NCBI RefSeq assembly: GCF_964204645.1
Contig: NC_134033.1
Span: 2,477,631-2,541,630 of the forward strand
Origin: Tubulanus polymorphus
Taxonomy: Eukaryota; Nemertea; Palaeonemertea; Tubulaniformes; Tubulanidae
Direction of reading: 5' to 3'
Length of the DNA stretch: 64,000 nt
Shown here: piece after piece, positions 1-64,000 of the stretch
Layout: every line of letters begins with the position of its first letter
Numbering within the stretch: position 1 is the first letter of the stretch
Notes under the pieces: generated by a model
Told to the model about the DNA's origin: nothing
The model's input: the letters and a program-made list of their open reading frames with translations, nothing else
Database searches by the model: none
Program-made: the position numbers and the translations under genes

Positions 1-24
1 TTAGAAGTTAAAATGTCTGCTCAC

Positions 25-177
25 CAATTCATGAGTGGAACTTCATGGATTATTTCGATCAGTTATATTTTCCTTGGAAGATGTGACACTCAAGCTACAG
101 CACTGATATCTGTCCGGTCTTGTTGGTCCAGTCAGCAAACATTTACAGTAATCAGTTCCCAAGGATGTATATCTTAT
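25..177 (-). other. Exon-like non-coding module A
   Basis: Read on the minus strand, this segment has a clean acceptor (pyrimidine run ending in CAG) at its right edge and a donor (G|GTGAGC) at its left edge. It resembles segments 269-386 and 5447-5528, sharing a GGAnCTGAT core near the acceptor, an AATCCATGA stretch (shared with module B), and the same donor. The frame kept open in each copy differs relative to the splice sites, so it looks like a duplicated non-coding exon rather than a coding one. A diverged short secreted peptide cannot be excluded. Confidence 0.35.
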
Positions 178-268
178 CTGAAAAAACGTATTGATATCAA
201 TGATGATTTTCAATTTGACTGAAATACATGCACATTGTAATCAGTTAAAAACCTACAAATCTACTCAC

Positions 269-386
269 CAACAATTTCTGTGTGAAGCATCATGGATTAT
301 CTCAAAAATGTCTGGAGTTCACAGCGTCGGTTTACTCAGCTTCCGGGTATTGACAGCAATCAGGTCCTCAGTGAGGAATGGCTGAT
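269..386 (-). other. Exon-like non-coding module B
   Basis: This is the second minus-strand copy of the module at 25-177. It has a CAG acceptor on the right and a TTG|GTGAGTAG donor on the left. It shares the GGACCTGATTGCTGT core and the AATCCATGA stretch. No frame reads through from acceptor to donor. Confidence 0.35.
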
Positions 387-686
387 CTGAAAAACAACAA
401 TTTCATATTTCAGTTTCGACTGCAAGAATCAATGTTTAAGTTTTAGGTTGGATTCCCGAGTGAGATCCCAGAGACAGGGAGTCAACTAGACTAATCTATC
501 CACGAGATGTGAACTATCGAAAGCATCCCTCGGCAACTTCGCAAATCAGTCATTTAATTAGTGGACCTAATAATTGATAAAGATCTTATAGATCTCCCTG
601 TTTACTAACCTAACCTCACGTAAGGATTGGACTTATATGCGCGTGTATAGTGAATTCAACGTATGTTACGAACACGTATTACACGA
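387..686. other. No gene seen
   Basis: AT-rich sequence with no long frame, RNA gene or clear repeat that I can support. Confidence 0.4.
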
Positions 687-720
687 TTTCAAAGACCGAG
701 GACAATAACAGGACACAATA
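687..720. repeat. Left half of duplicated GPCR-upstream repeat
   Basis: These 34 bases (GATTTCAAAGACCGAGGACA and on to ACACAATA) recur at about 6543-6576. There they continue directly into the sequence found here only at 1734 and beyond. The copy here is therefore interrupted by the retrotransposon fragment at 721-1733. Confidence 0.8.
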
Positions 721-1733
721 GTTAGTTAGTTAGTTAGTTAAGTTTATTTACTCCACAATTATACAATTGCACAGAGCACAAAATTAATTTACAATAGACA
801 TTGCAACATTTAACATTAGAAATGTATTAAACATTGTCGTATATACAACGCCAATTTTTTAAGAGTTTGGCAATTTGAGTTGAACAAATCATACAACTTT
901 ACGTTATTGGGGAATCTCCAATAACGCTCCGGGATATATCTAGCTCTGGATTCCTGGAAGTACGGGCAGACGAGTAAAAAGTGATATTCATCCCCCACCG
1001 CCACTAAATCACACTTTTGGCACAGCCTATTGGCACGGGCAATTCCACGCCACCGCCCAACTTCCACCGGTAGCCTGTGAGCTGAGCATCTAAATCTACA
1101 TAAAGTTAACCGGTCCCTAGGGGTTAATTCAGTTAGATACTTTTCCATTTCGAAACGGCATTTGATTGTTAAATACGTAACAGCCATAGTGGAATCAGTA
1201 AGTTTTGCATGCCAGACTTGCATAAACTGATCCTGCAATCTCTGTTTAAGAATCAGACTCAAGTAATTCACGTTTGGAATATTTTGATTTTCCCAAATAT
1301 ATCCGAGCCCATTTCGGAGCAAAATGTTCTTCACAGAATCCATCCAAGAGTTAGCTTGACCATCAATATAGCTATTATAAACACAACTGTAAACCTTTGA
1401 CGATAATTTATCATCAGTTATTAATTTTGCCCAAAAATTTACAATTCTAAGCTGTACGTAAACTTCGAGAGGAAAACGACTCAGTTCTCCATAGACAAAT
1501 GAGCTATTAGTAGATTTCTTTAACTTGAGTAAATATTTAAAAAATTTCAGCTGCACGCACTCAAGAACTCGGAGATTTTCGTAACCCCAAATTTCACAAC
1601 CAAATAATAGGATTGGTAATACCATGCTATCATATAACTTTAAACTAACATCAACGTCGAGTGAATATTCGCTAACCTTTTTTAAAACCTTTTTTAAAAC
1701 AGAGAACATAGCCCGCTGTGCTTGGTTTGCTAA
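721..1733 (-). mobile_element. 5'-truncated non-LTR (LINE-type) retrotransposon
   Basis: A minus-strand frame encodes the C-terminal part of a LINE reverse transcriptase. At its 3' end (left, 721-740) is a GTTA/TAAC microsatellite tail of about five units, a common LINE 3' feature. The flanks match the unbroken copy at 6543-6655, so the insertion boundaries are seen directly. Only about 3 bp (ATA) are shared at both edges, so any target-site duplication is very short. The endonuclease and catalytic RT core are absent, as expected from 5' truncation. Confidence 0.8.
816..1709 (-). pseudogene. Reverse transcriptase C-terminal fragment (LINE)
   Basis: The frame of 297 residues begins inside the RT thumb/connection region. 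The stretch LYDSMVLPILLFGCEIWGYE is the typical segment after the palm of LINE RTs in animal genomes. Near residues 225-255 is a zinc-finger-like CQKC-x8-DEYHFLLVC motif, characteristic of the LINE C-terminus. No YxDD catalytic motif or endonuclease domain is present, so this is a dead 5'-truncated copy although the frame is still open. Exact LINE clade is not assigned. Confidence 0.75.
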
Positions 1734-1800
1734 CGATATGAACTGAGTTTGTCATAATGCGGTTCAATGGACACGAGAACCACTGGCTAGATAATACCGG
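1734..1800. repeat. Right half of duplicated GPCR-upstream repeat
   Basis: ATGAACTGAGTTTGTCATAA and the following bases match 6578-6640 with few changes. Weaker similarity seems to continue downstream (shared TATCAGATATTCT and TTAAAATGATA words at about 1860-1895 and 6696-6728). The remaining sequence to 2357 is AT-rich and shows no gene; it is the upstream region of the first GPCR. Confidence 0.7.
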
Positions 1801-2357
1801 ACTGACCCTGTTAATATGTCAACTTCAATATCGTAACTAATATATGAAGTAGATATAATATCAGATATTCTCTAACAGTCCTCGTTAAAATGATAGTTAT
1901 ATACAGTTATTTAAATCCTTTCAAAATGGGAATAACAAGAAAAACCAGATTGCAATTCAATCTATCGACAATCACATTTCCATGGTTTATTATTCGGATT
2001 TTCACTGGAATCAAACGCTAATCCCATATAGCAAGCACTATTTGCAATTGAATAGAACTAAAATCATTTTAATCATTTTCCTCACGACCTATTCACCATT
2101 TACAATCATCAGTTCTTGTACAACAAATACTGATTTAACACGATAAACTTTCACAAAACCCGAGTCTATTGTGTTAGTTTTCAGAGAATTGATTTTTTCC
2201 ATTTTCGCCGTTGACAATAAACCTTAGAAATGAATTCTAGCTGTTGATAAAAGTTAGATTAGTTTTCCAATACGCGAGAAAACACGATCTGTTCCAGTTC
2301 ATTTTCAGACAGACAGTAAACTCTCGTAGAGTCGGCGCCACAATCTCTCAGATCTCC

Positions 2358-3320
2358 ATGAATCATGAATTCAATTCTACTCAATTTCAAATTGGTCGAC
2401 CTTATCTTGGCTACATCTCTCTAATGTCTGTTGTGAACAGATCTGGAATCTACCGTACTGTGTCACTGGTCGTTCTGCCTGTCCTGTTCCTGTTGGGAGC
2501 CTTCGGAAATTTGGCTACTTTCCTGATAATGATAAGTCGCAGATTCCACGGTTTATCTTACGCTAACTATCTGATCGTTTTGTCTCTCAGTGATTTCACG
2601 TTTTGCATCAATTACACGCTGATGCCTGTTTTACAGTTTGTTCTCTTGCACGCTAAAGACGGTCCTATATTCATCATGAATTCACTGATCAGTTGTCAAA
2701 CCTATGAATTCGTAATGGCGTTTGCAAACTGCAATAGTTCGTGGTTGATAGTAGCGATATCTCTAGAACGAGGGGCAGTTGTGCTCTTCCCGTTCACATC
2801 TCGTTTGATATGTACACCGAGATTCGCTAGATTTACTATACTGATAATTACTGCAGTAAACGTACTGTTTTTGTATCTTCTACCAACTTTGTCGATGTAT
2901 GTTTCCGACCAGTTTTCTGGATGCTTCTATAAATTGTTTGACCAAATCCTATTTTTCACTGCAATTAGCATCGGAATTCACATCCTACCGTTAGCTTTGA
3001 TCATAACATCGAATGCCGTCATAATAGTTCAGTTATTCAGAGGTTTGAAACTGGTTTCCTCCGACCAGAAAACTACGAAATCAAAACGTACGACGATAAT
3101 GCTCGTAACAGTTTCACTCGCATTTGCGGTGTTCACGCTTCCAACTACTATCACCGCATTTTTACGAGTCTCGCCGGAACAGCGAGAATTTCTTTATGAC
3201 ATTTTCAATCAAATCCATGTTTGTAACTACGCGGTCAATTTCTACATATATCTTTTACTGGGACGAGAAATTCGCGAATATTTCTGTGCGAAAATCCGCT
3301 GTAGAAATTCAGACAAATAA
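2358..3320 (+). CDS. Class A (rhodopsin-type) orphan GPCR, intronless
   Basis: A seven-transmembrane receptor of 320 residues, predicted at the plasma membrane and coupling to G proteins; the ligand is unknown. The first ATG at 2358 is chosen; the open frame runs further upstream but without an ATG. The N-terminus has an Asn-Ser-Thr glycosylation site. TM1 carries the GN motif (FGNLATFL), TM2 has LSLSD with Asp2.50, and TM3 has Cys3.25 and ends in LERGAVVLFP in place of DRY. A Cys in the second extracellular loop (SDQFSGCFY) can form the standard disulfide. TM6 has FTLP in place of CWxP, and TM7 has NFYIY for NPxxY, followed by a helix-8 like stretch. The ERxxxxxxP pattern resembles the expanded FMRFamide-receptor-like families of lophotrochozoans. 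That assignment is an inference; being a class A GPCR is firm. Confidence 0.88.
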   Translation: MNHEFNSTQFQIGRPYLGYISLMSVVNRSGIYRTVSLVVLPVLFLLGAFGNLATFLIMISRRFHGLSYANYLIVLSLSDFTFCINYTLMPVLQFVLLHAKDGPIFIMNSLISCQTYEFVMAFANCNSSWLIVAISLERGAVVLFPFTSRLICTPRFARFTILIITAVNVLFLYLLPTLSMYVSDQFSGCFYKLFDQILFFTAISIGIHILPLALIITSNAVIIVQLFRGLKLVSSDQKTTKSKRTTIMLVTVSLAFAVFTLPTTITAFLRVSPEQREFLYDIFNQIHVCNYAVNFYIYLLLGREIREYFCAKIRCRNSDK

Positions 3321-3370
3321 CCGTCGATTCTAAGTAGGCCTACATGTCAAATATCAACTTTTTCTGGACT

Positions 3371-4071
3371 CAGTTCGACAGTAAAAACAGTTCGACAGTA
3401 GACTCAGTTCGACAGTAGACACAGTTCGACAGTAGACTCAGTCCGGCAGTGAACACAGTTCGACAGTAGACTCAGTTCGACAGTAGACACAGTTCGACAG
3501 TAGACTCAGTCCGGCAGTGAACACAGTTCGACAGTAGACTCAGTTCGACAGTAGACACAGTTCGACAGTAGACTCAGTCCGGCAGTGAACACAGTTCGAC
3601 AGTAGACTCAGTTCGACAGTAGACACAGTTCGACAGTAGACTCAGTCCGGCAGTGAACACAGTTCGACAGTAGACTCAGTTCGACAGTAGACACAGTTCG
3701 ACAGTAGACTCAGTCCGGCAGTGAACACAGTTCGACAGTAGACTCAGTTCGACAGTAGACACAGTTCGACAGTAGACTCAGTCCGGCAGTGAACACAGTT
3801 CGACAGTAGACTCAGTTCGACAGTAGACACAGTTCGACAGTAGACTCAGTCCGGCAGTGAACACAGTTCGACAGTAGACTCAGTTCGACAGTAGACACAG
3901 TTCGACAGTAGACTCAGTCCGGCAGTGAACACAGTTCGACAGTAGACTCAGTTCGACAGTAGACACAGTTCGACAGTAGACTCAGTCCGGCAGTGAACAC
4001 AGTTCGACAGTAGACTCAGTTCGACAGTAGACACAGTTCGACAGTGGACTCAGTTCGACAGTAGACTCAGT
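3371..4071. repeat. Minisatellite: 17-mer monomers in a 68-bp higher-order repeat
   Basis: The monomer is CAGTTCGACAGTAGACT or a near variant. Four monomers form a 68-bp unit, marked once per unit by the variant CAGTCCGGCAGTGAACA. That variant occurs nine times, at 3439, 3507, 3575, 3643, 3711, 3779, 3847, 3915 and 3983, exactly 68 bp apart. The array then runs into a TAA/TAATAG microsatellite at about 4069-4110. Confidence 0.97.
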
Positions 4072-4210
4072 AATAGTAATAATGATAATAGTAATGATGA
4101 TAATAATAATATCATCTAACAAGGGATCTAGTTTAAACAATGAAGTAGTCACATAACTTAATCGTCAGATGGCGCCAATGTCTTACGAGTGGTTGAATCT
4201 ACTTCCTGTT

Positions 4211-4310
4211 AACGAACCCAGTTCCACAGTACTGTTTTGAGTTAAGATTTGACTCCGAGTTTCATTGAAAATGAACTAATTTCAACTCGTGGAACTCTGT
4301 GGAACGGCAT
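4211..4310. repeat. AGTTCCACAG-ended MITE-like repeat
   Basis: The sequence begins with CAGTTCCACAGT and ends near GGAACTCTGTGGAAC, giving imperfect inverted ends around an interior with GAGTTAAGATTTGACTC and AATGAACTAATTT. A related copy is seen at about 23825-23935. The rest of 4112-5440 shows no gene. Confidence 0.5.
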
Positions 4311-4861
4311 TCTGGGCTACGACTTCTGGGAATCAACATTCGATCATTCGAACCGATAATCACTAAGTCTGATACGATGTTGTCGGCGGTGTTACATCAA
4401 CATAGTATCATAGAAACTGACTTTTTGTAATTAGTCATTTTCAACCTGGTGTTTTCTTTTAAAATGAATTTTTGAAGGACAGCATTGAATATCGATAATC
4501 TACTTCCAAAACGTGGCCAGTGAAATCTGAATACAGATGCATTTGAATCCTGGTATCCCATCTTCCCGGTCTCAACATTGTCGGTCAGTTAACATTATCG
4601 ACAATATTAAGCAATGTATTCTATCGTTCAAGGCTTCAATAAAACTTAGTTAGTTTTCTCATTAAAATTTCTATCATCGCAACATTAAATATCAAGCGAA
4701 GAAAATTGATTATTGGTACACGGTTACCGGTACATTTTTAGTCGTACAAAATATCGTTTATATAGCATTACGTCGTTCGGATCTGGGCTTACCTTCACCC
4801 AACAGAAAACCTGTCGGGGTTTTTATTGACCACGATTTATTCTCACGGAAGGACCAAGGCC

Positions 4862-4925
4862 AAGTACACCTCGAGGAGTCAGCAGGACTCGAACCCGCTT
4901 GTCACTCAGCACTGAATGATAGCGA
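4862..4925 (-). mobile_element. tRNA-derived SINE head, probable
   Basis: On the minus strand there is a B-box-like GGGTTCGAGTCCTG preceded at about 20-30 bp by an A-box-like CATTCAGTGCTGAG. No full cloverleaf with a paired acceptor stem is apparent, so a SINE remnant is favoured over a functional tRNA. Confidence 0.4.
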
Positions 4926-5446
4926 ATAAAACAGCATCACGCATTAATTGAACTAACTGAACTACAGGGACTGACTCGGAATCGTTCGGCGACAGTTGCA
5001 GCGGAAAACACCGACCAGTTTGTGTCGGAAAACTCTCAGCGTTGTTACGTATATAAAGAAATTCACGCAGAAAACGCTTTGTCGAGGAATCGTAAACAAC
5101 TTGGTTAAAAATGGCCACAGCATCATTGAATAGAAGTGGAGGATTGGGTTTTTATATTCATTGATTCTTATGCCATTAATTCTCTGCACTAACAAGGACA
5201 CCAAACTGCCCAACTTGTGCCAACAGTCACATATAGCGTATGGCATTACTAGTAACAGATAAACAAGAACTATAAGCAGAAGTGTTTTACTGGTTTCAGT
5301 ACAGTATATATATATATAAACCTAAACTAAGTTTCCTTTTCACAACAATTTGTTGCTCGCGAGCAGCTTCTACGCTTATCTTTTCGGCTTAAAACCGATA
5401 TAACTTAAGTTTGACATTTAGAAAAGGAGTTGAAATGTCTACTCAC

Positions 5447-5528
5447 CATAAATCACGTAACACGTGCAACTCAGTTATTTGTCGATTTGTTGGTTTCGTC
5501 ACCATCGATCAGGTCCCGAGGGCACTAT
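5447..5528 (-). other. Exon-like non-coding module C
   Basis: Third copy of the module at 25-177, with acceptor TTTTTAG on the right and donor G|GTGAGTAG on the left. It keeps the CCTCGGGACCTGAT core. The flanking AAATGTCTACTCACC also matches the flank of module A. Its position upstream of the second GPCR parallels modules A and B upstream of the first. Confidence 0.35.
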
Positions 5529-5582
5529 CTAAAAATATTTTTAAAAACAAGAAAACTTTAAATTTAACTTGATGATTCAGGG

Positions 5583-5835
5583 CCGTCGGAACAGGGGCGG
5601 CAGGGCCCCACTTTTTTGCTTAACGAAATCTTTTTTAAAAGCACGGTGTACCGCGTAGCAGCTGGTCGTTCTCTGTACTAGGTGGTTAGCTCACGGCTTC
5701 TCATGCTTCTGTGAATGAGACCGTGAAATGGCCCCAAAACGCATGATTGAATTTTCAAAGTTTTTCTAGGGGGGGGGGGGGCAGACCCCTTCAGAAATAA
5801 GCCTCGCCACTGAAAAATTCCTTCCGACGGCTCAT
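5583..5835. mobile_element. Short foldback/MITE-like element
   Basis: The ends carry inverted GCCGTCGGAA and TTCCGACGGC motifs about 240 bp apart, with a G-rich interior (a run of at least 10 G near 5770) and no coding frame. Confidence 0.45.
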
Positions 5836-5911
5836 CTGTGATTCAAAGCAAGTTAGACCATGTCATCCAGGCGTTCTTATTTCACGTTGAAATGCGAAAT
5901 GAGTGTAGCTT

Positions 5912-6420
5912 AACCCCCCCCCCCCCCAAGTTAAAACCACCCAGGGGTAACAATCCCACATGGTAACAATCCCCCCAGGTAAAATTCCCACGGTCAAAAT
6001 CAAAGTTCAGTTTTCTATCAAACTTAAGTATAAAACCTAAATGAAATAGATAATAGTTTTTACAATAATATTGAGGGTACATAGATATTTTACTATTACT
6101 TATAATAAAATATTACTTATAGGGATTTTCAAAACAACTGCGATAATATCATTTCTTATGCATGTTGCTTGCTAAAAATCAGAGAATGATGTCAATTTTT
6201 ATGCACGTAGTTTGGCGAAAGTCACAGATCATCCTAGGCGAATATTGTGAATAACACAACGGAAAATTTCAAATTTTTGAAAACCATCTAAGTTTTTCAA
6301 GATAAGAATTTTGAAGTATTTTATTGAATTTAGCTGTGAAATCAAATTTGGGGGGATATTTACTGGGGGGGTATTTAGTGGGGGGATTATTACCTGTTAC
6401 CATGCGGAATACTTCAGGTT
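5912..6420. repeat. C-rich and G-rich low-complexity pair
   Basis: A run of about 15 C near 5913 followed by ATGGTAACAATCCCCCC words is partly mirrored on the opposite strand at 6350-6405 (GGGGGGATATTTACTGGGGG, then TTACCATG). The arms are loosely inverted around AT-rich DNA. No gene is visible. Confidence 0.4.
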
Positions 6421-6542
6421 TTTGCTCACAGATGTAGTCGCTTGTACTGGCTATACACATATCTATCTGTTTTCTATCCTATCCGAATTCGACAAATCAA
6501 TTCTCACAACTAGTTGAATACAAATCGAACGAACTATAAGGT

Positions 6543-6655
6543 GATTTCAAAGACCGAGGACAATAACAGGACACAATATGAACTGAGTTTGTCATAATGC
6601 GGTTCAATGGACACGAGCACCACTGGCTAGATAATACCAGATCGACCCTTTTAAA
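6543..6655. repeat. Uninterrupted copy of duplicated GPCR-upstream repeat
   Basis: This copy reads continuously through the junction that is broken at 720/1734 by the LINE fragment. It lies about 800 bp before the second GPCR, as the split copy lies about 600 bp before the first. The rest, to 7384, is AT-rich with no gene seen and is the presumed upstream region of the second GPCR. Confidence 0.8.
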
Positions 6656-7384
6656 CTTTTCAATAACGAATGTATTTCACATATATGGAGCTGTATCAGA
6701 TATTCTACCAGTACCCATTAAAATGATACAATGACTTTTTTCAAAAACGAATTATCAATTCACCATAATATAATAAGATATAGTTTTCCTTTGAAATTGT
6801 TATTGAAAATCTCTGGTTTCTTCTGGTCCTTGTGATTCTCATTCTTATTTTGCCCACATGATGTATACTGTATCAATTTCCATCGTCTCTTACTTGACAC
6901 AAGGCGTGGGTTGATGTACAGTGTGGGCTGCCAGCGAATGAGCAGAAAACGCCAATTAAGAAAAGTAGAAATTAAACAAAATCTGATCTGAAATCGTCAA
7001 TGATTATTCACCGCCCTGTTTGCTATTGCAATCGCTATGTGCGAAATCCTTACTTCTAAGTTATCAAAAATGAAATCCTTATATACAATTTCATACTGAT
7101 CGACGTTCACCGTGAGATATAGAACTCGATAATTTCCTGCCGCCGATGAAAGAATTTATGAATTCCAGAAATTTCGCCCGTTTCAGCTTTCAGACTTCTG
7201 CCCTGTGAGAATTTGAATGCACAACCAGACGAAATCATCTACCGCCTATGAAACGAATTGGTATCCAGATAATTTGATTGCAGAACCAAAATGGAGCGAA
7301 TTTGTAAATGCGTTTTCGTGACAAATTGGAACTAATGCCAGTATTTGAGTTTAGATAAAGGTTTCAGACCAACTCGAAAATATA

Positions 7385-8338
7385 ATGAACAAAACCGTAG
7401 TTAACGTTTACGATTCATTATGGGAGTTCAGATGGATACAGATAGCGTATATTACACCTCCGCTGGTTTTAGTCGGCGCTGCGTTCAACGTGTTGGTAAT
7501 CATCGTATTTCACAAACTGAAAACTAAAAACCGCTGCTTCGATTTACTGAAATACCTGGCGCTCGTCGACATCGCGTTTTTACTGTCAAAATTCATTCTG
7601 AACCCGGTACGATATTACATCCACTACGCGCGTTACGGCGACTCGATCAAGAAATTTCCCAATTACAGAATTTTCCCGGTACAAATGACCATATGGGCGA
7701 GTTTGTTTGCTAAAGGATTTCTAATGTTCCGAAATCTTCTAACCGTCATAATCCAATGCGAACGATTGGTTACTATCATTTTCCCGCTGCACGTAAAACG
7801 CAGCTTAAAGCCACTCGTCATCGTTACGGGTATTCTATCAATATCTATATGCGCTTACTACCCTATTACTATGCGTATTCGATCATCGAGTAGGTATAAA
7901 GAATTTCGATTCGTTCATGATTTGTATTACAGCGCCGGGATCTATAGATTAGTCTACAAACTCATGAACAAATACATAGACCCGATCATCCGCGTTATTC
8001 TTGCAAATGTTTTAGTTATCGCGGCAAACATAGCTCTCATTATTGTCTTATACGTGAAAAGCAAGCGACGCAAAACTCTCTGCGCGTCCAAAATCTCGAC
8101 ATCTCAAAATCAAACAAAAGCCACTAAAATGGTGCTCGCGATGAGTGGGGTATTCACTGTTCTAGAAATTCCGGGCTTCTTCGGTAAGTTCGGTATCGGG
8201 GATGTTTTCTACAAAACGTTTATCAATCAGATTTACGCGGTTTCGTCGCTTTTAAATTCGTGCGTTAATTTCATACTCTACTCGATCGTAAACGAACAAT
8301 TCAGAAAAGCGTTGTCGCGTTCGTTTAGGATCGATTAA
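7385..8338 (+). CDS. Class A orphan GPCR, intronless, lacking the usual disulfide Cys
   Basis: A receptor of 317 residues with seven hydrophobic segments. The ATG at 7385 opens the frame and gives a short N-terminus with an Asn-Lys-Thr site. TM1 has Asn in AAFNVLVIIV, TM2 has LALVDIAFLL with Asp2.50, and TM3 ends in CERLVTIIFPLHV (ERL for DRY). TM6 has LEIPG, and TM7 has NSCVNFILYSIV (NFILY for NPxxY) followed by a helix-8 NEQFRKAL. Counting back 25 residues from the TM3 Arg gives Thr rather than the conserved Cys3.25, and I see no Cys in the second extracellular loop. The pair appears lost together. The ERLxxIxFPLH pattern suggests the FMRFamide-receptor-like group; the ligand is unknown. 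Confidence 0.87.
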   Translation: MNKTVVNVYDSLWEFRWIQIAYITPPLVLVGAAFNVLVIIVFHKLKTKNRCFDLLKYLALVDIAFLLSKFILNPVRYYIHYARYGDSIKKFPNYRIFPVQMTIWASLFAKGFLMFRNLLTVIIQCERLVTIIFPLHVKRSLKPLVIVTGILSISICAYYPITMRIRSSSRYKEFRFVHDLYYSAGIYRLVYKLMNKYIDPIIRVILANVLVIAANIALIIVLYVKSKRRKTLCASKISTSQNQTKATKMVLAMSGVFTVLEIPGFFGKFGIGDVFYKTFINQIYAVSSLLNSCVNFILYSIVNEQFRKALSRSFRID

Positions 8339-9954
8339 CCCTTTAGTGCCTCAGCCCTAAAAATGTATAATATCTCTTATTGACCTATGTTTTCCGCATC
8401 CTCTAATTGCATACAACACAAATTCAGTATCAGTTTCAAAAAATTTGAGAAAAAAATTTTCTTCATATTTCAATGAACATATTTGGACATCAGGCTATTG
8501 GAGCCAGGTTATAAAGTTACAATTTATGACTACAATTCCCTGACGCCATCTATCGTGAAAACTTTGTACTAAGTCAACTTCTGTTGACATCAGGCTTTCC
8601 AAGCAATTATTTTGGATACTTTCATAGCTTGCGCAGGCAGCTATGATTGGAAATATGTTCGTCGACGTGCGTGGACAGGAGGCACTAAAGGGTTTTAAGA
8701 CTCGACAAAAAGAAATCAACGCGCGATAATGGTTATTGTTGTGCAGATGGTTTAGTAGTTTAGATTAATGTACGGAAGCTGGAGTTCGTGGCCAGTGTTG
8801 TTATTGCCAGATAAACCGCGTTGATGCGTACGTCATACTTGGACATAAATACGTAGAAGTAATATAAATAAACAAGTCTGAAAGTGACGTATGTGTCTAC
8901 GTAGGCAAACCTAATATGGCGCGGCCATGAGCTCTGATGAGTGCAAAAGGGTATTTATAGATAATTGTGACGTGTGCAGATACGTCATCACCCATACATG
9001 AATGTTGTGACGTAAGAATACGTCACAATGCATGAAATCCGAGCCATGTGTGGAATAGGGCCTGCACACGTTACTAAAGATAAAATAATATAAAAGGGTT
9101 TAAGAAAGCTTTAGAGAGAGGCTGGAGAGAAGAGGTTTAAGAGAGAGCTCCGGTGAATGATCTTGTACACATCTAGTAAGAGAAAAATAGACGAATAGAT
9201 ATCTGGGAGCTGTGTAAGGAAGTCAAGACCAAGGACTGAGATCTGGACGAAGAGAGTGTCCTCGCAACATCGTCGAGAGGAAATATCACCACGACGCTAG
9301 TTGGACAACCGAATCCAGATTCACAGCACTGGAAGATATACGGACCATACAACAACATAGGTGCAGAATCCATAACCATAACATTATCACTGTATTTCAC
9401 GAAGTGAAAACTAAACTAAATTTCCGATCAATTTTCAAGAATCGATTCCCTTGTTTTTGTTCCCGACGAATACAATACAATCAAGTCGAGGTTCGAGCCT
9501 TTTTTCCGATGGAATAAAGAAAAACAATACATTAAAACATGAAAGAATTCAACTGCGACGACATTTTGTACCACTAGTGTCAGGCTCTATTTCGTGTCTG
9601 GAAATTTGCGTCTTTCTTGAGATCAATTAAATTCTATCGAATGAGCAGTCGAAAAATCAGTCTCAATGATATCAAATACGAAGTCGAAAGTAGGAATGAA
9701 ATATCACCCTGCCCCCAGCGAGATTTGAAATCACGACCGCTCGTTTACAAGACCAGTGCTGACACTCTTCTGGGGGGTATTTGCATCCACGGCCGGGTTC
9801 GAACCCCCGTTCGGAAAAAAACGCCTCTCGACAAATGATAGAATTCATGAATAAATAACAAAAAAAACACAATGTCTCAATTCACCTTTAGATTTACTGA
9901 ATAGAATATGAATAGGGATGTGAGAATGTGATAAGTTGTGTCAGAGTTGGAGGT
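8339..9954. other. Intergenic; CRE-like half sites and a SINE-like patch
   Basis: No coding exon is supported. At 8825-9030 several TACGTCA/TGACGTA words cluster, including an inverted pair TGTGACGTAAGAATACGTCA at about 9007. At 9700-9825 (minus strand) there are tRNA-like A/B-box words (GATTTCAAATC and GGGTTCGAACCC), suggesting a SINE remnant. The stretch 8740-9480, with TATA-like and AATAAA-like words, could be an old solo LTR, but no matching ends were found. Confidence 0.4.
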
Positions 9955-11786
9955 TCACGCTGATTTTAGTCCGATTGAGGAGATTATCTGTTGCGCTGTC
10001 TGGTTTCCGGAATGCATGGCTCCGTGAAGATAACCATAATATCCGACCGAGTACGCTTCACCCGCGAAATACAACGTATGATTTAAAGGAGCGCCCATCA
10101 GAGCGTGCGTATCAGCGGACATCCACGGGGGCCAGTTAGAGAAGGAGCCGTAATAGAGAGGGTTAGTATGCCAGTCGGGTACCAGGATCTCAACGGGTTC
10201 GGGCACCTGCGCTCCGTACATGCTTCTCAATACGGCGGTTAACTCAGCTTCAACAGTCGCTACGGGCAGACGGGATACTCGATCGGCCTCGTCGTCGAAT
10301 ACAGATACGAGAAGTATATTCGTACCAGCCGGATGGAGACCTACGGCTTCCAGATTCTGCCACATCGCGTAGTAACCTCTGGTCGGATGTGCGTACAGAA
10401 TATATTCTTCATCGTCCCAGAATCGTTGCGCGGAGGCGTTAAATCGCATGAATATTTTCGTGTAGGTTCCCATCGTGAAACTGTTAAATGCCAATTGCCT
10501 TTTTTCGGGAAATCTGGGTACGAATTTGACGGCGTCGCTTTGCAGGACTCCGATACTGAACGTACAGATCGCGTAGTCACCGCTGAAGGTCTTTCCGGAC
10601 TTAGTCTTGACCTTGACACCTTGACCGTCATAACTAACCCGCGTTATCGTTTCGTTGAGATAGAGTCGTCTGGTGGCGCCGTCTGTTAGGAATTCGTCTG
10701 CTAATTGCTCCAGTATATAACCGAACCCTCTCTGATCGGTGATGAAGAAATCTTCTTGTTTGTAATTCTCCTGCAAAGCCGGTTGATAAAGAACGGTCAT
10801 TTCGTCGGCCGGGACAGCAAACTCGAAATCAATGTCAAACATTTCGACGACGTCCTCCACGGGCGTCCTGCGCATCGGCCAGCCGCCGTACCGCAAAGCC
10901 CCCCTCAATGGAACGTCGGCCATCTTGTTTTTCTGACGAAACTCGCGAATCCGATCGACAACCCGATTTGCCCTGGCGAACTTCCGGAACGCCGCGTCCG
11001 AAACACTTGTGACGTCATTTCCGTTGACGTCACGCGTGACGTAACTGTCGTAATTCGAAACGACGCCGGCCATTTTGTATTTTTTGGCCAAATCCCACAG
11101 CGGGTTGCCGTCAGTACCCTGCACCCAATTCGCTCCCAGTTCGACTATCTTACCACCGAACTCGGAGGCTTTCACTCTGCCCCCGATTCGGTTCTCGGCG
11201 TCAATGATAACGAAGTCTTTGACTCCGTGATCGTGTAGATATTTAGCGGCTGAAATACCGGCGGCTCCTGCTCCTAGGATCAATACTTGAGCGCGATGCG
11301 GCACCTCCTCGTTTGTCTTTGCACCTGAAATTGAGAACGGATAGTCGATTTTACAATAGGAAGTCTGGAAGAATACATTTTAGTTAGTGTCCTCTCAAGG
11401 AAAGAGGTCTAACAGTCGTGTACTGTTACGGGTAACGAAGTCATATTGATGATCAAACACGGACAATGACAGACCCTGCAAGTTCGTGAATTTTCTGTTT
11501 TTCCGTACGTTGTTAGTGTATGGCAAGTATCAAATAGACTAAGTGTTCACGTGAAGAGCTCTTATGCCAATAAGATAAAAACCCACTATCTACAAATTAG
11601 TTTTGTATTTTATCCTTTAAATTCTTTTGAATTTTTTTTTTTTTTATTATTTTTTATTCTTTTTTAATATGCATTTTTGCATTTTTGTTTGTTGTGGAAC
11701 GTACCTAGTGCGACAGGAAACCCGAACAACACGATAAGCAGCGGCAGTGACATCAACAGCGGCGGCGATGGAAATGTTAGTTTCAT
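9955..11786 (-). CDS. Secreted FAD-dependent amine (polyamine) oxidase, two exons
   Basis: CDS join(9955..11324, 11705..11786), minus strand, 483 residues. Exon 1 encodes a signal peptide (MKLTFPSPPLL then a Leu-rich core, ending PVALG). The donor CTAG|GTACG and acceptor TTTCAG|GTGC join in phase to give GAKTNEEVPHRAQ. Residues 41-50 form the FAD-binding strand and GAGAAG loop, followed by ENRIGGR and ELGANWVQG, the flavin-amine-oxidase signature. YTKIF holds the Lys that in plant-type polyamine oxidases contacts FAD N5. The C-terminal LYFAGEAYSVGYYGYLHGA is the second FAD-binding block. The family oxidises polyamines or other amines to aldehydes plus H2O2. The closest resemblance I recognise is to secreted plant/fungal-type PAO; the exact substrate is not shown. 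Length fits the family. Confidence 0.9.
11325..11704 (-). other. Amine oxidase intron 1
   Basis: GT-AG intron of 380 bp with a long T/A-rich tract at 11590-11690. No gene inside. Confidence 0.75.
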
Positions 11787-12039
11787 GTCGTCTGGTCTCC
11801 AGCGTGGTATCCTGTCTGCATGTGAAATATAGTCAGGTGAGCCGCCGCTGCAGCCACTGTTATACAGACAGAGAGCTTAACAAATACACGGCGTGACCAC
11901 TCGAAACGAAAGCTGTGTTTTCTTTGTCATTCAGGATCAGCCAAAACTTCCACTTTAAACGAAAGCTGCAATATTTTTCACCACCAGTAGAAAGTTGTAT
12001 ACTCACGTGCTGGACGACCAGCCAATAGCATATGAATGC

Positions 12040-12100
12040 TATAGAGAGAGGGAAGGAGGGAGAGGGAGAGGGAGAGGGAGAAGGAGAGAGAGAGGCTATG
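12040..12100. repeat. GGGAGA microsatellite
   Basis: A short purine run of GGGAGA/GAGGGA units in the region upstream of the amine oxidase. Confidence 0.8.
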
Positions 12101-12214
12101 ATAGAAAACTGGATCCTCCAAATCGAAGCGATTCTAAACATCGAATCTAGACGAGGTGAAAGCTGAGTACTATCTCTCGGTAACGATACGACGTGAATAT
12201 CTATTCTTTACGTA

Positions 12215-12370
12215 AGTCCCAGTCTCAAGCTCACGTCCCACAGGTCGGCCCGGAGCTAAAGGCTCGCTGATCGGCCCGGAGCTTACAACCTGCAGTTCAA
12301 CCCGGGGCTAACGACTCGCAGCTCGGCCCGGAGCTCACGATTCGTAGGTTGGGCCGGAGCCGCCCTTATC
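12215..12370. repeat. Degenerate tandem repeat with CGGCCCGGAGCT core
   Basis: Four or more diverged units of about 33-35 bp carry TCGGCCCGGAGCTAA or a variant followed by a CTCGCAG-like word. No coding frame. Confidence 0.7.
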
Positions 12371-12737
12371 GGTTGTAACTCAATGACCGACGGTCTCAAG
12401 GCTTTTTCGGTGTATCTGACTGGTCTGACTATTCTGGTTACTTGATATTGGCAGCGGATATGAATAGAGGCGTGAGCGCAATTTTCTCAGAACTTTATTA
12501 CTTTTCAAAAGGCACTAATCCTTGGTAACTTCTAAGAAAACGTCTCATTTCCCAATATGTACTTTTGATATTCGACGGATAGATATTAGTCAAACCTTGC
12601 TTCATCAATCTTTATAGAATGTCGAACGAATGAATGTTTAGTTGTTGCGCATTAGTTTTGTGCTTTGTTTCGTGCTGGTTGACATTAATTCCAAGTCATT
12701 AATGCGACGGTGGAATGATGTCATCGTAAATCATTGA

Positions 12738-12752
12738 ACGCGCGCGCGCGCG
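12738..12752. repeat. Alternating CG run
   Basis: CGCGCGCGCGCG tract, potentially Z-DNA-forming. No gene nearby. Confidence 0.8.
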
Positions 12753-12894
12753 GTGGCAATGTTACCAGTTATAACCAACATCCGCAAGTTACATCGGTCG
12801 GCAGTACCCTTCCCTAAAGGCCGTCGTCGAATTATTTGATTAGGAAGTTATCATTGAAAAATCTAGATTTTGGTTATTTTTTCAAATGAATTGT

Positions 12895-13240
12895 AAAATA
12901 CCGAGTAGCTAGTATCAGCGCACCTGGTGGACTCTCGCTACTTAATGGTCTCTCATCCATTTGCGCAAGTTGAAGTCCAAATGTACACAAGCGACACCTG
13001 GTGGATCCTTGCTTATTAAAAGTGCACTTGTCGCAGTTATAGTCGATGACCTGATGCACACTAGCGACACCTAGTGGATCCTCACTTGCCGCAAGTTAAA
13101 TCCTCTATTGCTGCAGTAGTTGATGTCTTACTGCACACTAGCGACACCTGATGGATCCTCGCTTGCCATGAGTGGAATCCTCCATTGATGCTGTGGTTGG
13201 TGTCGTAGTGCACACTTGAGTATCGCCTGGTGGATCATAA
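12895..13240. repeat. Degenerate tandem repeat, unit about 75 bp
   Basis: Four or five units contain GCACACTAGCGACACCTGGT and GGATCCTCGCTTGCC followed by TTG-rich spacer. Divergence between units is moderate. I see no gene in the surrounding 12.1-14.2 kb. Confidence 0.75.
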
Positions 13241-13562
13241 TCATAAACAAAACTTTCAATTATTTAAGTCTTGCATGGCTTTTGTGCTCAGCTACAAGTC
13301 AATGGTGATTAAATCCACGTGAATATGTCCTATTTTCGTTTCTCAGAGGCGCAATCGTTTATGTTAGTTTCATATTCATAAATGTTACAAAAATACCTAG
13401 GTTTTCGTGGTCTAATCGGCCTATCACGAGCTCATCAATCGAAAGCAATTTAGCTTTGATTGTATAAAAAGATATGGCAGGCAGCGCCGACTTAGTTTCG
13501 ACAGAATGAAATCGTCTCGCAGATGCAACGGTCGCGTGTGGAAATATGATGCACGCGAGTAG

Positions 13563-13662
13563 ACATTGCAGACACCGCAGAGGTCGCAGTCACCGCAGAT
13601 ACAGCAGACACTGCAGACACCGCAGAGATCGCAGTCACCGCAGATACCGCAGATACCGCGGA
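13563..13662. repeat. CAG/CCG-rich 9-bp tandem repeat
   Basis: Units near GCAGACACC, GCAGAGATC and GCAGATACC repeat about ten times. The open frames here are repeat artefacts. Confidence 0.85.
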
Positions 13663-14211
13663 GTAACGACTCCACATTCCGATCAAACGCACGGCGATAT
13701 CACAGGAATACAACCGCGACATCACAGGAATTCAAACGGGAATTATCTGTATTTTTGTGTATTTTGCGGAAGAACTCAGTGTCCGGACAGTGCATCGAAA
13801 GCCGTTGTCCCATCGTGAAGTAAAATGAACATTTGAATAGGTTTAGATGACAGAAGTCCGGCAATAGAATCATATAAGATAGAATTCATTAAGACGAAAC
13901 CACGACTAAAAGGCATCAACAGCCGAAACGTCGTGGGTTCATTTCTATAATTTCCATCGCATGAAATTCTGTTGTGGAATATTTTCATCTCATTCGTCAC
14001 GGACTAGAGAGTTTTATTCGACTAACCGAGTAAATCGTGGAAAACCAAGATGTGGACGACGCCGCGAGCAAGTTAAACAAAATAGAAGAAAACATAATTC
14101 AGAGTTCGGCGTATTCTGAACAGCATACGATACGCGTTACCCTTAGACCCGGTAACACTATGTTCGGGGGCTCGCGAAATCGCGTGTAAAAACTTCTTCG
14201 TTACGCGCGCG

Positions 14212-17200
14212 ATGGAAAACTGGACTTTTAACGACCACGAGTTCGTCAAACAACAGCGCAACTCCGCGACATTCGTAGCAATCTATTGCACGTTCATTTT
14301 ACTGGTGCTGATCGGCAACAGCGCGGTCGTCGTGCTCGTCGTCGTCGAGCGTAAATTACACAGACCAACTAACTATTATGTAACGTCGCTATGCGTATCA
14401 GGTAAGGCTACGTTGTGTTCGATAATTGAAGTAGAGATTTTGAAAGTGGAAATTTTTAGAAGTAGAAATTGTGAAGTAGTGTCGCAATTAGGATTCTATA
14501 TCAGATGTCAGATTGTAATGTGCACAGTGAGCACGGCGTTTCTCTATACGACTTTGCGCTGAAAACTTGCAGCACGCGAATAAAGCATTCATCGATTCGC
14601 TGAATCGCTACCAGGGGACCGTACGGTGCTGCCACCGCAACGGTTGGACAACGACCGACGATGGTGTCGCTTCTTTAAATCTAGATTCTCCGTTAACTCG
14701 CAAGATCGTATTAGTTCACTGAATTCCCGCTATTTATTCTGTGAGACTCGAACCCGGTTCAATAGATTGCTAACGTAACGTCTCCCCATTAGACCACTGA
14801 GCTCGACTAGTGACCTAACGGTGCTGCCACCACGTTTTAGTGATGTTTCTATGAACTATAAAAATTCCCCGTGAAGTGAAAAGTGGGAGATTTTTAATTG
14901 GACGTTCATACATTGGCCACAAATTTATTTCTTGAATTGTTGCTTACTCAGGTCTGAAGATTGGGGTACAAAATTCTGGTGTGGTGTAAATGTTTTGGGT
15001 CAGGAAATATTGAGTAACGCGCAATGAATAGATGGCCCCGATTTCGTTTTGCAAGCGTTTATCGCCGTAAGAGTAACATTTAAGCTAGTTTGAAAAATTC
15101 TTGTGAATTCTAACTGGCAGTTCAAAATTGCGCCATTATGAAACGAAGTCGGTAATTTTCATCTGTCAATTGCTTCTACAATTTCTTATTGACGTTTATT
15201 GAAATTTTTCGACGAAGGCCATTACGTTAATGGAGGCTCTCGAACTAATGGTTATTAATCGGACGCGCGCAGAAGTCGTTTTTATTTTCTTTATCGATTA
15301 ATTAATCATCGCGCGGCGTCTAGAAATGTTTATCACCGGAATGCGATGCTAGATAAATACACATCCACAACACGCCTTTAGATATAGACTGGTTACCGGT
15401 CTCTATCTTCAATTAGAATATTGAATGGGACAGGTAACCAGTCTACTATTGATACTACGATGGGATCACGAATACGAATACGAATACGAATACGAATATT
15501 TATTACACTCCAACCATTTCCATGGTATATGGAGGAAAAGAAACAGTATTTACAATTATTTACAAAAACAGTAGATAAAAGCACTTTGAAACATAACAAA
15601 CGTTATTTACAACATACTATTTACACACACTACCGGAGGGATCTATATACATCCAGACCTAATTTGATAAATTTAGCAAGTTTAAAAGTTGGATTTTTTA
15701 AAACATCAAGATTCCGAAAGGTATTTGAATTTAGGTAGCTTTCACGGAATACGGTAAGTAATTTACAGTCAAAAATGAAATGTAGTTCGTCGCCTAAAAC
15801 GTTACAGGTGGGGCATAATCTATCGGTTCTCAGTAGATGGAGATTTGACAATTTATTTACAGGTAGGAGATAAGACCCAATCCTGAACTGGAATAAGCTG
15901 GTCACTAAGTCGTCATCAAGCCGATTTATATCACGGCACTCACCAAATGGCGCCATCTGGTGAGTACCGTGATAATGACACTGGGTTATTCGTATAGTGA
16001 AAATCAGTTCAATTTCGATGAGATTTGAACTCGATTTTTTGGCTGCCGTATCCGAAAATTGTCACAATCATCGGATAGATATGAGTTCGGCTTTCACGCC
16101 CGGTGTTTGAGGGAGGGGGGAGGAGGGAGGGAAAGAGGGAGGGAGGGGATGGAGGGGGTGGAGGGAGAGAATGAGGGAGCTATTAAGAAATGGGCAAGCA
16201 GTTACAAAGGGCTAGTTTCCACGCAGAGACCGCCAAACCGATATAGGGGTCTGGACAATTTAAAGCATTGTATTTTTCTCACTTTTGGCTCCGTCTATCC
16301 GTCTATATGTACATATAGTTTGTCGAATATGATTGAATGCTATAGGCCTCCTTAAACTGTTTATCTCGGACAGAATAAAGCGAAGGATATGTTATCATAT
16401 CTTATCCTAGATGAACTGACATATTGCGGTAATAGTGATTATGTCCCAGACCTTCCCTCCAGATCATCTTCACCCGTCAAGGGATTCGAACCCACTACGC
16501 TAAAGCTGTTCCCCGAACCCCTGACCTCACGAGTCGTTGGAGTCGTTACTAGCCGACCAGAATCCGGTCGTACCAATCACAGCGCTTGTAACAAACCGTC
16601 AGTAGACTTCTGTTGGTTTTCCCGTAAAATTGACCAATCAGCGAACGTTTTACCGAACAAGGAAGTATTTCGCAAATCGATATATGACGTCACGCGCAAC
16701 AGCGCCAGTAATGAAATCACGCTTCGTGAGGCCAGGGGGCTGGTGGAAGCGAGTTCTGGAGTGATACCGGACCCCTGGCAAGCGAGGATGCTCCAGATCA
16801 GCTCAATTTGTACTCAACGCGATAACCGCTTCGTGATCATTTTCTAAATTTTCAGATATTCTGGTGGCTGTATTCGTTTTACCGATGGAAATCATGTCGC
16901 ACTACGACGAGACGTTCATGACGTCACAGTTATGTAAATCGCTCGAGTTTTTCGCGCACGCGTCGCTGGCCGCGAACATCTACGGCGTAGTGACGATAGC
17001 AGCCGATCGATACCGCAGCATACTACACCCGTTCTCTAAACTCAGCTCGACGAAATACTGCCTGCTGTTCATATTCATCGTCTGGTCGTTGGCGTTAGCG
17101 AACGCGTGGAGAGGGGCCGTGCTGTACGACGTTACGCTGCACGTTAACGACGCCGGCGGTTGGGCGCTTCAAAAAGCGTGCGCTATACGAGGCAATTTCG

Positions 17201-17916
17201 TCGATTGGGTTCGAGTCCTGGTCGTGTACGATTTTCTATCGACGTACGTAATTCCGCTGCTGATCATATTGATTTTGTACGCGCGAATATTCCAGAAAAT
17301 TTACGATAGAAACGCGAATTTTTTAACGGATCGGAAGCGGGCCCGGAACGCCCGCGTCGTCCGGATGCTCGTCGCCATCGTTGTCATGTTCGTCTTTTGC
17401 CAACTACCTCTCCACGCGTGGAAGCTTTACGTCTTCGCGGGACCGGGCCCGTTCTCGTACTATCTCGTTTGGCACGATATTTGCGACGTTGTTTCGTTCA
17501 CGAACAGTTGGCTGAACGTAATCGCGTACGTGGGCTTCAATGAGAATTTCCAAAACGCGTTTCGGGAGAGACTAAAGCGCGCGTCGCGGAATCGTCGAAC
17601 GAGCCAATCACAAGACGTGGTTCAAATCAACGCGCCACGAAATCGATCGAGCCAATCAAAAGACGCGCTTCAAAACAACGCGCAACAAAAGCGATCGAGC
17701 CAATCACAAAACGCGGTTCAAATCAACGCGCCACGAAATCGATCGAGCCAATCACACGACGCGTTACAAATCAACAGGCTACAAAATCGATCGAGCCAAT
17801 CACAAGACGCGTTTCAAAACAACGCGCTACAAAATCGAACGAGCCAATCGCAAGTTGTGGTTGAAATCAATGCTCTCCGTCCCCCGTCAAATCATTATAA
17901 CAAATTCCTTTCCTAA
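14212..17916 (+). CDS. Class A peptide-type GPCR, two exons, repeat-bearing C-tail
   Basis: CDS join(14212..14401, 16856..17916), 416 residues. The ATG at 14212 opens TM1 with IGNSAVVVLVVV. The donor TCAG|GTAAGG and acceptor TTTTCAG|ATATTC join inside TM2 to give LCVSDILVAVFVLPMEI, restoring the canonical Asp2.50. TM3 has Cys3.25 (SQLCKSLEFF) and a true DRY box (ADRYRSILHPF). The second extracellular loop has a Cys (KACAIRG). TM6 has FCQLPLHAWKL, and TM7 has NSWLNVIAYVGF (NVIAY for NPxxY). The overall motif set fits neuropeptide receptors of the QRFP/NPFF/trissin-like kind; the ligand is an inference I cannot fix. The tail after helix 8 holds six tandem 16-residue repeats near NRSSQSQDALQINAPR. 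The 2.45 kb intron carries SINE and LINE debris. Confidence 0.88.
14735..14815 (-). mobile_element. tRNA-derived SINE head in GPCR intron
   Basis: The minus strand has a good A box (GAGCTCAGTGGTCTAATGG) and B box (GGGTTCGAGTCTC) about 45 bp apart. No convincing acceptor-stem pairing is visible, so a SINE-type pseudo-tRNA is more likely than a working tRNA. Confidence 0.5.
15471..15960 (-). mobile_element. 5'-truncated non-LTR retrotransposon fragment
   Basis: A minus-strand frame (15630-15956, 108 residues) carries the LINE C-terminal zinc-finger pattern LCPTCNVLGDELHFIFDC. The 3' end (left) finishes in a CGAATA microsatellite tail at 15471-15499. It is a separate family from the copy at 721-1733, judging by tail and sequence, and lies inside the intron of the peptide-type GPCR. 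RT catalytic parts are missing. Confidence 0.7.
15929..15974. repeat. 46-bp near-perfect palindrome
   Basis: TATCACGG-C-ACTCACCA pairs with TGGTGAGT-A-CCGTGATA around an AATGGCGCCATC centre. It sits at the 5' (right) truncation point of the LINE fragment, so it may be host target DNA or a separate foldback. Confidence 0.85.
16100..16175. repeat. GGGA-rich purine tract
   Basis: GGGAGG/GGAGGGA low-complexity tract within the GPCR intron. Confidence 0.8.
16470..16560 (-). mobile_element. tRNA-like SINE remnant in GPCR intron
   Basis: The minus strand has a B-box GGGTTCGAATCCC with a diverged A-box-like word (CGTGAGGTCAGGGG) upstream. The open frames across 16389-16847 are SINE-derived and I do not call them genes. 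Confidence 0.4.
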
Positions 17917-19023
17917 CTTGGCAGATGATTCCTAATCTAATTCGGATTTTTTTAGGACTTAGATTTTTGTTCTTTGGCTAAAGGGTACGAATGGGAGAGG
18001 TTAAACGTTTTTGCGATATCTTCAGGATGGGTTTATGTTGAATAAATCCACCTGTGAACGTACACGCCATTGCGATTGCTTTGTAAACAGTAAAAGACCT
18101 CACTCTGGATGAACTCGAGGCAACGAGTAATTCCACCAAGCTGTCGCGTATTAACCAGTTAAAGCAGTCAACGAAGCAGACGCCGGCACCGTGGCAGTCG
18201 ACGGGTTCTACCCCTGGCAATCGAGGATCTAAGAATGTCTCAGAATTCTTTTTGTCAATGTTTTTTTTAACTTTCGATGAATAAAATGATTTATGAATAA
18301 ATTTGATAATAATACATTGAATCGTCTATAGAGATCCGATCTAGAACATCTTGACAATATCTACACAGCAGGACTCTAAGAATCGGTATCCCAATGTACC
18401 GGATTCTAACCTAGGACACCCCTGTTAATGACCGTTTATTCGGCGTCGCTGATTTTATCTTTTATTTACGATTTACTGCGCTGTGAATCGATTTTTCTTA
18501 TTCTATATATGATATATACTCGACAACAATAAACACGTGACTCTCTAAGCCGAAGAGATCGATGGACGGACCCGCGTCAGCTGCGCGCGCCAGGGCAACA
18601 TCTGCAACAACACTCCGACTGCGTGTACATCGCCTATATCAGTCGAAAGTCTGTCCGCTGCCGTGATTTTGAACACGAATCACAAATGACGTCATTTCGA
18701 TATATACACATCGCCGAGCCACGTCGGAGCGTTATTTCGTCATCGATATACACGTCTATAGGAAACACATCGAACATTGCGTCGAGAACTGCGAAAAAAC
18801 CAATCAACGAATTGAGATATAATTTCTATTTTCTACAGAGAGAAAAAAGTTCGTGATTTATTTGTGAAATATTCTACGGATTTAACTTGTAACAAATCGT
18901 CGAGACATGACGAATACAACGGCTGCGTATAGGCCTACATTAACAGTTTACAGGGTATAGTAATCAGTGTATTTACGTCGGAAGAATTCGAGAAATTTCT
19001 AGTTCGGATTCGATCTTTTCGAA
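17917..19023. other. Intergenic, no gene seen
   Basis: Holds the GPCR 3' region and the region upstream of the secreted precursor. A plus-strand frame at 18623-18856 lacks recognisable content. Confidence 0.4.
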
Positions 19024-20578
19024 ATGGAAAATCTAAGACGAACGATATATAGTTTACTGTGCGTGAATTTGTTACTGATGACCGCTGTTCGATGCGTTTC
19101 GGTTGAGAAGTTGAAAGTCAAGGCGCAAAAAGCCGGTAAGTGTCTATCTAGAACGGGCGGCATCCCTGCTAACACTCCAACCCTGCAATATCTATATGGG
19201 GACCCTGCAATATCTATATGGGGAGGCTGAACGTCCTCTACAATTATATACACGCTGTTCTGTGCTCTCATGTCGCAATATTTACTCGACCGGATTGATG
19301 ATTCTAGATCCTGCTTTACACAAGAATTGAATGTCGAATTCTATTCGAAATAAGCAAACCAGATTATACGGAACTCCAGAAATAAAGCGTCAGAGTATAA
19401 CTGAATAACTAATCACTGGCGCCCCTAAAAAGTTCCATAGAATAAACCAGTTCTTCAATCATTGCAACCCGAGCTTATTTTGCTAAAAAAATCTATCAAA
19501 TAATTTATCTTTACCAAATATCTGAGTCAACTGACAATGATTATTAGTTAAAGAATGACAATGATCATTAGGCGAACTAGATATAATATTTTCTCTTATA
19601 GGGTCAAATGTTTAGAGATCACTTTTTGTTGTTGTTAGGTCCTTGTGTCGGTATGGACTGCCTTCACGGCGTTCTAATGCACGGCGACGCTGAAGACGGG
19701 GAACAACACCAAAACGAACACATCATGGAGAAAATACAGGAGGACAGCAAACCGCGAGAGCAGTTCGGACCGTGCGACGGAACGCACTGCAAACACGCGG
19801 AACATCAACGAGAAGAGAAAGTTGCATTCGGACCGGACCAGGTCGCTGAGCAGGTACGCTCGAAACATGCCAAGTAATGTAACATAGATCATCGATTACG
19901 GTAAAGCTCTTTAATTATTTTTTCGTGTTTTCAAACCAGGGTCCGAAAGACGCCATGGAAGCTATGCACGGCGTGCTCATGCACGGCGATAACCAACAAG
20001 GTCACGGTCACAAGAGCGCGGACGAGTCCGCAGCCAGGAAAAAAATCGATCGCAATCCAGACGGGCCGAAAGACGCCATGGAGAGCCATCACGGGGTTCT
20101 CATGCACGGGGACGACAACCAGGGAGATGAACACGGAAAAGAAGATGAGGATCTTCGTGAAGTCGAACCGGAACTCGTCGATTCGGCGGTGCGGTTACCG
20201 AACGAGGTACCGGTGGCCGGTTTGGGAAAAGCGCCGGCAGACGAAAAGAAAGACTTCGAAAATTGGCAGAAAGCGGTCGGCGACGATAAGCCCGGTGCCG
20301 CCGGCGATAGCGGGGAAGCCCCGGTCAGGAAACGAGACCCGTCGTATTTCAGTTTTAGATATATCGCCGATTCGGTTTACGACGAAATCGAACAGTTGAA
20401 AACGCGCTATTTGAAGCGTAAAGCCCCGGACGAGAAACGCGACGAGGAAGAGACGCGAGCTGAACAATTGAAACGCTTGAGCAGACGACAGGCTGATATC
20501 GACGCCGACGAACCTGCTAGGGTTAACGCACATGACAGAAATAGCCGCGCTACTGGCTCAAACGGTGACGAATTCTAG
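19024..20578 (+). CDS. Secreted HGVLMHGD-repeat precursor, three exons, function unknown
   Basis: CDS join(19024..19135, 19639..19853, 19940..20578), 321 residues. Exon 1 encodes a signal peptide (MENLRRTIYSLL, hydrophobic core, then CVSVEKLK). Junctions CCG|GTAAGT, TTAG|GTCC, CAG|GTACGC and CCAG|GGTCC keep one frame. Four repeats follow: residues 38-54 (GPCVGMDCLHGVLMHGD), a degenerate one at 81-94 (GPCDGTHCKHAEH), 110-126 (GPKDAMEAMHGVLMHGD) and 151-167 (GPKDAMESHHGVLMHGD). The first two have Cys pairs (C-x4-C). The rest is acidic, His-rich and charged, with dibasic or polybasic sites (RKK, RKR, KRK, KR, RR) from about residue 145 onwards. I do not recognise the family. It could be a neuropeptide or hormone precursor, or a His-rich metal-binding secreted protein. 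Confidence 0.75.
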
Positions 20579-20632
20579 ATTGATGTTTTCGACTGCTTTT
20601 GGGAAAATGTTAAAAAAGTGGGTTTGATTTGA

Positions 20633-20950
20633 CTATGGATCTAGTTCCACAGCTGTCTGGGTTGAACCTAACTCTGGATCCAGTTCCACAGCTGTGTGGG
20701 TTGAACCGAACTCTGGATCCAGTTCCACAGTTGTGTGGGTTGAACCTAACTCTGGATCCAGTTCCACAGTTGTGTGGGTTGAACCGAACTCTGGATCCAG
20801 TTCCACAGTTGTGTGGGTTCGATTTGACTCTGGATCCAGTTCCACAGTTTTGTCAGTTCTCTTTTGATGACCCAGTTCCAATGTTGTGTGGGTATAATTT
20901 GACTTTGTATCCAGTTCCACACTCGTCTGTTCCACAGTCGTGTGCATTTA
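20633..20950 (+). repeat. 39-bp minisatellite with AGTTCCACAG core
   Basis: About eight units carry GGATCCAGTTCCACAGTTGT followed by GTGGGTTGAACC. The array begins about 55 bp after the stop of the secreted precursor. The frames through it are artefacts. A reverse-oriented relative lies at 60935-61260. Confidence 0.9.
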
Positions 20951-22376
20951 ATTCGAAGCTGGGCGCAGTTTCGCAACTGTAGAAACAACGACTGTAAAAC
21001 TTTTTCCAGATTTCAATGAATTCATCGTGGATTACGAAACGGACACCGTATTCTGATTGTACTTAATTCTATCATGTGGGATACTGCTGAGAAATGGTTC
21101 TTACTGCTGGCTTTTTAAATTTACAAAACTTTTGGCGGAAATTTCGGTTATTACCGACACAAAGGGTGCGTTCACTTTGTCAAGAGTCGCAACACGTGGC
21201 TTGAAGATCGCATTCCTGATTCACTACCAATATTTACCAAATCCCTATTAAACAGCATTTTATACACAGACATTCTTATTTCTACTTTTTTGTCTATGGT
21301 TCTCATCTACCAATATCTTTTTTTTCTATTTTAGAATAGGGATTGACCCTATTGTTTATTCGATTGGTTTAATTCAACTTAGTTTCTTTATTTCGTACCG
21401 AGGAGTACAAAGCTCATTGAGCCGGAAAAACACACGATATTTACGACGCATACAACACGCGAGACGTAAGAAAAATAATATTATTCAGTATTTGTATCAA
21501 TATATATAGAAAATAACACCAAACTGATTGGATTTTGATTGGTAGATTTGTTTTGATTTTTTTTTTTGATTTTGTGTCCATTACAAACCCGTCACACCTG
21601 CCGGGTGCGAAACAGGGAGTTAGATTTTGAAATCGGAAATCGAAGTACGGATATAGTTGTGGAGGGGCGGTTGTGAAAATCAAACCTACAGATGGCGCTC
21701 GATCAAATCCAATACAAACGAACGCTATGGTTTGATGATATATCATTCATTTATTCGGTAGATAATTGAATAAGGGGACGGTCACGCGACAGATTGCGTT
21801 TCAGACGGTTGACCTTCAGAGCCAATTCGAGGTCGCAACCGAATTACTGAATAGGCCTACAACACTTGATGCAAACACGTTTTGATTGATCAATATTTCA
21901 ATTTAATCAGACGATTATTTGAAAAAGAATATTAGCAAATAAAAAAGACATATCTAATAATCGAAATGATAATCAAAAAACTAATTTGGTGGTAGGTTAA
22001 GACTAGGCCCGCGGACTAGCACCACGCGGATTCGTCTGCTTTAAACACCGTGCTCCTGCCACTATAGGGACCACGACCCCAACATTGAAAAAACTATAGC
22101 ACCAAAGAAAAGGACCAGCCTCGTAGTTGAGTTCAACCACAACAACATATATACCATGCACGTTTCAGTATTATAAATACAAACACGAAATATAAAAGAT
22201 TTCAAAAAGTTACTTTTGCTTTTACATATTCAAACATTCTTAGCACAGGGATGAATGAGATGATGCAAGATCCTGAAATTTTAACATTATTTCATTTAAC
22301 ATTATTTTCCACTTATTCACATAAGAAAACTCTTTCATACCAAAAACAGAATTTTTTTCACACACGATCTATCAAA

Positions 22377-22565
22377 AGGGACATACATTCAACCCCCGAT
22401 ATACTGCGCCCACATCGGTGCAGAACGGTTTTGGCGGTATAGAGAGTATGGCGGTATATCGGGGGTGTTTTACTATGTATTTGTATAGAGATGTACATTG
22501 AGAAAACCTGGCGGTAGGCGCGGGGGTGGCGGTATATGGGAGGGCGGTATATCGGGGGTTCGCTG
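22377..22565. repeat. GGCGGTATATCGGGGGT repeat cluster
   Basis: The word GGCGGTATATCGGGGG occurs in direct orientation at about 22453 and 22541, with further partial copies. It is inverted at about 22391 (CCCCCGATATACTGCGCC). This looks like transposon terminal-repeat debris. Confidence 0.6.
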
Positions 22566-23214
22566 TATACCTAACGCGATCTCTTCAATTTCGATGTGGT
22601 TAAAGATTTGCATAGTTTACGTTTAAGACACTCACTGATTCAAATTTGACCTGTAATTAGGGTATACAAATCAACGACTGACACAAGACTATGAACGTGT
22701 GCATGTTCTATGAACCATCCATAGGGTCAAGGCCAAGAGACAGAACAATATATACACAGCCTAATAAGGAAAACGACATCTCGAAAATTTCGGTTTCCAA
22801 GATGTTCATATTCTTAACAAAAGATTTCCAGAAATTTTCACGTTTTTGTTTCACATTTGTTCGCATCCCTGTTTTAGTGTAATGTCCACGGAAAATTCAC
22901 GTTATGAGACATTATTGAAAATCATCGGCAAGTTATGAGGCATTTATTAAAAATCATTGGCAAATTAAACCAATCCGATGAAGAAATCTCCATATTATTT
23001 TTTCTCTTGTGGAAAATAGATATTTTCTGATGCATTTAGAATGGATCTCGTTGAATAACGATAATAACGATAATTCTTTACTTATCACAATGAAAATAAT
23101 TATTATACATATATATTGAACTCTACAAAAGCATTTGATGATACCCGAGAAGCTACTCGAGTTTTTTTTTCAGTCAGTAGAAAAAGTACACGGCAGCAGG
23201 GTCCATGGGGCCAA

Positions 23215-23269
23215 GGTTTAAGCCCTAAATCGAATAGTAGTAGCGGGAACAATTTAGGGGCTCAAACCT
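23215..23269. repeat. Short foldback
   Basis: GGTTTAAGCCCTAAAT pairs imperfectly with ATTTAGGGGCTCAAACC across a loop of about 20 bp. Confidence 0.6.
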
Positions 23270-23824
23270 TTTTTCCGCCGCGATTTCTCGGTTTTAGTTC
23301 GTGCTGATTATAAAAATCTAAAGAATTCAAACCATTTTGAAAATGTTTTTGGCCCCGAATTGCGGCCGCATATCACATATTTGCTCGTAGCTAGGCTCAA
23401 TGCCACCCTGTACACCGGTTCAATGCGTCTTCGTCGAGATATGACCGACACTTTGGTGATAATCTCATCTTCAAGCGGGCGCATGAGCGACCGAAATGGA
23501 AATCTAAAAAAAAAGACAAAAACAGAAAATTTGAATGAAAGTTTTGTACGAGTTTGAATTCATGTATAATTTGCACGTCGATGTCAAATAAAGTATTTCC
23601 GTATGCAATGTGTTCTGATTGGTCGATTGAAGTTAAGATATCTGAAATTCTGGCCAATCGGAGTGGTGTTTGCATACTGAAAACATAGCTCTGATTGGCC
23701 GATTAACTGATAAACGGGTTCGATGCTGATGGACTAGATGTGCGAGTTGAGATTTGACTCCTTATAGTAAACCTAATAATAATATCAAAAATGAATTAAT
23801 CTAAACTTGGAGTTAACTTAAACT

Positions 23825-23935
23825 CACAACCCTGGACGCAGTTCCACATTGTGAGTTAGAGTTAACTCCTAGTTTGAATTAGTTCATTCTCAATGAGTTA
23901 ACTCCGAGTTAAATCTTCAACTCAGAACAGTGTAA
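23825..23935. repeat. AGTTCCACA-ended MITE-like repeat, second copy
   Basis: It begins GCAGTTCCACATTGTGAGTT and ends AACTCAGAACAGTGTAACTG, an imperfect inverted pair. The interior matches the element near 4211-4310 in part (AATTAGTTCATT, GAGTTAACTC). Confidence 0.5.
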
Positions 23936-24337
23936 CTGGGACCTTGGGAATTGGATCCCGTGGTTACACAGATTGGACACATCAGATTTAATCAAGTTAC
24001 GAACCGGTTTCAGACTCGCTATTTAACTTACTACGGATTACGACAGTATAACTGCTGTACTCTGTGGATTCCATAAGGCTCTGGTTCAACTAGGGGCCTG
24101 TCAATCTTCAGCTTTAAACAGAATGAAATTGATTTTGAAAACAAAACTGTAACTGTGCAGTAGGTATGTTTAAAGGTCAGTGAATTCATTATTGTCGAGC
24201 CAACTTTGGAAACGATATGATGAAATAAGATAAGGTGAAATAAAATAATATACAGGCTGAGTCTCTTGACTGGGACATACCACGAGGTCTAAGAATACAA
24301 TTACAACTACTGAATAACTTCACAAACTCAGTGATAT

Positions 24338-24795
24338 CACTGTAGAATTCGCCACCATAAACCCCCTATGACGTAATCACTGCAACTATCCACCTCAATA
24401 AACCCCCTATGACCTCATCACTGTGACTATTCACCTCCATAAACCCCCTATGATGTCCACAACGTAACTATGCACCTCAATAAACCCCATATGATATCAT
24501 CGCTGTAACTAATCACCTCCATAAACCCCCTACGACGTCATCAACGTAACTGTCCACCTCCATAAACCCCCTGGCCCTGACGTCATCACTGTGACTATCC
24601 ACCTCCATAAATCCCCTATGATGTCCACAACGTAACTATGCACCTCAATAAACCCCATATGATATCATCGCTGTAACTAATCACCTCCATAAACCCCCTA
24701 CGACGTCATCAACGTAACTATCCACCTCAATAAACCCCCTGGCCCTGACGTCATCACTGTGACTATCCACCTCCATAAATCCCCTATGACATCAT
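24338..24795. repeat. Tandem repeat with CCATAAACCCCCTATGA and CRE words
   Basis: About ten units of 46-60 bp carry CACCTCCATAAACCCCCTAT followed by GACGTCATCACTGTAACTAT or a variant. Two units contain a perfect TGACGTCA palindrome (about 24577 and 24747). A longer block repeats, since the segment at 24490-24600 resembles 24670-24770. The array sits just downstream of the last mucin exon. Confidence 0.85.
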
Positions 24796-24884
24796 CACTT
24801 GAATTGGTCACATACAAATTGGCTATTTACCGTTCACCCTATCTTTACGACGTTGCCAGTATTTGTATTTGGCATGAAACTCGA

Positions 24885-25034
24885 TTAGATAGAAGCGCCA
24901 CCTACCGTGGGAAATGTTGGCAAGCTGGCAAGGTTAAGGTCGAAATATCCGTTGGTCTCGTCGTCTACGAAATCCACCGAACCATAACGAGGCGGCGCCG
25001 AAATAGCCTCGCTTTCATCGAAGGAAGGAGATAT
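24885..25034 (-). CDS. Mucin last exon: cytoplasmic tail end
   Basis: Phase-0 exon of 49 residues plus stop, acceptor TGCACAG. It is acidic and Ser-rich, with two tyrosine signals of the Y-x-x-hydrophobic type (YGSV and YFDL) that in other membrane proteins can bind adaptors for endocytosis. Confidence 0.75.
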   Translation of the reverse strand: MSPSFDESEAISAPPRYGSVDFVDDETNGYFDLNLASLPTFPTVGGASI

Positions 25035-28000
25035 CTGTGCAGACGAAAAGAAAACAATATATTCTGTATTTTCGAATCCTTTCTTTGTGTTAATGCCAAT
25101 ATTCTCCGAATTCGGAATGTTTTTCAATGACTTTTGTATACGGTCCCGCATGTATGTTACGGTGGTAAACCGCCATCTTATTTTCACTGTAGATAACGTT
25201 ACGATTAAGCCTGCCTAGAATTTTATTAAAAGTTAAAATGAATTGCTTGAATTGAATTTCCACTATGTATTTAGGATACACAATCCTATACGCCTTGTAA
25301 CGACGGAACCCCGGCCTTTGAAGTGTGTCACCGGCACACGCATTTAAGGAATCTTACCCCGTCCCCCCAACTACTTTGGGACGGTGCCGAATGTATATCT
25401 TCGTTGCTTAAAACATGTCCTCCTCGCGTCGACCCGACCGCCACTTCGCCGGTTGTCATTCGCCGCCGATTCTTCCGACTAAAATCAAGCGAAAAACATA
25501 AGTACATAATGTACCAAACATAGTAAACCTGTGATTGATGTGTACTACTTTGAGGAGGGTGTGGCCGAGTTGATTTGAGCGATCAAATCTGGGAAGCCAG
25601 TTCGTGGGTTCGACCCCCGTGCGTTATCGTAGCGTCCTCGGGCAAGACACTTATCTTCATTGCCTCTCTCTTCACCCACGAGTAGATGGGTCTGATAGAT
25701 GACTCCTAAGCGCTTAGTAGCTGCACGATGTTACTTTTCCTCATAGAGAGATGACTGATAAATGGTTATCGTTATAGGCTGGGGGTAATCATAAAAGATT
25801 TAATGGAAAGCAATGTTGAACGTTGAATCTCAGTGAAAAGGGCGCTATAGAAATTAAATTACTAAACTACTAAATCACTCAGTTTTCGAACCCATGAGCA
25901 CCACATTCTAATTGGTTTTATATTGGATGATCTTAAATTGGTCTCCGAAGCCATCGCTATGGAAGTAGTTGCTGAATTGCTAAACTCAATCCTCTTTCTT
26001 TTCATTTTCCAAATGTTTATCAACCTCAAAACTAAATTACGCAAAATTTTGATCCAGTAAAATGTAGAAGGAATTCGAAAATGTTTGAGTTCTTTTCGAA
26101 TTTCAAGTTTAAAAGTACGTACAAATTATTGACGCGATATCTACTCACATGTCGTCGATCGAAAAGAGACGCGACTGACGTCTCATACAACACAGTAATA
26201 TTACCGCTATAACGATAAACAATATAAGACACCCGGCCAATGACAGGCCGATGATCACGCCAACTGTCGACGCGCTTCCGAACAGCGTCGCGCTCGTTTC
26301 ACAACGCGTACCGGAATAGCCATCCGAACAACTGGAAAAACGAAATTAGAAATTATCGAATCTAGATATGATGATTGTATGTACTCGGTATAGAATTATC
26401 ATTTCGAAATAATGCGGCGACTAATGCCTGAATTGCTTACACGAATATGGCAAAAAGAAATGCAATAAAGATGAAACAAATCAGTGTTGTATGAAATTGC
26501 CAGAAACCTCCAATAAACGGTGATTCGGCAATTAGGTGAAATGCTTTCTTTTAAGGATAGTCTTCAAATAAAGACAAATGGCACTTTGGAGGTTAACTTG
26601 AAATTTACGAGCTTTCGCTACTAATGTATAGATTAGCTTCATCGGATAAATGACGAAGCTGATATTCACTATAAGTAGCGAAATCTCATACTTTGAATGA
26701 ATCTAATTAACCTTTGAAGTACTATTTGTCTTAACTTTTACTGATTCGAACCCGCGTTAACACTGCTTCTCAACACATCGCCTCACATACCTGCAGACGG
26801 GCGTATTGTTTGTTATCTGGCATATTCCGTTGTTTCCACACTTGAAGTCGAGGCACTTTGACCGACAGAGCGCTCGAAACGTCCCCGGAGTCGTTACGAA
26901 ACAGTTGTAGCCGTACGGACATATATCGATGACGGCACACGGCTGAGCTTGACTCGCCAAACCTGCAACGAATGTTGGTATATTCTTCAATTTTTTAGAT
27001 CCGAGATATTTTCAGCCACACGTTTATTCGATGCGGTAACGTAAAAAACGCCGCATTCAGACATGGCACACTCGGACGCACACAAACAAAAGTGGATAGT
27101 TTTCCCAGATAAAGTCTTTTTTATGTTTAAACGAAAAATGAATTCATGAAAATTTGTGGATTGCCTACAGTAATTTCTGGCAGACGCCGGCACCGCTACC
27201 GATAAAGATTTCAAACTAGGTTAGCTTTATCAATAATATGATTGATATCATTATCAGAAATTTTCTTTTTTTGAGGGGGAGGGGGTGCGGCCGAGACCCG
27301 CCACAATTCCCCTTGGATCTACCCTTACAGTGCCCTAAGACGCGACAGCAACAAAGTCAACGGTCGGATCAACCTTAAAAGGGGGCTGGATCCATGTCAC
27401 AGAATGAAAACCGACCGAATATTGTCCAGGCTGACGTCAAAGCTACAGCATCCTGTATTGTGAACGTACCTAAATTCTGGTTAAGGTTCGCTTGGTAATT
27501 CAAGAAAAAGCCCGAAAGAGTAGCGTTCGGAACACCGAACAAGGGTTTTACGACGTTCACGTAGAACTGAGCGCCGGCGTTGTAAGTCGGGTCGGTCTGG
27601 GATTTCTGAGCTAAAACTTCGGCGTCGTACAAAACGTTGACGTCGACAATCGTGGAGCCGTTTCTGTAAAAAGAATTAGAAATTGAATGTTCGTCGAGGA
27701 AACCCGGAATTCATGTTGTTGCACTTGAACTACCGCTTGAACTTGAAAAATACACAAAATGGGGTACCCGCAGTGTTATTGTGGCAATCGAGGATTCCAC
27801 GTATGGCAGGCGAGGATCCGCCAGGTTCGCTAGTAGATGGTTGGTCGCCCCTGTTCGATTTCTACTACATCGCGATTAAAATTGAATTTCTCTCTCAAAT
27901 AAATTATGAAAACTAAACCCATATCCGAGGAATAAAATGATTGTATATTTTGTGGATGCTGCGATGATATATGGATCCGGGAGTCTAAAATCCAGTTCAA

Positions 28001-31000
28001 TGTTCATCGAAAATGAACTAATTTTGACAACGGGCGACCTTCTGCTCGTCACGCCATCTGGTGGCATACCCGGACTTGCGATTTATGTTGACAAAAAGTA
28101 AAAAACAATAACCTTAACGCTCTGTCCGTATTTGAAGCGTTAATAGAAGATAAATGAAAAATGATAACTAAGTTACAGGAAGTCAATCTTCCATCAAAGC
28201 AAGATGCTTTAACTCTTTGTGGGGAACAGGTTGCATAATACGATCTTAAGTATTCGAAAAACGTTCAAAATTTATTAGAAAAAAGCCTCAGACCTCAAAC
28301 CGATGATTCCGACGCCCTTGTAACCTAGGATATTTCGTGAGCTCAGCTTTTGTTCCAACTGAAAATGAGAGAGAAGAAAAGAAACAATCAAAATGAATCA
28401 TATACTCATCAAGGATGAAACGTGATGTATACTCGACAAGGATTTTAAGAGAAATATAATACTGACCGCTAGTTTGATTTTCCGCACAAACGCTTGATAT
28501 GCATTAGATTTAGGATTGTTGAAAGCTGGAATGAACGTCGTCAGTAGAGTAAGCGATATCTTTATCGGCAGCGTTTTGTTCACTGTAAAAAGCAAACGAT
28601 CAAAAAAAAGCACGATGTGAAAAAATAGTGATGTAAGAAAGCATTGATATTTCTCAAACGAAAAGAAAGATGTACTAACCAAAGTTGGGTATAGGGCTAG
28701 CGAGAGCTGTAGAAACGGTGTACACTTGTGAATGAGTTGTCAGGGATGCTGTTACAGTAGTCGCAGACGCATTATTGCCTGTAGTTCCACTTGTTGGTGG
28801 TACAGTACTGCCTGTTGTTCCACTAGTTGAAGATACAGTACTCCCTGTTGTTCCACTAGTTGGGGAAACAGTACTCCCTGTTGTTCCACTAGTTGGGGAA
28901 ACAGTACTGCCTGTTGTTCCACTAGTTGGGGAAACCGTACTCCCTGTTGTTCCACTAGTTGAGGACATCGTATTGCCTGATGTTCCAGTAGTTGAAGATA
29001 CAGTACTGCCTGCTGTTGCACTAGTTGAGGAAACAGTACTGCCTGTTGTTCCACTAGTTGAAGATACAGTACTGCCTGTTGTTCCACTAGTTGCGGACAC
29101 AGTACTGCCTGTTGTTCCACTAGTTGGTGATACAGTGCTGCCTGTTGTTCCACTAGTTGGTGATATAGTACTGCCTGCTGTTCCACTAGTTGATGACACA
29201 GTACTGCCTGCTGTTGCACTAGTTGAGGAAACAGTACTGCCTGTTGTTCCACTAGTTGAAGATACAGTACTGCCTGTTGTTCCACTAGTTGGTGATATAG
29301 TACTGCCTGCTGTTCCACTAGTTGAGGAAACAGTACTCCCTGTTGTTCCACTAGTTGGGGAAACAGTACTGCCTGTTGTTCCACTAGTTGGGGAAACAGT
29401 ACTCCCTGTTGTTCCACTAGTTGAGGACATCGTACTGCCTGATGTTCCAGTAGTTGAAGATACAGTACTGCCTGCAGTTGCACTAGTTGAGGAAACAGTA
29501 CTGCCTGATGTGCCACTAGTTGAGGACACAGTACTGCCTGTTGTTCCACTAGTTGAAGATACAGTACTGCCTGTTGTTCCACTAGTTGCGGACACAGTAC
29601 TGCCTGTTGTTCCACTAGTTGGTGATATAGTACTGCCTGCTGTTGCACTAGTTGAGGAAACAGTACTGCCTGTTGTTCCACTAGTTGAAGATACAGTACT
29701 GCCTGTTGTTCCACTAGTTGGTGATATAGTACTGCCTGCTGTTCCACTAGTTGAGGATACAATACTGCCTGTTGTTCCACTAGTTGGGGAAACAGTACTC
29801 CCTGTTGTTCCACTAGTTGGGGAAACAGTACTGCCTGTTGTTCCACTAGTTGGGGAAACAGTACTCCCTGTTATTCCACTAGTTGAGGATATCGTACTGC
29901 CTGATGTTCCAGTAGTTGAAGATACAGTACTGCCTGCTGTTGCACTAGTTGAGGAAACAGTACTGCCTGTTGTTCCACTAGTTGAAGATACAGTACTGCC
30001 TGTTGTTCCACTAGTTGCGGACACAGTACTGCCTGTTGTTCCACTAGTTGGTGATATAGTACTGCCTGCTGTTGCACTAGTTGAGGAAACAGTACTGCCT
30101 GTTGTTCCACTAGTTGAAGATACAGTACTGCCTGTTGTTCCACTAGTTGGTGATATAGCACTGCCTGCTGTTCCACTAGTTGAGGAAACAGTACTCCCAG
30201 TTGTTCCACTAGTTGCGGACACAGAACTGCCTGTTGTTCCACTAGTTGAGGATACAGTACTGCCTGTTGTTCCACTAGTTGAGGATACAGTACTGCCTGT
30301 TGTTGCACTAGTTGGGGACACAGTACTGCCTGTTGTTCCACTAGTTGAAGATACTGTACTGCCTGCTGTTCCACTAGTTGCGGACACAGTACTGCCTGTT
30401 GTTCCACTAGTTGGTGATATAGTACTGCCTGCTGTTGCACTAGTTGAGGAAACAGTACTGCCTGTTGTTCCACTAGTTGAAGATACAGTACTGCCTGTTG
30501 TTCCACTAGTTTGTGATATAGTACTGCCTGCTGTTCCACTAGTTGAGGAAAAAGTACTCCCTGTTGTTCCACTAGTTGGGGAAACAGTTCTGCCTGTTGT
30601 TCCACTAGTTGGGGAAACAGTACTCCCTGTTGTTCCACTAGTTGAGGACATCGTACTGCCTGATGTTCCAGTAGTTGAAGATACAGTACTGCCTGCAGTT
30701 GCACTAGTTGAGGAAACAGTACTGCCTGTTGTGCCACTAGTTGAGGACACAGTACTGCCTGTTGTTCCACTAGTTGAAGATACAGTACTGCCTGTTGTTC
30801 CACTAGTTGAAGATACAGTACTGCCTGTTGTTCCACTAGTTGAAGATACAGTACTGCCTGTTGTTCCACTAGTTGCGGACACAGTACTGCCTGTTGTTCC
30901 ACTAGTTGAAGACACAGTACTGCCTACTGTTGCACTAGTTGAGGAAACAGTACTGCCTGTTGTTCCACTAGTTGAGGACACAGTACTGCCTGTTGTTCCA

Positions 31001-34000
31001 CTAGTTGAAGATACAGTACTGCCTGTTGTTCCACTAGTTGCGGACACAGTACTGCCTGTTGTTCCACTAGTTGGTGATATAGTACTGCCTGCTGTTGCAC
31101 TAGTTGAGGAAACAGTACTGCCTGTTGTTCCACTAGTTGAAGATACAGTACTGCCTGTTGTTCCACTAGTTGGTGATATAGTACTGCCTGCTGTTCCACT
31201 AGTTGAGGATACAGTACTGCCTGTTGTTCCACTAGTTGGGGAAACAGTACTCCCTGTTGTTCCACTAGTTGGGGAAACAGTACTGCCTGTTGTTCCACTA
31301 GTTGGGGAAACAGTACTCCCTGTTATTCCACTAGTTGAGGACATCGTACTGCCTGATGTTCCAGTAGTTGGAGATACAGTACTGCCTGCTGTTGCACTAG
31401 TTGAGGAAACAGTACTGCCTGTTGTTCCACTAGTTGAAGATACAGTACTGCCTGTTGTTCCACTAGTTGCGGACACAGTACTGCCTGTTGTTCCACTAGT
31501 TGGTGATATAGTACTGCCTGCTGTTGCACTAGTTGAGGAAACAGTACTGCCTGTTGTTCCACTAGTTGAAGATACAGTACTGCCTGTTGTTCCACTAGTT
31601 GCGGACACAGTACTGCCTGTTGTTCCACTAGTTGAGGATACAGTACTGCCTGTTGTTCCACTAGTTGCGGACACAGAACTGCCTGTTGTTCCACTAGTTG
31701 AGGATACAGTACTGCCTGTTGTTCCACTAGTTGATGATAGAGTACTGCCTGCTGTTGCACTAGTTGAGGACACAGAACTGCCTGTTGTTGCACTAGTTGG
31801 GGACACAGTACTGCCTGTTGTTCCACTAGTTGAAGATACTGTACTGCCTGCTGTTGCACTAGTTGAGGACACAGTACTGCCTGTTGTTCCACTAGTTGAG
31901 GACACAGTACTGCCTGTTGTTCCAGTAGTTGAGGATACAGTACTGCCTATTGTTCCACTCGTTGATGATACAGTACTACCTGATCTTCCACTAGTTGAGG
32001 ACCCAGGACTGCCTGTTGTTCCACTAGTGAATGATACAGTACTGCCTGTTGTTCCACTAGTCGGGGACACAGTACCGCCGGTTGTTCTACTTGTTGGGGA
32101 CACTGTACTCCTTGATGATGTTGCACTAGTTGAGGATACAGGACTGCCTGTTGTTCCACTCGTTGATGATACAGTACTACCTGATCTTCCACTAGTTGAG
32201 GACCCAGGACTGCCTGATGTTCCACTAGTTGAAGACAAAGTACTGCCTGTTGTTCCACTAGTCGGGGACACAGTACCGCCGGTTGTTCTACTTGTTGGGG
32301 ACACTGTACTCCTTGATGATGTTGCACTAGTTGAGGATACAGGACTGCCTGTTGTTCCACTCGTTGATGATACAGTACTACCTGATCTTCCACTAGTTGA
32401 GGACCCAGGACTGCCTGATGTTCCACTAGTTGAGGACAAAGTACTGCCTGTTGTTCCACTAGTTGGGGATACAGTACTGCCTGATGTTCCACTAGTTGAG
32501 GATACAGTACTGCCTGATGTTCCACTAGTTGAGGACACAGTACTGCCGGTTGTTCTACTTGTTGGGGACACTGTACTCCTTGATGATGTTGCACTAGTTG
32601 AGGATACAGGACTGCCCATTGTTCCACTAGATGGAGATACAGTACTGCCTGTTGCTCCAGTAGTTGAGGACACAGTACTGCCTGTTGTTCCACTGGTTGG
32701 TGATACTGTGCTGCCTATTGTTCCACTAGTTGGGGACACAGTACTACCTGTTGATCCAGTAGTTGATGACACAGTACTGCCTGATGTTCCACTGGTTGAT
32801 GATACAGTACTGCCTGTTGCTACACTAGTAGCGGACACAGTACTGCCTGTTGTTCCACTGGTAAGTGATACAGTACTGCCTGTTGTTCCACTAGTTGACG
32901 ACACAGAACTGCCTGTTGTTCCACTGGTTGGTGATACAGTGCTGCCTATTGTTCCACTAGTTGGGGATACAGTACTGCCTGTTGTTCCACTAGTTGACGA
33001 CACAGAACTGCCTGTTGTTCCACTGGTTGGTGATACAGTGCTGCCTATTGTTCCACTAGTTGGGGATACAGTACTGCCTGTTGTTCCACTAGTTGACGAC
33101 ACAGAACTGCCTGTTGTTTCACTGGTTGGTGATACAGTGCTGCCTATTGTTCCTCTAGTTAAGGACACAGTACTACCTGTTGTTCCACTCGTTGAGGATA
33201 CAGTACTGCCTGTAGTTCCACTAGTTGAGGATACAGTACTCCTTGATGTTGCACTAGTTGAGGAGACAGTACTGCCTGTTATTCCACTAGTTGGGGACAC
33301 AGTACTGCCTGTTGTTCCACTAGTAGGGGACACAGTACTGCCTGTGGTTCCACTAGTTGAGGATACAGTACTGCCTGATGTTCCACTAGTTGGGGATACA
33401 GTACTGCCTGTGGTTCCACTAGTTGGGGACACAGTACCGCCGGTTGTACTACTGGTTGGGGACACAGTACTCCCTGATGTTGCACTAGTTGAGGATACAG
33501 TACTGCCTGATGTTCCACTAGTTGAGGAGAAAGTACTGCCTGATGTTCCACTAGTTGGGGAAACAGTACTGCCTGTTGCTCCACTAGTTAAGGACGCAGT
33601 ATTGCCTGTTGTTCCACTATTTGGGAAAACAGTACTGCCTGTTGTTCCACTAGTTGAAGACAAAGTACTGCCTGTTGTTCCACTGGTTGGTGATACAGTG
33701 CTTCCTTTTTTTCCACTAGTTGAGGACACAGAACTGCTGGTTGTTCCACTAGTTGGCGATACAGTGCTGCTTGATGTTCCACTTTTTGAGGAGACAGAAC
33801 CTCCAGTTGTTCCACTAGTGGAAGACACAGTACTGCCTGTTGTTCCACTAGTTGAGGACACAGTACTGCCTGCTCCACTAGTTGATGACACAATACTGCC
33901 TGTAGTTCCACTAGTTGAGGATACAGTACTGCCTGTTGTTCCACTAGGTGAGGACACAGTACTGCCTGTTGTTCCACTGGTTGGTGATACACTGCTGCCG

Positions 34001-37000
34001 GTTGTTCCATTGGGTGGTGATAAGGTACTGCCTGTTGTTCCACTAGTTGGGGACACAGAACTGCCGGTTGTTCCACTAGTTGAGGACACAATACTGCCTG
34101 TTGTTCCACTATTTGGGGACACAATACTGCCTGTTGTTCCACTAGTTGATGACACAGTACTGCCTGTTGTTCCACTAGTTGAGGACACAGTACTGCCGGT
34201 TGTTCCACTAGTTGAGGACACAGTACTGCCTGTTGTTCCACTAGTTGATGACACAGTACTCCCTGTTGTTCCATTAGTTGAGGATACAGTACTGCCTGTT
34301 GTTCCACTGGTCGATGATACAGTACTGCCTGTTGTTCCACTATTTGGGGACACAGTACTGCCTGTTGTTCCACTAGTTGAGGATACAGTACTGCCTGTTG
34401 TTCCACTAGTTGATGACACAGTACTGCCTGTTGTTCCATTAGTTGAGGATACAGTACTGCCTGTTGTTCCACTGGTCGATGATACAGTACTGCCTGTTGT
34501 TCCACTTGTTGAGGACAAAGTACTGCCTGTTGTTCCACTAGTTGAGGACACAGTACTGCCTGTTGTTTCACTAGTTGAGGACACAGTACTGCCTGTTGTT
34601 CCACTATTTGGGGACACAGTACTGCCTGTTGTTCCACTTGTTGAGGACAAAGTACTGCCTGTTGTTCCACTAGTTGAGGACACAGTACTGCCTGTTGTTC
34701 CACTAGTTGAGGACACAGTACTGCCTGTTGTTTCACTAGTTGAGGACACAGTACTGCCTGTTGTTCCACTATTTGGGGACACAGTACTGCCTGTTGTTCC
34801 ACTTGTTGAGGACAAAGTACTGCCTGTTGTTCCACTAGTTGAGGAAACAGTACTGCCTGTTGTTCCACTAGTTGAGGACACAATACTGCCTGTTGTTCCA
34901 CTAGTTGCGGACACAGTACTGCCTGTTGTTCCACTAGTTGATGACACAGAACTGCCGGTTGTTCCACTGGTTGGTGATACAGTACTGCCTGATGTTCCAC
35001 TAGTTGGGGAAACAGTACTACCTGTTGTTCCACTAGTTGAGGACAGAGTACTGCCTGTTGTTCCACTAGTTGGGGACACAGTACTGCCTGTTGTTCCACT
35101 AGTTCCGGTTACAGAAATGCCTGTTGTTCGACTTGTTGGTGATATAGTGCTGCCGGTTGTTCCACTAGTTGATGATACAGTACTGCCTGTTGTTCCACTA
35201 GTTGAGGACACAGTACTGCCTGTTGTTTCACTAGTTGAGGACACAATACTGCCTGTTGTTCCACTATTTGGGGACACAGTACTGCCTGTTGTTCCACTAG
35301 TTGAGGACACAATACTGCCTGTTGTTCCACTAGTTGGGGACACAGTACTGCCTGTTGTTCCACTAGTCGAGGAAACAGAAATGCCTGTTGTTCCACTCGT
35401 AGATGACACAGAACTGCCTGTTGTTCCACTAGTTGGGGACACAGTACTGCCTGTTGTTCCACTAGTCGAGGAAACAGAAATGCCTGTTGTTCCACTCGTA
35501 GATGACACAGAACTGCCGGTTGTTCCACTAGTTGAGGACACAGTACTGCCTGTTGTTCCACTGGTTGGGGACACAGTACTGCCTGTTGTTCCACTAGTCG
35601 AGGATACACTACTGCTTGTTTTTCCACTAGTTGCGGTTACAGAAATGCCTGTTGTTCCACTAGTTGGTGATATAGTGCTGCCGGTTGTTCCACTAGTTGT
35701 GGACACAGTACTGCCTGTTGTTCCAATAGTTGAAGATATATTGCTGCCTGTTGTTCCACTCGTTGATGACACAGAACTGCCGGTTGTTCCACTGGTTGGT
35801 GATACAGTACTGCCTGTTGTTCCACTAGTTGGGGAAACAGTACTGCCTGTTGTTCCACTAGTAGAGGATACAGTACTGCCTGTTGTTCCACTAGTTGAGG
35901 AAACAGTACTGCCTGTTGTTCCACTAGTCGAGGACACAGTACTGCCTGTTGTTCCACTAGTTGGGGACACAGTACTGCCTGTTGTTCCACTAGTAGAGGA
36001 TACAGTACTGCCTGTTGTTCCACTAGTTGAGGAAACAGTACTGCCTGTTGTTCCACTAGTCGAGGACACAGTACTGCCTGTTGTTCCACTTGTTGAGGAT
36101 ACAGTACTGCCTGTTGTTCCACTAGTTGGGGACACAGTACTGCCTGGTGTTGCACTAGTTGGGGACACAGAACTGCCGGTTGTTCCACTAGTTGAAGATA
36201 TAGTGCTGGCTGTTGTTCCACTCGTTGATGACACAGAACTGCCGGTTGTTCCACTGGTTGGTGATATAGTACTGCCTGGTGTTGCACTAGTTGACGACAC
36301 TGTACTGCCTATTGCTCCAGTAGTTGAGGACACAGAAATTCCTGTTGTTCCACTAGTTGGGGACACAGTACTGCCTGTTGTTCCACTAGTTGCGGTTACA
36401 GAAATGCCTGTTGTCCCACTAGTTGGTGATAAAGTGCTGCCGGTTGTTCCACTAGTTGTGGACACAGTACTGCCTGTTGTTCCACTAGTTGGGGACACAG
36501 TACTGCCTGTTGTTCCACTAGTTGAGGATACAGTACTGCCTGTTGTTCCACTAGTCGAGGAAACTGTACTGCCTGTTGTTCCACTCGTTGATGGCACAGA
36601 ACTGCTGGTTGTTCCACTAGTTGAGGATACAGTACTGCCGGTTTTTCCACTAGTTATGGACTGAGTACTGCCTGTTGTTCCACTAGTTGGGGACACAGTA
36701 CTGCCTGTTGTTCCACTAGTTGCGGTTACAGAAATGCCTGTTGTCCCACTAGTTGGTGATAAAGTGCTGCCGGTTGTTCCACTAGTTGTGGACACAGTAC
36801 TGCCTGTTGTTCCACTAGTTGGGGACACAGTACTGCCTGTTGTTCCACTAGTTGAGGATACAGTACTGCCTGTTGTTCCACTAGTCGAGGAAACTGTACT
36901 GCCTGTTGTTCCACTCGTTGATGGCACAGAACTGCTGGTTGTTCCACTAGTTGAGGATACAGTACTGCCTGTTGTTCCACTAGTTGTGGACACAGTACTG

Positions 37001-40000
37001 CCTGTTGTTCCACTAGTTGGGGACACAGTACTGCCTGTTGTTCCACTAGTTGAGGATACAGTACTGCCTGTTGTTCCACTAGTCGAGGAAACAGTACTGC
37101 CTGTTGTTCCACTCGTTGATGGCACAGAACTGCTGGTTGTTCCACTAGTTGAGGATACAGTACTGCCTGTTGTTCCACTAGTTGAGGATACAGTACTCCC
37201 TAATGTTCCCCTAGTTGAGGACACAGTACTGCCTGTTGTTCCACTAGTTGGGGACACAGTACTGCCTGTTGTTCCACTAGTTGAGGATACAGTACTGCCT
37301 GTTGTTCCACTAGTCGAGGAAACAGTACTGCCTGTTGTTCCACTCGTTGATGGCACAGAACTGCTGGTTGTTCCACTAGTTGAGGACACAGTACTGCCTG
37401 TTGTTCCACTAGTTGATGACACAGAACTGCCGGTTGTTCCACTGGTTGGTGATACAGTACTGCCTGATGTTCCACTAGTTGGGGATACAGTACTGCCTGT
37501 TGTTCCACTAGTCGAGGATACAGTACGGCCTGTTGTTCCACTAGTTGCGGTTACAGAAATGCCTGTTGTTCCACTAGTTGGTGATATAGTGCTGCCGGTT
37601 GTTCCACTAGTTGTGGACACAGTACTGCCTGTTGTTACACTAGTTGAGGACACAGTACTGCCTGTTATAACAGTCGTTGAGGACACAGAACTGCCTGTTG
37701 TTCCACTAGTCGGGGACACAGTACTGCTTGTTGTTCCACTAGTTGATGACACAGAACTGCCGGTTGTTCCACTGGTTGGTGATACAGTACTGCCTGATGT
37801 TCCACTAGTTGGGGAAACAGTACTACCTGTTGTTCCACTAGTTAAGGACAGAGTACTGCCTGTTGTTCCACTAGTTGGGGACACAGTACTGCCTGTTGTT
37901 CCACTAGTTGCGGTTACAGAAATGCCTGTTGTTCGACTTGTTGGTGATATAGTGCTGCCGGTTGTTCCACTAGTTGTGGACACAGTACTGCCTGTTGTTC
38001 CACTAGTTGAGGATACAGTACTCCCTAATGTTCCACTAGTTGCGGACACAGTACTGCCTCTTTTACCAGTTGTTGATGATGCAGTATCGCCCGTTGTTAC
38101 AGTTGTTGTTGCCGCAGTACTACTGATTGTACTCGTACTTGTTGTTGATGTTACTGAGCATGTCACTTTTGTTGTATTCCCATTGAGTACTATGCATGTA
38201 AAACCATTTGGGCAAAGACCTACTGCGCTGCAAGGATCAATTTGCAACACTATAACAAAAGAAAAATTTTCTATTTTAGACACCATTGCGGACTGTTTTA
38301 CATCATGAAATGGTCTTTGGCAAACTTTCTGACACAGTGTCATTAGCGACAAATCACTTAAAACGGTTATTAGGTAGAATTGAATGTAACTCGAACCCCT
38401 AGAAAACACTGAAATTTTCATACTTTGCATATTACCTTTAATACTTTCAGTTGTGTATGTCGTGTTTAGTGGCAAAGCAGATATTGTTGTTACATTAGCC
38501 ATCGTTTCTTGTAGAACTTGCTGAACATATTGGTTGAGGCTAAGACCCTTAGCATTTGCTGCACTTAAAAGTGATCCTAGGTTGGCTGATATCCCAAAAT
38601 CGACAATCACACTCCCTTGCCTGTTGCGATAAATGATTTTTTATCAACATTTTTGCAAAGGTAATTCATAACCAGTAACTGAACATGTGCAACTACCTTA
38701 TATTCTTAATCTTTAGAGCCGAAAATCCAGGTATGTTGGAAAACAATGCAGTAAGCTGAAATGTAATGAAGTTTACATATGCTATTATCTTTTTTCGTGG
38801 TGAATGAATAAAATGATTCACATTTTTCTATTGCTATGACTGGATATATGAATCCATTTTTTGGTACGGTAGATATACTGGTATTGGCTTCAGGTAATAT
38901 CTGATTCCATCTATTTCACGTGCCTTACCGCTTGGTTGATTTTAGATACAAAAGTTACGTAATCCTGAGAACTTTGATTGTTGTAGTTTGTATTGAACAA
39001 TACGTTAAAGCTTATTGAAAATGGAACTGACAATGTAGCATTCCCTACAAAAAAGAAAAATAAAATTAATTGATTTTATGCAGGCATTAATAAGCTGCTG
39101 TCACGATCAAACCTCTCAGAGACAGTCGATATGAGTTAATTCCAATGAACGCTGAGACTTCCCATTTGCTTAGGTCAATTGGTCATATAACTATGTATAT
39201 AGAGAATGCATCCATGAAAAAGACTTACCGGTAGCAGCTATGACTACAAGCGCAGTAGTAAATGGTGCAGCAGTCGAGGTTGATGTGTCTATAGAAGTGA
39301 AGCTGACAGTTTGTGAACTGGTCTCTAATGTTGATGTGTCTACCGTAGAGGAGCTGAGAGTCGTAGACGAATCAGTACTGCCTGTTATAACAGTCGTTGA
39401 GGACACAGAACTGCCTGTCGTTCCACTAGTCGAGGACACAGTACTGCCTAATGTTCCACTAGTTGGTGATACAGTACTGCCTGATGTTCCACTAGTTGAG
39501 GACACAGTACTGCCCGTTGTTGCACTAGTTGAGGATACAGTACTGCCTGATGTTCCACTAGTTGAGGACACAGTACTGCCCGTTGTTGCACTAGTTGAGG
39601 ATACAGTACTGCCTGTCGTTCCACTAGTTGAGGATACAGTACTGCCTGATGTACCACTAGTTGAGTACACAGTACTGCCTGATGTTCCACTAGTTGATGA
39701 TACAGTACTGCCTGTTGTTGGACTAGTTGGGGATACAGTACTGCCTGTCATTCCACTAGCTGTGGACCCAGTACTCCCTGATGTTCCACTTGTTGAGGGC
39801 ACAGTACTGCCTGTTGTTCCACAAGTTGGGGACACAGTACTGCCTGTTGTTCCACTAGTTGGGGACACAGTAATCCCCGATGTTCCACTAGTAGGAGACA
39901 CAGTACTGGATGTCATTCCAGAGGTTGTGGACCCAGTACCCCCTGTTGTTCCACTAGTTGAGGACACAGTACTGCCTGATGTCCCACTAGTTGAGGACAT

Positions 40001-43000
40001 AGTACTGCCTGTCGTTCCACTTGTTGTGTACACAGTACTGCCGCCTGATGTTCCACTAGTTGATGATACAGTACTGCCTGTTGTTCCACTGGTTGAGGAC
40101 ACAGTACTGCCCGTTGTTGCACTAGTTGTGGATACAGTGCTGCCTGAATTTGCACTAGTTGAGGACACAGTACTGCCTGTTGTACCACTAGTTGATGATA
40201 CAGTACTGCCTGATGTTCCAGTAGTTGATGATACAGTACTGCCTGTTGTTCCACTAGTTGGGGACACAGAACTGCCTGTTGTTCCACTAGTTGGGGACAC
40301 AGTACTGCCTGTTGTTCCACTAGTTGAGGATACAGTACTGCCTGTTGTTCCACTAGTTGATGATACAGTACTGCCTGATGTTCCAGTAGTTGATGATACA
40401 GTACTGCCTGTTGTTCCACTAGTTGGGGACACAGAACTGCCTGTTGTTCCACTAGTTGGGGACACAGTACTGCTTGTTGTTCCACTAGTTGAGGACACAG
40501 AACTGCCTGTTGTTCCACTAGTTTGGGACACAGTACTGCCTGTTGTTCCACTAGTTGGGGACACAGTACTGCCTGATGTTCCACTAGTTGAGGACACAGT
40601 ACTGCCTGATGTTCCACTAGTTGATGATACAGTACTGCCTGATGTTCCACTAGTTGATGATACAGTACTGCCTGTTGTTCCACTAGTTGGGGACACAGTA
40701 CTGCCTATTGTTCCACTTGTTGAGTACACAGTACTGCCTGATGTTCCACTAGTTGATGATACAGTACTGCCTGTTGTTCCACTAGTTGGGGACACAGTAC
40801 TGTCTATTGTTCCACTTGTTGAGTACACAGTACTGCCTGATGTTCCACTAGTTGATGATACAGTACTGCCTGTTGTTGGACTAGTTGGGGATACAGTACT
40901 GCCTGTCATTCCACTAGCTGTGGACCCAGTACTCCCTGATGTTCCACTTGTTGAGGGCACAGTACTGCCTGTTGTTCCACTAGTTGGGGACACAGTACTG
41001 CCTGTTGTTCCACTAGTTGGGGACACAGTAATCCCCGATGTTTCACTAGTAGGAGACACAGTACTGGATGTCATTCCAGAGGTTGTGGACCCAGTACTCC
41101 CTGTTGTTCCACTAGTTGAGGACACAATACTGCCTGATGTCCCACTAGTTGAGGACATAGTACTGCCTGTCGTTCCACTTGTTGTGTACACAGTACTGCC
41201 GCCTGATGTTCCACTAGTTGATGATACAGTACTGCCTGTTGTTCCACTGGTTGAGGACACAGTACTGCCCGTTGTTGCACTAGTTGTGGATACAGTGCTG
41301 CCTGAATTTGCACTAGTTGAGGACACAGTACTGCCTGTTGTTCCACTAGTTGATGATACAGTACTGCCTGATGATCCAGTAGTTGATGATACAGTACTGC
41401 CTGTTGTTCCACTAGTTGGGGACACAGAACTGCCTGTTGTTCCACTAGTTGAGGACACAGAACTGCCTGTTGTTCCACTAGTTGGGGACACAGTACTGCC
41501 TGTTGTTCCACTAGTTGGGGACACAGTACTGCCTGATGTTCCACTAGTTGAGGACACAGTACTGCCTGATGTTCCACTAGTTGAGGACACAGTACTGCCT
41601 GCTGTTCCACTAGTTGATGACACAGTACTGCCTGATGTTCCACTAGTTGATGATACAGTACTGCCTGTTGTTCCACTAGTTGGGGACACAGTACTGCCTA
41701 TTGTTCCACTTGTTGAGTACACAGTACTGCCTGATGTTCCACTAGTTGATGATACAGTACTGCCTGTTGTTGGACTAGTTGGGGACACAGTACTGTCTAT
41801 TGTTCCACTTGTTGAGTACACAGTACTGCCTGATGTTCCACTAGTTGATGATACAGTACTGCCTGTTGTTCCACTAGTTGGGGACACAGTACTGCCTGTT
41901 GTTCCACTTGTTGAGTACACAGTACTGCCTGATGTTCCACTAGTTGATGATACAGTACTGCCTGTTGTTCCACTAGTTGCGGACACAGTACTGCCTGTTG
42001 CTCCACTAGTTGATGATACAGTACTGCCTGTTGTTCCACTAGTTGAGGACACAGTACTGCCTGATGTTCCACTAGTTGAGGACACAGTACTGCCTGTTGT
42101 TCCACTAGTTGATGATACAGTACTGCCTGTCGTTCCACTAGTTGATGACACAGTACTGCCTGTTGTTCCACTTGTTGAGTACACAGTAATCCCTGTAGTT
42201 GGAAACACTGAAGTTGGTGACATGCTTGTGCCTGTTGTACCAGTAGTTGGTGATGCAGAACTGAATGTAGTACTAACACTTGCACCACTGCTCGTCAGTG
42301 TCGAGGAACAAGTCACATTCGTTGAATTTCTATCATGTAGGAAGCACGTGTAGCCATTTGGGCAGACATTAACTGCACTACAGGGGTCAATCCTCATAGC
42401 TACAACAGATCAGTGGTGTACAAAATGATTTTCGCTTTCAGGTTATTTGGATGATTACAAACAGTTTCCTGTTTTAAATGGACAACTTTCGTATGATAAT
42501 CACGGTCACAATTGTAGTGATCTAGACCATCGAATCTAAAATTCAGTTTTGTTCTCAGGTTTTGCAGATGTAAATTACCTTTAATACTTTCAGTTGTGAA
42601 CGTCGTGTTGATTGGCAGGCCATCAATTGCAGTAATATTTGACATCGTCTCTAGTAAAGCTTGCTGAACAAATTGTTCGACACTTAATCCCTGGGTATTT
42701 GCTGCATCCACGAGGGGTCCAAGATTCATCACCATTTCAAAATCCACAGTAACGCTGCCCTGACTATATAAATGTACTTTGTAAACATTGCTACCAGAAT
42801 ATACATACTGTATGTTACAATTGATCAGTTGAATTTGATTATAATCTGATTAGATGTGTTCATAATCACCTGATCTTCCTAATCTTAATCGACGCTAATC
42901 CTGGGACGTTTGCAAACATCTTCATGAGCTACAAGTGTCACAAAAAACCATAACATTGAAATTTGAAGCTGGCTATTAACTAAATAACTATACGCCACTA

Positions 43001-46000
43001 ACGATGAGCAAGGGATCAGAACGTATGATTTACCGCTTGATGAATTTTCGATTCAAACGCTTTGTATTCCGGTGAAGATGGATTGTTGTAGTTTGGGTTG
43101 AAAGGAATGGTAAATTTCATGCCAAGTGGGACGGGTACCGATTTATTACCTACAATGTAGTTATAAAAACAAATTAGATATTCAAACAGCCTAGTTAACA
43201 TACTTGCTTTGAGAATAAAGCTGCATTCTGTCAGTAAGTCATATAATTTACGTACGTAAATTAGGCTTAGCAGTAGCAGCCAGTGGTAAAGCAGCAGTAG
43301 TAGGTGCAGCATCCGAGTTCGATGTGTCTATAGCTGTGGAGCTGATAGGTCGGGACAACGTAGATGAATCTGTACGTGAGCTCGTCTTGGTGCTCGCTGA
43401 GGTGGATATGTCTACAGTGGAGGAGCCGACAGGAGCCGACGAATCTGTTTTCATAGAGGTTGATGTGTCTATCGTAGAGGAGCTCACATTCGGGGACGAC
43501 GTAGACGAATCCGTTGGTGAACTCGTCACGGTGGTCGCCAAAGATGATGGGTCTACCAAGCTGACGGTTGATGACAACGTAGACAAATCTGTTTGTAAAT
43601 TTGTTTGGGTGCTTGCAGGGGTTGAGGTGTCCATCGTGGAAAAGCTGACTGTTGGTAAAGACGTGGATGAGTCTGTTGGTAAACTCGTCTCGTCGGTCGC
43701 CGAGGTTGAAGTGTCTACCGTGGAGGATCTGACACTTGACGACGTAGACGATTCCGTTGGTGAACTTGTCTCGGTGCTTGCAGAGTGTGAAGTGTCTACC
43801 GTTGAGGAGCCGACAGTTGATGGCGATGTAGATGAATCTATTGGTGAGCTAGTCTTGGGGCTCGTCGAGGTTGAAGTGTCTATCGTGGAGGTACTGTCAG
43901 ATGAGAACGACGCATTATCATCGGTTGGTGAGCTAGTCTCGGTGCTTGTTGTTTCATAAGTTGAGGATAGAGTACTGCCTGTCATTCCACTAGTTGCGGA
44001 CACAATACTGCGTGATGTTCTACTAGTTGAAGATACACTACTGTCTGATGTTCCACTTGTTGGGAACACAGTACTCCCTGATGTTCCACTAGTTGAGGAT
44101 ATAGTGCTGCCTGATGTTCCACTGGTTGAAGACACAGTACTGCCTGTAGTTCCACTAGTTGGAAATACAGTACTGCCTGTTGTTCCACTAGTTGGGAACA
44201 CAGTACTCCCTGATGTTCCACTAGTTGAGGATACAGTGCTGCCTGATGTTCCACTGGTTGAAGACACAGTACTGCCTGTAGTTCCACTAGTTGGAAATAC
44301 AGTACTGTCTGATGTTCCACTTGTTGGGGACACAGTTGCACTAGTTGAGGATACAGTGCTGCCTGATGTCCCACTAGTCCCACTAGTTGGGAACAAAGAA
44401 ACGCTTGTTGTTGCTAAAGTTGATGACACAATACTGACTGCTGTTCCACTCGTTGATGATACAGTGCTGCCTGATGTTCCACTGGTTGCGGATACAGTAC
44501 TGCCAGATGTTCCACCAGTTGAGGATACAGTACTGCCTGATGTGCCACCAGTTGAGGACACTGAACTGCCTGTCGATCGACCAGTTGGGGACACAGTACT
44601 CCCTGATGTTCCACTTGTTGAGGACACAGAACTGCCTGTCGTTCCACTAGATAGGGACACAGTACTGCCTGTTGTTCCACTAGTAGAGGACACAGTACTG
44701 CCCGATGTTCCACTTGTTGGGAATACAGTAGTGACTGCTGTTTCAATATTTGAGGGCAGGGTACTCCCTGCTGTTCCACTAGTTAAGGACACAGTACTCC
44801 CTGATTTCCCACTAGTTGAGGACACAGAACTGCCTGTTTTTCCACTAGACAGGGACGTTGTTCTGCCTGTCGTTCCACTAGATAGGGACACAGTACTGCC
44901 TGATGTTGCACTAGTTGAGGACACAGAACTGCCCGATGTTCCACTTGTTGGGAATACAGTAGTGACTGCTGTTCCACTATTTGAGGGCAGAGTACTCCCT
45001 GCTGTTCCAATAGTCGATGATACAGTACTCCCTGATATTCCACTAGTTGAGGATACAGCACTGCCTGTCGTTCCACCAGTTGAGAACACAGAACTACCTG
45101 TCGTTCCACTAGACTGGAACATAGTACTCCCTGATGTTCCACTTGTTGAGGATACAGAACTGCCTGTCGTTCCACCAGTTGAGGAAACAGTACTCCCTGA
45201 TGTCCCACTAGTTGAGGACACAGAACTGCCTGTTGTTCCACTAGACAGGGACGTTGTACTGCCTGTCATTCCACTAGTTTGGGACACAGTACTGCCTGAT
45301 GTTCCACTAGTTGAGGACACCGTACTGCCTGTCGTTCCACTAGTTTGGGACACAGTCATCACTGTAGTTGAAAATATTGAGGTTGGTGCCATGCTTGTGC
45401 CTGTTGTACCAGTGGTTGGTGATGCAGAACTGTATGTTGTACTAATACTTGCACTACTGCTCGTTGGTGTCGAGGAACAAGTCACATTCGTGGAATTTTT
45501 ATCATGTAGAAAGCATGTGTAACCACTTGGGCAGACATTTACTACACTACAAGGGTCAACTCTCATCGCTAAAACAGAAGATCAGTGTTGTACATAATTA
45601 TTATGGCTTTCAGGTTATTTGGATGAATACAAATAGTTTCCTCTATTGGAATGAACTATTTTCGTAAGATAATCGCTGTCACAATTAAAGTGATTCGGAC
45701 CATCGAATCTTGAATCCATTTTTGTTCTCCGATTTTCATATGTAAAATACCTTTAATACTTTCAGTTGTGAACGTCGTGTTGATTGGCAGGCCGTCAATT
45801 GCAGTAATATTTGACATCGTCTCTAGTAAAGCTTGCTGAACAAGTTGTTCGACGCTGAAACCTTGGGTATTTGCTGCATCCACGAGGGGTCCAAGATTCA
45901 TCACCATTTCAAAATCCACAGTAACGCTGCCCTGACTATGTAAATGTACTTTATAAACATTGCTATCAGAATATATATACAGTATGTTACAGTTGATTAA

Positions 46001-49000
46001 TTGAATTCGATTATCATCTGATTAGATGTGTTCATAATCACCTGATCTTCCTTATCTTTAACGAGGCTAATCCTGGGACGTTTGCGAACATCTTCATCAG
46101 CTACAAGTGTCACAAGAACAACAGCATTAAAGCAGGCTGTAAATGAAATAACGATGCGCCAGTAATCGTGAGATTGTGATGAAAACGTAAGATTTACCGC
46201 TTGATGAATTTTCGATTCAAACGCTTTGTATTCCGGTGAAGATTGATTGTTGTAATTTTGGTTGAAAGGAATGGTAAATTTCATAGCAAGTGGGACGGGT
46301 ACCGATTTATTACCTACAATATAGATATGCGTAAGAAATTGAATAGTCAGACAAGTTAACGCATGTGCATTGAGAATAAAGCTGTATTCTTTCAATAAGA
46401 CATATTATTTACGTACGTAAATTAGGCTTAGCAGTAGCAGCAATAGGTACAGGAGCAGTAGTAAGAGTAGGTGCAGCAGTCGAGGTCGATGTGTCTACGG
46501 TAATGGAGCTGATAGCTCGGGACAATATAGATGAATCCGTTCGTGAGCTCGTCTGGGTGATCGCTGAGGTTGAAGTGTCTACTGTAGAGAAGATGGCGTT
46601 CGAGGACGGCGTAGATAGATCCGTTCGTGCGGTTGTCTGTGCGTTTGTAGGGGTCGAGGTTTCTACCATGGAAGAGCTGACTGTGGATGAAGACGTAGAT
46701 GAGTCCGTTGGAGAACTCATCTCAGTGCTCACCGAAGATGATGTGTCTACCGTGGAGGAGCTGACAGTCGATGAGGGCGAAGGTTTATCCGTTGTTAAGC
46801 TCGAATCAGTGCTCGCAGAGGCCGATGTGTCTACTGTAGAGGAGCTGACAGCTGGTGACGACGTAGACGAATCCGTTGATGAACTCGACACGGTGCTCGC
46901 CGAGGTTGATAAGTCTACCGTAGAGGATCTGACATTTGAGGACGACGTCGACGAATCCGTTTGTGAGCTCGTCTCGGTGCTCGCCGAGGTTGTTACAGTA
47001 GTTGAGGATACAGCACTGCCTGTTGTTCCACTTGTTGGGGATACAGTACTGCCTGTTGTTGCACTAGTTGAGGATACAGTACTGCCTGAGGTTCCACTAG
47101 TAGAGGACCCAGCACTCCCTGATGTAGCACTAGTTGAAGAAACTATACTGCCTGTCATTACACTTGTTGGGGACAGAGTACTGCCTGTTTTTCCAGTAGT
47201 TGAGGACACAGTACTGCCAATCGTTCCACTAGTTGGGGACCCAGTACTGCCTGATTTTCCTGGTGAGGACACAGTACTGCCTGTTGTTCCACTACTAGTT
47301 GAGGCCCCAGTACTGCCTGTCGTTACACCAGTTGAGGACACAGTACTGCCTGATGTTCCGATAGTTGTGGACCCAGTACTCCCTGGTGTAGCACTAGTTG
47401 AGGACACTGTACTGCCTGTTGTACCACCAGTTGTGGATCCACTACTGCCTGATGTTCCACTAGTTGGAAACACAGTACTGCCTGATGTTCCACTTGTTGA
47501 GGAAACAGTACTGCCTGTTGTTCCACTAGTTGCGGACACAGTACTGCCTGTTGTTCCACCAGTTGTGGATCCACTACTGCCTGATGTTCCAGTAGTTGGA
47601 AATAGAGTACTGCCTGTTGTTCCACTAGTTGAGGATACAGTACTGCCTGTTGTTCCACTAGATGAGGATACAGTACTGCCTGATGTTCCAGTAGTTGGAA
47701 ATAGAGTACCGCCTGTTGTTCCACTAGTTGAGGATACAGTACTGCCTGTTGTTCCACTAGATGAGGATACAGTACTGCCTGTTGTTCCACTAGTTGAAGA
47801 CACAGTACTGCCTGATGTTCCACTAGTTGAGGACACAGTACTGCCTGTGGTTCCACTAGTTGAGGACACAGTACTGCCTGTTGTTCCACCAATTGTGGAT
47901 CCACTACTGCCTGATGTTCCACTAGTTGGAAATAGAGTACTGCCTGTTGTTCCACTAGTTGAAGATACAGTACTCCATGTTGTTCCACTAGTTGGAAATA
48001 CAGTACTGCCTGTTGTTCCACTAGTTGAAGACACAGTACTGCCTGTTGTTAGACTAGTTGGGGACACAGTACTGCCTGTTGTTCCACCAGTTGTGGATCC
48101 ACTACTGCCTGATGTTCCACTAGTTGGAAATAGAGTACTGCCTGTTGTTCCACTAGTTGAAGACACAGTACTGCCTGTTGTTAGATTAGTTGGGGACACA
48201 GTACTGCCTGTTGTTCCACCAGTTGTGGATCCACTACTGCCTGTTGTTCCACTAGTTGGAAATACAGTACTGCCTGTGGTTCCACTAGTTGAGGACACAG
48301 TACTGCCTGTTGTTCCACCAATTGTGGATCCACTACTGCCTGATGTTCCACTAGTTGGAAATAGAGTACTGCCTGTTGTTCCACTAGTTGAAGATACAGT
48401 ACTGCCTGTTGTTCCACTTGTTGAGGACACAGTACTGCCTGTTGTTCCACTAGTTGAAGATACATTACTGCCTGTTGTTCCACTAGTTGAGGACACAGTA
48501 CTGCCTGTTGTTCCACCAGTTGTGGATCCACTACTGCCTGATGTTCCACTAGTTGGGGATACAGTACTGCCTGATGTTCCACTAGTTGAGGACACAGTAC
48601 TGCCTGTTGTTCCACCAGTTGTGGATCCACTACTGCCTGTTGCTCCAGTAGTTGAGGACACAGTGCTGCCTGTTGTTCCACTAGTTGGGGACACAGTACT
48701 GCCTGATGTTCCACTTGTTGGGAATACAGTAGTGACTGCTGTTCCACTATTTGAGGGCAGAGTACTCCCTGCTGTTCCAATAGTCGATGATACAGTACTC
48801 CCTGATATTCCACTCGTTGAGGATACAGAACTGTCTGTCGTTCCACCAGTTAAGAACACAGAACTACCTGTCGTTCCACTAGACTGGAACACAGTACTCC
48901 CTGATGTCCCACTAGTTGAGGACACAGTACTGCCTGTCATTCCACTAGCTATGGACCCAGTACTGCCTGTTGTTCCACTAGACAGGGACACTGTACTGCC

Positions 49001-52000
49001 TGTCATTCCACTAGTTTGGGACACAGTACTGCCTGATGTTCCACTAGTTGAGGACACTGTACTGCCTGTCATCCCACTAGTTTGGGACACAGTACTGCCT
49101 GATGTTCCACTAGTTGAGGACACCATACTGCCTGTTGTTCCACTAGTTGAGGACCCAGTACTGCCTATCGTTCCACTAGTTTGGGACACAGTACTGCCTG
49201 ATGTTCCACTAGTTGAGGACACCGTACTGCCTGTCGTTCCACTAGTTTGGGACACAGTCATCACTGTAGTTGAAAATAATGAGGTTGGTGCCATGCTTGT
49301 GCCTGTTGTACCAGTGGTTGGGGATGCAGAACTGTATGTTGTACTAATACTTGCACTACTGCTCGTCGGTGTCGAGGAACATGTCACATTCGTGGAATTT
49401 TTATCATGTAGAAAGCATGTGTAACCACTTGGGCAGACATTTACTACACTACAAGGGTCAACTCTCATCGCTAAAACAGAAGACCAGTATTGTACACAAT
49501 TATTATGGCTTTCAGGTTATTTTGATGAATATAACTAGTTTCCTCTATTGAAATGAACTATTTTCGTAAGATAACCACTGTCACAATTAAAATGATTCGG
49601 ACCATCGAATCTTGAATCCATTTTTTTCCGATTTTCAGATGTAAAATACCTTTAATACTTTCAGTTGTGAACGTCGTGTTGATTGGCAGGCCGTCAATTG
49701 CAGTAATATTTGACATCGTCTCTAGTAAAGCTTGCTGAACAAGTTGTTCGATGCTGAAACCTTGGGTATTTGCTGCATCCACGAGGGGTCCAAGATTCAT
49801 CACCATTTCAAAATCCACAGTAACGCTGCCCTGACTATATAAATGTACTTTATAAACATTGCTATCAGAATATATATACAGTATGTAACAGTTGATTAAT
49901 TGAATTCGATTATCATCTGATTGGATGTGTTCATAATCACCTGATCTTCCTAATCTTTAACGAGGCTAATCCTGGGACATTTGCGAACATCTTCATCAGC
50001 TACAAGTGTCACAAAAACAACAGCATTAAAGCAGGCTGTAAATGAAATAACGATGCGCCAGTAATCGTGAGAATGTGATGAAAACGTAAGATTTACCGCT
50101 TGATGAATTTTCGATTCAAAGGCTTTGTATTCCGGTGAAGATTGATTGTTGTAATTTTGGTTGAAAGGAATGGTAAATTTCATAGCAAGTGGGACGGGTA
50201 CCGATTTATTACCTACAATATAGATATATGCGTAAGAAATTGAATAGTCAGACAAGTTAAAACATGTGTATTGAGAATAAAGCTGTATTCTTTCAATAAG
50301 ACATATTATTTACGTACGTAAATTGGGCTTAGCAGTAGCAGCAATAGGTACAGGAGCAGTAGTAAGAGTAGGTGCAGCAGTCGAGGTCGATATGTCTACG
50401 GTAATGGAGCTGATAGCTCGGGACCATATAGATGAATCCGTTCGTGAGCTCGTCTGGGTGATCGCTGAGGTTGAAGTGTCTACTGTAGAGAAGATGGCGT
50501 TCGAGGACGGCGTAGATAGATCCGTTCGTGCGGTTGTCTGTGCGTTTGTAGGGGTCGAGGTTTCTACCATGGAAGAGCTGACTGTGGATGAAGACGTAGA
50601 TGAGTCCGTTGGAGAACTCATCTCAGTGCTCACCGAAGATGATGTGTCTACCGTGGAGGAGCTGACAGTCGATGAGGGCGAAGGTTTATCCGTTGTTAAG
50701 CTCGAATCAGTGCTCGCAGAGGCCGATGTGTCTACTGTAGAGGAGCTGACAGCTGGTGACGACGTAGACGAATCCGTTGATGAACTCGACACGGTGCTCG
50801 CCGAGGTTGATAAGTCTACCGTAGAGGATCTGACATTTGAGGACGACGTCGACGAATCCGTTTGTGAGCTCGTCTCGGTGCTCGCCGAGGTTGTTACAGT
50901 AGTTGAGGATACAGCACTGCCTGTTGTTCCACTTGTTGGGGATACAGTACTGCCTGTTGTTGCACTAGTTGAGGATACAGTACTGCCTGAGGTTCCACTA
51001 GTAGAGGACCCAGCACTCCCTGATGTAGCACTAGTTGAAGAAACTATACTGCCTGTCATTACACTTGTTGGGGACAGAGTACTGCCTGTTTTTCCAGTAG
51101 TTGGGGACACAGTACTGCCAATCGTTCCACTAGTTGGGGACCCAGTACTGCCTGATTTTCCTGTTGAGGACACAGTACTGCCTGTTGTCCCACTAGTTGA
51201 GGCCCCAGTACTGCCTGTCGTTACACCAGTTGAGGACACAGTACTGCCTGATGTTCCGATAGTTGTGGACCCAGTACTCCCTGGTGTAGCACTAGTTGAG
51301 GACACTGTACTGCCTGTTGTTCCACCAGTTGTGGATCCACTACTGCCTGATGTTCCACTAGTTGGAAACACAGTACTGCCTGATGTTCCACTAGTTGAGG
51401 AAACAGTACTGCCTGTTGTTCCACTAGTTGCGGACACAGTACTGCCTGTTGTTCCACCAGTTGTGGATCCACTACTGCCTGATGTTCCAGTAGTTGGAAA
51501 TAGAGTACTGCCTGTTGTTCCACTAGTTGAGGATACAGTACTGCCTGTTGTTCCACTAGTTGAAGATACAGTACTGCCTGATGTTCCACTAGTTGAGGAC
51601 ACAGTACTGCCTGATGTTCCACTAGTTGGAAATACAGTACTGCCTGTGGTTCCACTAGTTGAGGACACAGTACTGCCTGTTGTTCCACCAATTGTGGATC
51701 CACTACTGCCTGATGTTCCACTAGTTGGAAATAGAGTACTGCCTGTTGTTCCACTAGTTGAAGATACAGTGCTGCCTGTTGTTCCACTAGTTGAGGACAC
51801 AGTACTGCCCGTTGTTAGACTAGTTGGGGACACAGTACTGCCTGTTGTTCCACCAGTTGTGGATCCACTACTGCCTGTTGTTCCACTAGTTGGAAATACA
51901 GTACTGCCTGTTGTTCCACTAGTTGAAGACACAGTACTGCCTGTTGTTAGACTAGTTGGGGACACAGTACTGCCTGTTGTTCCACCAGTTGTGGATCCAC

Positions 52001-55000
52001 TACTGCCTGTTGTTCCACTAGTTGGAAATACAGTACTGCCTGATGTTCCACTAGTTGAGGACACAGTACTGCCTGTTGTTCCACCAGTTGTGGATCCACT
52101 ACTGCCTGTTGTTCCACTAGTTGGAAATACAGTACTGCCTGATGTTCCACTAGTTGAGGACACAGTACTGCCTGATGTTCCACTAGTTGGAAATAGAGTA
52201 CTGCCTGTTGTTCCACTAGTTGAAGATACAGTACTGCCTGTTGTTCCACTTGTTGAGGACACAGTACTGCCTGTTGTTCCACCAGTTGTGGATCCACTAC
52301 TGCCTGATGTTCCACTAGTTGGGGATACAGTACTGCCTGATGTTCCACTAGTTGAGGACACAGTACTGCCTGCTGTTCCACTAGTTGAAGATACAGTACT
52401 GCCTGTTGTTCCACTAGTTGAAGATACAGTACTGCCTGTTGTTCCACTAGTTGAAGATACAGTACTGCCTGTTGTTACACTAGTTGAGGACACAGTACTG
52501 CCTGTTGTTCCACTAGTTGGGGACACAGTACTGCCTGTTGTTCCACTAGGTGAGGACATAGTAGTGCCTGTTGTTCCACTAGTTGGAAATACAGTACTGC
52601 CTGTTGTTCCACTAGGTGAGGACACAGTACTGCCTGTTGTTCCACTAGTTGGAAATACAGTACTGCCTGTTGTTCCACTAGGTGAGGACATAGTAGTGCC
52701 TGTTGCTCCAGTAGTTGATGACACAGTACTGCCGGTTGTTCCACTGGGTGAGGACACAGTACTGCCTGTTGTTCCACTTGTTGATGACACAGTACTGCCT
52801 GTTGTTCCACTAGTTGGGAATACAGTACTGCCTGTTGTTCCACCAGTTGTCGATGCACTACTGCCTGATGTTCCACTAGTTGGGGATACAGTACTGCCTG
52901 ATGTTCCACTAGTTGAGGACACAGTACTGCCTGATGTTCCACTAGTTGAGGACACAGTACTGCCTGTTGTTCCACTAGTTGGAAATACAGTACTGCCTGT
53001 TGTTCCACTAGGTGAGGACATAGTAGTGCCTGTTGCTCCAGTAGTTGAGGACACAGTACTGCCTGTTGTTCCACTAGTTGGGGACACAGTACTGCCTGTT
53101 GTTCCACTAGTTGATGACACAGTACTGCCGGTTGTTCCACTGGGTGAGGACACAGTACTGCCTGTTGTTCCACTAGTTGATGACACAGTACTGCCTGTTG
53201 TTCCACTAGTTGGGAATACAGTACTGCCTGTTGTTCCACCAGTTGTCGATGCACTACTGCCTGATATTCCACTAGTTGAGGACAGAGTAGAGGAGCTGAC
53301 AGTTGACGACGACAAAGACAAATTCCAATCCGATGGTGAGCTTGTCTCGGTATTCCCCGAAGTTGACGTGTCCACATTAGTGGAACTGACAGTTGACGAA
53401 AATGTTGATGAATCCGCTGGTGAGGTCGTCTCGGTGCTCGCCGAGGTTGACGTGTCCACGTTAGTGGAACTAACAGTTGACGAAAATGTTGATAAATCCG
53501 TCGATGAACTCGTTTCGGTGCTCGTCAAGGTTGATGTATCTACGGCAGTGGAGCTAACAGTCGGGAACGACGTAGATGAATATGTTGACGAGATCGTCTC
53601 GGTGCTTGCTGAAGTTGATGAGTCTACCGTAGAGGAGCTGACCGTCGACGAAAATGTTGATGAATCCGTTGATGAACTCGTCTCGGTGCTCGCCGAGGTT
53701 GACGTGTCTACCGTAGAAGAGCTGACAGTCGAGGAAGACGTAGACGAATCCGTTGGTGAACTCGTCTTGGTGCTCGCCGAGGTTGACGTGTCTACCGTAG
53801 AAGAGCTGACAGTCGAGGACGGCGAAGACAAATTCCAAACCGATGGTGAGCTTGTCTCGGTACTCCCCGAAGTTGACGTATCCACGTTAGTGGAACTGAC
53901 AGTTGATGAAAATGTTGATGAATCCGTTGGTGAACTCGTCTCGGTGCTCGCCGAAGTTGATGATGCAGTACCGGCTGCTGTACTTGTCTCAGTAGATATT
54001 GGTGAATGAGATGAAGTTGTTGATTCAGTTGTTTTCAATGTAGTTGTTGTGGTCGTTACTACTTTTCGTACGCAATTTATTGCATGAGTGTCGTTGTGTA
54101 TAACGCAATCGTATCCCGCTGGACATGTTTTCTTCTTTGCACACGGATCTGCCTTTTTTACCGCCGCTGAAAACATAAGACAACAAAATTGGTTCTTTGT
54201 GAGGGGTCGCAATGTCGCCAATTGTGTATTTTCATAACAGGTCAAAGCAGAACACGACTCGCACAGTAAACCCCTCATGTCATCATATGGAATTATGGAT
54301 GAACCTCAAGGTTGATTCGGAAATAACTAGATTTACATAGGATAGAAAGTTTTTTCCAAACCAGGGGGGGGGGACCGGTTGCATAGTCAAGACCAACTTG
54401 ACTCTATAGCCGATCTAACAACTTAAGATCAATCTTAAGACTTAAGACCTTTTTGACTTAAGTCATGACTGTGCAACTGGCCCCCGGACTTTTGGTTTCC
54501 TTGAGTTGATATTAGGTAAGTCAGTTGGCTGCAGAGATATTGATCCTACTTCTAATGGGGTGGATTTTGTACTTTCATTGCCATTTTGAATGATCTTTCT
54601 CTAACTCACTTTTAATTGACTTGGAAATACTGTTATTCAAACTCTTCATATTGACTGTCGTGCCGTTCAAACTAATATTCTTCGCAGTTTCAAGAATCAG
54701 TTGTTGAAACTTTTGCAAATCCGCCATGTTCACGTTGAAATTGAATTCGACCGCCACGCTTCCATTTCTGAAACGTACGAAGATATATACGCCACTTATT
54801 ACTCGGGAATTCCCGATCGGGTCGTACGAGGCTTGGACGTGGGCAGAGGAAGGTCCCGGGAGTACCACCTATATGTAAGCCTTCCAAAATTCCCTTAGAA
54901 GATTTAAAATCCTTTTACACTGAAGACAACTCTTACACTGACTAACTCTGCTCAATGCGATGGTGCTGCGCAGATGGTGCACAGGGAATTGCACAATTTT

Positions 55001-56098
55001 ATTTAAGATGATGCTAGCCCGAAAAACAAACAAAAACAATTCTTTAAACATGTCCTGTGTCTTTGTTTGTCGTTGAAATGTTATGCCGACTGTGCTTTAG
55101 GCTTTAGATTTGATGTTGAAATTTAACCAATGTTGTTCAAATCTTTCCATATTTTCGGCCAAAATTGTAACCTCATTAAATAGAGTAAGCTCAAACCTGT
55201 ATCCACCCAAATCCAGTTGATTACATCCGGGTAAATGGCGACATACTTCGTCCATCTGAAAAATATGGAATTTCTCTTCAAAATCAAATGGTGCCGACTT
55301 CAAAAGCTCGACAAACCTTAATGAAAATCTCTTTTTAGGATTAAAAAGAAATTCTAGATCCTCGGTTTCCCAAGATTAACCTTATTGGATTGTTCATTAA
55401 ACCTCCCGACGAGATCATGGCATTTTAAGTGTTGCCCGCACACTGTAAGCAGCCAGCAGGACGGAACCTGCTTACCGAATCAACTGCTGTTTTTAAAGTA
55501 GTTATACCTTCGCTTGTAAATAGCTGGAGACGTCTCGATATATCTGTGTTTGATTGTTCGCCAGATCGGCTATAAAAGGTGTGTCGAATGTCATCGTGAT
55601 TTTGTTTGATATCGACACATTCGCTGGAATGATATATTTAGAAACAAAATGAACGAATTTAACGTCATTAGCCTTTAAAATGATACCTTGTTTCTCACTT
55701 CTGCTGAGCTTTAGAGTAGACCTGGGGGCCGCCTATCTACTCTGTACATAAGTTTTTTTAAAATCATGATCAAACTAACAATAAAAAACCCGGCAATTGT
55801 TGAAATAAACTGATCACAAAATATATTGCAGTTTACAAAAGTGACCCGGCCGACTATGGGAAACAAGGTATCAACTTTTTCAGCTTTAGGCGAAATATTT
55901 CCACTGAAAAAAGTCGTAAGTAAATGTCATAATGAACGGAAAGAATTTCTAAATTTATGATTCGACCAACTTTTCGGTTTTTGTACCTGGGATTATTTCT
56001 GTTATCACGGTGGTATTCGTCTGAGATTTGATGCGTAGAATATGAAGTAATCCGAATAGTCCGGTGACTAGAATACTGTACGGCTGACTTGCGGCCAT
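24885..56098 (-). CDS. Giant multi-SEA transmembrane mucin (28 coding exons, about 8,280 residues)
   Basis: I assembled minus-strand exons by splice sites and frame. The exons are 56098..55987; 55623..55508, 55255..55197, 54767..54610; 54166..50318; 50212..50097, 49999..49941, 49834..49650; 49470..46417; 46313..46198, 46100..46042, 45935..45751; 45568..43256; 43149..43034, 42928..42870, 42763..42579; 42399..39229; 39044..38929, 38755..38697, 38620..38436; 38249..28680; 28582..28467, 28358..28294, 27663..27470; 26962..26791; 26331..26149; 25478..25358; 25034..24885. They sum to 24,843 nt with every junction in phase. Domain order is signal peptide, then (SEA, 4-Cys motif, Ser/Thr/Gly repeats) five times, then SEA, 4-Cys motif, EGF-like, one TM helix and a cytoplasmic tail. 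Expected at the apical cell surface as a heavily O-glycosylated barrier or mucus protein. Transcript evidence could alter minor exons. Confidence 0.85.
25358..25478 (-). CDS. Mucin exon 27: cytoplasmic tail, basic part
   Basis: A 121-nt exon between GATTTTAG and GGG|GTAAGA that converts phase 2 to phase 0, the only arrangement I found that links the TM exon to the last exon. It encodes IRKNRRRMTTGEVAVGS and on to SSWGDG. Confidence 0.7.
25552..25877 (+). mobile_element. tRNA-derived SINE with MetaSINE-like central domain
   Basis: The head has an A box (GTGTGGCCGAGTTGA) and B box (GTGGGTTCGACCCCC). It is followed by GTCCTCGGGCAAGACACTTA and a TTGCCTCTCTCTTCACCCA stretch, the conserved central block known from MetaSINE-type animal SINEs, and then a GGGCGCTATAGAAATTAAAT tail. 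It lies in a mucin intron, opposite to the gene. Confidence 0.8.
26149..26331 (-). CDS. Mucin exon: EGF C-terminus, transmembrane helix
   Basis: It completes the EGF-like domain (CSDGYSGTRCE). After a short Ser/Ala linker comes one hydrophobic segment of about 24 residues (VGVIIGLSLAGCLILFIVIA and on to LLCC). The stop-transfer sequence MRRQSRLFSIDD follows, with a PKA-like RRQS. Type I orientation follows from the signal peptide and the basic cytoplasmic flank. Confidence 0.85.
26569..26737. mobile_element. Foldback (MITE-like) element in mucin intron
   Basis: Outer arms GACAAATGGCACTTTGGAGG and the complement of CCTTTGAAGTACTATTTGTC pair. Inner arms around GCTTTCGCTACTAATG and TATAAGTAGCGAAAT also pair, giving a hairpin of about 165 bp. 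No coding sequence. Confidence 0.75.
26791..26962 (-). CDS. Mucin exon: sixth 4-Cys motif and EGF-like N-terminus
   Basis: Encodes LASQAQPCAVIDICPYGYNC and on to ALC, the same C-x5-C-x5-C-x11-C motif that opens each mucin exon. Next is CLDFKCGNNGIC-x8-C, the first part of the membrane-proximal EGF-like domain that is finished in the next exon. Confidence 0.85.
27470..28582 (-). CDS. Mucin SEA domain 6 (three exons)
   Basis: Exons 28582..28467 (116 nt), 28358..28294 (65 nt) and 27663..27470 (194 nt). The strand before the cleavage loop reads YKGVGIIGLR, and the next exon begins NGSTIVDVNVLYD. This matches the SEA G-S-V-x-V site except for Thr in place of Val after Ser. It is the most membrane-proximal SEA and the most diverged, with six extra bases in exon b. 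Confidence 0.82.
28680..38249 (-). CDS. Mucin repeat exon 5: single 9,570-nt exon
   Basis: One uninterrupted exon (acceptor GTTATAG, donor TTTG|GTTAGT, phase 1-1) of about 3,190 residues. It opens with LQIDPCSAVGLCPNGFTC and on to VTC (C-x5-C-x5-C-x11-C). After a short Thr/Ser linker come roughly 280 copies of an 11-residue unit near GSTVSSTSGTT. Over half of residues are Ser or Thr, a dense O-glycosylation region. Higher-order blocks recur: the marker variant GATGTTCCAGTAGTTG (plus strand) appears near 28979, 29440, 29903, 30661 and 31356, at multiples of 33 bp. The ends fall back to irregular Thr/Ser sequence (TTVTASLTTHSQVYTVSTA). Confidence 0.85.
38436..39044 (-). CDS. Mucin SEA domain 5 (three exons)
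   Basis: Exons 39044..38929 (116 nt), 38755..38697 (59 nt) and 38620..38436 (185 nt). Encodes NATLSVPFSISFNVLFNTNY, then LTALFSNIPGFSALKIKNIR, then QGSVIVDFGISANL and on to YTTESIK. GSVIV matches the SEA autoproteolysis consensus. A run of conserved residues in the third exon (ETMxNxTxIxxLPxNTT) is shared with SEA 2-4. Confidence 0.85.
39229..42399 (-). CDS. Mucin repeat exon 4
   Basis: 3,171 nt, about 1,057 residues, phase 1-1. It starts MRIDPCSAVNVCPNGYTC, has a transition with PTTGTTGTSMSPTS, then about 90 units of the 11-residue repeat, and ends with Ser/Thr sequence (VDTSTLETSSQTVSFTS) before the SEA. A block with a GGSTVYTTSGTTGSTMSS variant occurs twice about 1.15 kb apart, showing internal duplication. 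Confidence 0.85.
42579..43149 (-). CDS. Mucin SEA domain 4 (three exons)
   Basis: Exons 43149..43034 (116 nt), 42928..42870 (59 nt) and 42763..42579 (185 nt). Encodes NKSVPVPLGMKFTIPFNPNY, then LMKMFANVPGLASIKIRKIR, then SQGSVTVDFEMVMNLGPL. The acceptor of the third exon must be TATATAG|TCAGGG to stay in phase; the nearer TCAG|GG would shift the frame. Confidence 0.85.
43256..45568 (-). CDS. Mucin repeat exon 3
   Basis: 2,313 nt, about 771 residues, the shortest repeat exon. It starts MRVDPCSVVNVCPSGYTC, has about 50 more diverged 11-residue units, then about 200 residues of non-11-mer Ser/Thr sequence with STSASTETSSPTDSST words, ending AATAKPNLR across the junction to SEA 4. Confidence 0.85.
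45751..46313 (-). CDS. Mucin SEA domain 3 (three exons)
   Basis: Exons 46313..46198 (116 nt), 46100..46042 (59 nt) and 45935..45751 (185 nt). Nearly identical to SEA 2 in exons and introns, with the QGSVTVDF cleavage-type site. The acceptor used by exon c is CATAG|TCAGGG. Confidence 0.85.
46417..49470 (-). CDS. Mucin repeat exon 2
   Basis: 3,054 nt, about 1,018 residues. It starts MRVDPCSVVNVCPSGYTC, carries 11-residue repeats including GSSGSTTGGTT variants, and ends with about 190 residues of STSASTETSS-type sequence. The last 900 nt are almost the same as those of repeat exon 1. Confidence 0.85.
49650..50212 (-). CDS. Mucin SEA domain 2 (three exons)
   Basis: Exons 50212..50097 (116 nt), 49999..49941 (59 nt) and 49834..49650 (185 nt). 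Encodes NKSVPVPLAMKFTIPFNQNY, the middle strand ending in IR, and QGSVTVDFEMVMNLGPLVDA. Confidence 0.85.
50318..54166 (-). CDS. Mucin repeat exon 1
   Basis: 3,849 nt, about 1,283 residues. It starts TAVKKADPCAKKKTCPAGYDC with the four-Cys motif (last spacing x10). A Thr run and about 270 residues of STSASTETSSPTDSST sequence come before the 11-residue array, and a similar non-11-mer block follows it. It ends AATAKPNLR, joining NKSVPVP of SEA 2. Confidence 0.85.
54364..54487. mobile_element. MITE-like element with GGGGGCCAGTTGCA-type ends
   Basis: The left end GGGGGGACCGGTTGCATAGT and the complement of the right end (GGGGGCCAGTTGCACAGTCA) form terminal inverted repeats. The interior is built of CTTAAGTC/GACTTAAG palindromic words. 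It lies in the intron between SEA 1 and repeat exon 1. Confidence 0.75.
54610..55623 (-). CDS. Mucin SEA domain 1 (three exons)
   Basis: Exons 55623..55508 (116 nt), 55255..55197 (59 nt) and 54767..54610 (158 nt). Encodes NVSISNKITMTFDTPFIADL, then MDEVCRHLPGCNQLDLGGYR, then NGSVAVEFNFNVNMADLQKF and on to SKSIK. NGSVAV matches the SEA cleavage consensus. The second exon has two Cys not seen in SEA 2-6. Confidence 0.82.
55987..56098 (-). CDS. Mucin first coding exon: signal peptide
   Basis: ATG at 56098, then MAASQPYSILVTGLFGLLHI, a hydrophobic signal, and TNTTVITEIIP before donor CCAG|GTACAA. It joins in phase to ANVSISNK of SEA 1. The exon continues 30 bp upstream to a good acceptor (CACTTTCAG, exon edge 56128), so at least one 5'-UTR exon lies further to the right. 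Confidence 0.7.
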
Positions 56099-56128
56099 TT
56101 TGATTATCGTAACTCGCGCAGCGTCTTC

Positions 56129-59100
56129 CTGAAAGTGAATCGATTATGAAAATAATTCATTATAAGTGCATTACATTATACTAACTTAAAGTATGATGAA
56201 ATAAGAAAGCTTTTAACAACTTAAAGAAAACGATAGGATACAAATATCTTCTAAGTAAAGGTGTTTTTTATCAGATAAAAGGGATTCGACATTTTGGATT
56301 TCTATTCCTAGATGATAGTCACCGAGAGGCATGAAAAACCGAAAAACCTCTCCTATCTAACCTCACAGCTATCAACGATGATTTTATATATGTTACAGAA
56401 TATGTGAGCTACGGTACACGATGATTTACAATGTTTTTATTATAGATTCGTTCGTCCAACTCTTCAGTCGCTGAATAATCCATGAACACATCATTGTATA
56501 TCGCGGACAGCTTGCAGAATTAGCGAGCCATTAGTACATCTTCGAAATACTAATTTCGCGTCGTTTTTTAGAATACTGTTACCAAAAAGATTGAAATGCT
56601 TGTTCACGCGAAGAATACCTCTCTTTTTCTTTTGAATTGAAAAGATTTATTTCAGGTTTGTTAACCTCAAACCACTGAACACCACATAGGGCATTATTAG
56701 CTTCGATATTTCTTCTTCCCAATTGGGGAAAGACCTAACAAGAAAGTTCGACTAAGAAACTCTTTCGCCGTCAGGATTCGAAACCATGAATCCTTGTTTG
56801 ACGAGACCAGTGAACGGCGATACCAGTTAAATGCAGGTCACTGCGGCCCTTTGTTATTGAAACGGGCGACCAGTCTAAATTTTGTGACTATTTTCAAAAA
56901 CGTAAGTGCGTCTACGTATGTAAGTAACTTTAGCGATGTTTGAAGCAGGGGGGGGGGCGTATTTCATAAAAGGTGTTAAAAGTCGGTTTCGTCTGTTCCC
57001 CCAGCAGACGACAGACACAATGTGTCAACACGAAAGACATTCAATGAACATTCTACGACGATCGCGATTTGTAGAATGCGTTGTTGACACGAAATTTCAC
57101 GTGTGAAATTGCCCCTCGCTGTTTGTCCTAATCAAACTCTTATTTAACGGTAATTTTAAATGTACGAACCAGAATACAACGGAATCTACTCAAGGTTTAA
57201 TATAAACTAGATATGTACATATTTACTGGAGGACGTTGGCTTTTCCATATACGTATATCTGCGTGTATTACAACGACCCAGCCCAATAATCAACACTTGC
57301 GAGTCCGAGACTTTTGAAATGTCGCAGACGTTGACAGAAATCTTCGGAACTATCATTTTCGCTTTTAATTTTCATTTCTGCTTGATTCGCGTTTTTGAAA
57401 TTCTAAAAATGTCCCACCTATCGGGAGAGATGTTCATCATTTCCAAATCTTATTTTCATTTAACTTAACATTTTTTTCAAACTTTGAAAAATGTCCCACA
57501 TATTGGGAGGGAACAGTTTCTGAATTATTATTTTCCCCTTTTTTAAACCTAAATTTCCAATTTACATTTTTCGAAATTTTAGATATATCTTCCACATGTT
57601 GCGTAAGATCTTTCGAATCGTCACTTTAAATTTTCTATATTTCTTTAGCTGAACTTAAATATTACGGTGAGCGCGTAGAGTATTTTCGTGAAAAGAAGGA
57701 AAACCTTTAAAAATGTCCAACATGTTTTGGCAGAGATATTTTCCATACGATTCATTTTAGCTTTCACTTTTTTTCTAGAAAATAGCCCGACCGCTTGTGG
57801 ATGACGGTTCAGACCGGTTCAATTGATAAATGTTTCACACCTTCAGTAAGCTCTTATACTTTTCTTCGAATGGTTTTTTAAAAAGAAAGTGAATAAAGAT
57901 GATAATGATATTCTTAATGTCGTTGCGAAACTTGAATTTGAAGAAGTGTTATTGGAAATATGTCATCGGGCGGTTATACTAGAAATTAATACCTGAAATG
58001 TATTCCAATTGATTCATTGCCACTTAAGTAAGAGTTTACAAAATTGTGTGAATACTTATATACGCATTTTTTTTCTTTTTCGCTTATTAACCGAATATCG
58101 ACAAGAATAGGCAAAACCAGATACGTTGAAATATTGAAAATAGAGTTTATTGACGCCTTTCAAAAATTACATATTATATTCGTAATGTCGTAGACAATGA
58201 ATAACACGATAACGCTTATGAATTAAGGATCGGTGAAGTCATTTGAATTTGAATGCATCGACAATTGAATCGAACGGATCGGTAACCAGTTTAGCCCAAA
58301 TATTGATGACGTATAGTGCCATCCACTACCTCGATGTACCCTAATTACCATCGAAAATTCATCCTCAACAGACATGAAAATGATGAATTAAAAGTAAGTA
58401 TCATAAACTAAAAAGCAAACGCCGTTATTCACAATATCGTTATATTCTAATTTCGATGACTATTGATGGCGTAGGAATTTGGAATTTGAAAAAGGATAAT
58501 TCGCTAATCAGCTTGAGGGTTTCTGAAACAGAATTACCATATATAGAAATAAGCCCCTAAATCCACTGCCTACTAATGACGCTAATCTGAGAGGCAAATT
58601 ACGAGATAGACGCACATTTTATATATTTTCGTTATCAATCTCATTTCGTTTCGTTATCGTAGTTTAAACTTCGATATTTACATAAACCTGTATATGAAGC
58701 GATGTACATAGTATCGAAATGATAATCAATCGATAGGCCTAGTAGGTATGAAGGCAATAATACTATAATTACCAGCAAGCATAAACATTATTTTGCTTGA
58801 AGAAATTGAAAATTATGTCTACGGTGATTCATACCCGCACGCGAATTCACGTCTTCTGGGACGATAGTAAAAGAAAGAATGTTTCTTTCGATTTTGATTT
58901 CCCAAAAGATTAATTTTTCCCATATATAATACTCTATTAATACGGTGTCTTTCCAAATGGAAGGAAACCCGACGAAAGTATAATCCCATACCGAAGTTCT
59001 TAGAGTAGATTTTCCCGATTCCGAAGAATCAGGATTTCAGTACGTCTAATTACTATTAAGGTTATGCACATACGAGCTTAGATATCACCTTTTTTTCTGG

Positions 59101-59759
59101 CACGTTTTTGCAGAGTTCGACGATAAAACATTTGAAATCGAATATACGTCCTCGTGGCTTTATCTCACGGGTCCTCCCAAAAAATAAATACAGGCTATTT
59201 CAAAACAGTTTAGATATCCACTTTTCAAAGAGAATATAATGATATGGTCTGTCAAAAATGAACTATAGTTGTTGTTGACTCATAGTGCTTTTTGAAAGCC
59301 AAGAGTCATTTAAATCGCCCAGATTACAGATTTGAATTCAATTGCTCCATAAATTTTACAAGGTTTTTCGAGCACAGAATAAAGAAAATAAACAGTTCAC
59401 AGTGGTATAACGGTCGTTTAAAGCGATATAATAAGGCTAAAAATGATATACCGTGTTTCACCTAACTGGCCGGGTCATTTTGGAAACTGCAATGAAATGT
59501 GTACTTGATTCATTTCTATAGCAGCCAGCTTGATCGTGATTTCAGAAAAAAGTTCAGGGTATATAGTCGACTTTTTTTACCTCGCCAGAAATGATAAACG
59601 CTACTTGCTCGCGTAAGACGCTTGCGTTTTGCTATCTAAATAGATTCATGAATTTTTCATGAATTTTCATATCGACGTGATAATACACACACGTTCATTT
59701 ACACAGCGCTGGCGTCGTGAGGTTATCAGCTTTTACTGTAAATATACTGCTAGCCTTCT
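56129..59759. other. Probable 5' intron or upstream region of the mucin gene
   Basis: No coding exon found. Contains a tRNA-like B-box patch at about 56770-56850 (minus), G-run near 56950, and a degenerate repeat at 57385-57770. Confidence 0.45.
57385..57770. repeat. Degenerate repeat with AAAAATGTCCCACAT word
   Basis: Three or four loosely spaced (about 90-120 bp) units share AAAAATGTCCCAC/AACAT, GGGAGAGAT and TTATTTTC words. Confidence 0.5.
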
Positions 59760-59993
59760 TCAGACGCTTGGGTTTTTTTTATCTAAATAAGTTGATAATT
59801 TCTTTTTTAAATTTAAATTCGGGTTAGTCACTAGACTTTGCGCTACCGACACGTACTGTCGTCTAAGATAGTCGGGGAATGCTCTCCGATATAAGACGGT
59901 ATTCATCAGCGAGTTTGTACAGGATATACACGCCGTTCGGTACAAAGTCGTTTCATTTCGGCCGGTATTTCCATATCCATAACCCGAACACAA
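59760..59993 (-). pseudogene. GPCR TM7 and C-tail fragment
   Basis: The frame reads ETTLYRTACISCTNSLMNTVLY followed by RRAFPDYLRRQYVSV. NSLMNTVLY fits TM7 with NTVLY for NPxxY, and the rest fits helix 8 of a class A receptor. No matching TM1-TM6 exons were found within the next 4 kb, so it is either the last exon of a longer gene or a relic. The residue pattern is suggestive only. Confidence 0.3.
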
Positions 59994-60299
59994 AGTTCTC
60001 TGAATTCTGACTCAAATTCAACTTATAGGATTCTGACTAGTACATTTTCAATAAATCGGTTCACCTAAATATCTAAAAACCTTTCGATCATATCCGTATG
60101 AGTAAATAATTCAGATAAACCGATTTAACAATTCTAAGTTCTTATTAAATAATAAATGAAATATATAGATATTCACGCGCACGGTCCGCGCTGCCTTTAC
60201 CTGTCGATAGAGACCGCTTTGACCCGCGGCTTGAAGTATTATACCTCGCTATAGATTTCTAACGGGTAGGTTACGAAGCAAGCTTATAGAAACTCACCT

Positions 60300-60569
60300 G
60301 AAAATCCGCGTAAATTCGGCGGTAGAATTTCGATGTTAGTTCCTGGCCGTTGTACTTTGCGATAGCTTATGCTCGAAATTCAACAGGTTTCACGAAACCG
60401 ATCGACGAGTTCTGTTCGCTGTACAAATACGGCGACGGGCTCTTTACTTGGGCGTGGTGCTCATTGCGACGATATCGGACCGCACTCGGGCGCCCCTTCA
60501 ACGACCAACTCCTCGCTGTTATCGACGGCAATCCTCCCATCGTCACCGCAAAGATCAAGTCGTAACCTA
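60300..60569 (-). other. Unplaced exon-like stretch with a strong donor
   Basis: On the minus strand a strong donor TTTCAG|GTGAGTTTC ends at 60300 and an acceptor-like TCGTATTAG precedes 60560. The DNA between is GC-richer, like coding exons here. One minus frame (60367-60558, DLIFAVTMGGLPSITARSWS and on) and one plus frame (60350-60565) are both open, and neither shows a known domain. It may be a 5'-UTR exon of the mucin gene. Confidence 0.3.
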
Positions 60570-60934
60570 ATACGATAAAAAAAAAACGGTTTTTGAGACC
60601 GTGGAATTTTCAGTCGGAAACGCGTAAGCGTGATCGGTATGGCTAATTCGTTGAACTATATATGGGACATCTTGAAATTTAATTTCAAAACGGTTTTGAT
60701 TTGACTGCGCCTCTTTGGCAATAGTTAAATTTTTCCGAAGTGAATTTTACACTGAATTGGCCAAAATCGTCCCGACGTTCGCAAGCAGGGCCCGATCTTG
60801 ATCTACATTGCGTGATTAAATTCCTGTACATATTTCTCAGTCATTGCGTGGCGGACGATTCGACGAGGCTTATGGTATTTTTCGAAGTATTTTCACGTTA
60901 GTCAAAAAATGTACGGCAGTTTTTCTCGGCAGTG

Positions 60935-61260
60935 GAAATTTGAATGGAACTCGCAGTCAAATTAAACCCGCACAATATTACTGTGGAACTGGATTCAGAG
61001 TCAAATTAAGCCCGCACAACACTGTGGAACTGGATCAAGAGACAAAATAAACCCTGACAACTGTGGAACTGAGTCCAGAAACGAATTAAACACACACAAC
61101 TGTGGGACTGGGTTCAGAGTCGAATTAGATCCACACGTCAACTGTGTAAGTGGATTCGAAGTCAAGCCAACACAACTGTGGAACTGGGTTTATAGTCAAA
61201 TCAACATTGCAGATCTGAGTCAAAAGTCGAATTAAATCCACATAACTGTGGAACTGGGTT
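60935..61260 (-). repeat. Minisatellite with ACTGTGGAACTGG core, reverse of 20633-20950
   Basis: About eight units carry CACAACTGTGGAACTGGATTC followed by AGAGTCAAATTA. The core is the reverse complement of the 39-bp unit at 20633-20950. Confidence 0.85.
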
Positions 61261-63006
61261 CGGTAATCTTTCTAGTTTGGGCGCGGTTTTTTACTAGATA
61301 TTGTTTACATTCATATATAGCAGCCGATCCTTTACATAATATCAGCGCGTCAATCGGCTCGTTGAAGAGCTATCTCGCAGTACGAACCGTTCTCTTCACA
61401 CGACCGTCAAGTACATTCAAAGAATAAACGTTCGATCGAAAAGCAAATTTGTCCCGGTACAAATTTAAAAATTTGTCAACGCTGTTTATGTACACATCCG
61501 CGCGTTTATAGTCTCGCCAAATATGTAAAGTAACTTGAAACGGAATCTCAGTTCATCTCATACTTGACCCTTTTCATAGTAGCAACACTTAGCTATTCCA
61601 AGGTTTGTTCGTCGATGTGAAGTTAGCAAATGAAGATTGATTGATTCGCTCCTTGTTTCTCTCTTTCTTCTAGTACTTTGGAAACGTCTTAATTGAATTA
61701 ATTACCCAAATTACGACGTTCTTTGTCCTATCAGTTGGCTGCAGGGGTGGATATAGGGAAATTGGAAGGCCGGGCTCCAGAAGAAAAGAAAAGGCATTTC
61801 TAAGATAAAGCAGCCATGTCAAAGGCCTCAATTGGGGTTCCGCTGACGGTTTCAGATATTTTTGAAGAAAGGTACCTGCGAAATGTTGAAATTTGCAAGA
61901 GGATGAATGTCAAATCTACAGAGTTTAACGATCTCTGTTTCGAAGAAAATGGCAACCTCAATGGGAAGGCAATGCACACTCTAGACCATCCTCTGAATCC
62001 GCCCCTGACTCGGGGTAACACTGACATCTTACAATTTTGAAGAGAAACCTACCATATGAAGAAACAATTACAAAAGTATTTGACGTTTCAATTCTATGAG
62101 ACATTATCGAAAATATTCAGTTTTGAATATGGCTCATAGAATCGAGTTGATACGTCAAATACTCGTTCTTTTTTCATATCGTGGATTGTTCTTCGATTTT
62201 GAAACAAACAGCTGTTCGACTGACACAATGTCCTGACCGTAGAATAGTTTTGACGGCCTTTCGATCGTGAGTAAAACACCTTACCCAACCGAAACATACG
62301 ACGAATTCTTCTATAAAACGTCAAGCTATCATTTTAGCATAAAAACGGATCTCAGCGTCTTCAAATAATAACGCGTTATTCTTCTTAATCAAACACATTG
62401 AATATGCTCACAAAATCACTTTCTATTTTCTTTTGGCAATTCGATTTCGTGTCAGGATCCTCATCCACTCGTAAAGAACCAAATCACAAACAAACTTTTG
62501 TAGTATGTTCCGCGCAATATTAAACCTTGGGCTCATTACTTTTAGTTAAAAATACATTTCGATGTTCGGCCTTTGTCCTTCGGCGCACTCGTAACCTTTA
62601 AGAGTTGAGTTGAGTGTAGTTTATTACCGTGACTTGTGTATGAAATTGAACAAACCTATTTTAATTGCCGAACATACTAAACAAACGCAAACCCAGCCAT
62701 TAAACGCGGGCTTATAAGTCATCGATGACACTTAATAACGTATTAAACAGTTGATTATAGCGAATGGACTTCTAGTAAAGCCATTTTTACTATTCGCATA
62801 TACTCGCACCGTAATGTACCTCACTCAACTATAACTCTTTTATTTGCTCGATAGTAAATGAAATCACGCCCTGCTAGGAATCCCACTAAATTCGTGAAAC
62901 AATGATCACTTCAAGCTTGTTAGTCGCCTGCCGCCCAACGTTCTGTCAAATATCAGTAGTGAATCAGTCAGTGTTGTGGATCGCGATATCCGTGATAAAA
63001 CGATGA
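61261..63006. other. Intergenic, repeat debris, no gene supported
   Basis: The 61740-62035 part contains frames on both strands plus a GGGGCGGATTCAGAGG word (minus) common at ends of old repeats. I do not call a gene. Confidence 0.4.
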
Positions 63007-63092
63007 GTAAATTAGTAATTCTTCGGGTGGTTGCTGCCACCCTTCATTTAAGAATGCAGAAGGGTGGTAGCGACCACCCGAAATATTACTTA
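63007..63092. repeat. Long hairpin, 30-bp arms
   Basis: TTCGGGTGGTTGCTGCCACC and the following CTTC pair with GAAGGGTGGTAGCGACCACC and the following CGAA, around an ATTTAAGAATGCA loop, with one or two mismatches. AT-rich flanks (AGTAATTC and AATATTACTT) extend the pairing. Confidence 0.85.
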
Positions 63093-63477
63093 TATTTTAA
63101 TAAACTTTTTGGATCAATTCATTTATTGTTGGATTTTTACTCAAATATCAGTATGCTTCTCTAAAAAACTGTATAAAAATTTAACTGGCCACTTTCGCTA
63201 AGTCGGCCTTGGAGTGAGTATCGAAAATCAGGCAACTACCGAGTGCAAAATGAATTCATCTTCAAATTAGAAATCCCGTTTCAACTTTTAAATCTATTGA
63301 GATCACAAAAACTATATGTAAAATAATTTAACATTTTTACGATTTTCATTTGTCTAAATATATATAGCCATTGGCAAAAAAGCGTTTACGCCACAAGTGC
63401 CGCGTTGGCAAAATATCCACTTCATATTCGAAAAACGCTGGAAAGTTTTAATCAACCTACCCGAAAGCGCGCTCTCC

Positions 63478-63790
63478 TCAAATCGCTGACTTAGTCACTA
63501 ATTCGTATACCGCATGTCCGCTAGAAATATCCGCCCCGCTGAGCCGTTCCTCAAAATCGAAATTCGAATCTTCGCTCAACAGCCACGTTTGATATTGTTC
63601 ACTTCGCCATATTGTTTTATTTTTCGATGTCGAGTCGTTTCGGACGGCCCTGAACGGCCGATTCGAACCGTTAATTTCGGAAAACTGTGAATGTTTCTCG
63701 GAATCACAACTACGTATTAAACGCGGAGCAAACTGTGATGAATAATGCATTAGATTCGACGCGGTTTCAGCGGTATGTCGACTGGCTGAT
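63478..63790 (-). CDS. Probable terminal coding exon, unknown protein
   Basis: A minus-strand frame runs from an acceptor-like GTGCATCAG near 63790 to TGA at 63478. It reads RHTAETASNLMHYSSQFAPR and on to ERLSGADISSGHAVYELVTKSAI. It is polar with mixed charge and GC-richer than its flanks, like the end of a cytoplasmic tail. No domain is recognised. The gene would continue past the right edge of the window. The start could be elsewhere. Confidence 0.35.
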
Positions 63791-64000
63791 GCACAGGTAT
63801 CATTAATATCGGAAAGAACTATTAGTTAGATATATGTTACATTATACAAAAGGCAGACAGATCGATTATATGAAAAAAACTAAAGCACGATGCTTAAGAT
63901 AAAATGTGTATGTTATAACACTTACCAAGCAGGCGTATTGTTTCAGTCAAAGTTGAACTACTGTTTAGTTAATGGTAGCCCAGTACTGTTCGGTTAAAAT

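Follow-up and report, generated by a model that had tools for sequence, protein, structure and literature searches.

MUC1 and the related designs of MUC3, MUC12 and MUC17 combine a mucin region with a single, self-cleaving SEA domain near the membrane, a transmembrane segment (TM) and a cytoplasmic tail, with EGF present in MUC3, MUC12 and MUC17. Self-cleavage of the mucin SEA domain, which depends also on strain in the fold, is regarded as a mechanical fuse, and studies of it have dealt with molecules carrying a single fuse. The known cleavage motif is G↓S[V/I]VV (PMC10687090; the arrow marks the cleavage position), the SEA site of the ADGRF receptors is GSIVA (PMC6954182), and the halves of a cleaved SEA domain stay together until pulled apart by force (PMC6954182, PMC11681175). 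On epithelium models, a cleavable MUC1 SEA gives less friction and damage (PMC11681175). Human MUC16 (CA125), a giant membrane mucin, was described by Lang et al. (2006, PMC1552070) as the only mucin known to have multiple SEA domains; its ~56 SEAs form repeats of 156 aa that follow a single huge mucin region at the N-terminus, and EGF is absent (PMC4456727, PMC3431878, PMC9080433). A motif-like site (DSVLV) has been reported in one MUC16 SEA only (PMC4456727, PMC3431878), and cleavage in the last two MUC16 SEAs was not seen (PMC4456727). Mucin4-like proteins of sea anemones have a C-terminal SEA (PMC9080433). Our literature searches found no lophotrochozoan multi-SEA mucin.

Gene structure

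The window analysed here is a stretch of 64,000 nucleotides from the nemertean Tubulanus polymorphus. Exon joining on its minus strand, from an ATG at 56098 to a stop at 24885, yields 28 exons with a coding sequence of 24,843 nt and a protein of 8,280 aa (Table 1), with a predicted mass of ~769 kDa before sugars. The junctions were placed by hand on a three-frame minus-strand reading and then joined by script, independently of the earlier model. The initial annotation had proposed one giant gene of about 8,280 residues, in 28 in-phase minus-strand exons totalling 24,843 nt, and the rebuild arrived at the same size and an identical count. GT-AG is found at every internal junction and all phases fit. 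In-frame stops, which had been named as a possible objection, were looked for after joining; the single stop in the joined coding sequence is the terminal one, with none inside the 8,280 residues. Introns measure 76-670 bp. No in-frame stop separates the ATG from an acceptor-like CAG located before it, so the true start could be further upstream.

Table 1. Features of the giant mucin gene, in window coordinates. SEA scores in bits refer to Pfam PF01390; MUC1 to MUC5 are mucin exons of this gene.
Feature	Position	Strand	Remarks
Exon 1, start codon, probable signal peptide MAASQPYSILVTGLFGLLHILRIKSQ, aa 1-38	55987..56098	-	GT donor; signal peptide judged by eye
SEA1, exons 55508-55623, 55197-55255, 54610-54767	54610..55623	-	14.8 bits; cleavage-like RNG↓SVAV after aa 98
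MUC1 exon, 3,849 nt: 4-Cys, then 28-aa and 11-aa Ser/Thr repeats	50318..54166	-	
SEA2, exons 50097-50212, 49941-49999, 49650-49834	49650..50212	-	38.8 bits; QG↓SVTV after aa 1492
MUC2 exon, 3,054 nt: 4-Cys and repeats	46417..49470	-	
SEA3, exons 46198-46313, 46042-46100, 45751-45935	45751..46313	-	near identity to SEA2; QG↓SVTV after aa 2630
MUC3 exon, 2,313 nt: 4-Cys and repeats	43256..45568	-	
SEA4, exons 43034-43149, 42870-42928, 42579-42763	42579..43149	-	39.8 bits; QG↓SVTV after aa 3521
MUC4 exon, 3,171 nt: 4-Cys and repeats	39229..42399	-	
SEA5, exons 38929-39044, 38697-38755, 38436-38620	38436..39044	-	31.4 bits; QG↓SVIV after aa 4698
MUC5 exon, 9,570 nt, 3,190 aa: 4-Cys and 11-aa repeats	28680..38249	-	
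SEA6, exons 28467-28582, 28294-28358, 27470-27663	27470..28582	-	27.0 bits; RNG↓STIV after aa 8010
Membrane-proximal 4-Cys and first part of EGF-like domain	26791..26962	-	EGF models sub-threshold, best E 5e-4
EGF end, single TM, cytoplasmic tail start	26149..26331	-	hydropathy peak 3.2
Cytoplasmic exon 1	25358..25478	-	exon joining
Cytoplasmic exon 2 and stop; PPRY, two YxxPhi-type motifs (YGSV, YFDL)	24885..25034	-	

The modules are near-identical tandem copies, as they would be if several head-to-tail genes, or partly separate transcripts, merely resembled one. That reading is nevertheless very improbable: the introns linking each mucin exon to the following SEA are only 97-184 bp long, the phases all fit, no start with a signal sequence was seen before SEA2 to SEA6, and neither a TM nor a stop occurs before the gene's end in the joined model. 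The one strong membrane segment lies near the C-terminus (windows starting at aa 8143-8168). A hydropathy bump at aa 4630, at the end of MUC4, reaches 1.62, compared with 3.2 for the TM, and was rejected as a membrane segment. Because of the short mucin-to-SEA introns, the sole C-terminal TM and the purifying selection on the SEA exons described below, we regard one gene as the sole sensible reading of the sequence of the whole locus.

The MUC5 exon has no stops in its own frame, and the two remaining sense frames contain 32 and 250; the long minus-strand reading frame is not due to chance. Openness alone is weak evidence, since one antisense frame of these repeats is likewise almost open (2 stops in 3,189 codons), and the case for coding is carried by homology, phases and selection. 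The long plus-strand reading frames (28736-36664 and others) were rejected as genes and look like a side effect of the 33-nt repeat. Among 100 regular MUC5 repeat units, variability is 0.095 at the first codon position, 0.045 at the second and 0.154 at the third; third positions are the most variable, as expected of a coding repeat.

Module architecture and mucin repeats

After the probable signal peptide, the unit SEA/4-Cys/mucin occurs five times and is followed by SEA6, 4-Cys, EGF, TM and tail. The strict alternation of SEA, 4-Cys and mucin first described for this locus thus holds for modules 1-5, while the last module departs from it in ending with 4-Cys, EGF and TM. All five mucin exons are of phase 1-1 and open with the 4-Cys motif, C-x5-C-x5-C-x(10-11)-C. 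Owing to this symmetric phase 1-1 cassette, the loss of any one mucin exon, or of a complete module, leaves the frame of the joined model intact. The mucin exons contain an 11-residue repeat, TSGTTGSTVSS/P, joined in MUC1 to MUC3 by a 28-residue repeat. Together they comprise 7,319 residues, with 58-65% Ser+Thr, and space the SEA domains by 771-3,190 aa. The share of Pro (3.1-4.2%) is low for a PTS mucin and counts against the mucin reading. Of the features expected of a transmembrane mucin, Ser/Thr-rich tandem repeats, a SEA (or VWD) domain, TM and a cytoplasmic tail, the repeats, SEA, TM and tail are found. The PPRY and YxxPhi-type motifs of the tail may serve WW-domain binding and endocytosis.

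SEA domains

All six SEA domains, the number originally reported, were recovered, each on three exons with the common phases 1-0, 0-2 and 2-1. When the joined SEA exons were searched with PF01390 (cut-off 26.4 bits), SEA2, SEA4, SEA5 and SEA6 scored over the cut-off, and SEA3 is identical to SEA2 except at one residue. SEA1 falls below it (E 0.031); its three-exon phase plan and GSVAV site are as in the others. The domain search suggested earlier for the joined protein therefore bears out SEA2, 4, 5 and 6, and leaves SEA1 and the EGF models sub-threshold. A search of the unspliced genome with the SEA family gave no score for these six domains, each being split over three exons, and its sole find was a protease gene on C8. 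Since the joined exons score where the unspliced genome does not, it is splicing that restores the domain.

When a profile built from five of these SEAs was compared with solved structures, the best match was ADGRF1 (E 9.5e-6), followed by TMPRSS11D (E 0.0026). The RNGSIVA site of ADGRF1 aligns with the mucin sites, and the ADGRF1 chain 8hc0_B terminates at the Gly aligned with the mucin's G↓S; this chain end is consistent with self-cleavage at the aligned position. ADGRF1 and ADGRF5 are themselves receptors, unlike the giant mucin.

Predicted self-cleavage sites

G↓S is present at the self-cleavage position, between strands 2 and 3, in six of six SEAs, within GSVAV (SEA1), GSVTV (SEA2-4), GSVIV (SEA5) and GSTIV (SEA6). 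Both residues are among the 21 invariant columns of five SEA/4-Cys modules that are ~30% identical to the first module. At position 4 the sites have A, T or I in place of the V of GSVVV, and in SEA6 position 3 differs too (T); both deviations count against cleavage. On balance the protein probably exists, as read from these sites, in up to seven non-covalently held chain pieces.

Alternatively, the SEAs might serve as spacers or as knobs for binding and stay uncleaved, with little or no serial self-cleavage, in a plain long glycocalyx mucin. The variation at motif positions 3-4 would fit this, as would the precedent of MUC16, where most SEAs lack the motif and predicted cleavages near the membrane end were not seen (PMC4456727). 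Against it, G↓S is kept in all six domains despite strong divergence, in contrast to the ESVLLTF of a relative on C1 (see below), and we consider uncleaved SEAs rather unlikely.

Comparison with known mucins

In MUC16 the SEAs form a packed array of dense ~156-aa repeats without EGF; here six SEAs lie far apart in the chain, G↓S is found in all, and EGF is present. MUC1, MUC3, MUC12 and MUC17 have a single membrane-proximal SEA, whereas here the SEA recurs throughout the ectodomain, each copy being followed by a 4-Cys and the last also by one EGF. By sequence, the design is a SEA-mucin variant outside the MUC16 and MUC3/12/17 plans. It suggests that multi-SEA mucins arose outside the MUC16 plan too, through exon-cassette duplication, and its six intact-looking fuses at differing distances from the membrane offer a natural test of the fuse idea.

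Proposed mechanism

The locus is likely a single functional gene encoding a SEA mucin of type I, tethered to the membrane and cassette-duplicated, with predicted serial SEA cleavage and staged break-away. A phase 1-1 cassette of SEA, 4-Cys and Ser/Thr-rich repeats would have been tandemly duplicated on a SEA/4-Cys/EGF/TM stem. O-glycosylation of the Ser/Thr repeats would produce a rod ~1.8 micrometres long, this figure being the mucin part at a pitch of 0.25 nm per residue (PMC10687090). Each SEA would cut itself at G↓S during folding; if all were cut, seven pieces of 98, 1394, 1138, 891, 1177, 3312 and 270 aa would stand in series, kept together by the pairing of SEA strands. When the coat is sheared or something adheres to it, the chain would part at the weakest loaded SEA, the outer part being shed and the rest staying tethered, a staged break-away in contrast to the single one of MUC1-type mucins. 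Sugars or other contacts could hold the pieces together, which counts against staged shedding. Coat length could further be regulated by leaving out mucin exons, as this keeps the frame. We put forward only tentatively the fullest form of the proposal, a backbone of seven cleaved chains joined solely by SEAs and a micrometre-scale coat shed stepwise according to joint strength.

Selection, duplication and relatives in the genome

Judged by sequence comparison, the SEA exons are under purifying selection: dN/dS is 0.09-0.18 among SEA2-4, and a comparison of modules 2 and 4 gives 95% identity for the SEA exons against 82% for their introns. A decaying or pseudogene copy is extremely unlikely, given the low dN/dS, 8,280 open codons and intact splice sites.

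Identity is 97.4% between the SEA2 and SEA3 blocks, 87-88% between SEA4 and either of them, and ~58% for SEA5; the mucin tails preceding the SEA2 and SEA3 blocks are 96% identical. This gradation is, on sequence grounds, the record of repeated, partly recent, tandem duplication of modules. The SEA2 and SEA3 blocks with their preceding tails are so alike (96-97%) that their divergence approaches that between alleles of some marine animals, as haplotypes in tandem or collapsed repeats might. The module number depends on the assembly where neighbours are 97% identical. That it is an assembly effect is improbable, however, as the modules of SEA4, SEA5, SEA1 and SEA6 are distinct (87-88%, 58% and less), so that at least five SEAs stand even with one false copy.

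Searches of the genome yielded no close paralogue for the SEA, the EGF or the tail, and among the genome matches listed none places the 11-residue repeat outside the mucin gene. A gene on another chromosome, C1 (G000:C1, L048, minus strand, about 5160-4260) has a SEA half, 4-Cys, EGF and TM in the same order as the giant mucin, and the phases after the SEA and after the EGF exon are alike. It differs in being short, in having no mucin repeats seen nearby and in its site, ESVLLTF, where Gly is replaced by Glu. The comparison suggests that the C1 gene reflects the ancestral stem and that the giant architecture is an expansion of it.

The gene on C8 (G000:C8, 8.874-8.888 Mb, plus strand; L046:4743-5753 and L047:1895-7594) probably encodes a membrane serine protease of type II that carries two SEA domains and, assigned by eye, mucin-like repeats (TTASPTTM), LDLa, an SRCR-like domain and trypsin. 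This would make it the genome's second design in which SEA and mucin-like parts alternate. At G000:C9:11.68-11.75 Mb there are six EGF-like exon matches in tandem, sharing 39-50% identity with the EGF of the mucin. The genome also has 145 Neur_chan_LBD exon matches, which suggest a lophotrochozoan-like repertoire and no more.

Surroundings of the gene

A 39-bp minisatellite flanks the gene in opposite orientations (20632-20853, plus strand, and 60955-61136). For the copy at 20632-20853, at least 170 matches spread across many chromosomes identify it as a dispersed repeat. A 41/82/168-bp tandem repeat (24336-24799) starts ~86 bp past the mucin stop codon. Elsewhere in the window are two intron-poor rhodopsin-type GPCR frames (2241-3320 and 16837-17916, both plus strand) and an intron-poor flavin amine oxidase frame (9955-11379, minus strand).
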